Of a stretch of DNA of 38,422 nt, positions 1 through 38,422 are shown piece after piece (position 1 is the first letter of the stretch; the number at the start of each line of letters is the position of its first letter). The DNA lies in contig DWXY01000056.1 in assembly GCA_019118935.1 (NCBI GenBank), positions 1 through 38,422 on the forward strand, given 5' to 3'. Source of the DNA: Candidatus Oscillibacter pullicola. Its GTDB lineage: Bacteria; Bacillota; Clostridia; Oscillospirales; Oscillospiraceae. Under the pieces are notes generated by a model, which was not told the DNA's origin, ran no database searches, and saw only the letters and a list, made by a program, of their open reading frames with translations. The position numbers were made by a program, and so were the translations under genes.

Positions 1-43
1 GCTGATTACAAATCAGCTGCTCTACCAGCTGAGCTACACCAGC
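1..43 (-). tRNA. tRNA-Thr (anticodon TGT), 5' part only
   Basis: Read on the minus strand, the first 43 bases form the 5' portion of a tRNA. They comprise a 7-base acceptor strand (GCTGGTG), TA, a D-arm (GCTC..GAGC around AGCTGGTA), and a complete anticodon arm (CTGAT, loop TTTGTAA, ATCAG) with anticodon TGT, which reads threonine codons. The variable loop, T-arm and 3' acceptor strand lie beyond the left edge of the window. A sigma-A-type promoter sits just upstream at 63-91. Confidence 0.9.
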
Positions 44-62
44 AGTTCCAACAGCAGAATTT

Positions 63-91
63 ATCTTACCAGATAAGCGCCTGTTTGTCAA
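63..91 (-). promoter_or_regulatory. Sigma-A-type promoter for the tRNA-Thr gene
   Basis: On the minus strand a perfect TTGACA (86-91) is followed after 17 bases by TAAGAT (63-68). It lies about 20 bp upstream of the mature 5' end of the tRNA, as expected for a tRNA promoter. Confidence 0.75.
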
Positions 92-185
92 CAGAAAATT
101 TTTGCTTTTCCACCCGTTTTTTTCATTTTGCCGGCAGGGCCCAAGAGGTCCGCCGGAAGCTGTATACAGGAAAGGAGCATCGCAT

Positions 186-371
186 TTGGATACAAAAGAA
201 TATACCCGGCGGCGGACGCTGCGCTGCTCGCTCTGCGGGCTGGAGATCACAGAGGGAGAGGACTACTGGTACTGCAACGGCAGCAGCGTGTGCGGGGCCT
301 GCCTTCCGGTGTTCGCCCGGACGGAGCTGGCTCCCTTCCGCCAGGTGCGGGGAAGGGAGGCGGCGCCATGA
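186..371 (+). CDS. Small Zn-ribbon-like protein (61 aa)
   Basis: A TTG start at 186 is chosen because an AAAGGAG Shine-Dalgarno lies about 8 bases upstream; a longer upstream frame has no such site. The protein has two cysteine pairs (CSLCG and CGAC, residues about 16-40) spaced like a small zinc ribbon or treble-clef knuckle. Its last codons overlap the next start (ATG at 368), so the three genes at 186-878 are probably translationally coupled. I recognise this as the first member of a cassette often seen in gut Clostridia with a sigma-region-4-like gene; its function is unknown. Confidence 0.65.
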   Translation: MDTKEYTRRRTLRCSLCGLEITEGEDYWYCNGSSVCGACLPVFARTELAPFRQVRGREAAP

Positions 372-601
372 CGCTGCTGGAGATGTCCGCCCTCTACACG
401 GAGAGCGCGGTCGCCCTGCGGCGGCGGATCGGCGAGCTGCGGCAGGAGGCGCGGGAGCTTAAGGACGAGGAGGGCCGCCGCCTTCTGCGGCGGCGGATCA
501 CGGAGCTGACGCCGCTGCTGCAGGAGACCCGGGAGCTGGCGGCGCTGACGGCCCATTACTACGACAGGAGCTATCACAGACATGAGAGATACACGCTTTG
601 A
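368..601 (+). CDS. Small Arg/Glu-rich helical protein (77 aa)
   Basis: The ATG at 368 follows a GGGAGG-type ribosome site and overlaps the end of the Zn-ribbon gene by 4 bases; its own 3' end overlaps the next gene by 20 bases. The product is rich in Arg, Glu and Leu with heptad-like spacing through residues 5-55, suggesting a helical hairpin or coiled coil. It ends in a Tyr-rich tail (AHYYDRSYHRHERYTL). The overlaps argue that it works with the sigma-like protein encoded next, perhaps as a partner or anti-factor. That role is inference. Confidence 0.65.
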   Translation: MTLLEMSALYTESAVALRRRIGELRQEARELKDEEGRRLLRRRITELTPLLQETRELAALTAHYYDRSYHRHERYTL

Positions 602-878
602 CGCCCGCAGCAGCGAGTGGATCGGGGACATGACCGTCTGGCTGCGGGACCACGCGGAGGACAACAGCGAGCAGCTGGAGCGGCTGCGGCGCGGCCTGCG
701 CCGGGCCCGGGAGCAGGAGCTGACGCCCCGGCAGCGGGAGATGGTGTTCCTCTATTACGACCGGGGGCTGAAAATGTCCCAGATCGCTCAAAAGCTGGGG
801 GTGAACCGCTCCACCGTCTCCCGCACGGTGAAGCGGGCCAGGCAGCGGCTGTACCGCTGCCTGCGGTACGCCCTGTAA
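582..878 (+). CDS. Sigma-70 region 4-like helix-turn-helix protein (98 aa)
   Basis: Residues about 46-93 (from LTPRQREMVFLYY through SQIAQKLGVNRSTVSRTVKRA) match the region 4 helix-turn-helix that binds -35 elements in sigma-70 family factors. There is no region 2, so it cannot act as a complete sigma factor. It is more likely a standalone DNA-binding regulator or a split/phage-type sigma fragment. It begins inside the preceding gene, indicating coupled translation. The cassette lies next to a tRNA gene, a common integration site, but no integrase or attachment repeats are visible. Confidence 0.75.
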   Translation: MRDTRFDARSSEWIGDMTVWLRDHAEDNSEQLERLRRGLRRAREQELTPRQREMVFLYYDRGLKMSQIAQKLGVNRSTVSRTVKRARQRLYRCLRYAL

Positions 879-887
879 TTTTCCCTC

Positions 888-916
888 TTGAGGTTTTGCG
901 GGATACACCGTATAAT
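888..916 (+). promoter_or_regulatory. Promoter for the yitT-racemase operon
   Basis: TTGAGG (888-893), 17-base spacer, perfect TATAAT (911-916). It lies 65 bp before the YitT start. A GC-rich hairpin (GGGAGC/GCTCCC, about 952-966) sits in the leader just before the ribosome site. Confidence 0.7.
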
Positions 917-981
917 CGGTATCAAAGAGGGTCCATGGATATCCGCAGAAGGGAGCCGCGCTCCCAGGGGAGGTTTTGCCC

Positions 982-1866
982 ATGCTGTACACTACCCTGC
1001 ACAACCGAATCCTGCGGCTGGTGCTCGCCGTGCTGGGCGAGCTGATTGCGGCCGCGGCGCTGAATCTCTTCATTGTTCCCCTGAGCCTGTACACCGGCGG
1101 CCTGCTGGGCTTCTGCCAGCTGGTGCGGACGCTGCTGCAGGACTTCCTGGGCGTGAGCTTCGGGGCCTACGACATCGCGGGCGTTCTCTATTTCCTGCTG
1201 AACATCCCGCTGCTGATCATCGGGTACCGGAACCTGGGCAGGGGACTGGCGGTGCGGACCATCATCTGTACGGTATCCTACTCTGTTTTTTACAGCCTCA
1301 TTCCCATCCCCACCCAGCCCATTGTGGACGACTATCTGACGGCCTGCCTGCTGGGCGGCATCCTCACCGGGATCGGCAGCGGCATCGTCCTCACCTGCGG
1401 CGGCAGCGGCGGCGGGCTGGATGTGCTGGGACTCATCATGAGCAAGCGGGACAGCGCCTTTACGGTGGGCAAATTCGCGCTGGGCTTCAACGCCCTGCTC
1501 TATACGGCCATCCTGCTCCTGTTTGACCCGGAGGTCGCCATCTACTCCGTGATCTACAACTTCGCAAACTCCATGATCCTGGACCGGATGCACCAGCAGA
1601 ACGTCACCGTTCAGGCCCTGATCTTCACACGGGAGGACGAGAGCGTCCTGGCGGACTTCATCATCAAGCAGCTGGGGCGGAGCGTGACCTACTGGGATGG
1701 CGTGGGCGCCTACACCAAGGACGATGTCCGGGTGCTGTGCGTGTGCCTTTCCAAATATGAGATCGAGGAGCTGCTCCACATGGTGCACTCCGTGGACCCC
1801 CACGCGTTTTTGACTGTGCAGGAGGGCGTCCGGGTATTCGGCAACTTCCCGCGGAAGCTGGAATGA
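982..1866 (+). CDS. YitT family membrane protein with C-terminal DUF2179
   Basis: A 294-aa integral membrane protein. The ATG at 982 lies 8 bases after GGGGAGG; a TTG six bases earlier is too close to that site. Residues 1-200 contain about five or six hydrophobic segments, starting with the helix at about 8-35, of the YitT/DUF161 type, and a Gly-rich GGSGGGLDVLGL stretch typical of the family. Residues about 210-290 form a soluble DUF2179 domain. YitT proteins are widespread in Firmicutes, often in several paralogs, with no firmly assigned transport substrate. It is cotranscribed with a racemase gene 16 bp downstream. Confidence 0.88.
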   Translation: MLYTTLHNRILRLVLAVLGELIAAAALNLFIVPLSLYTGGLLGFCQLVRTLLQDFLGVSFGAYDIAGVLYFLLNIPLLIIGYRNLGRGLAVRTIICTVSYSVFYSLIPIPTQPIVDDYLTACLLGGILTGIGSGIVLTCGGSGGGLDVLGLIMSKRDSAFTVGKFALGFNALLYTAILLLFDPEVAIYSVIYNFANSMILDRMHQQNVTVQALIFTREDESVLADFIIKQLGRSVTYWDGVGAYTKDDVRVLCVCLSKYEIEELLHMVHSVDPHAFLTVQEGVRVFGNFPRKLE

Positions 1867-1882
1867 GGAGAGGAGGACCGCC

Positions 1883-2530
1883 ATGAACGGACCCATTGCT
1901 GTATTGGCCGGCACACCGGTGGACACCCGGATGGGTGTGGCATATCTGGAGGAACGGGGGCTGCCGGGCGCGCCGTTTCCCCTCTCCGGCGACCCCAGGG
2001 AGCAGACGGCCTTTCAGCACGCCCCGGCGGCGGACAAGCGCCGCCAGGCCCTGGCGGTGCTGAGGGGCGCCATGGCCCAGGGCTGCCGGCGGGCCTTCGT
2101 CTACTGCAACTCCCTGTCTGCGGCAGTGGATTTCCCGGGGCTTGCGGAGGAGACGGGAATGCAGATCGTGACGCCGCTGGACGTGTACCGGCGGCTGGCG
2201 CCCCGCTACCGGGCGCTGGGGGTCATTGCCGCCAACGCCCAGGGGCTCTCCGGCATCGAGAAGGTATTGCTGGAGGCCAATCCCGCCCTGGATCTGCTGG
2301 GGGCCTGTGCGCTGCCGGTGGTGCTGGCCGTGGAGGCGGGGATGCCGCCGGAGGAGCTGGTGGAACGCCACGGTCTGGCGGCGCTGGCAGCGTGGTTTGC
2401 CGGCGGCGGGATGGAGGCGCTGGTGCTGGGCTGCACCCACTTCCCCTATTTTAAGGAGGCCCTGGCGGCCCGGACAGGACTGCCGCTGGTGGACCCGGCG
2501 GAGGAGATGCTCCGTCTGCTGACCCAATGA
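1883..2530 (+). CDS. Aspartate/glutamate racemase family protein
   Basis: A 215-aa protein with the paired cysteines of PLP-independent Asp/Glu racemases: Cys75 in VYCNSLS and Cys184 in VLGCTHFPYF. Such enzymes invert amino acids by a two-base mechanism using these thiols. It is shorter than typical MurI (about 265 aa) and lacks the usual N-terminal DSGxGG motif, so the substrate may not be glutamate; a hydantoin or aspartate racemase-like role is possible. It follows yitT closely with a strong GAGGAGAGGAGG site, and an intrinsic terminator follows the stop codon. Confidence 0.8.
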   Translation: MNGPIAVLAGTPVDTRMGVAYLEERGLPGAPFPLSGDPREQTAFQHAPAADKRRQALAVLRGAMAQGCRRAFVYCNSLSAAVDFPGLAEETGMQIVTPLDVYRRLAPRYRALGVIAANAQGLSGIEKVLLEANPALDLLGACALPVVLAVEAGMPPEELVERHGLAALAAWFAGGGMEALVLGCTHFPYFKEALAARTGLPLVDPAEEMLRLLTQ

Positions 2531-2534
2531 AGAA

Positions 2535-2570
2535 AGCGGACCGTGGTTTTCCACGGTCCGCTCTGTTTTG
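2535..2570. terminator. Intrinsic terminator between convergent genes
   Basis: A perfect 12-bp stem (AGCGGACCGTGG with its complement, 2535-2562) closes a TTTT loop. A T-rich stretch follows on the plus side, ending the yitT-racemase transcript. Lying between convergent genes, it may also serve the P-type ATPase transcript. Confidence 0.8.
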
Positions 2571-2582
2571 CATGGAAGGAGA

Positions 2583-5060
2583 TCACCGGCGGCGCCGGGA
2601 TCGGTGCGCCGGCCGGGGCCTGCGGGCGGTGCGGCGGCGCTTTGCCAGCCGTTCCCGGCGGCGGTCCAGGGCCGCGGTGCAGCGGTCGAAGCACCACTCC
2701 AGGCCCATCTGGATGGGCACCACCAGCAGCACCAGCACGATCAGCACCAGCCAGGCCGCGAAGGACAGGGAGGAGAGGGAGAAGAACGCCCCATAGAACA
2801 CCACCGCCACGAACATGGCCGCGCTCATGGCCACCAGCAGCACCAGCCGCTTGGCGTCCAGAGGCCGGGCGGCGTAGTAGATCACCATGAGACCGTTCAC
2901 CGCCATCAGGATCACGCAGATGGTGGAGAGCTCCGCCAGCGTCAGGTCGAAGGTGTAGACGAACAGCTCCGCAAAGAGGATGACGAAGATGGCTGTGAGA
3001 CCGCCGGGAAAGGCTCGCCGCAGCACGTTGTGGAGGAACTTGCCCTTCACCAGGTCGTGGTTGGGCTCCAGCGCCAGAAAGAAGGAGGGCACGCCGATGG
3101 TCAGGGCGGAGATCAGCGTCAGCTGGATGGGAACAAAGGGATAGGGGAAGGCAGCGAACAGGGTGATGAGGGCCAGGAAGAAGGACAGGATGTTCTTCAC
3201 CAGGTACAATGCCGAAGCCCGCTGGATGTTGTTGATGACCCGGCGGCCCTCCGCCACCACCTTGGGCATGGCGGCGAAGTCGCTGTCCAGCAGCACCAGC
3301 TGGGCCACCTGGCAGGCGGCGTCCGCGCCGGAGGCCATGGCCACGCCGCAGTCGGCGTCCTTCAATGCCAGCACGTCGTTGACGCCGTCGCCGGTCATGG
3401 CCACCGTGTGGCCCTGGCTCTGGAGGGCCCGGACGATCTTCCGCTTCTGGTTGGGCACCACCCGGCCGAAGACGGTATACTCCCGCACGGCCTTGGCGAT
3501 GTCCTGATCCGTCTGGAGCTCCCGGGCGTCCACCCACTGCTCCGCATTCTGGATGCCCGCCTGGGCCGCCACGGCGGAGACAGTCACCGGGTTGTCGCCG
3601 GAGATGACCTTCACATCCACGCCCTGGGTGTGGAAGTAGTCGAAGACCTTGGGGGCGTTGGGGCGGATGGGGTTCTCCAGCACCAGCAGGGCCAGGGGGA
3701 TCACCACGCCGTGGAGGCGGCCGATCTCCGCCCCGTCGCACTGGGCCAGCAGCAGCACCCGGCAGCCCTGGGCGGCGTAGGGGGCGGTGCGCTTTTCCAG
3801 GGCGGCGAAGTCCTGCCCCAGGATATACTCCGGCGCGCCCACCACGTAGGCCCCCCGGTCCAGGAAATTCACGGCGCTCCACTTGGTGGCGGAGGTGAAG
3901 GGCACGGCTCCCCGGTCCGGCCAGCCGGGCCCCCGGGGAAACTTGTCCGCGATGGCCTTCGCCGTGTCGTTATCCGGCTCCAGCACCCGGTAAAAGGCCC
4001 CCAGAATGTCGGCGATGTCCGTCTCGGAGCAGGACTCCGGGTCCAGGGGCACCACCTCCCGCACCTGCATCTGGGGACTGGTGACGGTGCCGGTCTTGTC
4101 CACGCACAGCACGTCCACCCGGGCCAGGGTCTCGATGGCGTTCATCTCGTGGATCAGCGTCCGGTTCCGGGCCAGCCGCACCACGCTGACCGCCAGGGCA
4201 ACGCTGGTCAGCAGGAACAGCCCCTCCGGGATCATGCCGATGAGGGCCGCCACCGTGCTGACCACGGACTGCCGCAAGCCCAGATCCTGATTGACGAACT
4301 GGTTGTAGAACAGCGCCGCGCCGATGGGGATCAGCACGATGCCGATGAAGCGGATCAGGTTGTCCAGGGAGCGCATCATCTCGCTCTTGCCGGGGCCGGC
4401 GTCCTTTTTGGCCGCCAGCGTCAGCTTGGAGGCGTAGGAGTCCGCCCCCACCTGGTCCATCCGGGCCCGGCACTTGCCGGAGATGACGAAGCTGCCGGAC
4501 AGCAGCTGGTCCCCCGGCTCCTTGGTGACGGCGTCCGCCTCGCCGGTGATGAGGGCCTCGTTCACCTGCACCTGCCCGGTGAGGACCGGCCCGTCCGCCG
4601 GGATCTGGCAGCCGGCGGTGAGCTCTACCACGTCCTCCCGCACCAGCTGGTCCACCGGCAGATCCCGGACCTTTCCGTCCCGGATGACCCGCACCCTGGC
4701 GGCGGAGAGGAGGGACAGCTTCTCAATGGTGCGCTTGGAGCGCAGCTGCTGGACGATGCCGATGACGGCGTTGGCCGCCACGATGAGGAGGAAGGTCATG
4801 TCCTTCCAGTCCCCCACCAGCAGCAGGCACACCGCCAGCACCACGAAAATCAGGTTGAAGTAGGTGAAGATGTTCTCCCGGACGATCTGCTTGTCGCTTT
4901 TGGTGGGAGACTCCACCGGGCGGTTGTCCCAGCCGGCCTCCGCCAGGGCCCGGGCCTGGGCGGAGGAGAGGCCGCTGTCCGCCTTGGGGGCACAGCGGGG
5001 CATCTCCTGGCGGCCGGCGGCCGCGGCCTCCGCGGGGGCCGTTTTCCGGTGCGGTTTCAC
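2583..5060 (-). CDS. CtpE-like cation-translocating P-type ATPase
   Basis: An 825-aa membrane pump. The GTG start at 5060 lies 7 bases from AAGGAGG; other upstream starts lack a site. Visible motifs are an actuator loop ITGEAD (about 171-176), the membrane motif MIPEGLFLLTS (about 276), the phosphorylation site CVDKTGTVTS with Asp321, and the hinge TGDGVNDVLALKDAD. The PEGL membrane motif and the run leading into DKTGT resemble mycobacterial CtpE, a calcium-linked P-type ATPase, rather than heavy-metal ATPases; there is no CPx motif or metal-binding head. The ion is inferred, not shown. It is transcribed divergently from the threonine ammonia-lyase gene. Confidence 0.88.
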   Translation of the reverse strand: MKPHRKTAPAEAAAAGRQEMPRCAPKADSGLSSAQARALAEAGWDNRPVESPTKSDKQIVRENIFTYFNLIFVVLAVCLLLVGDWKDMTFLLIVAANAVIGIVQQLRSKRTIEKLSLLSAARVRVIRDGKVRDLPVDQLVREDVVELTAGCQIPADGPVLTGQVQVNEALITGEADAVTKEPGDQLLSGSFVISGKCRARMDQVGADSYASKLTLAAKKDAGPGKSEMMRSLDNLIRFIGIVLIPIGAALFYNQFVNQDLGLRQSVVSTVAALIGMIPEGLFLLTSVALAVSVVRLARNRTLIHEMNAIETLARVDVLCVDKTGTVTSPQMQVREVVPLDPESCSETDIADILGAFYRVLEPDNDTAKAIADKFPRGPGWPDRGAVPFTSATKWSAVNFLDRGAYVVGAPEYILGQDFAALEKRTAPYAAQGCRVLLLAQCDGAEIGRLHGVVIPLALLVLENPIRPNAPKVFDYFHTQGVDVKVISGDNPVTVSAVAAQAGIQNAEQWVDARELQTDQDIAKAVREYTVFGRVVPNQKRKIVRALQSQGHTVAMTGDGVNDVLALKDADCGVAMASGADAACQVAQLVLLDSDFAAMPKVVAEGRRVINNIQRASALYLVKNILSFFLALITLFAAFPYPFVPIQLTLISALTIGVPSFFLALEPNHDLVKGKFLHNVLRRAFPGGLTAIFVILFAELFVYTFDLTLAELSTICVILMAVNGLMVIYYAARPLDAKRLVLLVAMSAAMFVAVVFYGAFFSLSSLSFAAWLVLIVLVLLVVPIQMGLEWCFDRCTAALDRRRERLAKRRRTARRPRPAHRSRRRR

Positions 5061-5258
5061 GGACACTCCTCCTTCGACAAAATCTGATTCATTATAGCAA
5101 TTTTCGGAAGATTTGTATAGTGATGAATTGAAAACTTTCCGTGCCGCAGCGGGCGGAGGAACGCCCCGCTGCCCGCGGAGAGAATATGGATGTCTTTTGT
5201 ATATAGACAAATTGTAAAAATGGTGTCATTGGGCGAAAAACATTGGAGGAGTTGTGCA

Positions 5259-5287
5259 TTGTATTCTGCCGGGCACGCCGATATAAT
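5259..5287 (+). promoter_or_regulatory. Promoter for threonine ammonia-lyase
   Basis: TTGTAT (5259-5264), 17-base spacer, perfect TATAAT (5282-5287), 31 bp before the start codon. On the other strand of this 258-bp divergent region a TATAAT (5091-5096) without a clear -35 may serve the ATPase gene. No other gene is seen here. Confidence 0.65.
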
Positions 5288-5318
5288 GAAGCATAAGAAA
5301 GACGTGGGAGGGGAGTCC

Positions 5319-6512
5319 ATGCTGACTTTGGATATGGTCCGGGAGGCCCAGGAGGCCCTGCGGGGCATCGCCCGGCGGACACCGCTGGACAGGGCCCCGA
5401 AATTCGGGGAGAACGTGTACATCAAGGCGGAGAACCTGCAGCTGACCGGGGCCTTCAAGCTCCGGGGCGCCTACAACAAGATCCGCAGTCTGACGCCGGA
5501 GGAGGCGGCCCGGGGCGTCATCGCCTGCTCCGCGGGGAACCACGCCCAGGGCATCGCCCTGTCCGCATCCCGGCTGGGGATCAAGGCGGTGATCTGCATG
5601 CCCGCCGGGGCGCCCATCAGCAAGGTGGAGGCCACCCGTGGCTACGGCGCGGAAGTGGTGCTGGTGCCCGGCGTCTATGACGACGCGGCGGCGGAGGCGG
5701 AGCGGCTGACGAAGGAGCAGGGCTACACCTTCGCCCACCCCTTCAACGACCCGCTGGTGATCGCCGGACAGGGCACCATCGGCCTGGAGATCCTGGAACA
5801 GCTGCCGGACGTGGAGCAGATCGTGGTGCCCATCGGGGGCGGCGGTCTCATCGGCGGCATCGCCTTTGCGGTGAAACAGCTGAAGCCGGACTGCCGGATC
5901 GTGGGCGTCCAGGCGGCGGGGGCGGCGTCCATGTACCTGTCCCGCCACGCCGGGGGCCCCACGGAGCTGCGGAGCGTGTCCACCATTGCGGACGGCATCG
6001 CGGTGAAGAAGCCGGGGGACCTGACCTTTGCCCTGTGCCAGCAGTATGTGGATGAGGTGGTCACTGTCAGCGAGGACGAGATCGCCTCCGCCATCCTGGC
6101 ACTGATGGAGGGGCAGAAGACCGTGGCGGAGGGCGCCGGCGCCGTGCCGGTGGCGGCGGTGATGTTCGGCAAGGTGGACACGTCGGAGAAGAAGACCGTG
6201 TGCGTGGTCTCTGGCGGCAATGTGGACGTGACCACGCTGTCCCGGATCATCACCAAGGGCCTGTCCAAGGCCGGGCGGATCGCGGAGATCAGCACGAAGG
6301 TGGCGGATAAGCCCGGCAGCCTGCTGCAGCTTTTGAAGGTGGTGGCGGACAGCGGCGCCAATATCCTCAGCATCAACCACGCCCGGGAGGACCAGCACTC
6401 CGACGTGGGGGCCTGCATGGTCTCCATGGTGCTGGAGACCCGGGACGCCGCCCATGTGGAGCAGATCCGGCGGGAGCTGACGGCCATGGGCTATGAACTG
6501 GAAAAAGAGTAA
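5319..6512 (+). CDS. ilvA: Threonine ammonia-lyase (catabolic/biosynthetic IlvA/TdcB type)
   Basis: A 397-aa PLP enzyme converting threonine to 2-oxobutyrate and ammonia, the entry to isoleucine synthesis. The PLP lysine is Lys48 in TGAFKLRGAYNKI, and the phosphate-binding glycine loop is IGGGGLIGGIAFA (about 185). The C-terminal 75 residues form one ACT-like domain (from AEISTKVADKPGSLLQLL), the usual length for the short form also called TdcB. The ATG at 5319 follows a GGGAGGGGAG site. Isoleucine or valine feedback through the ACT domain is possible but not shown by the sequence. Confidence 0.93.
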   Translation: MLTLDMVREAQEALRGIARRTPLDRAPKFGENVYIKAENLQLTGAFKLRGAYNKIRSLTPEEAARGVIACSAGNHAQGIALSASRLGIKAVICMPAGAPISKVEATRGYGAEVVLVPGVYDDAAAEAERLTKEQGYTFAHPFNDPLVIAGQGTIGLEILEQLPDVEQIVVPIGGGGLIGGIAFAVKQLKPDCRIVGVQAAGAASMYLSRHAGGPTELRSVSTIADGIAVKKPGDLTFALCQQYVDEVVTVSEDEIASAILALMEGQKTVAEGAGAVPVAAVMFGKVDTSEKKTVCVVSGGNVDVTTLSRIITKGLSKAGRIAEISTKVADKPGSLLQLLKVVADSGANILSINHAREDQHSDVGACMVSMVLETRDAAHVEQIRRELTAMGYELEKE

Positions 6513-6515
6513 AAA

Positions 6516-6540
6516 GGCGGGCATCCAAAGGATGCCCGCT
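6516..6540 (+). terminator. Hairpin after ilvA (first copy)
   Basis: A 10-bp stem GCGGGCATCC/GGATGCCCGC with loop AAA sits 4 bp after the ilvA stop. It lacks a T-run. An identical 25-bp copy with a T-run occurs at 6704-6728, on the far side of the inserted repeat element, suggesting that the original terminator was duplicated when the element arrived. Confidence 0.6.
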
Positions 6541-6703
6541 CAGTCTGTCGATAAACCCGGAAATTCAGGAAAACGGGAAGGAAGGGTGTGCGCGGGAAAC
6601 CCAGGAAGGGTGTCCTGCGCCATTCCAATCAACCGTTTTTCAGAACTTTTTGAAGTTCTGAAAAACGTGAGCAGCTTGTCGAAAAGACTTTTTCGACAAG
6701 CTG
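6541..6703 (+). repeat. Intergenic repeat element, copy A (MITE-like, structured)
   Basis: This 163-bp element is shared with 26193-26350. In order: (1) a left end CAGTCTGTCGA that is an imperfect inverted repeat of the right end (reverse complement CAGCTTGTCGA); (2) the segment GGAAATTCAGGAAAACGGGA; (3) a hairpin with outer stem GCGCGGGA/TCCTGCGC enclosing ACCC-AGGAA-GGGT; (4) CAATCAACC; (5) a 15-bp palindrome with core TCAGAACTT; (6) a 13-bp palindrome AGCTTGTCGAAAA/TTTTCGACAAGCT at the right end. It lies between two identical 25-bp hairpins. No protein is encoded convincingly. It could be a small non-autonomous transposable element or a dispersed structured RNA. Confidence 0.8.
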
Positions 6704-6736
6704 GGCGGGCATCCAAAGGATGCCCGCTTTCTTTTC
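6704..6736 (+). terminator. Intrinsic terminator (second hairpin copy with T-run)
   Basis: The same 10-bp GCGGGCATCC hairpin as at 6517-6539, here followed by TTTCTTTT. This is probably the original ilvA terminator; it also lies at the 3' end of the convergent ABC operon. Confidence 0.7.
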
Positions 6737-6738
6737 CG

Positions 6739-7512
6739 TCAATTCCCGGTCTCCAGGGAGATCTGATTGAACATGGCCAGGATGTCGTCCATGGAGGTGG
6801 CGGCTTTCTCCGCCCCCGCCCGGTCCAGCACCACATGGCCCCGGTTCATCATCAGGATCCGGTCTCCGTACTCCACGGCGTAGCGGAGGTTGTGGGTGAC
6901 CATCATGGCCGTCAGGTGCTTTTCCCGGATGATCCTGTCCGTCAGGACCATGATGGTCTCCGCGGTCTTGGGGTCCAGGGCCGCCGTGTGCTCGTCGAGA
7001 ATGAGGAACTTCAGCGGCGTCATGGTGGCCATCAGCAGCGCCACCGCCTGGCGCTGGCCGCCGGAGAGGGCCCCCATCCGCACGTCCAGCTTATCCTCCA
7101 GCCCCAGGCCCAGGGAGGAGAGCTGCTGGCGGTAGAAGTCGATGCGCTTTTTATTGATACCCCGGCCCAGGCCGTAGGACTTGCCCTTGTTGTCCGCCAG
7201 GGACAGGTTCTCCAGCATGGTGAGGTTGGGGCAGGTGCCGGCGGCGGGGTCCTGGTAGACCCGGCCCATGGTGGCGTACCGCTGGTAGTCCTTCAGCCTG
7301 GAGATGCTCTGTCCCCCCACCAGCACGTCGCCGGCCTCCACGGGGATGGAGCCGCAGATGATGTTCAGCAGGGAGGTCTTGCCGCTGCCGTTGCCGCCCA
7401 CGATGGCCACGAACTGGCCCTCCTCCACCGTGAGGGAGAAGTGCTCAAACAGCCGCTGCTCCGTCAGGGTGCCGGGGTTGTAGATCTTCGTGATGTCCCG
7501 TACTTCAAGCAT
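6739..7512 (-). CDS. ABC transporter ATP-binding protein, TrpZ type
   Basis: A 257-aa ATPase with Walker A GGNGSGKTS (about 40-48), signature LSGGQRQAV, and Walker B FLILDEHTAALDP. The DEHTAALDP form, with His in place of Pro, is shared with the second ATPase at 10948-11742 and seems normal for this family. It is the last gene of the operon running from the Trp T-box, and its start overlaps the permease end by 8 bases. It would power uptake through the permease at 7505-8449. Tryptophan as substrate is inferred from the UGG specifier in the leader. Confidence 0.88.
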   Translation of the reverse strand: MLEVRDITKIYNPGTLTEQRLFEHFSLTVEEGQFVAIVGGNGSGKTSLLNIICGSIPVEAGDVLVGGQSISRLKDYQRYATMGRVYQDPAAGTCPNLTMLENLSLADNKGKSYGLGRGINKKRIDFYRQQLSSLGLGLEDKLDVRMGALSGGQRQAVALLMATMTPLKFLILDEHTAALDPKTAETIMVLTDRIIREKHLTAMMVTHNLRYAVEYGDRILMMNRGHVVLDRAGAEKAATSMDDILAMFNQISLETGN

Positions 7513-8449
7513 GGATGATCGCCTCCCCCTTCCGGCCAGACAGCACCAGCACCAGCAGGAACAGCGCCGCCGTGATCAGCTTCATCATATTGGTGGGCAG
7601 CCCCATGCTCATGGCCACCTGGATGCACAGCTTGTAGAGCACGCTGCCCAGCACCACCGCCGTGGTGCCCTGGGGGGAGCCCAGGAAGCGGAGGACCCTG
7701 GACTTCCGCAGCCCCCGGGCCAGCCGAGTAGAGGCATAGAAGTGCATGATGGACACGCCGATGATCACCGCCGCCAGGCCGTACACCAGCTGGCCGGTGC
7801 CCATGGTGGCGGAGAAGCTGCGGGTCTCATGGCAGACGATGCACCCGCCGAAGGCCACCAGGGCGTTGGAGATCACCAGCCCCAGGATCTTCACTGTGCC
7901 CCGGTCCTTGGCCAGAGTGGTCACCAGGGTGGCGTTGTCGCCCACCGCCCGCAGCAGCAGGCCGGACTTCGTGTGGAAATAGGCGTCCAGCAGCAGCTTG
8001 ATGACGATGACCAGCGCCAGGGACACGATTAGCTTCCGCCCGGAGAGGGAGAGATCCCCGAACAGGGCCATCACCGGGGCGGAGGTGAAGATGGTGTCCG
8101 TGCCCCGGTCGATGGTCAGGTTGGACCCGGCGATCTGTAAATTCACGGAGAACAGGGCGGTCATGGTGATGATGCCCGCCAGCAGGTTCCGCACCTTCAG
8201 CTTCACGTGGACCAGGCCGGTGAAAAGCCCCGCCAGACCGCCCACCACCAGAGAGGCGGGCAGCGTCAGCCAGGGATCGACGCCCTTGGTCATCAGCACC
8301 GCCGTGACGGCGGCCCCCAGGGGAAACGTGCCGTCCACCCCCAGGTCCGGGAAGTCCAGAATGGAATAGGTGATATACACGCCGTAGGAGATCAGGGCGT
8401 AGATCAGCCCCTGGATCAGGGTGCTGGTCAGCAGTTCCATCACGTCCAT
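7505..8449 (-). CDS. ABC transporter permease, TrpY type
   Basis: A 314-aa hydrophobic protein with about eight predicted membrane segments and the pattern of branched-chain/ribose-type permeases. Near the N-terminus it has the motif YSILDFPDLGVDGTFPLGAA, matched in the second permease by RILDVADLTVDGTMATGGA. An AGGAGG site lies 11 bases before the ATG. It follows the FAA-hydrolase gene by 27 bp and overlaps the ATPase gene. With the lipoprotein at 9375-10379 it should form an amino-acid importer under Trp T-box control. Confidence 0.87.
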   Translation of the reverse strand: MDVMELLTSTLIQGLIYALISYGVYITYSILDFPDLGVDGTFPLGAAVTAVLMTKGVDPWLTLPASLVVGGLAGLFTGLVHVKLKVRNLLAGIITMTALFSVNLQIAGSNLTIDRGTDTIFTSAPVMALFGDLSLSGRKLIVSLALVIVIKLLLDAYFHTKSGLLLRAVGDNATLVTTLAKDRGTVKILGLVISNALVAFGGCIVCHETRSFSATMGTGQLVYGLAAVIIGVSIMHFYASTRLARGLRKSRVLRFLGSPQGTTAVVLGSVLYKLCIQVAMSMGLPTNMMKLITAALFLLVLVLSGRKGEAIIHA

Positions 8450-8476
8450 GAAAAGAGATGCCTCCTTGTGAAATGA

Positions 8477-9340
8477 TCAGATCACGGTGCTGCGGAGGGT
8501 GCCGATGCCTTCAATGGTGCACTCCACGGTGTCGCCGGACTGGAGGAATCTGGGCGGATCAAAGCCCATGCCCACCCCCGCCGGGGTGCCGGTGGCGATG
8601 ATGGTGCCCGGCAGCAGCGTCATGCCGGCGGTCAGCTCCTCCAGGATCTGCCCGATGGAGGTGATCAGCAGGGCGGTATTGGACTTCTGCCGCAGCTCGC
8701 CGTTCACATGGCTGGTGATCTCCAGCGCCGGGGGATAGGCGATCTCGTCGGCGGTCACCAGCACGGGCCCCATGGGGGTGAAGCCGTCCAGGCTCTTGCC
8801 GAAGTACCACTGCTTATGGCCCGTCTGCAGGTCCCGGGCGGACACGTCGTTGAGGACGGTGTAGCCGAAGATGTAGTCCGCCGCGTCGGCGGCTTTCACG
8901 TCCCGGGCGGCCTTGCCCAGCACCACCGCCAGTTCCGCCTCGTAGTCCAACCGGTCCGTAAGGCCCGCGTGGCGGGGGATGACGCCGCCGGGGGCGCCGG
9001 CTTCGCTGACGCGCTTGGAGAAGTACACCGCCGCTGCGCTGTCTTTGGTGAAGGCATCGGCGCTGTACCGGGCGGATTCCTCCGCGTGGTCCCGGTAGTT
9101 CATGCCCAGGCAGACCACATCCTGCCGGGGGCGGGGGATGGGAGCCAGCAGCTCCACATCCGCCAGCGGGACCGCGCCGCCCCGCTCCGCCGCCGCGGCG
9201 GCAGAGCGCAGGTCGGCAGGGGTCATGGTTTCGATCAAGGTGTTCATGTCGGCGGCGGGGAGGGGCAGCACGCCCTTTCCGTCGGCGGTGAGGGCGCCCA
9301 CATACTCGGCGCCGCTGAGTCGATAGGTGACAAGCTTCAT
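8477..9340 (-). CDS. Fumarylacetoacetate hydrolase family protein
   Basis: A 287-aa member of the FAH superfamily, which includes fumarylacetoacetases, acylpyruvases, oxaloacetate decarboxylases and 2-oxo-acid hydratases. Candidate metal ligands are Glu134 and Glu136 (LDYEAELAVVLGK) and Asp165 (TVLNDVSARD). His85 in GMNYRDHAEE is the usual catalytic histidine. The substrate cannot be read from sequence. It lies inside the Trp-regulated importer operon, between the binding protein and the permease, which suggests a link to catabolism or detoxification of an aromatic or oxo-acid compound. That link is inference. Confidence 0.88.
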   Translation of the reverse strand: MKLVTYRLSGAEYVGALTADGKGVLPLPAADMNTLIETMTPADLRSAAAAAERGGAVPLADVELLAPIPRPRQDVVCLGMNYRDHAEESARYSADAFTKDSAAAVYFSKRVSEAGAPGGVIPRHAGLTDRLDYEAELAVVLGKAARDVKAADAADYIFGYTVLNDVSARDLQTGHKQWYFGKSLDGFTPMGPVLVTADEIAYPPALEITSHVNGELRQKSNTALLITSIGQILEELTAGMTLLPGTIIATGTPAGVGMGFDPPRFLQSGDTVECTIEGIGTLRSTVI

Positions 9341-9374
9341 GAGGAGTTCTCCTTAGTAATGGATTTTGCAGGCG

Positions 9375-10379
9375 TTATTCCGCGCACTCCTGGGCCTCCT
9401 GGGCGATGTCGTCGGGAATGGTGATGCCCAGCTCGGCCGCCGCGTCGGAGTTGATATACAGTCCGTAGTTCTCGATGGTCTCGTAGGGCAGATCTTCACA
9501 GGCGGCCTCGCCGGTGAGGACCTTGGCGGCCATCAGGCCGGTCTGGATGCCCAGCTGGACGTAGTCCAGGCCCGCGCCGCCCACGCAGCCCAGCCGAACC
9601 TGCTCCACCTCGGAGCCGTAGACGGGGATGCCCGCCTCGTTGGTCTTCTCCAGAATGGCGCCCAGCACGCCCACCACATTGTTGTCCGTCAGGTTGGACA
9701 GGCAGTCCACCCCGTGGGACAGCAGAGTGTCCACCGCCTGGGTGACCTCCGCCTGGGAGGTGACGCCCACCGCGTCGATGGTGAAGCCGTAGTCCGCCGC
9801 CAGCTCCTCATAGACGCTGATGGAGTAGACGGAGTTGGTCTCGCTGGTGGTGTAGACGATGCCGATGGTGTCGGCGTCCAGCTGCAATGCCCGGATCAGC
9901 TGGAGCTGGCCCTCCACCGGCAGGGCGTCGGAAGTGCCGGTGATGTTGCCCGCGTCCAGGTGGGCGCCCACCGGGTCGGTGATGGCGGTGAAGATCACGG
10001 GGATGTCCTTGTCCTCCGCGGCGTTGAAGCAGGCGATGGCGGAGTTGGTGGCGATGCCCACCATCAGGTCCACGTCCTCGGCGGAGAAGGTCTGGCCGAT
10101 CTGGGTGGTCATGTTGTCGTCGAAGTTGGCATTCTGGTAGTCCACCTCAAAGTCCGCGCCCTCCACCAGACCGGCCTGCTCCAGGCCTTGGAGGAAGCCC
10201 TCCCGGCAGTTGTCCAGGGAGCCGTGCTGGCCGTACTGACTGATGCCGATCAGGTACTTGACGGGCTCGCCGCCGCTCTCGCCGGAGGCGGCGTCATCGG
10301 AGCCGCCGCAGGCGGCCAGGGACGCCATCATGGTCAGGGACAGGCCGCAGGCGGCCAGCTTCTTCAGCAGATTCATCAT
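9375..10379 (-). CDS. ABC substrate-binding lipoprotein, TrpX type
   Basis: A 334-aa lipoprotein of the ABC_sub_bind (PF04392-like) family. A signal peptide ends in the lipobox LAAC with Cys24, followed by a Gly/Ser linker. The first of two tandem ATGs (10379) is preferred because GGAG lies 8 bases upstream. The start overlaps the stop of a 34-codon frame. The mature domain has the periplasmic-binding-protein pattern, with alternating sheets beginning at KYLIGISQYGQHGSLD. Related streptococcal genes (trpXYZ) are known T-box targets, consistent with the tryptophan specifier here. Confidence 0.88.
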   Translation of the reverse strand: MMNLLKKLAACGLSLTMMASLAACGGSDDAASGESGGEPVKYLIGISQYGQHGSLDNCREGFLQGLEQAGLVEGADFEVDYQNANFDDNMTTQIGQTFSAEDVDLMVGIATNSAIACFNAAEDKDIPVIFTAITDPVGAHLDAGNITGTSDALPVEGQLQLIRALQLDADTIGIVYTTSETNSVYSISVYEELAADYGFTIDAVGVTSQAEVTQAVDTLLSHGVDCLSNLTDNNVVGVLGAILEKTNEAGIPVYGSEVEQVRLGCVGGAGLDYVQLGIQTGLMAAKVLTGEAACEDLPYETIENYGLYINSDAAAELGITIPDDIAQEAQECAE

Positions 10380-10480
10380 GATAGATTCTCCAATCTTTGA
10401 TACAGAATGTTTGAAAGGGGTCCGTTCAGGGAATTGATATCGTGGCACAGGCCGCGCCATCGTCTGGTGTTGTGTTTCAT
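10376..10480 (-). CDS. Possible 34-aa leader peptide upstream of trpX
   Basis: An ATG at 10480 lies 9 bases after a strong AAAGGAG site. The frame (MKHNTRRWRGLCHDINSLNG...) ends with a TGA that overlaps the ATGATG start of the lipoprotein gene, giving potential translational coupling. It lies downstream of the T-box terminator, so it is transcribed only on read-through. It contains one Trp (residue 8), no Trp run, and no recognisable domain. It could be a real small protein, a coupling peptide or chance. Confidence 0.45.
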   Translation of the reverse strand: MKHNTRRWRGLCHDINSLNGPLSNILYQRLENLS

Positions 10481-10517
10481 GTCTCCATACTCCTTTCCCG
10501 GACCGGTCAGGGGAATC

Positions 10518-10792
10518 AAAAAAAGCCCTGCCCCATATTTGGGACAAGACTTGAAACCATCCTGCGGTACCACCCAAGTTGACGCAAAGCGCCCGCTCGT
10601 TCCGCGTACATCCATACGCGCCGCCCGGATAACGGGTGCGGGTCCCGTCAGACGCTACTGAGCGTTTTGCCGTTCGCGCTGCCCTCGCAAGTCCATTCGC
10701 TGGAAAGTTCTCTGCCGTGATCCCACCATCCACGGCTCTCTGAAAGGTGACCTGACCAGGTACTCCTCTTGCTCATCGGTTTTGCTTGATTG
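10518..10792 (-). promoter_or_regulatory. T-box leader, tryptophan (UGG specifier)
   Basis: The leader carries a T-box signature GGGTGGTACCGC (minus strand, about 10575-10564). Its Stem I is closed by GCAAG/CTTGC, contains the GA-motif-like AGGAGTACC and the AGAGAG segment, and carries the specifier loop GAA-TGG-A with TGG at 10693-10695 above a CTGG/CCAG helix. TGG reads tryptophan. The terminator is a 12-pair helix AAGTCTTGTCCC/GGGGCAGGGCTT followed by seven T (10518-10552). Uncharged tRNA-Trp would favour the antiterminator and expression of the downstream importer operon. Confidence 0.92.
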
Positions 10793-10798
10793 CTTTGC

Positions 10799-10827
10799 AT
10801 TATACGAAGCGGCGGCGGAAATGTCAA
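10799..10827 (-). promoter_or_regulatory. Consensus sigma-A promoter of the Trp T-box operon
   Basis: Perfect TTGACA (10822-10827), 17-base spacer, perfect TATAAT (10799-10804) on the minus strand, immediately upstream of the T-box leader. A full consensus promoter fits control by termination rather than initiation. Confidence 0.9.
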
Positions 10828-10888
10828 CCGTGATTTTGCACAAATCTTTTTTGCTGCTTTAAAGAGATAAAATCCAGGGCAAGAACTA

Positions 10889-10913
10889 CCCCGGCAGGAT
10901 GGCCCTGCCGGGG
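10889..10913 (-). terminator. Hairpin after the second ABC operon
   Basis: A 10-bp GC stem CCCCGGCAGG/CCTGCCGGGG lies 35 bp after the ATPase stop at 10948. The following bases on the minus strand are only modestly T-rich, so termination may be inefficient. Confidence 0.5.
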
Positions 10914-10947
10914 AGTAACATGCAGTTCGAATCGGCTTTTCCGCGGC

Positions 10948-11742
10948 TCAGGAGAGCAGCAGCTTGTCATCGGCCTCGTCAGAGCCGCTGACCTTGCTGA
11001 ACAGGGCCAGCAGGTCGGGGACGGTGAGCTTCTTCTTCTCCTCACCGGACACGTCGATGACGATACGGCCGTCGTACATCATGATGAGCCGGTTGCCGTG
11101 GACGATGGCGTCCTTCATGTTGTGGGTGACCATCATGGTGGTGAGGCCGTTCTCCTCCACGATCCGGTCGGACAGCTCCAGCACCTTGGCGGCGGTCTTG
11201 GGGTCCAGGGCGGCGGTGTGCTCGTCCAGCAGCAGGAGCTTGGGCCGCTTCAGAGAGGCCATCAGCAGCGTCAGCGCCTGGCGCTGGCCGCCGGAGAGGA
11301 GCCCCACCTTGCTGGTGAGCCGGTCCTCCAGCCCCAGGCCCAGGTCCCGCAGCAGCTCCCGATAGTCCGCCCGCTCCGTCTTGGTAATGCCCCAGCCCAG
11401 GCCGCGGGGCTGGCCCCGGCGGGCCGCCAGCGCCAGATTCTCCTCGATCTGCATGGTGGGGGCGGTGCCCATCATGGGGTCCTGAAACACCCGGCCAATG
11501 AATTTGGCCCGCTTGTGCTCCGGCAGGCGGGTCACGTCCACCCCGTCGATGACGATGGCGCCGCTGTCCACAGAAAAGGTGCCGGCCACCGCGTTGAGCA
11601 TGGTGGACTTGCCGGCGCCGTTGCCGCCGATGACGGTGCAGAAGTCACCGTCCTTCAGCGTCAGGCTGACGTCCCGGAGGGCCTGCTTTTCGTTGACCGT
11701 CCCGGCGTTGAACGTCTTCCAGATCTCCTTGATCTCAAGCAT
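10948..11742 (-). CDS. ABC transporter ATP-binding protein (second TrpZ-like system)
   Basis: A 264-aa ATPase with Walker A GGNGAGKSTM, signature LSGGQRQAL and Walker B LLLLDEHTAALDP. It starts at 11742, 8 bases after AGGAGG, and overlaps the permease end by 8 bases, as in the first cluster. It is clearly paralogous to 6739-7512, with the same gene order of binding protein, permease, ATPase. The C-terminal tail (GSDEADDKLLLS) differs. Its substrate is unknown. The leader is not a T-box, so the ligand is probably different. Confidence 0.88.
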   Translation of the reverse strand: MLEIKEIWKTFNAGTVNEKQALRDVSLTLKDGDFCTVIGGNGAGKSTMLNAVAGTFSVDSGAIVIDGVDVTRLPEHKRAKFIGRVFQDPMMGTAPTMQIEENLALAARRGQPRGLGWGITKTERADYRELLRDLGLGLEDRLTSKVGLLSGGQRQALTLLMASLKRPKLLLLDEHTAALDPKTAAKVLELSDRIVEENGLTTMMVTHNMKDAIVHGNRLIMMYDGRIVIDVSGEEKKKLTVPDLLALFSKVSGSDEADDKLLLS

Positions 11743-12685
11743 CCTGATCCCCTCCTGTCTTTGCTCCGGCATTGGCGCTCCCGGCGGGCACCTTGACGTG
11801 GACGTACTTCCCCTTCCAGTAGGGGATGGCCAGGAAGGCCGCCACGATCAGGGCGGTGATGAGCTTCATGTCGTCGGTGTTCAGGCCCAGCCAGATGACC
11901 ACCTGGTACACCAGGTAGTACAAAATGGCGCCGATGGCCACGGCCAGCAGCTTCAGCGCGAAGTTGCGGAACACCTTGCCGAAGATCACCTCGCCGATGA
12001 TGACGGCGGCAAGGCCGATGACGATGGCGCCCCGGCCCATGTTCACGTCTGCGAAGCCCTGGTACTGGGCCAGCAGGGCGGAGGACAGGGCCACCAGGCC
12101 GTTGGACAGCATCAGGCCCAGCACCTTGGTGAAGTTGGTGTTGATGCCCTGGGCCCGGGACATGTTGGGGTTGGAACCGGTGGCCCGCAGGGAGGCGCCC
12201 AGCTCCGTGCCGAAGAACCAGTACAGCACCGCGATGACCGCCGCCACAAAAATGGCCACCACCAGGATGGGGTTGTCCAGGCCCAGGGAGCGGACGCTCT
12301 GCTGGTCCACCAGCAGGTCATACTGCCGGGAGCTGACGGGCCGGTTGGCCTGTCCCATGATCCGCAGGTTGACAGAGTACAGGGCCAGCTGGGTGAGGAT
12401 ACCGGCGAGGATCGCCGGAATGCCGCAGGCGGTGTGGAACAGGCCGGTGACCAGTCCCGCCAGCACGCCAGCCAGAAACGCCCCCAGCATCGCCAGCGGC
12501 ACCGGCGCCCCTGCCATGGTCAGCATGATGAAGGTGGCGCCGCCGGTGGCCATGGTGCCGTCCACCGTCAGGTCGGCCACGTCCAGGATCCGGAACGTGA
12601 TGTAGACGCCGATGGCCATGATGCCCCAGATCAGTCCCTGGGCGGCCACGCCCGGCAGGGCGTTGACCAGATGCATGATGTTCAA
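11735..12685 (-). CDS. ABC transporter permease (second TrpY-like system)
   Basis: A 316-aa multi-pass membrane protein paralogous to 7505-8449. A TTG start at 12685 is chosen because GGAGG lies 8 bases upstream; the next ATG, two codons inside, is too far from that site. The N-terminal YITFRILDVADLTVDGT motif and later NGLVALSSALLAQYQG match the family. It is separated from its binding-protein gene by 366 bp carrying a structured repeat, so the operon may be interrupted or read through. Confidence 0.87.
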   Translation of the reverse strand: MNIMHLVNALPGVAAQGLIWGIMAIGVYITFRILDVADLTVDGTMATGGATFIMLTMAGAPVPLAMLGAFLAGVLAGLVTGLFHTACGIPAILAGILTQLALYSVNLRIMGQANRPVSSRQYDLLVDQQSVRSLGLDNPILVVAIFVAAVIAVLYWFFGTELGASLRATGSNPNMSRAQGINTNFTKVLGLMLSNGLVALSSALLAQYQGFADVNMGRGAIVIGLAAVIIGEVIFGKVFRNFALKLLAVAIGAILYYLVYQVVIWLGLNTDDMKLITALIVAAFLAIPYWKGKYVHVKVPAGSANAGAKTGGDQDA

Positions 12686-12752
12686 GTGAAATCCCTCCAA
12701 AATCCCCCGGCCGTTTCCGGAGGCAGTTTGCTGCTCTATTCTAGCAAAGTTC

Positions 12753-13020
12753 AGCGGAAAGGGGAAGCCCCTTTTCCGCTGAAAGTCTGTTGATAAAATT
12801 TGGATGGCGGGACGGAAGGGTGGGTGGCCGCCCCGCGGAGCGTGCCGGAATCCGCCGCCCATAGGACGGAGACCGGGCGGAGGAGATCCCAGGAGAGGGC
12901 TCCGCGCCGGTGAAAGCGGAAGTTTAGCAGATCACAATTTGAAAACATCCGTCGGCTTGTCCAAACGGCCAAAATGGCCGTTTGGACAAGCCGAGCGGAA
13001 AAGGAACATCCTTTTCCGCT
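12753..13020. repeat. Divergent repeat element (copy C) between two similar hairpins
   Basis: This region fills most of the 366-bp gap at 12686-13051; no gene is seen. A hairpin AGCGGAAAGGGG.. (12753-12780) and a similar one, AGCGGAAAAGGA/TCCTTTTCCGCT (12994-13020), flank the element. Its left end AGTCTGTTGATAAA matches copy A (AGTCTGTCGATAAA) at 13 of 14 bases. A helix GCGGAG/CTCCGC encloses CCC-AGGAGA-GGG, echoing the core of copies A and B. The right end is a 19-bp palindrome beginning CGGCTTGTCCAAACGG. The middle is otherwise dissimilar, so homology is probable rather than certain. Confidence 0.55.
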
Positions 13021-13051
13021 GGCTTTTCACGGATTCTCCGCCCATTCGTCC

Positions 13052-14059
13052 TTATTCGGCGATGGCCTCATAGCCGTCGGGCGGGGTCAGGCCCAGGGCC
13101 TCGCACATGGTGGGGTTGTACTTGGGGGTGAACTGGGGCGCATACTCGATGGGCATGGTGGCGGGGTCCGCGCCGTTCACCAGGATCTCATAGGCCATCT
13201 CGCCGGTGGCGTAGCCGATGTCGTAGTAGCTGATGGTCAGCGTGGCCACGCCGCAGCCCTTGCAGATGCCCTCCTCGCCGGCGATGATGGGAGTGCCGGT
13301 GTCCAGGGCGATGTTGCCGATCAGTTCGGCGTTGTTGGCGGCGGTGTTGTCGGTGGGAACGTACAGGACGTCGCTGGCCGTGCAGGCCGAGGTGGCCACG
13401 GCGGACAGGTCGTTGGAGTCGGAGAAGGAGTACTGGGTGCAGGTATAGCCCAGGTCCTCCAGGTAGCCCTGGACGGTGTCCACCTGATACTGGCTGTTGG
13501 GCTCGGCGGAGCAGTACAGCAGGCCCACGGTCTGGGCGTCGGGGAACCAGGTGTGCAGCATCTCAGCCTGCTGGTCCAGGGGCGCCAGATCGGAGGTGCC
13601 GGAGACGTTGAAGCCGGTGGTGCCGGTAAAGCCGTCAATGCCCAGAGCCACGCCGTACTCGGTGATGGAGGTGCCCAAGATGGGAATGGTGCTGGTGCCG
13701 GTGGCGGCGGCCTGGAGAGCGGTGGTGCCGTTGGCCATGATCAGGTCCACGCCCTGGGAGACGAAGTTGTTGGCAATGGTGGTGCAGTTGGCGGTGTCGC
13801 CGGAGGCGTTCTGGGGATCGATGGTGACACTGTCGCCCAGCAGCTCCGTCAGGGCGTCCTGGAAGCCCTGGGTGGCGGCGTCCAGGGCCTCGTGCTGGAC
13901 CTGCTGGATAATGCCCACGGTATAGGTCTGGCTGCCGGAGGCGGACTCGCCGCCGCTGGTATCAGCATCGGTGTCTGTGGACTGGGTGTCGCCGCCGCAG
14001 GCGGCCAGGCTCAGGGCCATGACGGCGGTCAGCGCAAGGGCAAGAAGCTTCTTTTTCAT
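13052..14059 (-). CDS. ABC substrate-binding lipoprotein (second system)
   Basis: A 335-aa ABC_sub_bind family lipoprotein. The signal peptide MKKKLLALALTAVMALSLAAC ends at lipobox Cys21, followed by an acidic/Ser linker. Translation starts at 14059 after AAAAGGAG. The mature part opens YTVGIIQQVQHEALDAATQG, parallel to the TrpX-like protein at 9375. It is the first gene of a transcript with a long structured leader. Substrate unknown. Related proteins bind tryptophan or other small molecules, so an aromatic amino acid is possible but unproven. Confidence 0.88.
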   Translation of the reverse strand: MKKKLLALALTAVMALSLAACGGDTQSTDTDADTSGGESASGSQTYTVGIIQQVQHEALDAATQGFQDALTELLGDSVTIDPQNASGDTANCTTIANNFVSQGVDLIMANGTTALQAAATGTSTIPILGTSITEYGVALGIDGFTGTTGFNVSGTSDLAPLDQQAEMLHTWFPDAQTVGLLYCSAEPNSQYQVDTVQGYLEDLGYTCTQYSFSDSNDLSAVATSACTASDVLYVPTDNTAANNAELIGNIALDTGTPIIAGEEGICKGCGVATLTISYYDIGYATGEMAYEILVNGADPATMPIEYAPQFTPKYNPTMCEALGLTPPDGYEAIAE

Positions 14060-14100
14060 CGCAGTGATCTCCTTTTCAAGATTGATCGCGGGGAAATTAC

Positions 14101-14312
14101 AAAAAGCGGCTCTGTCCGAAGAGCAGAGCCGCCTTCCATACGGGGTGAGATCCACCGGCCGCCGGATCCTTTACTGGCTGCTCTGCCTATGACAATATCG
14201 GCCCGCATAGCGGACCTGGCAGCCATAAAATCGAGAGAACTCCGCCACAGTGCGGAATGCTGCTGCAAACAAAACCATGGAAGAGCTCCCTTCTGCCGAC
14301 CGGCCTTTGTAC
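14101..14312 (-). promoter_or_regulatory. Structured leader: candidate riboswitch or attenuator of unrecognised class
   Basis: Between the promoter at 14319 and the gene start at 14059 the RNA can form a helix P1 TGGCTGC/GCAGCCA (14219-14225 with 14175-14181). It encloses a hairpin GGTCCGC-TAT-GCGGGCC and about 20 further bases. An intrinsic terminator GCGGCTCTG/CAGAGCCGC with five T follows (14101-14132). The segment GCAGAGCAGCC, which contains the 3' strand of P1, is also complementary to the terminator 5' arm GGCGGCTCTGC with one mismatch. P1 and an antiterminator are therefore mutually exclusive. There is no T-box signature, and I recognise no known aptamer consensus. Confidence 0.6.
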
Positions 14313-14318
14313 TTTTAC

Positions 14319-14347
14319 ACCATACTGCTTTAAACAGGCAAAGTCAA
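14319..14347 (-). promoter_or_regulatory. Promoter of the second ABC operon
   Basis: TTGACT (14342-14347), 17-base spacer, TATGGT (14319-14324) on the minus strand, directly upstream of the structured leader. Confidence 0.65.
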
Positions 14348-14400
14348 TGGTGATTTTATACAAAATATCTGAATGATCTTGCGGAGAACGGGAAATTTGC

Positions 14401-14450
14401 AAAAATGCGGAGCCGCCCGGCAGCTTTCTCAGCAGAAAGCGCCGGGCGGC
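14401..14450 (-). terminator. Terminator of the pyrophosphatase gene
   Basis: A long stem GCCGCCCGGC/GCCGGGCGGC with an inner GCTTTCT/AGAAAGC pair lies 16 bp after the stop at 14466. On the minus strand TTTTT follows after a few bases (14401-14405). The rest of the gap up to 14347 shows no gene. Confidence 0.6.
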
Positions 14451-14465
14451 GGGGGCACGCGCTCC

Positions 14466-16079
14466 TCAGCCCCACAGGGCGGAGAGCATGGGAATGACCT
14501 GTTTTTTCCGGGACATGACCTTGGGCAGGAACACCACGTCCTCCGCATCCTCCACGTTGAAGGCCTGGCGGATACTGTCCCTGTCGCCCACGAACAGCAG
14601 CTGGGTGCCCTCCAGCAGCACGTCGGTGATCATCAGGATCACCATGTCAAAGCCCTGCTTCTTCTGCAGGGACTCCATGAGCTGCAAAAACTCACCCTTG
14701 CGCTGGAGCAGCTGGTCGGAGTCCATGCAGGTGACCTGGCTCACCGCCAGGTTGTGGCCGGCGATGTGGAACTCCTTGTAGTCCGTGCGGAAGATCTCCT
14801 CCGCAGACTTCGCGCCTCCGCCGGAGGCGGAGAAGATCACCTGTCCCAGCTCCTTCAGGGAGATGTTGGCGATCCGGGCCATGCGGTTGGCCACGTCGAT
14901 GTCCCGCTGAGTGCAGGTGGGGGACTTGAACATGACCGTGTCGGACACGATGGCCGCGGCCATCAGGCCCGCCATCTTGGCGGTGGGCATCAGGCCCTTG
15001 TCCTGGTACATCCCCGCCACGATGGTGGTGGTGCTGCCCACGGGCTCGTTGCGGACGATGATGGGGTTCTTGGTCTGAATGTCCGCCAGCCGGTGGTGGT
15101 CGATGATCTCCAGGATCTCCGCCTGGTCCAGGCCCGGCACGGACTGGGCCTTCTCGTTGTGGTCCATCAGGATCACCTGCTTGCGGCGGGGCCGCAGCAG
15201 ATGGTAGCGGGACAGCGTGCCCACCACCCGCTCCTCCTCATCCAGGATGGGGTAGGCGCGGAAGCGGCTCTCCAGCACGGTGTTCTGCACGTCGTCGATA
15301 TAGTCGTCCAGGTGGAAGCACACCAGATCGGAGTTCTTGCAGATGCTGCTGATGGGCATGGCGTGGTAGATGAGCCGCACCGCCCGGTAGGCGTCATAGG
15401 CGGTGGAGATGATGCAGGTGTCCGTCTGCATGGCCAGCAGCTCCGGGTCCACCTCCGCCTGGCAGACGATGATGCAGCTGACGCCGATCTCCAGCGCCCG
15501 GCGGATCATGTCCGGCTGGTCGCCGCAGACCACGATGCTGCCCGGATCGGAGAACACCAGGTTTTCCCGGCTGGCGGGCAGGGCGATGGTGACCTCGCCG
15601 GAGATCACGTCCCGCATCTCGCCGCCCTGGTTGAGGATTTTTCCCTCCAACACGGACAGCAGGTTGTACACCGGGATCTCGCCCACCTTGGGGTTGCGGA
15701 CGGAGGACATGTCATAGTTGGCCACGTCCCCGGCGGAGAGCATGCCGAACAGGGTCCCGTCCTCGTTGGCCACGGGAATGGCGGAGATCTTGTCTTTCTG
15801 CATGGTCCGCCAGGCCCGGCTGATGGTGGCGGCGGCGGACAGGGTGGCGGGCGTGTCATAATCCAGGTCCCGGACCTGGGTGCGCACGTTATTCAGCAGC
15901 TTGGGGGGCTGGAAGCCGAAGCGGTCCAGCGCGGTCTGGGTCTCGTCGCTGATCTGGCCCAGACGGGCAGCCTCGTACTGCCGCTGGCCCAGGGCGTTCT
16001 TCAGCGCCGCGTAGGCCATGGCGGAGACGATGGAGTCCGTGTCCGGGTTCCGGTGTCCGGTGATATAGATGGTGTCCAT
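14466..16079 (-). CDS. Mn-dependent inorganic pyrophosphatase with CBS and DRTGG domains
   Basis: A 537-aa family II (DHH) pyrophosphatase that hydrolyses PPi. The DHH domain has the metal site GHRNPDTDS (His9, Asp13, Asp15), DHN (306-308) and DHH (327-329); the C-terminal DHHA2-type lobe follows. Between the first motif and DHN lie a CBS pair (about 72-130 and 245-300) flanking a DRTGG-like domain (about 135-245). CBS-DRTGG pyrophosphatases of clostridia are known to be controlled by adenine nucleotides. The gene is monocistronic, with its own promoter at 16137-16165 and terminator. Confidence 0.92.
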   Translation of the reverse strand: MDTIYITGHRNPDTDSIVSAMAYAALKNALGQRQYEAARLGQISDETQTALDRFGFQPPKLLNNVRTQVRDLDYDTPATLSAAATISRAWRTMQKDKISAIPVANEDGTLFGMLSAGDVANYDMSSVRNPKVGEIPVYNLLSVLEGKILNQGGEMRDVISGEVTIALPASRENLVFSDPGSIVVCGDQPDMIRRALEIGVSCIIVCQAEVDPELLAMQTDTCIISTAYDAYRAVRLIYHAMPISSICKNSDLVCFHLDDYIDDVQNTVLESRFRAYPILDEEERVVGTLSRYHLLRPRRKQVILMDHNEKAQSVPGLDQAEILEIIDHHRLADIQTKNPIIVRNEPVGSTTTIVAGMYQDKGLMPTAKMAGLMAAAIVSDTVMFKSPTCTQRDIDVANRMARIANISLKELGQVIFSASGGGAKSAEEIFRTDYKEFHIAGHNLAVSQVTCMDSDQLLQRKGEFLQLMESLQKKQGFDMVILMITDVLLEGTQLLFVGDRDSIRQAFNVEDAEDVVFLPKVMSRKKQVIPMLSALWG

Positions 16080-16136
16080 GAATACTCCCTCTCAAGTGGA
16101 TGCGGGGCATCCAATTTTTGGCGTGTCGATAGCTTT

Positions 16137-16165
16137 ATTATGCGTCTCCGGTGCAGGTTTGTCAA
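16137..16165 (-). promoter_or_regulatory. Promoter of the pyrophosphatase gene
   Basis: Perfect TTGACA (16160-16165), 17-base spacer, CATAAT (16137-16142) on the minus strand. Confidence 0.7.
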
Positions 16166-16201
16166 CAGCCCGCAGGCCGGAAAACTGGGGGTCGGAAGGG
16201 C

Positions 16202-16234
16202 AAAAACTGCCTCCGCCGGCGGGGGCGGAGGCGG
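16202..16234 (-). terminator. Terminator after the TipAS-like gene
   Basis: An 11-bp stem of the form GCCTCCGCC/GGCGGAGGC (16207-16234) is followed on the minus strand by TTTTTG. It ends the pyrG-aminopeptidase-TipAS-like strand of genes. Confidence 0.7.
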
Positions 16235-16258
16235 TTTTGCGCCGGGGCGCGGCGGCGT

Positions 16259-16552
16259 TCACAGGGCTTCCAGATAGGCCTCGATGGCCTCGCCCATGAA
16301 GTGGGCCGTGCCGGGGCCGTAGCTGTCCAGGACCTCTGAAAAGCGGTCGTCCCAGCTGTACAGGTCCGCCAGGCGGCGGAGCTTCTCCTCGTCGCAGCTG
16401 CGGCTGAACTTTGCCAGATGGGCCTGCCAGCGGAGCACCAGCTCCCGGGCCTCCGGACTGGCGGGATCGCCCTTGGCCGCCTCAGCGGCAAAGGCCATGA
16501 GAATGGGGTCGGCGTCCTCCTGCTCGGCGGACGCGCCGATATAGCTTGCCAT
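16259..16552 (-). CDS. Standalone TipAS-like domain protein (97 aa)
   Basis: This resembles the C-terminal antibiotic-recognition domain of TipA-type MerR regulators: a short helical protein ending in a motif of the form SYGPGTAHFMGEAIEAYLE, which corresponds to the conserved YGxGTxxF segment. It lacks the MerR helix-turn-helix and coiled coil, so it cannot regulate by DNA binding alone. The start follows GGAGG (AAGGAGGAAAGATCCC-ATG). It lies 35 bp downstream of the aminopeptidase gene and is probably cotranscribed. A drug-binding or sequestering role is possible; truncation from a longer regulator is the alternative. Confidence 0.65.
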   Translation of the reverse strand: MASYIGASAEQEDADPILMAFAAEAAKGDPASPEARELVLRWQAHLAKFSRSCDEEKLRRLADLYSWDDRFSEVLDSYGPGTAHFMGEAIEAYLEAL

Positions 16553-16587
16553 GGGATCTTTCCTCCTTGCGTGGTGTGAAATCCGGG

Positions 16588-17661
16588 TCAGAGAATGACC
16601 AGCTCCTTGGGAGCCAGAGTGAGGTTTTGGCAGCCCTCCGGCGTGAGGTACAGCACGTCCTCGATCCGCACCCCCAGCTTCCCGGGCAGGTAGATGCCGG
16701 GCTCGGCGGAGATCACCGCCCCGGCGGGCAGGGGCTTGTCGTTGGAGGGGGTGGCGTTGGGGCCCTCGTGGATCTCCACCCCCACACCGTGGCCGAAGCT
16801 GTGGCCGAAACAGGGGCCGTAGCCCGCCTGTTCGATGACGGCCCGGGCGGCGCCGTCCACGGCCTTTCCGGTGGCACCGGCCCGGGCGGCGGCGATGCCC
16901 GCCAGCTGGGCCCGCAGCACGGTGTCGTAGACCTGGCGCATCTCGTCCGTCACGGATCTCACCGCCACGGTGCGGGTCATGTCGGAACAGTAGCCGTGAT
17001 AGATGCAGCCGAAGTCCATGGTGACGAACTCCCCGGCCTGGATGACCTTCTCCGAGGGCACCCCGTGGGGCAGGCTGCCGTTGGGCCCGGACACCACGAT
17101 GGGATCGAAGGACTTGTCCTCCGCCCCGTAGTGGAGCATCAGATACTGGAGCCGGGCGGCGATCTCCTTCTCCGTGACGCCGGGCCGGATCTCGTTCAGG
17201 ATATCCGTCAGGGCCTTCTCCGCAATCCGCTGGGCGGCGATCATGATCTCCAGCTCCTCCGGGTCCTTCACATCCCGGAGCCGGGCCAGCAGGTCCGCCG
17301 CCGGCACCAGCTCACAGGGCAGGGCCTTGGCATAGGCGCCGTGCTCCCGGACGGTCATATAGGCGTCCTCAAACCCCAGGCGCTGGATGTTGTGGCGCTG
17401 GATGGCCTCCTTCAGCAGGGCGGAATAGCCCCGGCCGGGGCCAACCTCCTGGACCTCCGCGTCCTGCACATGCCGCCGGGCGGCCTCTGTGTACCGGGAG
17501 TCGGTGAAGTAGTAGAACTTCTCCCGGGTGACCAGGGCCATGCCGTCGGTCCCGGCGGAGTGAAAGCCGGAGGCGTAAAAGCGATTGGCCTCATGGGTCA
17601 GCAGCATACCGTCCAGGTCACGGGATTCCAGCTGGGCGGCGATCTTGGCAAAGTGATTCAT
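16588..17661 (-). CDS. M24 family Xaa-Pro aminopeptidase
   Basis: A 357-aa cytosolic peptidase. The ATG at 17661 follows CAGGAGG at the right distance. The N-terminal creatinase-like domain (1-125) starts MNHFAKIAAQLESRDLDGMLL. The catalytic pita-bread domain shows the dimetal ligands: Asp in VTMDFGCIYHGYCSDMTRTV (two Asp), His in GHSFGHGVGVEIHEGP, Glu in ISAEPGIYLPG, and Glu in VRIEDVLYL. All are intact. It removes N-terminal residues preceding proline. Its start codon overlaps the TGA of a relic CTP-synthase reading frame, an odd junction treated separately. Confidence 0.92.
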   Translation of the reverse strand: MNHFAKIAAQLESRDLDGMLLTHEANRFYASGFHSAGTDGMALVTREKFYYFTDSRYTEAARRHVQDAEVQEVGPGRGYSALLKEAIQRHNIQRLGFEDAYMTVREHGAYAKALPCELVPAADLLARLRDVKDPEELEIMIAAQRIAEKALTDILNEIRPGVTEKEIAARLQYLMLHYGAEDKSFDPIVVSGPNGSLPHGVPSEKVIQAGEFVTMDFGCIYHGYCSDMTRTVAVRSVTDEMRQVYDTVLRAQLAGIAAARAGATGKAVDGAARAVIEQAGYGPCFGHSFGHGVGVEIHEGPNATPSNDKPLPAGAVISAEPGIYLPGKLGVRIEDVLYLTPEGCQNLTLAPKELVIL

Positions 17662-17741
17662 CGTGTTACCTCCTGGGCCTCCATTTCCTCCACAGAGGCC
17701 TTGACAAATCCATAGAACAGCGGATGCGGTCGGTCGGGACG
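17658..17741 (-). pseudogene. Relic 3' end of a second CTP synthase gene
   Basis: In the frame reading [20 protein letters not shown]..., this segment encodes the C-terminal 20 or so residues of CTP synthase, nearly matching the intact pyrG end ([20 protein letters not shown]...). Nucleotide identity is lower, with several synonymous differences, so it is not a fresh duplication. No upstream part of the gene remains. Its stop TGA overlaps the aminopeptidase ATG, suggesting that an ancestral pyrG was once translationally coupled to this gene. Confidence 0.8.
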
Positions 17742-17839
17742 GACGGCCGCTTACAGCGGCAGTCCCTGGGGGATGCCGGCGGGCTCGCCCCTTGCGGGGC
17801 AACCGCCCGCATGGCAGAGAGCCGTCCCAACCGGGATTT
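17742..17839. repeat. Palindromic spacer between pyrG and the relic
   Basis: This 98-bp spacer contains a two-level hairpin at 17779-17810: an outer GCGGGC/GCCCGC and an inner GCCCC-TTGC-GGGGC. It resembles the short GC palindromes scattered in intergenic DNA of gut Clostridia. No open frame or promoter is seen. It may mark the recombination junction that brought the present pyrG next to the relic. Confidence 0.5.
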
Positions 17840-19453
17840 TTATTCAGTGTCAGCCTCCATCTTCTCCACAGAGGCCTTGACGAAACCGTAGAACAGCGGA
17901 TGGGGCCGGTCGGGGCGGCTCTTGAACTCCGGGTGGAACTGGGCGCCCACGAACCAGGGGTGGTCCGGCAGCTCGATGATCTCCACCAGGCGGCCGTCCG
18001 GGGACAATCCCGCCAGGCGCATGCCGGCGGCCTCCATCTCCGCCCGGAAGTCGTTGTTGAACTCATAGCGGTGGCGGTGGCGCTCGGAGATCTCTGCCGC
18101 GCCGTACAGCTCCCGGCTGCGGGAGCCCTCCGCCAGCACGCAGGGGTACCGGCCCAGCCGCATGGTGCCGCCCTTGTCGGTGACGTTCACCTGGTCCGGC
18201 ATCAGGTCGATGACCGGGTGGGCGGTGGAGCCGGAGAACTCGGAGGAGTTGGCGTCGGCCCAGCCCAGCACATGGCGGGCGAACTCGATCACCGCCATCT
18301 GCATCCCCAGGCAGATGCCGAAGTAGGGGACGCGGTGTTCCCGGGCGTACCGGACGGCGGCGATCATGCCCTCGATGCCCCGGTCGCCGAAGCCGCCGGG
18401 CACCAGGATGCCGCTGCAGCCCGCCAGCCGCTCCGCCGTGCTGGCCTCCGTCAGGGTCTCGGAGTCCACCCACCGGATGTCCACCACCGCGTCGTTGGCG
18501 GTGCCCGCGTGGTTCAGGGACTCCACCACGGAGAGGTAGGCGTCGTGGAGCTGGGTGTACTTGCCCACCAGGGCGATGGTGACCCGCTTGTGGGCGTTCT
18601 TCTCCCGCTTCACCATGGCGCTCCACTCCCGCAGGTCCGGCTGGTGGGTGATGAGGCCCAGCTTCCGGCACACCACCTCGTCCAGGCCCTCCTTGGCCAT
18701 CAGCAGGGGCACCTCATACAGCGTCTCCGCCGTGGCGTTCTGGATGACGCAGTCCGGCTGGACGTTGCAGAACAGGGCGATCTTCCGGCGGACGTCCTCG
18801 GTGATGGGCACGTCGCACCGGCACACCAGAATATCCGGCTGGATGCCCAGGGACAGCAGCTCTTTCACGGAGTGCTGGGTGGGCTTGCTCTTCAGCTCGC
18901 CGCTGCCGGGGATCTGGACGATGAGGGGTACGTGGATGAACACCACATCTCCCTGGGGCCGCTCCGCCGCCACCTGGCGGATGGCCTCCAGAAAGGGCTG
19001 GGACTCGATGTCGCCCACGGTGCCGCCGATCTCCGTGATGACCACGTCCACGTCCTCCTCCGCCATGGCGTAGATGCGGCGCTTGATCTCGTCGGTGATG
19101 TGGGGGATGATCTGCACCGTGGCGCCCAGGTAGTCGCCCCGGCGCTCCCGGTTCAGCACGGACCAGTACACCTTGCCGGAGGACACGGAGCTGTTGCCGG
19201 TCAGGTCCTCGTCCACGAACCGCTCGTAGTGGCCCAGGTCCAGGTCCGTCTCGGCCCCGTCCTCGGTGACAAAGACCTCCCCGTGCTGATAGGGGCTCAT
19301 GGTCCCCGGGTCCACGTTGATATAGGGGTCGAACTTCTGGTTCCGCACCCGGACGCCCCGCTGCTTCAGAAGCCGCCCCAGGGAGGCCGCGCAGATCCCC
19401 TTGCCGAGACCCGAGACCACGCCGCCGGTGACGAATACGAATTTCGTTGACAT
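17840..19453 (-). CDS. pyrG: CTP synthase
   Basis: A 537-aa enzyme, the usual length, converting UTP, ATP and glutamine to CTP. The N-terminal amidoligase domain begins [20 protein letters not shown] and includes the P-loop-like GVVSGLGKG and the nucleotide-binding segment [12 protein letters not shown]. The C-terminal class I glutaminase has the nucleophile elbow [10 protein letters not shown] and the terminal HPEFKSRP with His and Glu of the triad. The start at 19453 has only a weak site (AAGGTGA). The gene has a 360-nt leader with terminator-like structures, suggesting attenuation. Confidence 0.96.
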
Positions 19454-19811
19454 GCCGCTCACCTTGCCTTTCCACACCACACAGTTTTAGCAGGAAACCG
19501 AATTGTACGCCCCGGGCCGACAAACAAAAAACAAACTTCATGCCCGGTACAGTGCACCACGAACACAGGCAAATGCCGCTGCGCATGAAGTTTTTGCGCA
19601 TCATTTCCGGTTGCCCCAAAGGGGCGGGGAAATGGCACATTTTCGTTTTTTGTTATGCTTTTGCATAACAAAAAACACCGCCGGACCGATTTTGCGGCTG
19701 AAAGTCCCTGTCTCTTTCGGGACGTTCGGCCGCGGTCCGCGGTGTGCCTGTTCGGTTGTCGCGTTGCGGCATCCGCCGCAAACCGCCGCCCAAAGCGTTT
19801 CCAAAAAATAC
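19454..19811 (-). promoter_or_regulatory. Long structured pyrG leader with terminator-like hairpins
   Basis: Non-coding leader of about 360 nt. In order on the minus strand: a GC hairpin near 19765; T1, a helix CACCGCGGACC/GGTCC-GGCGGTG with inner 9-bp and 5-bp helices (19676-19744) followed by six T (19670-19675); a perfect 14-bp hairpin GTTTTTTGTTATGC/GCATAACAAAAAAC (19645-19676) that reuses the T1 T-run as its 5' arm; and T2, an 11-bp helix AAACTTCATGC/GCATGAAGTTT (19583-19593 with 19533-19543) enclosing 39 nt and followed by GTTTTTTG. The T1 segment could instead end a small RNA of about 145 nt. No long reading frame here looks real. Confidence 0.6.
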
Positions 19812-19817
19812 TGTTCC

Positions 19818-19846
19818 AGTGTAGCACCGGCCCGGGGAAATGTCAA
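19818..19846 (-). promoter_or_regulatory. Promoter of the pyrG leader transcript
   Basis: Perfect TTGACA (19841-19846), 17-base spacer, TACACT (19818-19823) on the minus strand. The predicted start (around GGAACAG) does not match the GGGC start used for CTP-sensitive slippage in Bacillus pyrG. Confidence 0.75.
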
Positions 19847-19861
19847 CGGCCGTCAGATGGC

Positions 19862-19946
19862 AAAACCGGCAGAATCGGAGGGGCGGTCCTGGCCGGTTTT
19901 CTGTGGATTTCGGCAAAGGCCGGGCGCAGAATTTCCGCGCCCGGCC
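19862..19946 (-). terminator. Tandem terminator hairpins after the Zn-ribbon gene
   Basis: Two hairpins lie between the Zn-ribbon gene and the pyrG promoter: GGCCGGGCGC/GCGCCCGGCC (19918-19946) and AAAACCGGC/GCCGGTTTT (19862-19900). The first, 11 bp after the stop, is followed by TTTGCC; the second carries its own T-run. Confidence 0.6.
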
Positions 19947-19956
19947 CTTGGAAGAG

Positions 19957-20184
19957 TCACGGGTCCCCGTAGGTCTGGTGGATCTGGACCAGCTCCATGG
20001 GGGACTCCACCCAATTCTCCACATACCCGCAGCCGCAGCAGACGTAGCGGATCACCGGGATCTTTCCCATGAGGGTATATTTGCTGGTGTAGATGTTGCT
20101 GCCGCTGGCGTAGCGGCTGGGGTGGTCGGGGATTCGGACGATGTCCCTGCTCCCGCACTTGGGACAGACATGGGTATTTTTCAT
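19957..20184 (-). CDS. Small zinc-ribbon protein (75 aa)
   Basis: Starts MKNTHVCPKCGSRDIVRIPD after a GAAAGGAG site. Two CxxC knuckles (CPKCG at 7-11 and CCGCG near residue 53) define a zinc ribbon. Between them lies a conserved-looking IYTSKYTLMGKIPVIRY stretch. The family is widespread in Clostridia with no known function. Its ATG overlaps the stop of a 35-codon gene, placing it at the end of the GntR/ABC-2 operon, where it may be an accessory factor. Confidence 0.75.
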   Translation of the reverse strand: MKNTHVCPKCGSRDIVRIPDHPSRYASGSNIYTSKYTLMGKIPVIRYVCCGCGYVENWVESPMELVQIHQTYGDP

Positions 20185-20288
20185 CTCGGCTCCTTTCGGT
20201 TCAGGAGGGCCGCCCCGCACAGGGCCAGCAGGGCGGCGATGTCCGCCGGGGCCGGCGCCGGGCGGGGCGTTTTCGGTGTATCCGCCAT
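20181..20288 (-). CDS. Possible 35-aa membrane-associated small protein
   Basis: A frame MADTPKTPRPAPAPADIAALLALCGAALLNRKEPR runs from an ATG at 20288, with AGGTGA upstream, to a TGA overlapping the next ATG. It has a Pro-rich head, a short hydrophobic run (about 15-29) and a basic tail. It fills exactly the space between the permease gene and the Zn-ribbon gene. Coupling at both ends makes it plausible, but there is no homology to support it. I infer a small tail-anchored or peripheral protein. Confidence 0.5.
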   Translation of the reverse strand: MADTPKTPRPAPAPADIAALLALCGAALLNRKEPR

Positions 20289-20293
20289 ACCGC

Positions 20294-20905
20294 TCACCTG
20301 CTCCGGCGGCCGTAAAACCGGATGGCGAGAGGGATGGACACCACCGTCAGCACCACGGCGGCGATGGCGGCGGGCACCAGGGAGAGGGACAGGTAGAACC
20401 CGCCATCCAGGGAGGACTGCTCGATGGTGGCGATGCCTCCGGCGCTGGCACACACCAGGAAGATGATGAGGAACATCGCCAGCCGCCCCTTCTCCACACC
20501 GAACCGGAACATCATGGGCAGGGTGATGTCCAGGATGCACACGGCCACGCACACAGACAGCAGGATGATGGGGAGGGAGGGCCCGGTCACATCGCTGAGC
20601 CAGATGACCGACAGGATGGTCTGGAGGACAAAGGTGGCCGCCGCCGCGACGGCCACGCTGATCCAGCCGAAGACGTACTTGCTCAGCACCACGTCCCGGG
20701 CGGAGTAGGGCATCATGGCGGCCATCTGGTCCCACTTGCTCCGCTCGTCATAGGCCAGGGCGGTGTAGGGCAGCATAGAGGCGTACACCACGGCGAAGGT
20801 ACTGTAAAACGTGCCGGGGATGCAGGAGAACACCAGAATCAGCAGCAGGAAGATCTTCATCTGCCGGAAGATCACGTAGTAGTCTTTCAAAAGCAGGGCG
20901 CTCAT
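20294..20905 (-). CDS. ABC-2 type permease
   Basis: A 203-aa protein with about six hydrophobic segments, starting MSALLLKDYYVIFRQMKIFLL. The family pattern (cytoplasmic start LLLKDYY, loop ERSKWDQMAAMMPYSARDVV) matches the ABC-2 permeases paired with YtrA-type GntR regulators. Its start overlaps the stop of the ATPase gene by 4 bases, and the two would form an exporter or a cell-envelope stress transporter. Substrate unknown. Confidence 0.83.
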   Translation of the reverse strand: MSALLLKDYYVIFRQMKIFLLLILVFSCIPGTFYSTFAVVYASMLPYTALAYDERSKWDQMAAMMPYSARDVVLSKYVFGWISVAVAAAATFVLQTILSVIWLSDVTGPSLPIILLSVCVAVCILDITLPMMFRFGVEKGRLAMFLIIFLVCASAGGIATIEQSSLDGGFYLSLSLVPAAIAAVVLTVVSIPLAIRFYGRRSR

Positions 20906-21756
20906 TGCTCCTTCGCTCCTTTCACCAAAAACAGGACGATATCTTCCACCGTGGGCCGCTCCAGCGCCCAGCCCGCGGGCACCAGGGCCCGCCTCACCAG
21001 GCATCGGACGCCGCCGAAGCCGCCGTTCTCCCGGGCCACCACGGCCCCCTCCTGAAGGCTGTTCACCTGGTCCGCCGTGCCCACGAAGATCCCATACTCC
21101 TCCAGCAGCCGGTCCTTCTCGTCGCAGAACAGCAGCCGCCCCTGGTGAAGGAAGGCGATATAGTCGCACAGCTTCTCCAGGTCGCTAAGGATGTGGGAGG
21201 AGATGAGGATGGAGTGGTCCTCCTCCCGGGTGAACTCGTTGAAGATTTCCAGCACCTCATCCCGGACGATGGGGTCCAGACCGGAGGTGGCCTCGTCCAG
21301 CACCAGCAGCCTGGGGCTGTGACTCAGCGCCACGGCAATGGCCAGCTTCATCTTCATGCCCCGGGAGAAGTCCTTGAAGGGCTTCTTCTCCGGCAGGCCG
21401 AAGCGGGTGAGATAGGTCTGGTACTGCTTGCCGTCCCACCGGCGGTAGGTCTTGGCCATGACGCCTCCCACCTGAAGGGCGTTCAGGCTCTCGGGGAAAT
21501 AGGCCTCGTCCAGCACCACGCCGATGTCCTCTTTCACGGAGAGAAACTCCGGCGAGGCGGAATCCGCCCCCAGGACAGTGCACCTGCCGCTGTCCGGCCG
21601 CAGGGCCCCCATCAGCAGGCGAATGGTGGTGGACTTGCCGGCGCCGTTCTCGCCCACCAGGCCGCAGATGGTGCCGCTGGGCACGGTGAGGGACAGGTCC
21701 TGCAAGGTAAAGCCGGGAAAGTGTTTTGTCACATGGCTCAATTCAATGGCGTTCAT
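20902..21756 (-). CDS. ABC transporter ATP-binding protein (exporter type)
   Basis: A 284-aa ATPase with Walker A GLVGENGAGKSTT and Walker B LLVLDEATSGLDP. The signature region is FSRGMKMKLAI rather than the canonical LSGGQ, which is usual for this ABC-2 subfamily. A C-terminal extension of about 60 residues follows the nucleotide-binding domain. It starts at 21756 inside the end of the GntR gene and overlaps the permease, so the three genes are tightly coupled. It powers the permease at 20294-20905. Confidence 0.9.
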   Translation of the reverse strand: MNAIELSHVTKHFPGFTLQDLSLTVPSGTICGLVGENGAGKSTTIRLLMGALRPDSGRCTVLGADSASPEFLSVKEDIGVVLDEAYFPESLNALQVGGVMAKTYRRWDGKQYQTYLTRFGLPEKKPFKDFSRGMKMKLAIAVALSHSPRLLVLDEATSGLDPIVRDEVLEIFNEFTREEDHSILISSHILSDLEKLCDYIAFLHQGRLLFCDEKDRLLEEYGIFVGTADQVNSLQEGAVVARENGGFGGVRCLVRRALVPAGWALERPTVEDIVLFLVKGAKEQ

Positions 21757-22139
21757 ACGTGAGGTTCCTCCTCTTTCAGCAGGATGCGGAGCATTTCCAT
21801 CAGCTCCGACGCCGAGACGCCGCACTGGGCGGCCAGCTCCACGGCGGCGTCCAGGTGGTCCTCCAGCTCCTTCAGCTTCTGCTCCCGGATCAGGTCCAGA
21901 TTCTTCTCCGCCACAAAGCAGCCCTTGCCGGCCACGGTGTAGAGGAAGCCGTCGGCCTCCAGCTCGTCGTAGGCCCGCTTGGTGGTGATGACGGAGATCC
22001 GCAGGTCCTTGGCCAGGGCCCGGATGGAGGGCAGCGCCTCTCCGGGAGAGAGCTTCCCCGCGATGATCTGGGCTTTGATCTGGGAGTAGATCTGATCGTA
22101 GATGGGTTGGTTGGTGGTATTGCGGATGATGAGTTCCAT
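21753..22139 (-). CDS. GntR family regulator, YtrA subfamily
   Basis: A 128-aa protein with the N-terminal winged helix (MELIIRNTTNQPIYDQIYSQ..., recognition helix in RISVITTKRAYDELEADGF) and only a short C-terminal helical dimerisation tail, typical of the YtrA subfamily. The start at 22139 follows AGGAG. YtrA-type repressors usually control the ABC operon they head and respond to envelope stress or antibiotics. Here the promoter overlaps a repeat-rich operator-like sequence, consistent with autorepression. Confidence 0.88.
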   Translation of the reverse strand: MELIIRNTTNQPIYDQIYSQIKAQIIAGKLSPGEALPSIRALAKDLRISVITTKRAYDELEADGFLYTVAGKGCFVAEKNLDLIREQKLKELEDHLDAAVELAAQCGVSASELMEMLRILLKEEEPHV

Positions 22140-22163
22140 GGAAGTCACTCCTGTTCGTGCTGT

Positions 22164-22199
22164 ACATTTACAGTATATACAGTATGCACGGATTGTCAA
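22164..22199 (-). promoter_or_regulatory. Promoter with overlapping operator-like repeats for the GntR operon
   Basis: On the minus strand TTGACA (22194-22199), a 16-base spacer and TATACT (22172-22177). The spacer and -10 carry two TACTGTA repeats, and an outer GTGCAT/ATGTAC dyad spans the site. A repressor bound here would block polymerase; the GntR product is the obvious candidate. Confidence 0.65.
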
Positions 22200-22267
22200 G
22201 AGGGAAACACTGGATTCCGTAAAAAAAATTTTTGTGGTCCTTGGGGCTAGGCTCTTAACAGAAAATG

Positions 22268-22276
22268 TGATACACT
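22268..22276 (+). promoter_or_regulatory. Possible extended -10 promoter for the LRR-VWA-MoxR genes
   Basis: TGATACACT fits an extended -10 (TGn-TACACT) 49 bp before the LRR gene; no good -35 is visible. Confidence 0.4.
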
Positions 22277-22324
22277 ACTGAAGTTGAGAATGACGGCTTG
22301 TCCGGAGAAAAGGAGGTGAGCACC

Positions 22325-23302
22325 GTGGAGACCATCAGCGGCAGCGGAAACTGGAGGCTGACCATCCGCCGGGAGGCGGCGGGGATCACCATCCTGCGGG
22401 CGGCCACCTGCGACGCGCGGGCCCGCCTGCCGGAGACGTTATACGGCCTGCCGGTGACGGCCCTGGGGGACCACGCCCTCTCGCCCACCGCCGCTTCCGT
22501 GGAGGGAGAGGACCTGCTGGTGACCTGCGGCGCCGGGACGGACCCGGGGACCTGGAGCAACCGGGACCTGGAGGACCTGACCCTGCCCCGGCCTCTGGAG
22601 CGGGTGGGGGATTACGCCCTGATGAACTGCGGCGGCCTGCGGACCCTGCGGCTCCACGACGGCATCGGTCAGTGGGGCGGCGGGGTGCTGATGAACTGCC
22701 GGCGGCTGGCAACCTTCCATCTGACCCGGGTGGGGGAGCAGGGGGACACCCTGGCCTATTTCGCAGACGAGCTGCCCTGGGAGCTGGACGTCACCGTGGA
22801 GGAGACGGATGGTACCGTGTTCCGTTTGCTCTTTCCGGAGTACCGGGAGGTCTATGAGGAGAACTGCCCGGCCCACCACTTTGATTACAACATCTTCGGC
22901 GCCGGGTACCCCTATCACCACTCCTTCCGCCGGAAGAAGCTGGATCTGCGGACGTATGACGAGCTGTGGAGCGGCTTTCTGGGCATGGAGCACGACGAGG
23001 ACTGCGCGGTGCGGCTGGCCTTCTGGCGGCTGCGGTATCCGACGGAGCTGACGGATCGGGCGGAGGGGCAGTATCTCCGCTATCTCAAGACCCACGCTGG
23101 TGAGGCGGCGGTCTGGCTGGTGGGGGAGCGGGACATGACGGGCCTGGCCTTCCTGCTGAAAACGGCAGAGCCGGAGACGGCGGAGCTGGCGGCCGCCCGG
23201 GATCTGGCCCGGGAGACCGGCGCCGCCGAGGCCCTGGCCCTGCTGCTGGAACAGCAGCGGGATGCGGCCCCCCGGGGGCTGGACAAGACCTTTGACTTAT
23301 AG
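22325..23302 (+). CDS. Leucine-rich-repeat (BspA-like) protein of a VWA/MoxR cluster
   Basis: A 325-aa protein. The GTG at 22325 lies 8 bases after AAGGAGG. Residues about 30-150 contain BspA/LRR_5-like repeats: a short unit such as LPETLYGLPVTALGDHAL, then LPRPLERVGDYALMNCGGL and LRLHDGIGQWGGGVLMNCRRL. The remaining 170 residues are helical with no recognised domain. No signal peptide is present, so it is cytoplasmic, unlike most BspA proteins. It is followed at 18 bp by the VWA-like gene. It may be a recognition or adaptor subunit for the MoxR-VWA pair (inference). Confidence 0.75.
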   Translation: METISGSGNWRLTIRREAAGITILRAATCDARARLPETLYGLPVTALGDHALSPTAASVEGEDLLVTCGAGTDPGTWSNRDLEDLTLPRPLERVGDYALMNCGGLRTLRLHDGIGQWGGGVLMNCRRLATFHLTRVGEQGDTLAYFADELPWELDVTVEETDGTVFRLLFPEYREVYEENCPAHHFDYNIFGAGYPYHHSFRRKKLDLRTYDELWSGFLGMEHDEDCAVRLAFWRLRYPTELTDRAEGQYLRYLKTHAGEAAVWLVGERDMTGLAFLLKTAEPETAELAAARDLARETGAAEALALLLEQQRDAAPRGLDKTFDL

Positions 23303-23320
23303 CAGGGAAGGAGGCGCGCC

Positions 23321-24691
23321 ATGGCGGCCAAGGACCTGACGGCCATCGGGCTGGAGATTTTGCAGACGGCCCGGAACGAACTGTATCTGAATCTGCCCTA
23401 TCTGGATGTGGCGTTGTGCAGCCTGGACTTCCAGCCCGGCGGGGGCGTGACACTGTCCCTGGCCACCGACGGGGAGACGCTGTATTACGACGGCAGCTTC
23501 CTCTCGGAGCGGTATCTCCGGTCCCGGACGGCAGTGGACCGGGCCTATCTCCACGTGCTGCTCCACTGTATGCTGCGGCACCTGTGGAAGAAGCGGGGCA
23601 GGGTGGCGGAGCTGTGGGATCTGGCCTGCGACGTCGCAGTGGAGAGCATTCTGGACGAGCTGGACTACCCCTGCCTGGCCGGGGGCTTCGTCCCCGCCAA
23701 GCAGAAGTTCTACGGCGAGTGCCGGGCAGAGATGCCGGTGCTGACGGCGGAGGGCATCTACCGCCATCTCCTGCGGCTGGACCTGCCGGCGTATGAGGTG
23801 GCCCGGCTCCAGCGGACCTTTCTGGTGGACGACCATGGACTGTGGGATCCGGACCAGCAGGACCAGGAGCAGCAGAAGCAGAGGGAGCAGAAGTGGCAGG
23901 GCGTCTCCGAAAAGACCCAGACGGGACTGGAGACGGTGCTGGCCGGCAAGGCCACCGGCGGCGAGGCGGTGCTGGAGCAGATCCAGGTGGCCAACCGGGA
24001 CGACGTGGACTACCGGGCCTTCCTCCGGCGGTTCGCCGTGCCCCGGGAGGTGATGGCGGTGGACGGAGACGCCTTCGACTACATCTTCTATACCTACGGC
24101 CTCCAGCTCTACGGCAACATGCCCCTGGTGGAGCCCCCCGAGACCAAGGAGGAGAAGCGGATCGAGGACTTCGTCATCGCCGTGGACACCTCCATGTCCA
24201 CCTCCGGAGAGCTGGTGCGGCAGTTCCTGGCCTGCACCTACGCCATCCTCCGCAGCACGGAGACCTTCACCCGGAAGGTGAACATCCGCATCCTCCAGTG
24301 CGACGACCAGGTCCGGTCTGACACCCCCATCCATGACCTGGAGGAGCTGAAAGCCTATATGGAGCATTTTCAGCTGGTGGGGGGCAGCGCCACGGACTTC
24401 CGGCCGGTGTTCGACCACGTGGCGCAGCTCCAGACGGAGGGGGCCTTCACCTCCCTCCGGGGGCTGGTGTACTTCACCGACGGCATGGGCATCTACCCCC
24501 GGAAACGGCCGCCCTACGACACGGCCTTCGTGCTGCTGGAGGAGCCGCCCCTCTCCGTGAAGATGCCCCCCTGGGCCATCCGGCTGGTGGTGCCCACTCC
24601 GGAGCTGGAGCGGGCCGCCCGGGAGGCGGCGGAGGAGGCCCGGGCCGCCGGGCTGGACCTGATCGATTTGGACGAACTTCCCCAACTGTAA
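23321..24691 (+). CDS. VWA-like protein with metallopeptidase-like N-terminus (DUF2201 type)
   Basis: A 456-aa protein. Residues 1-130 resemble the putative metallopeptidase half of DUF2201, but the HExxH position reads HVLLH (His78, Val79, His82) with another His at 87, so the catalytic Glu is missing. A Gln/Glu-rich linker (about 178-200) follows. The C-terminal von Willebrand A domain (about 283-415) has a complete MIDAS: Asp289-x-Ser291-x-Ser293, Thr358 and Asp387 in YFTDG. A strong GAAGGAGG site precedes the ATG. It is the usual partner of the MoxR ATPase encoded 12 bp downstream. Confidence 0.82.
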   Translation: MAAKDLTAIGLEILQTARNELYLNLPYLDVALCSLDFQPGGGVTLSLATDGETLYYDGSFLSERYLRSRTAVDRAYLHVLLHCMLRHLWKKRGRVAELWDLACDVAVESILDELDYPCLAGGFVPAKQKFYGECRAEMPVLTAEGIYRHLLRLDLPAYEVARLQRTFLVDDHGLWDPDQQDQEQQKQREQKWQGVSEKTQTGLETVLAGKATGGEAVLEQIQVANRDDVDYRAFLRRFAVPREVMAVDGDAFDYIFYTYGLQLYGNMPLVEPPETKEEKRIEDFVIAVDTSMSTSGELVRQFLACTYAILRSTETFTRKVNIRILQCDDQVRSDTPIHDLEELKAYMEHFQLVGGSATDFRPVFDHVAQLQTEGAFTSLRGLVYFTDGMGIYPRKRPPYDTAFVLLEEPPLSVKMPPWAIRLVVPTPELERAAREAAEEARAAGLDLIDLDELPQL

Positions 24692-24703
24692 GGAGCTAAC
24701 GAT

Positions 24704-26212
24704 ATGAACATCAAACAGGCAAAGCAGGAGATCACCAACACCTTGAAGGCGTATCTGGCCAAGGACCAGCTGGGCAACTACCTGATCCCCACGGTGCGCC
24801 AGCGGCCGGTGCTGCTGATGGGCCCGCCCGGCGTGGGCAAGACCCAGATCATGGAGCAGATCGCCGCCGAGACCGGCGTGGGCCTGGTGGCCTACACCAT
24901 CACCCACCACACCCGGCAGAGCGCCATCGGCCTGCCCTTCATTGAAAAGCGCACCTACGGCGGGGAGGAGGTCTCCGTCACCGAGTACACCATGAGCGAG
25001 ATCCTGGCCTCTGTCTACCGGCTGATGGAGCGGACCGGGCTGAAAGAGGGCATCCTCTTCCTGGACGAGATCAACTGCGTCACCGAGACCCTGGCCCCCA
25101 TGATGCTGCAGTTCCTCCAGTGCAAGACCTTCGGCAACCAGGCGCTGCCGGAGGGGTGGCTCATCGTGGCGGCGGGCAACCCGCCGGAGTACAACAAGTC
25201 CGTCCGGGACTTCGACGTGGTGACGCTGGACCGGGTGAAGCGCATCGATGTGGCGGAGGACTACGGCGTGTGGAAGGAGTACGCCCGCCGGAAGAACCTC
25301 CACGGGGCCATCCTCTCGTACCTGGACATCAAGAAGGACAACTTCTACCGGATCGAAAACACGGCGGACGGCCTCCAGTTCGCCACCGCCCGGGGCTGGG
25401 AGGACCTGAGCGAGCTCCTCTACGCCTACGAGACCCTGGGCATTCGGGCGGACCGGGAGGTGGTGGGGCAGTACATCCAGATGCCCCGGATCGCCAAGGA
25501 CTTCGCCAATTACCTGGAGATGTTCTACAAGTATCAAAAGACCTACCACGTGGAGGGGATCCTCAGCGGCACCTGGCAGAACATCACGGTGCTGGAGCTG
25601 CGGGAGGCCCCCTTTGACGAGAAGCTCTCCGTCATGGGGCTGGTGCTGTCCCGTCTCAGCGAAGAGGCCCGGAACACCCGCCGGCAGGACGCTTTGACGG
25701 AGGCCCTCCACACCTCCCTGACGGAATTCCGGGAGAAGATCACGGACGCGCCGCCGCTGACGGTGCTGGACCAGCTGCTGTGGAAGCGCCGCACCGCCAT
25801 GAAGCAGGCCAGGGAGGCCGGCCAGCTGGACAAGGAGTCCCGGGATCTCCGGCAGCGGGAGATCAACGCCCTGGAGGACTACCGCCAGCGGCTGGACCGG
25901 GAGGCCGTGGCCCCGGAGGGGGCCATGGACGCCGTCCGGGGCTGGTTCGCTGAAGAGGTGCGGCGGCGGAAGGAGCAGGTGGAGGCCACAAAGGACATGT
26001 TCGATAACGCCTTCCGCTTCCTGGAGACCACCTTCGGCGACAGCCAGGAGCTGGTGATTTTCGTCACGGAGATCACCGCCGGGTACGATACCTCCTGGTT
26101 TGTGGAGCAGTTCGGCTGCGACGCCTATTTCCGCCACAACCGGGAGCTGCTGTTCGACAGCACCCGCCACCGCATCCGGGAGGAAATCGCCCAAGCTGTC
26201 GATCGGTCCTGA
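24704..26212 (+). CDS. MoxR-type AAA+ ATPase
   Basis: A 502-aa ATPase. The AAA+ module has Walker A GPPGVGKTQ (40-48), Walker B ILFLDEIN (117-124) and sensor-1 Asn159 in AAGNPPEYN. The C-terminal 250 residues are helical and rich in charged residues. MoxR ATPases act with VWA proteins in complex maturation or conflict systems. The last codons, from about AQAVDRS, and the stop lie inside the repeat element at 26193-26350, so the native C-terminus may have been altered. Confidence 0.88.
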   Translation: MNIKQAKQEITNTLKAYLAKDQLGNYLIPTVRQRPVLLMGPPGVGKTQIMEQIAAETGVGLVAYTITHHTRQSAIGLPFIEKRTYGGEEVSVTEYTMSEILASVYRLMERTGLKEGILFLDEINCVTETLAPMMLQFLQCKTFGNQALPEGWLIVAAGNPPEYNKSVRDFDVVTLDRVKRIDVAEDYGVWKEYARRKNLHGAILSYLDIKKDNFYRIENTADGLQFATARGWEDLSELLYAYETLGIRADREVVGQYIQMPRIAKDFANYLEMFYKYQKTYHVEGILSGTWQNITVLELREAPFDEKLSVMGLVLSRLSEEARNTRRQDALTEALHTSLTEFREKITDAPPLTVLDQLLWKRRTAMKQAREAGQLDKESRDLRQREINALEDYRQRLDREAVAPEGAMDAVRGWFAEEVRRRKEQVEATKDMFDNAFRFLETTFGDSQELVIFVTEITAGYDTSWFVEQFGCDAYFRHNRELLFDSTRHRIREEIAQAVDRS

Positions 26213-26350
26213 AATTCAAGAAAACGGGAAGGAAGATAGCTACGAAAGAAACCCAGGAGGGGTGTCTTTCGTTTTCAATCAACCATTTTCAGAACTTTTT
26301 GAAGTTCTGAAAATGCAGGGAGCTTGTCGAAAAACTTTTTCGACAAGCTC
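26193..26350 (+). repeat. Intergenic repeat element, copy B (MITE-like, structured)
   Basis: This shares with copy A (6541-6703) the order of parts: an AAGCTGTCGAT left end; GAAATTCAAGAAAACGGGAA; a hairpin with outer stem CGAAAGA/TCTTTCG around ACCC-AGGAG-GGGT; CAATCAACC; a 14-bp palindrome with core TCAGAACTT; and a right-end palindrome AGCTTGTCGAAAA/TTTTCGACAAGCT. The outer stem differs from copy A in nearly every pair, yet pairing is kept. Unlike copy A it is not between duplicated hairpins, and its left end overlaps the moxR reading frame. Confidence 0.8.
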
Positions 26351-26385
26351 GCCGCCGCCAAGGCGGCAGAACAGGAGGAAAACAC

Positions 26386-26679
26386 ATGAGTGAAGAGTTG
26401 AAGCAGATCGAGGCCGTACTGGACGAGAAGGTGCGTCCGTCTCTCCGGGCCCACGGCGGCGGGCTGGAGATCGACCACCTGGAGGCCGGCGTGCTGTATA
26501 TCAAGCTGCTGGGCCAGTGCGCCGGGTGCCCCTCCGCGGACCTGACCAACGAGACGCTGATCGAGCATGAGCTGACGGCCGCCCTGCCGGAGCTGGTGCA
26601 GAAGGTCGTGGTGGTCCAGACCGTCAGCGACGAGCTGTGGGAGCAGGCCAAGCGGCTGCTGCGGGACCATCATCTGTGA
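26386..26679 (+). CDS. NifU-like (C-terminal domain) Fe-S scaffold protein
   Basis: A 97-aa protein consisting of a single NifU C-terminal domain. The hallmark CxxC is in LLGQCAGCPSADLT (Cys46, Cys49). Such proteins hold and transfer Fe-S clusters in the cytosol. ACAGGAGGAAAACAC precedes the ATG. It lies downstream of the repeat element and may have its own promoter or be read from the moxR transcript. A strong terminator follows. Confidence 0.92.
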   Translation: MSEELKQIEAVLDEKVRPSLRAHGGGLEIDHLEAGVLYIKLLGQCAGCPSADLTNETLIEHELTAALPELVQKVVVVQTVSDELWEQAKRLLRDHHL

Positions 26680-26702
26680 AAGCCGGCAGCCCCTGAAGAG
26701 AA

Positions 26703-26736
26703 AAAAGCGCCCCCGGCTTTTGCCGGGGGCGCTTTT
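26703..26736. terminator. Bidirectional intrinsic terminator
   Basis: A perfect 15-bp stem AAAAGCGCCCCCGGC with TTTT loop and its complement, A-run on one side and T-run on the other, between the convergent NifU-like and SLH-transglutaminase genes. Confidence 0.9.
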
Positions 26737-26743
26737 CAACAGC

Positions 26744-28180
26744 TTACCAGCTGTGGTGCTGCCAGGACTCTTCGGCGGTCATGGCGAAGTAGTCGTAATT
26801 GGGGGCGGGGCCGCTGTCGCCCCAGGTGGTGTCGATGTGGTAGTCCGTGCCGTCCAGGGTGGCCACGGTCCAGATGTGGGAGTTGTTGGAGAGGGCTGTG
26901 CAGTCGATGCCCTCCAGCTTCAGCAGCAGGTTGTAGGCGCCGGTGTACCCGTCGCACACGGCGGTGCCGTTTTCAAACAGGTTGTATGCGATGTGGCTCA
27001 GGGAGCTGTCCCCGGCGGTGTAATCATAGACGCAGTTGTCGCAGATCCAGGTGAAATAGACCCGGGCCTTCTCATAGTCTGACATGGAGGTGGTGATCTC
27101 TCCGCTCTCCCACAGGGCATCATGGACGGCAATGGCCGCCTCCATGGCCGCGTCCCGGTAGGTCAGGATCTGATCTCCCGCGCTGGCGGCGGAGAAGGTG
27201 AGGGTGATGGACCCGTCTGCGGAATAGGTGCAGTTGACCGTGTTGTAGCACTGCTCACAATAGGTTTTCACAGCTGCCAGGGCCGCCTCCATCACCCGCC
27301 GGGCGGAGGTCACGGAGAGGCTGGGGTACTGCAGGACCAGCGTGTTCTGGTTGGATGCCAGCATGTAGCGGACGCTCTCGTCCATCTCCGCCGCGGTGGC
27401 GGGGGCGGCGATATACGTCCCCAGGGGCACCAGATCTCCCATGGCGGCGCCCTGGGCGCTCCAGGACTCCTTTCCCAGGTCCCAGTCCGGCGTCGCCCGC
27501 AGGCTTGGATCCACCATGCGGGTCAGCATGGCGGCGGCCGCGCCCCGGGTGATGGGCTGGTCCGGGAGGAAGGAGCCTGCGGCGTCGCTGCCCACGGACA
27601 CGCCGGTGCGGTAAAGGGTCAGGATGTCCTGGTAATAGGGGGTGTACTCGGTCACGTCGGTGATGAACTGCCGGCTGGCGTAAGCCTGGGTCACCAGATC
27701 CGTATGGATGGCGGGCAGAGCGTCCTCCGGCAGGGTGTTCGCCAGCACATGGGCCACCTGGGCCCGGGTGGCGGGGGTGGAGAGGGACTCGTCCAGCTCC
27801 GTGCCGATGACACCCTCCGCCTGGAGATAGCGCAGGTACCGGAGGGCCGCGGCCTCATCCTCGGCGGCATAGGCGCCGGGACCCGCCTCAGCGTCTCCGG
27901 TGCGGTACAGGCTGCGGATGCGGCCGGCGAAGATCACCACCTGCCCCACGGTCAGATGGTCCCGCAGGCCGAAGGTGCCGTCGGCCTTGCCCACGGAGAG
28001 GCCGTACTCATACAGCGCCGCCACATTGTCGTAGAACGTGGACTCCGGCGTCAGGTCGGAGAACTGGCCGGCGTAGGTTTTGCTGCGGACGAAATTGTCC
28101 GGGGTGTCCTGGGCGGCCCAGGCGGGGACGGTAAGAGCAAGCGCCAGTGCCAGCACCAGCGCGGGGACCCGTTTCTTCAT
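26744..28180 (-). CDS. Secreted SLH-domain protein with transglutaminase-like domain
   Basis: 478 aa. The Sec signal peptide ends near AWA-AQ (residues 1-22). Three SLH-like repeats (about 38-90, 105-150 and 170-225) should bind secondary cell-wall polymer. The C-terminal transglutaminase-like domain has the full triad: Cys409 in GTAVCDGYTGAYN, His435 in NNSHIWTV and Asp450 in YHIDTTWGD. It is therefore probably a wall-attached protease or crosslinking enzyme. AGGAGG precedes the ATG. An LCP wall-polymer attachment gene lies upstream on the same strand, giving an envelope neighbourhood. Confidence 0.88.
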   Translation of the reverse strand: MKKRVPALVLALALALTVPAWAAQDTPDNFVRSKTYAGQFSDLTPESTFYDNVAALYEYGLSVGKADGTFGLRDHLTVGQVVIFAGRIRSLYRTGDAEAGPGAYAAEDEAAALRYLRYLQAEGVIGTELDESLSTPATRAQVAHVLANTLPEDALPAIHTDLVTQAYASRQFITDVTEYTPYYQDILTLYRTGVSVGSDAAGSFLPDQPITRGAAAAMLTRMVDPSLRATPDWDLGKESWSAQGAAMGDLVPLGTYIAAPATAAEMDESVRYMLASNQNTLVLQYPSLSVTSARRVMEAALAAVKTYCEQCYNTVNCTYSADGSITLTFSAASAGDQILTYRDAAMEAAIAVHDALWESGEITTSMSDYEKARVYFTWICDNCVYDYTAGDSSLSHIAYNLFENGTAVCDGYTGAYNLLLKLEGIDCTALSNNSHIWTVATLDGTDYHIDTTWGDSGPAPNYDYFAMTAEESWQHHSW

Positions 28181-28260
28181 GACGGCACCTCCTTATATAA
28201 AATGGGAAATCGAATTCAGGATTTCTGCCTGATGGAACAGAACGCGGACAGGCGGCCTTT

Positions 28261-29253
28261 TCAGGAGGGAATGTCCAAATCCTCCATGGTCCGGTCCTCC
28301 ACGTAGGGGTTCAGGTACTGGTTGACCAGCTCCAGCGTGGCGTCCGGGTCCAGATAGATGTAAGGGGAGCGCCACTCATTGGGCAGGGTGGAGAAGGAGA
28401 TGTTCTCCACGCCCATGCTGATGGCCTCCTTCCCCAGCCAGGCCAGATTCCCAAGGGACAGGTCCGTGTCCACATACTGCTGGAAGATCTTGGCGAACTC
28501 GCCCACCTTGTCCACATTGGCGAGCGTCAGCGTCTGCTGCGCCACGGCTTTCAGGAAGTTCTGCTGGGTCTGCATCCGGCCGATGTCCTCGCTGCCGTAG
28601 CCGGAGCCGTCGTTGTTGTGCCGGAAGCGGACCACCTTCAGCGCCTCCGCACCGGAGAGATGCTGCATCCCGGCGGAGAAGTGGATGTGCAGGTCCTGGT
28701 AGGGGTCGTCGTAATTCATGCTGATGGGGACTTCAAAGTCCACGCCGCCGATGGCATCCACCAGCGCGGCGAAGCCGTCCAGATCCACGGTTACCGTAAA
28801 GTCCACCGGGATCCCCAGCTGCTGGGAGATGGTCTCGGCCAGCAGAGCGGTCCCGCCGGAGTTATAGGCGAAGTTGATCTTGTGGTTCTTTCCGTTGATG
28901 ACGGCCTTGGTGTCCCGGGGGATGCTGACGCCGTAGATGTAATCGTTCTCCGCATCCACAGCCACCAGGATATTGGTGTCGCTGCCGCCGTTGTGGTCGT
29001 CCACGCCGGACACCAGAATGGTGTAGAAATAGGGCTTGCGCTCCAGATGGGCCGCCTGGACCAGGGCCTCCGCGTCCTGGGCGGCGTCCTCGGCGGAGAC
29101 CTCCTCCGCCTCGTCGGGCTGGGTGGTTTCGGCGGGGACCTCAGGGGGACGGAAGAGACAGAAGTAGCCGGCATACAGTGCGGCGGCCACAAAGACCACG
29201 AGAAGCAGCAGTCTGCTCCAGCTGCGCCGTCTCCGGCGGGTTCTCTTTGCCAT
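28261..29253 (-). CDS. LytR-CpsA-Psr family wall-polymer ligase
   Basis: A 330-aa membrane-anchored protein. The ATG at 29253 (AAGGAG 10 bases upstream) is preferred over a TTG two codons earlier. After a basic head (KRTRRRRR) comes one membrane helix (about 13-33), an acidic linker, then the LCP domain: LVSGVDDHNGGSDTNILVAVDAE, the Arg-rich VSIPRDTKAVI, and the Arg-containing FRHNNDGSGYGSEDIGRMQTQQ. LCP enzymes attach teichoic acids or other glycopolymers to peptidoglycan. A GC hairpin (CCGCGGC-ACC-GCCGCGG) lies directly before the ribosome site and might affect translation. Confidence 0.92.
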   Translation of the reverse strand: MAKRTRRRRRSWSRLLLLVVFVAAALYAGYFCLFRPPEVPAETTQPDEAEEVSAEDAAQDAEALVQAAHLERKPYFYTILVSGVDDHNGGSDTNILVAVDAENDYIYGVSIPRDTKAVINGKNHKINFAYNSGGTALLAETISQQLGIPVDFTVTVDLDGFAALVDAIGGVDFEVPISMNYDDPYQDLHIHFSAGMQHLSGAEALKVVRFRHNNDGSGYGSEDIGRMQTQQNFLKAVAQQTLTLANVDKVGEFAKIFQQYVDTDLSLGNLAWLGKEAISMGVENISFSTLPNEWRSPYIYLDPDATLELVNQYLNPYVEDRTMEDLDIPS

Positions 29254-29342
29254 ATTCAAAACGCTCCTTGCAGCCGCGGCGGTGCCGCGGGGGTTTCTTT
29301 GGAAAAACTGGGTGAGACGATTTACATAATACTCGCTGCAAC

Positions 29343-29371
29343 ATTATAAAACGGGAAGCGGAAAAACACAA
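29343..29371 (-). promoter_or_regulatory. Possible promoter of the LCP gene
   Basis: TTGTGT (29366-29371), 17-base spacer, perfect TATAAT (29343-29348) on the minus strand, about 90 bp before the start. Confidence 0.55.
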
Positions 29372-29376
29372 GAGGA

Positions 29377-29410
29377 AAATGGCGTGCCGGAGCGCGGCAC
29401 GCCATTTTTC
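29377..29410 (-). terminator. Hairpin at the end of the 86-aa gene
   Basis: A 12-bp stem AAATGGCGTGCC/GGCACGCCATTT whose edge touches the stop codon of the 86-aa gene; TTTT is built into the stem base on the minus strand. Confidence 0.65.
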
Positions 29411-29669
29411 AGGAACTCTCCGCATCCTCCCGGGTCTCCTCCGGAACCAGCTGCTGCAAAAGCGTCTTGATGTCGGCCAGCAATTGGTTCTGATAGGAGA
29501 GGGCGCATCGTATGTAATGGAGTGCCGGGTCCAGGTCCTGGATGGGCTCCGCGCCCTCCACCGGGTGAGGCCAGCGGCGGACGGGAGGCTCCGGGGTGGC
29601 CGGCGCTGCGGCGGCCGGGGGCTCCGGTGTGGACCGGACCACGCGGCGGCAGCGGGATTGCTTTGCCAT
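29409..29669 (-). CDS. Hypothetical Pro/Ala-rich small protein (86 aa)
   Basis: The start follows CGGAGGAATCGAT. The N-terminus is basic, then comes a Pro/Ala-rich segment (about 15-35), then a helical tail LHYIRCALSYQNQLLADIKTLLQQL (about 51-75). No domain is recognised. It lies 46 bp downstream of spoIIID on the same strand and may be cotranscribed with it late in sporulation; this is inference from position only. Confidence 0.65.
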   Translation of the reverse strand: MAKQSRCRRVVRSTPEPPAAAAPATPEPPVRRWPHPVEGAEPIQDLDPALHYIRCALSYQNQLLADIKTLLQQLVPEETREDAESS

Positions 29670-29715
29670 ATCGATTCCTCCGTTGCGAGCTTTCTAAGAC
29701 CAGTCTATGCGCATT

Positions 29716-29964
29716 TTATTCCCCGCGGTACTTTTTTCGGGTGGCGATGCCGCCCCGGATGTGCCGCTGGGCCTTGTTCACCTCCAGGACCTCCTTCACC
29801 TGCTGGTACAGCACCCGGTTGAACTGGGGCAGCCGTTCGGAGATGTCCTTGTGCACTGTGGATTTGCTGATGCCGAATTTCTGTGCGGCGGCGCGGACCG
29901 TGGTCCGGTTTTCGATGATGTACTGAGCCAGCCGTTCGGCCCGCTCCTCCATGTTACCCTTCAA
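29716..29964 (-). CDS. spoIIID: Sporulation transcription factor SpoIIID
   Basis: 82 aa, the family's usual length. The helix-turn-helix is at about 22-45 (VRAAAQKFGISKSTVHKDISERLP), followed by the family tail NRVLYQQVKEVLEVNKAQRHIRGG. The TTG start at 29964 is chosen because it gives MKGNMEER, aligning with the MKDYIEER start of other SpoIIID proteins, with GGAG 9 bases upstream. SpoIIID controls mother-cell genes during endospore formation, so this lineage encodes a sporulation programme. Confidence 0.95.
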   Translation of the reverse strand: MKGNMEERAERLAQYIIENRTTVRAAAQKFGISKSTVHKDISERLPQFNRVLYQQVKEVLEVNKAQRHIRGGIATRKKYRGE

Positions 29965-30068
29965 AACACAACACTCCCCGCCTCTTGTTGCTCCATCCTA
30001 TGCGGGGAGAAAATGGGATATGCGCGGACTGGGGCGGAGGAAAGAGAACCGCTTCTGTCTTTAAGACG

Positions 30069-30101
30069 AAAAAGGACCCGTCCGGGTTTTCCCGGACGGG
30101 C
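30069..30101 (-). terminator. Intrinsic terminator of the aminotransferase gene
   Basis: A 10-bp stem CCCGTCCGGG-TTTT-CCCGGACGGG followed on the minus strand by TCCTTTTTCG, just after the stop at 30112. Confidence 0.85.
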
Positions 30102-30111
30102 CCGCGGGGGA

Positions 30112-31275
30112 TCATTTTTTCAGCTTCTGGATCTTCTCCAGCCGGTTCAGCGCCTCGTTGAGGGTATCGTCGTTCTTGGCGAAGTGGAGGCGGATCAGGT
30201 GGTTCACCGGCTCCTGGAAGAAGCTGGAGCCGGGCACGGCCCCCACGCCCACCTCCCGGGCCAGGTTCTTGCAGAACTGCAGGTCGCTCTCATAGCCGTA
30301 CTCGCTGATGTCCAGCAGCACATAGTAGGCGCCCTCCGGGTCATTGTGGGCGATGTGCAGGTCGTCCAGGCCCTTGAGGAACAGGTCCTTCTTGTGGGTG
30401 TACTTGGCCAGCAGGTCGTCGTAGTAGTCCTGGCCGAACTCCAGGCCGGGGATCACCGCCTCCTGCAGCGGCGCGGCGCAGCCCACCGTCAAAAAGTCGT
30501 GGACCTTCTTGGCCCGGTCGATGATCTCCTCCGGGGCGATGATGTACCCCAGCCGCCAGCCGGTGATGGAGTAGGTTTTGGACAGGGAGGAGCAGGACAG
30601 CGTCCGGTTCCACATCCCCGGCAGGGTGGCGAAGTAGGTGTGCCGGTGGGGGGCGTAGACGATGTGCTCATACACCTCGTCGGTGATGACATACGTATCG
30701 TATTTGGTGGCCATCTCCGCGATGGTCAGCAGCTCCTCCCGGGTGAAGACCCGGCCGCAGGGGTTGGAGGGGTTGCACAGCACCAGGGCCTTGGGGCGCT
30801 GGCGGAAGGCGGCCTCCAGCTCGTCCACGTCGAAGGTGAAGGCGGGCGGGTGCAGGGGCACGTAGATGGGCTCCGCCCCGGAGAGGATGGTGTCCGCCCC
30901 GTAGTTCTCATAGAAGGGGGAGAAGACGATGACCTTGTCCCCGGGGTTGGCCACGGTCATCATGGCGCACATCATGGCCTCGGTGGAGCCGCAGGTGGCC
31001 ACGATCTCACGGTCCGGGTCGATGGTGCGGCCCATATAGCGGGACTGCTTGCGGGCCAGGGCCTCCCGGAAGTTCTGGGCGCCCCAGGTGACGGAGTACT
31101 GATGGGGACCCTCCCGGGCCACCTGGGCCAGCCGGTCCAGGATCGCCTGGGGCGGGTCGAAGTCGGGGAAGCCCTGGGACAGGTTCACCGCGCCGTACTT
31201 CAGGGAGACGCGGGTCATCCGCCGGATCACGGAATCGGTGAAGCTGGCGGTGCGTTCAGAAAGAGGCTGGGGCAT
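30112..31275 (-). CDS. Class I/II PLP-dependent aminotransferase
   Basis: 387 aa. The ATG at 31275 follows AAGGAG. Family motifs are NLSQGFPDFDPP near the N-terminus, CGSTEAMMCAM, NPSNPCGRVF, the Asp in VITDEVYEHIVY, and the PLP lysine in SCSSLSKTYSITGWRLGY. The sequence is closest in style to the kynurenine/methionine aminotransferase (YbdL-like) subgroup, so an aromatic or methylthio amino acid is a possible donor. It lies next to an aldolase and near mtnA on the other strand. A divergent promoter pair separates it from the aldolase gene. Confidence 0.88.
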   Translation of the reverse strand: MPQPLSERTASFTDSVIRRMTRVSLKYGAVNLSQGFPDFDPPQAILDRLAQVAREGPHQYSVTWGAQNFREALARKQSRYMGRTIDPDREIVATCGSTEAMMCAMMTVANPGDKVIVFSPFYENYGADTILSGAEPIYVPLHPPAFTFDVDELEAAFRQRPKALVLCNPSNPCGRVFTREELLTIAEMATKYDTYVITDEVYEHIVYAPHRHTYFATLPGMWNRTLSCSSLSKTYSITGWRLGYIIAPEEIIDRAKKVHDFLTVGCAAPLQEAVIPGLEFGQDYYDDLLAKYTHKKDLFLKGLDDLHIAHNDPEGAYYVLLDISEYGYESDLQFCKNLAREVGVGAVPGSSFFQEPVNHLIRLHFAKNDDTLNEALNRLEKIQKLKK

Positions 31276-31341
31276 GGTCAAAATCACTCCTTAATTTGGG
31301 ACAGTTGGGAAAAGGTCCTGCCAAAGCGCAATATTTTTATC

Positions 31342-31370
31342 AGTATAACACGTCCCGGGGCCGCTGTCAC
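31342..31370 (-). promoter_or_regulatory. Promoter of the aminotransferase gene
   Basis: GTGACA (31365-31370), 17-base spacer, TATACT (31342-31347) on the minus strand. Confidence 0.65.
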
Positions 31371-31412
31371 CTCCGGAATCCGCAAAGGGGCGGCGCCTGA
31401 TGCGAAAAAACG

Positions 31413-31441
31413 TTGGGAATTCCGGGAGGATGTGCTATAAT
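31413..31441 (+). promoter_or_regulatory. Promoter of the aldolase gene
   Basis: TTGGGA (31413-31418), 17-base spacer, perfect TATAAT (31436-31441), 24 bp before the start codon and therefore a very short leader. Confidence 0.65.
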
Positions 31442-31464
31442 ACGGTGAGAAAGGGGGCGCAGCC

Positions 31465-32235
31465 ATGCGCGTTGCATTTTCCACCCTGCTGGCGGAGGGG
31501 CGGCCCTTCCTGGGGACCTTCATCCAGTCCGCCGCGCCGGAGTTTGTGGAGGCCGCGGGCTATGCCGGGTTCCGGTTCGCGGCCGTGGACCTGGAGCACA
31601 CCTATTACGGCCCGGAGAAGACTGCGGAGATGGTCCGGGCTGGGGAGGCGGCGGACCTGTGCGTCCTGGCCCGGGTGCCGGCCCTGGACGCGGTGTGGAT
31701 CAAGAAGTGCCTGGACATGGGGGCCTCCGGCGTGATCGTCCCCAATGTGGACACCGCCGCCCAGGCGGCGGAGGCGGTGCGGCTGTGCCGCTTCGCCCCG
31801 GAGGGCGGCCGGGGGGCCTGTCCCGGCGTCCGGGCCAACCGCTACGGCGCCGGGGGCACGGAATACTATGCCAGGGCCAACCGAGAGGTGGCGGTGATCC
31901 CCCTGGTGGAGTCCCCGGAGGGGGTTCGGAATTTCCCGGAGATCCTGCGGACGCCGGGCATCGCGGCGGTGTTCCTGGGGCCGGTGGACCTGTCGGTAGC
32001 CATGGGCCGGGGCGGGGACCCGGACGACCCGGACGTGCAGGCGGCGCTGCTGGACATGATCGGCCAGGCGAACCGGGCCGGTGTGCCGGTGGGAGCCCTG
32101 GCGGTGAACCCGGCCTTTGCCAGGAAGCTGCTGGCCCATGGGCTGGATTTCCTGGCCTACGGCATCGACACTATCCTGATGTACCAGAAGTGCCGGGAGA
32201 TTATGGAACAGGTGCTGGAAACTGGAACCATTTAA
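31465..32235 (+). CDS. HpcH/HpaI family class II aldolase
   Basis: 256 aa, the full family length. Motifs: catalytic His in VDLEHTYYG, Arg in VLARVPALD, the metal-binding Glu in VIPLVESPEGV and Asp in GPVDLSVAMG. These enzymes cleave 4-hydroxy-2-oxo acids to pyruvate and an aldehyde; the exact substrate cannot be read. It is followed at 39 bp by a nitroreductase gene, probably in one transcript. AAAGGGGG precedes the ATG. Confidence 0.9.
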   Translation: MRVAFSTLLAEGRPFLGTFIQSAAPEFVEAAGYAGFRFAAVDLEHTYYGPEKTAEMVRAGEAADLCVLARVPALDAVWIKKCLDMGASGVIVPNVDTAAQAAEAVRLCRFAPEGGRGACPGVRANRYGAGGTEYYARANREVAVIPLVESPEGVRNFPEILRTPGIAAVFLGPVDLSVAMGRGGDPDDPDVQAALLDMIGQANRAGVPVGALAVNPAFARKLLAHGLDFLAYGIDTILMYQKCREIMEQVLETGTI

Positions 32236-32274
32236 GTTTCAAAGTAAAAGAACGATAGAAAGGAAGCTGCGAAC

Positions 32275-32796
32275 ATGAACGAGACACTGAAGGTTTTGAA
32301 GGAGCGCCGGAGCGTCCGCAAGTACAAGGCGGAGCAGATCAAGGACGAGGAGCTGAACGCCATTCTGGAGGCGGGCACCTGGGCGCCCTCCGCCAAGGGA
32401 CTCCAGACCTCCGTCATGGTGGTGGTCCAGGACCCGGAGACCATCGCCTATATGTCCAAACTGAACGCGGAGATCCAGGGCAACCCCGGCACGGATCCCT
32501 TCTACGGCGCCCCCACCGTGGTGGTGGTCCTGGGGGACGGGGAGAAGCTGAACTGGCTGCAGGACGGCTCCCTGGTGATGGGGAACCTGATGAACGCCGC
32601 GGCGGCCCTGGGCCTGGGCTCCTGCTGGATCAACCGGGCCATGGAGCTTTTTGACCGGCCGGAGGGCAAGGAACTGCTGAAGAAGTGGGGCCTGCCGGAG
32701 ACCTACCGGGGCGTGGGCAACTGCATCCTGGGGTATGTGGAGGGGGACCTGCCCGCTCCCAAGCCCCGGAAGGACGGCTGGATCCTCCGGGTGTGA
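32275..32796 (+). CDS. Nitroreductase family flavoprotein
   Basis: 173 aa, the short type. The N-terminal LKERRSVRKYK is the FMN-contacting motif. WAPSAKGLQTSVMVVVQD and GLGSCWINRAMELF are family features. It is probably an NAD(P)H-dependent FMN enzyme reducing nitro, quinone or enone groups. AAAGGAAG lies before the start. A weak terminator follows at 32808. Confidence 0.9.
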   Translation: MNETLKVLKERRSVRKYKAEQIKDEELNAILEAGTWAPSAKGLQTSVMVVVQDPETIAYMSKLNAEIQGNPGTDPFYGAPTVVVVLGDGEKLNWLQDGSLVMGNLMNAAAALGLGSCWINRAMELFDRPEGKELLKKWGLPETYRGVGNCILGYVEGDLPAPKPRKDGWILRV

Positions 32797-32807
32797 TGGG
32801 ATCGCAG

Positions 32808-32839
32808 GGCGGCGGGAGCATTCCCGCCGCCTCTGGCTT
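32808..32839 (+). terminator. Hairpin after the nitroreductase gene
   Basis: A 10-bp stem GGCGGCGGGA-GCAT-TCCCGCCGCC, followed after a few bases by CTTTTA; probably a weak terminator. Confidence 0.55.
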
Positions 32840-32878
32840 TTATGAGGCTTCCCGGGGCGGATGCGCGGCGCTTTCCCC

Positions 32879-32907
32879 TTGCGTCCGGAGCGGAATTGCG
32901 ATACACT
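32879..32907 (+). promoter_or_regulatory. Possible promoter for mtnA
   Basis: TTGCGT (32879-32884), 17-base spacer, TACACT (32902-32907), 72 bp before the start. No riboswitch-like structure is apparent in the short leader. Confidence 0.5.
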
Positions 32908-32978
32908 GAAACCAATCACACGAAGGCGCCGCCGCAGGAAGCGCAAGGACGGCCGCCGCCCAGAAAGGAAGAACCACC

Positions 32979-34055
32979 ATGCCAGATATCACCGCGGTGA
33001 CCCACGCCCAGAACATCCGCTACGACCGGAAGGCGGAGGCCCTTTACATCATCGACCAGACCCTGCTGCCCAATGAGGAGAAGGAGATCCGCCTCCAGAC
33101 CATCGACGAAATGGTGGAGGCCATCCGGGCCCTGCGGGTCCGGGGGGCGCCGGCCATCGGCATCTGCGCCGCCTACTGCATGTATGTGCTGGCCAAGTCC
33201 ATCCGGACCGAGGACCGGCCCACGTTTTTGAAGCGCCTCAGCGATTACGGCCAGCAGCTGGACGCCGCCCGTCCCACGGCGGTGAATCTGGGCTGGGCCA
33301 TCCGGGAGATGATGCGCACCGCCCTGGAGCACGTCCACGACACCCGGGGCCAGATGCTGGACGCCCTGTACGAGCGGGCCGTGGCCATCCACGAGGACGA
33401 CATCGCCAAGTGCAAAGCCATCTCCGAATACGGACTGAGCCTGCTGAAGGAGGGCGACGGCGTCCTGACCCACTGTAACGCCGGTCCCCTTGCCACCTCC
33501 CGATACGGCACGGCCCAGGGCCCCTTCCTGCTGGCGGCGGAGCGGGGGATGCACATCCGGGTGTTCGCCGACGAGACCCGACCCCTGCTCCAGGGGGCCC
33601 GGCTCACCAGCTACGAGCTCCAGCGGGCCGGGGTGGACGTGACGCTGATCTGCGACAACATGGTCTCCATCGTCATGAAGAACGGCTGGGTCCAGGCCTG
33701 CTTCGTGGGCTGCGACCGGGTGGCCGCCAACGGCGACACCGCCAACAAGATCGGCACCTCCGGCGTGGCCATCCTGGCCAAGCACTACGGGATCCCCGTC
33801 TACGTGCTGGGCCCCACCTCCACCATCGACATGAGCTGCCCTGACGGGGACCACATCCCCATCGAGGAGCGGGACGGCGAGGAGATCAGGACCATGTGGT
33901 ACGAAAAGCCCATGGCCCTGCCCGAGGTGAAGTGCTACAACCCCGCCTTCGACGTGACGGATCATGACCTGATCGCCGGCATCGTCACGGAGAAGGGCAT
34001 CTGCCGCCCGCCCTACACCAAGAGCCTGAAGGCGCTGTTTGACGACAAGAAGTGA
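32979..34055 (+). CDS. mtnA: Methylthioribose-1-phosphate isomerase
   Basis: 358 aa. It has the expected catalytic Cys166 in [17 protein letters not shown] and Asp246 in [18 protein letters not shown], plus [14 protein letters not shown] near residue 55. MtnA converts 5-methylthioribose-1-phosphate to the ribulose form in methionine salvage, and related enzymes act on 5-deoxyribose-1-phosphate. It is followed at 47 bp by a purine nucleoside phosphorylase, which could supply the sugar-1-phosphate. The later methionine-salvage genes (mtnB, mtnC or mtnW, mtnD) are not in the window. Confidence 0.93.
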
Positions 34056-34102
34056 CAACAAAACGGAATATCTGACATCCACATTACAAGGAGGAATCGA
34101 AA

Positions 34103-34837
34103 ATGGCCATCAAGGAATCCCCCTCCGCCTCCATCGCGGCGGACGAGAGCCAGATCGCGAAAGCCGTGCTGATGCCCGGCGACCCCCTGCGGGCCAAGTA
34201 CGTGGCGGACCACTATCTGGAGGACGTGGTGTGCTTCAACACCGTCCGGAACATGCTGGGCTACACCGGCACCTACAAGGGCAAGCGCATCTCCGTCATG
34301 GGCCACGGCATGGGCGTGCCCTCCATGGGCATTTACAGCTATGAGCTGTACCAGTTCTTCGGCGTGGACACCATCATCCGCATCGGCTCCGCCGGCGGCA
34401 TCGGAGACGATGTGAAGGTCCGGGACGTGGTCATCGCCCTGGGGGCCTCCACCAACTCCCACTTCGCCGACCAGTACCGCTTCCCCGGCCAGCTGTGCGC
34501 CACCGCCGATTTTGGCCTCCTGCGCTCCGCCGTGGAGACGGCGGAGGCCATGGGCGTCCGGGCGGATGTGGGCCAGGTGTTCACGGCGGACCAGTTCTAC
34601 AACGACAACCCCGACGCCGGGGCCATGTACCGGAAGTTCGGCATCCTGGCGCTGGAGATGGAGACGGCGGGCCTGTACTGGACGGCCCAGCGGCTGGGGA
34701 AGCGGGCGCTGAGCCTGCTGACCATCTCCGACCACATCTTCACGGGAGAGTCCCTCTCCGCCCAGGAGCGGCAGGACTCCTTCCACGAGATGATGGAGAT
34801 CGCCCTGGAGACCGCCTGGAAGTCCCTGGAGGGCTGA
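34103..34837 (+). CDS. deoD: Purine-nucleoside phosphorylase, DeoD type
   Basis: 244 aa, the hexameric DeoD length. Motifs: LMPGDPLRAKYVA (phosphate-binding), VMGHGMGVPSMGIYSYEL, RIGSAGGIGDDVKVRDVVIA, LALEMETAGLYWTA and the catalytic Asp in TISDHIFTGE. It cleaves purine nucleosides with phosphate. In this operon it sits between mtnA and a small unknown gene, so 5'-methylthioadenosine or 5'-deoxyadenosine is a possible extra substrate. AAGGAGGA precedes the ATG. Confidence 0.94.
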   Translation: MAIKESPSASIAADESQIAKAVLMPGDPLRAKYVADHYLEDVVCFNTVRNMLGYTGTYKGKRISVMGHGMGVPSMGIYSYELYQFFGVDTIIRIGSAGGIGDDVKVRDVVIALGASTNSHFADQYRFPGQLCATADFGLLRSAVETAEAMGVRADVGQVFTADQFYNDNPDAGAMYRKFGILALEMETAGLYWTAQRLGKRALSLLTISDHIFTGESLSAQERQDSFHEMMEIALETAWKSLEG

Positions 34838-34840
34838 CGT

Positions 34841-35134
34841 ATGGCGCTGTTCGGAAAGCGGGAGAAGGCCTATGAGGTCTGGGGGGACAAACCCCGGTGG
34901 AAGGAAGCCCGGCAGCGGCTGAAGGATGCGGGCATCAAGGTCATGGAGACCGGCTTCTACGAGACGGAGGCACCGGCGTGCGGCTGCGGCGCCAAGCTGG
35001 ACCACCGGGACTTCGGCCCCAACGGGAAGATCGACCGGCTGACCTACTACATCTCCGTGAAGCCGGAGGACGTGGAGCGGGCGAAGGACCTGCTGGCGGA
35101 CCTGGTGAAGCCGGAGCACGTGGTGCCCCAGTAA
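34841..35134 (+). CDS. Conserved-looking small protein of unknown function (97 aa)
   Basis: It begins 3 bp after deoD, with GGAGG inside the deoD tail. Residues 1-55 contain WGDKPRWKEARQRLKDAGIKVMET and a CGCG (Cys47, Cys49) after a Pro-Ala-Cys. Residues about 63-95 form a beta-alpha unit (RLTYYISVKPEDVERAKDLL) like a small ferredoxin-fold or signal-transducer half. No name can be given. It could be a regulatory or metal-binding partner of the operon. A strong terminator follows. Confidence 0.7.
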   Translation: MALFGKREKAYEVWGDKPRWKEARQRLKDAGIKVMETGFYETEAPACGCGAKLDHRDFGPNGKIDRLTYYISVKPEDVERAKDLLADLVKPEHVVPQ

Positions 35135-35149
35135 TTGGACCTGCAAAAG

Positions 35150-35190
35150 ACAAGGACCCGCCGGGGCGCACGCCCCGGCGGGTCCTTGTT
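35150..35190 (+). terminator. Intrinsic terminator of the mtnA-deoD operon
   Basis: A long perfect stem (19 bp, ACAAGGACCCGCCGGGGCG with its complement) with a small loop. Direct repeats CTGCAAAA(A)G flank it at 35141 and 35191. The remaining gap to 35385 contains another hairpin (GGCCCCG/CGGGGCC, 35331-35361) followed by TTTG, and no gene. Confidence 0.8.
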
Positions 35191-35385
35191 CTGCAAAAAG
35201 CGTTTTGACAGGACAGGCAAGGTTTTGATTGGAGCGGCACGGGCCCCCTTGCCTGAAAGACGCCCGATGGGCGGCCGCACAGCGCTCTCCACGCCGCTTC
35301 CGGAACGGTTCGGCCTGCCCGGCAGACCGCGGCCCCGCCGGGAATGTGCTCCGACGGGGCCTTTGTTGCCTGGAAATGCCTCAGC

Positions 35386-36441
35386 TCACTCCGCTGTCAG
35401 ATCGTACACCACGCCTCCCACGGAGATGGAGGCCATGTCCTCCATGGGGATGACCTGGGAGAGCACCTCACCCTTGGAGCAGACGGTAGTGCCGTCCTCC
35501 GGGGCGATGCTGCCGCCGGCGTTGGAGAGGTCCACCACCGTGCCGTCGGTGAGGGTCAGCAGGATCTCCACATTCTCGAAGTACCGCTGTGTGGTGAGGC
35601 GGTCCTCTTCGCTCTGCCGGCCGCTGCCGGAGTTGCTCCACACCACCTCGTGGTCCACGGTGTAGTCTACCTTATAGGCTACGGGGGAGAGGGTGATGGC
35701 GTCGATGGTGAAGGTCATGCCATCCTGAGTGAAGGTCTCGCCGCCGCCCAGGGTGATGGAGCTGTCCTCATAGGCCATCTCAAACTTGACCTTCCACTTG
35801 CCCTCGATGACAGGCACGCTCTCGCCGGTCTCCTCATCCCACTTGTAGATGTTCTCGAACACGCCGGTGGCGGTGCAGTCGTTGATGGGCTTGTCGGCGC
35901 TGACCGTCTCCACCATCTGGATGGAGCTGGCCGCGGGGTCCTCCACCACAAAATAGCTGCTGCCGTGGCTTCCGCCCAGAATGCTCAGGTCCGTGCCGTT
36001 GCCGTGGACCAGCAGCATTTCGTCTGTGATGTCCTCCGGCAGCAGGCGGGTGCCGTCGTCCCGGCTGATGGTGTAGACGATGACGGCATTGTACGCATCG
36101 CCCATGACCGCGTCTGCGGTGATGGTGACGCCGTTGTCCGTGTCGCTGGCCCCCACGGGGTAGCCGATCTTGTCGATGATCTCCGTCTGGGCGGGGGCTC
36201 CGCCGAAGAGGGGAGAGAAGACCTCCACAGCGGACCGCAGGATGCCGGTGGCGCCGGCAGTGCCCACCGCCAGCACCAGCACCGCCGCAGCGGCGATCAG
36301 GGCCATCCGGCGGACGGGACGGCGGGCGGGCCGGGTCTGCTTCCGCGCCGCCTCCGCGGCCCGGCGGGCGATGGCGGCCTTTTGCTCTTCCGTAAAGTGC
36401 AGGCTGTTCAGGGACTCCTGATATTCAAACGGGCTGTTCAT
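35386..36441 (-). CDS. Membrane-anchored anti-sigma-type protein (DUF4179-like)
   Basis: 351 aa. The ATG at 36441 is chosen because GGGAGG lies 8 bases upstream; another ATG two codons earlier is too close. Layout: a cytoplasmic helical head (1-45; FHFTEEQKAAIARRAAEAARK-like region), one membrane helix (about 46-66; MALIAAAAVLVLAVG), then a large extracellular beta-rich domain of DUF4179 type. Its start overlaps the end of the ECF sigma gene by 17 bases, the standard sigma/anti-sigma arrangement. It probably holds the sigma factor at the membrane until a signal releases it. Confidence 0.82.
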   Translation of the reverse strand: MNSPFEYQESLNSLHFTEEQKAAIARRAAEAARKQTRPARRPVRRMALIAAAAVLVLAVGTAGATGILRSAVEVFSPLFGGAPAQTEIIDKIGYPVGASDTDNGVTITADAVMGDAYNAVIVYTISRDDGTRLLPEDITDEMLLVHGNGTDLSILGGSHGSSYFVVEDPAASSIQMVETVSADKPINDCTATGVFENIYKWDEETGESVPVIEGKWKVKFEMAYEDSSITLGGGETFTQDGMTFTIDAITLSPVAYKVDYTVDHEVVWSNSGSGRQSEEDRLTTQRYFENVEILLTLTDGTVVDLSNAGGSIAPEDGTTVCSKGEVLSQVIPMEDMASISVGGVVYDLTAE

Positions 36442-36913
36442 AGCCATATCCTCCCAAAAGTTCTTTCAGCTTCGTCCGTCCCCGGGCCAGCCGGGTGTGG
36501 ACGGTTGCGGTGGGGATGCCCAGGATCTGTCCGATCTCGGCGGCCTGGTAACCCTCGTAATAGAACAGATAAATGACGGCCCGGTAGTGGGGCGGCAGCT
36601 GATTCACCGCCTCCAGCACGGATCCGTCGCCCGCCTGGGGGGCGGGGACCTCCAGCCCGGTGTCCAGGGATTGGGACCGCTGCCGCCAGGGGCTTTTCAG
36701 CAGGTCCTTGCAGGCGTTGGCCGCCATCCGCAGGATGTAGGCCCGCTCGTGCTCCGGGCTCTCGAACGCCCGGGGCTCCGTCAGCAGCTTCACGAAGACC
36801 GTCTGGCAGATATCCTGGGCGTCGTGGGTGTTTTTCAGATAGGTGTAGCTGAGGCGGAGGATCGCGTCGGCGTATGTGTTGGCCAGCCGCTCCGCCTGTT
36901 CCATATCGTCCAT
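36425..36913 (-). CDS. ECF-type RNA polymerase sigma factor
   Basis: 162 aa. Region 2 covers about 8-75 (ADAILRLSYTYLKNTHDAQDICQTVFVKLL), and region 4 about 105-155 (LPPHYRAVIYLFYYEGYQAAEIGQILGIPTATVHTRLARGR). The ATG at 36913 has AAAGGAG 9 bases upstream; a TTG three codons earlier is less suitable. An ECF-type promoter (TGAAAG-17-CGTATC) lies upstream, implying that the factor transcribes its own operon. The anti-sigma gene follows with overlap. Confidence 0.93.
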   Translation of the reverse strand: MDDMEQAERLANTYADAILRLSYTYLKNTHDAQDICQTVFVKLLTEPRAFESPEHERAYILRMAANACKDLLKSPWRQRSQSLDTGLEVPAPQAGDGSVLEAVNQLPPHYRAVIYLFYYEGYQAAEIGQILGIPTATVHTRLARGRTKLKELLGGYGYEQPV

Positions 36914-36946
36914 GTGTCTCAACTCCTTTGGAGCGCTCTCACCCAG

Positions 36947-36975
36947 GATACGATCCGGCGGGGGAAAAACTTTCA
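36947..36975 (-). promoter_or_regulatory. ECF-type autoregulatory promoter
   Basis: On the minus strand TGAAAG (36970-36975), 17-base spacer, CGTATC (36947-36952). This resembles the TGAAAC/CGTA pattern of sigma-W/M-type promoters. A second similar block (CCTGAAAAAAAGTTTCC) lies just upstream, giving an imperfect tandem repeat. Confidence 0.65.
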
Positions 36976-37004
36976 GGGAGGGGGAAACTTTTTTTCAGGG
37001 CAGG

Positions 37005-37029
37005 AAAAAGCGGCCCCCGGGGGCCGCTT
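37005..37029 (-). terminator. Terminator of the cupin gene
   Basis: A GC stem AAGCGGCCC/GGGCCGCTT followed by TTTTT on the minus strand, 10 bp after the cupin stop. Confidence 0.75.
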
Positions 37030-37039
37030 GGATCCGGTT

Positions 37040-37384
37040 TTATTCTCCCACGATTAAGGCGATCAGCTCCACGGGTTCCGTGCCCCGGTTCTCCAGGCCG
37101 TGGACCTCGCCGTAGCCGGTGGCGCAGATGTCGCCGGGGCGGACCACGACCTCCGTGCCGTTGTCGTTGAACACGCCTTCCCCCTTGATGATGTAGTAGA
37201 ACTCCGTCTCATGGTTGTGGGGATGGTCGCCGATGGAGCAGCCCGGGTCGATGGTGACGTGGGCGAACAGGCGGCCGTGGTTGTACAGGCCCGCCTTGTC
37301 CGTCAGGTCCTTCATGTGGATGAGGCCCTTGCCGTTCTGGACGCAGGCATCCCGCCGGGGGCACTTGTCAGATGGGGTGAACAT
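37040..37384 (-). CDS. Small cupin-domain protein
   Basis: 114 aa with a single cupin barrel. Motif 1 is GDHPHNHETEFYYIIKGEG, with His residues and Glu placed as metal ligands; motif 2 is PGDICATGYGEVHGLENRG, with the second His. Such stand-alone cupins include isomerases and binding proteins; the substrate is unknown. The N-terminal 25 residues (SDKCPRRDACVQNG) carry two Cys before the barrel, an unusual addition. It has its own promoter at 37434-37462. Confidence 0.88.
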   Translation of the reverse strand: MFTPSDKCPRRDACVQNGKGLIHMKDLTDKAGLYNHGRLFAHVTIDPGCSIGDHPHNHETEFYYIIKGEGVFNDNGTEVVVRPGDICATGYGEVHGLENRGTEPVELIALIVGE

Positions 37385-37433
37385 GGCAGTTTCCTTCTTT
37401 CCTGAGAATTTCCAGTGGGTATCAGATGTGCCG

Positions 37434-37462
37434 ATTTTACCACAGCGGCAGTGGGAAGTCCA
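37434..37462 (-). promoter_or_regulatory. Possible promoter of the cupin gene
   Basis: TGGACT (37457-37462), 17-base spacer, TAAAAT (37434-37439) on the minus strand. Confidence 0.5.
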
Positions 37463-37468
37463 GGCCAG

Positions 37469-37503
37469 GCCGTAAAAAACGGCACGTCGCGGCTCTCTCC
37501 GCG
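37469..37503 (-). terminator. Hairpins after the XRE regulator gene
   Basis: CGCGG-CTCTCT-CCGCG (37488-37503) and GCCGT-AAAAA-ACGGC (37469-37483). On the minus strand the first is followed a few bases later by a six-T run. Confidence 0.5.
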
Positions 37504-37511
37504 GCGCACCG

Positions 37512-37748
37512 TCAATCCTGGGCGAACAGGGCGTTGTAGTCCACCTTCAGGGCCTCCGCCAGCTTGTCGATCTCAAAGATGGAGGTGGAGCGGTAGCCTG
37601 TCTCGATATGGCCCAGCATGGTCTCCGTCAGGTCACAGCCGTTGGTCTGCAGCTGGGCGGCCAGCTGCTTCTGGGACAGGCCCCGGAGCTTCCGATAGTA
37701 TTTCACTTTGGCGCCGATGTTGCGGTCCAGCGGGGTGCTTCGTTTCAT
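37512..37748 (-). CDS. XRE-family transcriptional regulator (78 aa)
   Basis: A single helix-turn-helix of the Cro/C1 type: IGAKVKYYRKLRGLSQKQLAAQL (about 11-33), then the recognition helix region DLTETMLGHIETGYRSTSIFEIDKLAEALKV. It ends soon after the domain, so it has no sensor domain. GGAG lies 7 bases before the ATG. Two direct GATAAAAGG repeats 22 bp apart upstream may be its operator. It could also act on the divergent hisZ gene. Confidence 0.85.
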   Translation of the reverse strand: MKRSTPLDRNIGAKVKYYRKLRGLSQKQLAAQLQTNGCDLTETMLGHIETGYRSTSIFEIDKLAEALKVDYNALFAQD

Positions 37749-37762
37749 AGCGGCTCTCCATG

Positions 37763-37793
37763 GATAAAAGGATTTTCTTTAGATGATAAAAGG
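37763..37793. promoter_or_regulatory. Direct repeats upstream of the XRE gene
   Basis: GATAAAAGG occurs at 37763-37771 and 37785-37793, 22 bp apart or two helical turns, in the promoter region of the XRE gene. Candidate operator. The rest of the 309-bp gap to hisZ holds the features listed next and no gene. Confidence 0.45.
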
Positions 37794-37878
37794 AGCATGG
37801 ACCGGAAATCCTCTATCTATGAAGAAATCGGGAATTTTGCGGCTGGAAACCGCAGGAAACACGCTGCTGCCGGGGTGA

Positions 37879-37907
37879 TTGCAAAAATCCCGCGCCAGGT
37901 GTAAAAT
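37879..37907 (+). promoter_or_regulatory. Possible upstream promoter of hisZ
   Basis: TTGCAA (37879-37884), 17-base spacer, TAAAAT (37902-37907). A hairpin AGCAGA..TCTGCT with inner TGTG/CACA follows at about 37932-37967. Confidence 0.5.
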
Positions 37908-37972
37908 CAACCTGTATCGCGCGCTCCGCGGCAGCAGATTTGTGAAAAGCACAGAATTTTTTCTGCTACCGA

Positions 37973-38009
37973 ATTAGCACTTTACTTTGCTAATAAAATA
38001 AAGTAAAAT
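37973..38009 (+). promoter_or_regulatory. Operator-like palindrome with promoter before hisZ
   Basis: ATTAGCA and its exact complement TGCTAAT are separated by 8 bases (37973-37994). Overlapping it, TTTACTTT and AAAGTAAA are separated by 11 bases (37981-38007). A possible promoter TTTACT-17-TAAAAT (37981-38009) lies across both. A repressor bound here would block hisZ transcription; its identity is unknown. No histidine T-box is seen. Confidence 0.55.
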
Positions 38010-38057
38010 GGACCCTGAGATCAAGGCGGGCCCGGGACCCGCGGAAGGAGTGTCCCC

Positions 38058-38422
38058 ATGGAATTGGATCTGAATGTCTTGCGCCCCCAGGAGCGGACGG
38101 CGCTGCAGCTGCGGCTGCTGTATGAGCGGGAGGGCTTTCAGAAATACCATATGGGCCGGTTTGAGGAATACGGCCTGTATCAGGAGAACCGCCGCTTTCT
38201 CTCCAGCGAGCAGGTCATCACCTTCACGGACCTGGACGGCCGCCTGCTGGCGCTGAAGCCGGACGTGACCCTCTCCATCGCCAAGAACGCCCAGGTGGCG
38301 CCCGGCGGCTGCGGCCGGTATTACTACCAGGAGAACGTCTACCGCCCCAGCCAGGAGAGCCACACCTTCCGGGAGATCAGCCAGATGGGCCTGGAGTGCA
38401 TCGGCGCCGTGGACGCTGCCGC
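38058..38422 (+). CDS. hisZ: ATP phosphoribosyltransferase regulatory subunit, partial at right edge
   Basis: 121 codons of a gene continuing past the window. It starts MELDLNVLRPQERTALQLRL after GAAGGAG. The sequence is related to histidyl-tRNA synthetase but has the HisZ form of motif 2: LKPDVTLSIAKN, then YYYQENVYRPSQ and FREISQMGLECIG. HisZ pairs with short HisG to start histidine synthesis and give feedback control. It is probably the first gene of a his operon. Confidence 0.88.
   Translation, partial: MELDLNVLRPQERTALQLRLLYEREGFQKYHMGRFEEYGLYQENRRFLSSEQVITFTDLDGRLLALKPDVTLSIAKNAQVAPGGCGRYYYQENVYRPSQESHTFREISQMGLECIGAVDAA

Follow-up and report, generated by a model that had tools for sequence, protein, structure and literature searches.

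A short interspersed element with IS1182-type ends, terminator-like insertion sites and a covarying core hairpin

In staphylococci, IS1272 and TnSha1, both of the IS1182 family, target stem-loops, several of them proven terminators, with no sequence consensus and in either orientation (PMC4923244, PMC5678879). TnSha1 consists of an IS1272 element together with a further, IRL-like end on its upstream side, and carries a passenger (PMC4923244, PMC5678879); duplication of a whole stem-loop has been drawn as a hypothetical route, pathway b (PMC5678879).

The window analysed here (a stretch of 38,422 nucleotides from Candidatus Oscillibacter pullicola) contains two copies of an element described in an earlier note as structured, intergenic and of unrecognised family. 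Taken together, the evidence presented below makes it quite probable that this element is a transposon, non-autonomous and bounded by IS1182-family ends, that hops from terminator to terminator and carries as cargo a core hairpin most likely selected as RNA.

Insertion of the two window copies

Both copies are elements of about 160 bp (163 bp for copy 1, 159 bp for copy 2; Table 1). Copy 1 lies exactly where the earlier note had placed it, while copy 2 begins one base before the position 26193 given there. Similarly, the description as intergenic holds for copy 1 and fails for copy 2, which is sited in the last codons of an AAA ATPase gene (24704-26212, Pfam), replaces them and supplies a new stop codon, separating this gene from a NifU-like gene at 26386 (Pfam). 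The AT-rich palindrome and the right-end palindrome reported to follow the core (hairpins 2 and 3) were found in both copies, and hairpin 3 of copy 1 can be read as a head-to-head pair of terminal repeats (CAGCTTGTCGAAAAGA/CTTTTTCGACAAGCTG).

In the relative G247 both window sites are empty, with exact junctions, evidencing that both copies were inserted at their sites. Comparison with these empty sites showed that copy 1 inserted at a bidirectional terminator, of which the entire 25-bp stem-loop was duplicated, and that copy 2 entered the foot of a stem-loop, GCCGCCAAGGCGGC, duplicating only 3 bp; the right GCC lies at the 5' foot of this target. A scan for terminator-like sites detected two (0.7 expected), including one on the - strand at 6539-6517 with the tail CTTTTTAC. 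The outer tail of the left stem-loop serves leftward transcription. Scanning of both copies revealed no promoter-like site at either.

Table 1. Positions of the element copies, their parts and the duplicated target sequences in the window
Feature	Position	Strand	Basis
Left copy of duplicated terminator stem-loop GGCGGGCATCCAAAGGATGCCCGCT	6516..6540		Single copy in G247 empty site
Element copy 1, 163 bp, ends CAGTCTGTCGATAAA ... CTTTTTCGACAAGCTG	6541..6703	+	Absent from G247, exact junctions
Conserved purine tract CGGGAAGGAAG, copy 1	6574..6584	+	Alignment
Hairpin 1, covarying core GCGCGG-GAAACCCAGGAAGGGTGTC-CTGCGC, copy 1	6590..6620	+	Covariation analysis
Hairpin 2, AT-rich palindrome, copy 1	6634..6667	+	Fold
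Hairpin 3, right end, copy 1	6672..6703	+	Fold
Right copy of duplicated terminator stem-loop, then TTCTTTT	6704..6728		G247 comparison; terminator-like scan
GCC, left half of the 3-bp target duplication of copy 2	26189..26191		Empty site in G247
Element copy 2, 159 bp	26192..26350	+	Site empty in G247 and in at least four further relatives; same insertion in G228
Conserved purine tract, copy 2	26225..26235	+	Alignment
Hairpin 1, covarying core, copy 2	26242..26272	+	Covariation analysis; fold
Hairpin 2, copy 2	26284..26315	+	Fold
Hairpin 3, right end, copy 2	26320..26350	+	Fold
GCC, right half of the 3-bp duplication of copy 2	26351..26353		Empty site in G247

Distribution, stem-loop targets and IS1182-type ends

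A model of the core matched 28 of 200 sampled genomes of the family, and the hairpin domain occurs in at least 21 genera of this one family, whose members live in gut and rumen; the numbers of copies are minimum values, since up to 26 candidates were scored per genome in the 200-genome sample. The host genome (G000) has eight copies, seven of them model matches and one with an insert in the stem (C59), and the two-contig genome G136 has 11. At least 38 copies sharing 95-100% identity, a recent burst, are present in G001 (40 of 115 candidates scored), where the left end has 88 matches, 52 of them exact, vs 3 in the control; this genome also harbors a second element, which shares these ends and lacks the core. 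Among the viral contigs searched, L458 holds a true copy, and the only other match (L459) is unrelated. Two matches, in Saccharibacteria (L080) and Nocardioidaceae (L120), were set aside by eye as due to chance, the former despite having about four pairs outside the core. Rfam 15 gave no match at gathering scores for either window place, ruling out a known RNA family, and at relaxed thresholds gave only matches far below those scores; none of the open-access papers listed in literature searches describes the family in its title or abstract. The element can be proposed as a structured-RNA candidate unlisted in Rfam and spread over many genera of one family.

The flanks were compared in 107 copies, found by pattern and a stem check and excluding those near contig ends, and a match was called when the score exceeded 22, the 99th percentile for 1000 mismatched pairs (maximum 44). 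Matching stem-loops were found on both sides in 79 of the 107 copies (65 of 87 in an earlier version, copies near contig ends also left out). The matched segments have a median length of 29 nt, and 76 of 77 surpass the average fold of their own shuffled versions. They are T-rich at the right edge (5.1 of 12 positions vs 2.9 in the background); either this feature or an A-rich left edge was observed in 54 of 77 duplicated stem-loops, and neither in the remaining 23. Hence most copies are bounded on either side by the same stem-loop, in many cases one resembling an intrinsic terminator, with no detectable stem-loop duplication in 28/107 copies, nor at copy 2 of the window. The family shares its stem-loop targets with IS1272-type transposition; deletion of the stem-loop with no target duplication, which also defines that type, is not what was observed at copy 1 or in the 79 of 107 copies.

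Among copies lying between tandem genes, 21 are sense and 31 antisense (p 0.21). An RNA acting as a sense 3' UTR would be expected to produce a sense bias, which these copies do not show, leaving selection as a sense-strand 3' UTR at each copy unsupported. A cruder gene caller gave 4 sense and 11 antisense copies.

The ends of the element (CAGACTGTCGATAAA / CTTTTTCGACAAGCTG) match those of IS1182 elements (CAGACTGTCGAAAAAC, CAGTCTGTCAAAGAAC, CAGTTTGTCAAAAAAC), evidencing shared terminal repeats. Three long transposases scored 376-386 bits with NF033551 (cut-off 270) and a 163-aa fragment scored 147. Both ends were recognised in only 5 of 25 transposase loci; two of these five, the full-length IS1182 elements L176 (1522 bp) and L179 (1496 bp), have stem-loops of 32 and 31 bp, respectively, on both sides, and at the other three (L174, L177, and L178) no pair of matching stem-loops was present. 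The end type is thus common to full-length IS1182 elements from related bacteria, and two of the five with both ends recognised share the duplication as well. At locus L406 the core is joined directly to an IS1182 left end and the start of a transposase gene, at the place of hairpin 3; the right end of this composite is unseen because the contig ends 59 codons into the transposase. The core was also sought within IS1182 elements, at 29 transposase loci, many of them fragments or distant relatives, and its model matched none (best 11.7 bits, E 0.87), so that the core behaves as cargo.

Element and transposase are only loosely associated, which counts against the transposon reading: a transposase match was present in 4 of the 28 core-positive sampled genomes (G086, G097, G129, and G162) and in 16 of the 172 core-negative ones (20 of 200 altogether), and a further search, which hit 4 of 17 genomes, found none in G000, G001 or G136; two other searches of G000 and G001 were negative as well. 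The copy in L169 adjoins a 516-aa transposase, which is part of an IS with different ends and was taken as a chance neighbour. The element resembles a MITE in lacking a transposase gene, in its small size, in its repeated copies and in its insertion, shown by the empty site. Its hairpins and 3'-end sites are also reminiscent of REP-like elements mobilised by a RAYT (Y1) transposase, and in G001 one left end is followed by a gene judged by eye to be RAYT-like. This gene, however, is bracketed by its own repeat (GTGTCAATGGGGACGGTTC-like), and the sequence beyond the shared left end differs. Duplication of a whole stem-loop and terminal inverted repeats of IS1182 type are moreover at odds with Y1 chemistry. 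Mobilisation by a RAYT is considered very improbable.

Covariation of the core hairpin

The core (GAAACCCAGGA, then A or G, then GGGTGTC) is flanked by GCGCGG/CTGCGC, with one G-T pair, in one window copy and by CGAAA/TTTCG in the other, exactly as the earlier note had it. The inner core pairs too (GA.ACCC/GGGT.TC, with an A.G mismatch) around a five-base loop, and folded as RNA the two copies gave z = -7.3 and -7.9, with none of 200 shuffles as good for each. Across 101 distinct sequences, in which the outer stem pairing is kept, 97% of the cells of hairpin 1 are paired (G-T 114, A-C 1), 117 cells are changed on both sides of a pair vs 20.5 after shuffling, and covariation has a score of 0.322 vs 0.152, neither value being reached by any of 500 shuffles. 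Two weaker measures stay within the range of the shuffles, namely pairs with any two-sided change (7 vs 5.6; reached by 88/500) and pair types (16 vs 15.9; 327/500). Sliding the partners by 1-3 columns reduced pairing from 97% to 36-61%. Alignment with the model is itself biased towards the structure; 13 distinct stems gathered without it also mostly pair (G-T 7, A-C 1, other non-pairs 2). The compensatory change first noticed in two copies is therefore not due to chance, as judged from shuffles and slid controls, and the selection on structure suggested at that time has stronger support than two copies could provide, though the spread of the element as a transposon had been missed.

Conservation of the core in the set gathered by its exact 19-base sequence results from how that set was selected, and no inference was drawn from apex identity among representatives (18/25 found), which is biased by the manner of finding. 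A protein-coding core was ruled out, as a 124-nt stretch of 85 copies holds no conserved open frame (the best of six frames is open in 41/85). Neither of the two observations that the earlier note named as refuting its interpretation was thus made, the outer stem being retained in other copies and the core falling in no conserved frame.

The large excess of G-T over A-C pairs indicates that one strand is favoured, which favours RNA or single-stranded DNA over a double-stranded palindrome. Hairpin 1 could accordingly be a single-stranded DNA structure employed in transposition, bound for instance by the transposase or a host factor at strand transfer, a reading that we consider unlikely. G-T pairs are tolerated in single-stranded DNA as well and the insertion targets are stem-loops too; in addition, copies occur in both orientations relative to neighbouring genes and the window copies have no promoter-like site, so that plus-strand transcription need not occur at many copies. 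On the other hand, transposition seems not to need the core, since its model matches none of the transposase loci that share these ends and the second element of G001 has these ends and no core. Replication-strand bias was not significant either (60 vs 40, p 0.07; 22 vs 19 in a second set). The copies of G136 seemed perfectly ordered by position, with five plus followed by six minus. With the origin near 2.25 Mb, as located by sampled GC skew, eight of these 11 copies (a tandem pair taken as two) are on the leading strand, two are opposed and one is at the boundary; given the lack of significant bias in the other sets, replication-strand targeting was rejected.

Strong covariation would also be expected of a host regulatory RNA, riboswitch-like or small, repeated by chance and with no transposon origin. 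A few copies lie just upstream of genes, glutamine synthetase-like (L017) and rpmH (L048), and that of L020 lies between acpP-like and rnc-like genes (all names by eye). The empty sites with exact junctions refute such an RNA as a full account; the duplicated stem-loops vary from locus to locus, the copies form near-identical bursts and no common neighbouring gene was noticed, so we give this explanation very little probability. The reading retained here takes the core hairpin as cargo that is most likely under selection as an RNA of the plus strand.

Proposed explanation and known systems

It can be hypothesized that an IS1182 copy inserted beside the hairpin, which was probably acquired by recruitment of an upstream IRL-like sequence as the second end, in the manner described for TnSha1. 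Hairpin 3 would then represent the two terminal repeats remaining after loss of the IS interior. An IS1182 transposase acting in trans would be the putative mobiliser. Each duplicated stem-loop would keep only its outer U-tract, so that both neighbouring genes could still terminate, now beyond the element, which would thereby be placed in 3' untranslated RNA with little harm. A guess is that the RNA binds a host RNA-binding protein or the ribosome via the purine tract and the AGGAR/NTCAG loop. More tentatively still than the transposon reading itself, and with somewhat more doubt than confidence, the domain may be a mobile non-coding RNA that IS1182 elements picked up at its own terminator and move between terminators, selected as RNA whatever sub-family of ends carries it and acting in trans or on the recipient mRNAs. 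If true, host mRNAs acquire the hairpin as a 3' module. Cultured Oscillibacter-like or Vescimonas strains would lend themselves to tests of its transcription and function.

Among known systems, group IIC introns are likewise mobile, contain structured RNA and take terminator stem-loops as targets; unlike the family described here, they are about 2 kb long, encode a reverse transcriptase and are not known to produce a target duplication. BOX, RUP, and SPRITE of Streptococcus pneumoniae derive from parent elements other than those of this family. They are comparable in description, as short interspersed repeats in a different host; their transcripts are reported to fold and some BOX copies to be expressed (PMC3049150, PMC10969869).

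The closest known parallels are IS1272 and TnSha1, with which the element has in common the IS1182 transposase family, stem-loop or terminator targets, the lack of a target sequence consensus and insertion in either orientation. Its copies, with the exception of L406, have no transposase gene, and in place of a protein gene as passenger they carry a structured sequence without a conserved reading frame. In IS1272, the member that has been studied, and in TnSha1, the target stem-loop is lost wholly or in part and nothing is duplicated, whereas the element usually duplicates it whole, which suggests a route by which it may reach dozens of copies at gene ends with termination intact. Copy 1 constitutes a clear natural case, with its empty site, of a transposon duplicating an entire terminator stem-loop, an outcome that realises the pathway drawn as hypothetical by the authors of the IS1272 work (PMC5678879).

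Structure and mobility of the element

The two structured copies described in an earlier note from the sequence alone are present in the window (see table), both fold much better than shuffled sequences, and comparison with Rfam revealed no family covering the element. From left to right, a left end (CAGTCTGTCGATAAA in copy 1) is separated by a variable spacer from a purine tract (CGGGAAGGAAG), which stands 5' of the first of three hairpins. Hairpin 1 contains the core pointed out in that note, hairpin 2 is an AT-rich palindrome and hairpin 3, which forms the right end, looks like two terminal repeats placed head to head.

Features of the window
Feature	Position	Strand	Remarks
tRNA, cut by window edge	1-43	-	Rfam
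Element copy 1	6541-6703		163 bp
ABC transporter ATP-binding gene	6739-7512		contains stretch 6806-7076
Stretch A	6806-7076		73% identical to stretch B
T-box leader	10537-10785	-	Rfam RF00230, 97.1 bits
Stretch B	11036-11306		presumably in a paralogue of the ABC transporter ATP-binding gene
AAA ATPase gene	24704-26212		Pfam
Element copy 2	26192-26350		159 bp

The element is mobile. Both copies are missing from G247, a relative in the same genus. At the site of copy 1, where the junction was read in this genome only, the matches to the left and right flanks have 25 bases in common, and a single stem-loop, GGCGGGCATCCAAAGGATGCCCGCT, occupies the empty site versus two in the window, flanking the element on each side. 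Copy 2 is shared with G228 and absent from five of the relatives listed (L377, L378, L379, L381 and L382). Its empty site reads GCC directly followed by GCCGCCAAGGCGGC; in the window the element is accompanied by a 3-bp duplication of GCC at the base of that stem-loop. This insertion supplied a new stop codon to the AAA ATPase gene and broke its ATGA overlap with a NifU-like gene (overlap deduced from the G247 sequence; genes assigned by Pfam).

Terminators as targets

Scanning a collection of genomes for the exact core retrieved at least 120 stretches. The matches listed were labelled Oscillospiraceae, Oscillibacter, Dysosmobacter, Ruminococcaceae, or unspecified Clostridia, Eubacteriales, Bacillota or bacteria, two matches outside these groups being treated as chance. 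Among the 107 copies with enough flank, 79 showed a similarity between left and right flanks that exceeded the 99th percentile of a mismatched-pair control (score 22; control maximum 44). The matched segments are 29 nt long at the median and, in 76/77 cases, fold more stably than the average of their shuffled versions. They are enriched in T at the right edge (5.1 of 12 positions vs 2.9 in the background; six or more T in 35/77 segments vs 7/75), and 54/77 segments have either a T-rich right or an A-rich left edge. The element targets terminators, usually duplicating the stem-loop.

The paired stem-loops are direct repeats in 39 cases, have the loop inverted in 8 and are not decidable in 32. 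In the inverted copies (L003, L044, L085, L086, L102, L131, L199 and L267; 8/107), as in the full-length insertion sequence (IS) at locus L176, the loops on the two sides are reverse complements of each other, as though one of the stem-loops had flipped. At copy 1 of the window, the left stem-loop carries its T-tail on the minus strand and its right-hand counterpart on the plus strand; as each keeps its outer tail alone, the two convergent genes can both still terminate, beyond the element. The neighbours of 153 copies, called with a simple custom gene caller that left at least one neighbour uncalled in 63, were convergent in 34, tandem sense in 21, tandem antisense in 31 and divergent in 4. 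No sense bias relative to transcription was found among copies with called neighbours, nor a significant replication-strand bias, so the copies taken together show no sign of selection for sense transcription.

In three genomes two copies lie in the same orientation some 190-200 bases from each other (G136:C1:156208 and 156398; G031:C43:3716 and 3915; G097:C77:12419 and 12620), as though a second insertion had struck a stem-loop already duplicated. Vescimonas fastidiosa pMM35_01 supplies a named carrier strain: its copy (L460, NZ_AP023416.1 177207-177339; 72% identity) is located between a hypothetical gene and recJ with no annotated feature underneath. Partial or full matches were also observed in gut-sample records that are labelled phage or viral (MT836810.1, MT838893.1, MT838447.1 and L458, the last with stem-loops on both sides), which may represent prophage-adjacent host DNA.

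The core hairpin as probable structured cargo

A covariance model of the core, applied to 200 family genomes of 106 genera, detected it in 28 genomes and 21 genera, and did not find it in 29 transposase loci. In G001, a genome with a recent burst, another element carries the same left end without the core; out of 30 left-end loci read in this genome, 16 continue into the core, 5 do not and 9 stop at a contig edge. The core therefore behaves as cargo. This second, longer non-autonomous element (L453-L455) has a similar right hairpin, lacks the core hairpin and at L453 is bordered by a stem-loop on both sides. At L457 (G001:C1) a RAYT-like gene, recognized by eye on the reverse strand at ~1097-1843 and flanked by GTGTCAATGGGGACGGTTC-like repeats, adjoins a left end of the element.

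The compensatory change reported earlier for two copies extends to 101 distinct sequences, in an alignment fitted to the model and with related sequences that are not independent: 97.0% of cells pair vs 88.1% in shuffles, and 117 cells are changed on both sides of a pair, a value reached by 0/500 shuffles. Two weaker measures were no higher than in shuffles: 7 pairs were ever changed on both sides, and 16 pair types occurred. In divergent sub-families the apical stem changes too (GAAACCC..GGGTGTC to GAAAACC..GGTTGTC), with 26 compensated cells at a single pair. Wobble-type cells are G-T in 114 cases and A-C in 1 (52 and 1, by subtraction, without the outermost pair), which is not expected of a symmetrical duplex palindrome; 13 distinct stems taken without the model gave 7 and 1. 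This evidence indicates that the structure of the core hairpin is under selection.

Inserts of a few to ~60 bases were seen within hairpin 1 in different genomes: in the host genome (G000:C59 ~40132-40346; L007, L010), in G247 (L452) and at L031, L105, L071, L212 and L214. Several lie close to the A.G mismatch where the outer stem meets the inner one, and those of C59 and L452 both start with CTGC and carry GGAG towards their end; the inserts are possibly a second small fixed-site element or tolerated junction helices.

IS1182-type ends and comparison with known systems

Judged from sequence, the ends of the element are those of IS1182 elements. Among the matches of a search for Pfam domains of palindrome-targeting transposases in 12 genomes, G010 showed transposase fragments with the element's ends, a stem-loop adjoining each. 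Relatives were detected in 20/200 family genomes; three long proteins score 376-386 bits to NF033551 (IS1182 family, cut-off 270) and the query fragment 147 bits. Both ends were recognized in 5 of the 25 loci from these 200 genomes. Two of these ISs have a whole stem-loop on either side, of 32 bp with the loop inverted at L176 (1522 bp) and of 31 bp in direct orientation at L179 (1496 bp); at L174, L177 and L178 the ends are present and no matching stem-loop pair was found. ISfinder reportedly notes that IS1182-family members may have long direct repeats.

Against the interpretation proposed here, transposase and element rarely share an assembly (4/28 carriers), and no transposase was detectable in the assembly of G001. 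Multi-copy ISs are frequently missing from such assemblies, which is an excuse for the missing transposase, not a result. Target deletion by IS1272 and the lack of a sense or significant replication-strand bias among copies count against it too.

At locus L406 (G238), left end, core and hairpin 2 run straight into an IS1182 left end, in the position taken by hairpin 3 in other copies, and then into the first 59 transposase codons, where the contig stops. Hairpin 3 is probably the remnant of such an IS. By analogy with TnSha1, an IS1182 copy beside a stem-loop would have used a second, upstream left end, generating a composite whose IS was later reduced to hairpin 3.

No description of the element or the hairpin was found among the open-access papers searched, judged by titles and abstract starts. 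The targeting of stem-loops and terminators by IS1182-family elements is already known (PMC4923244, PMC5678879). Duplication of the whole stem-loop is a pathway drawn as hypothetical in PMC5678879. According to the same paper, IS1272, the studied staphylococcal member, deletes its target, whereas the stem-loop is usually duplicated here; TnSha1, as portrayed in PMC4923244, arose when an IS1182-type copy next to a stem-loop used another left end lying upstream of it, the same route that we infer for the present element.
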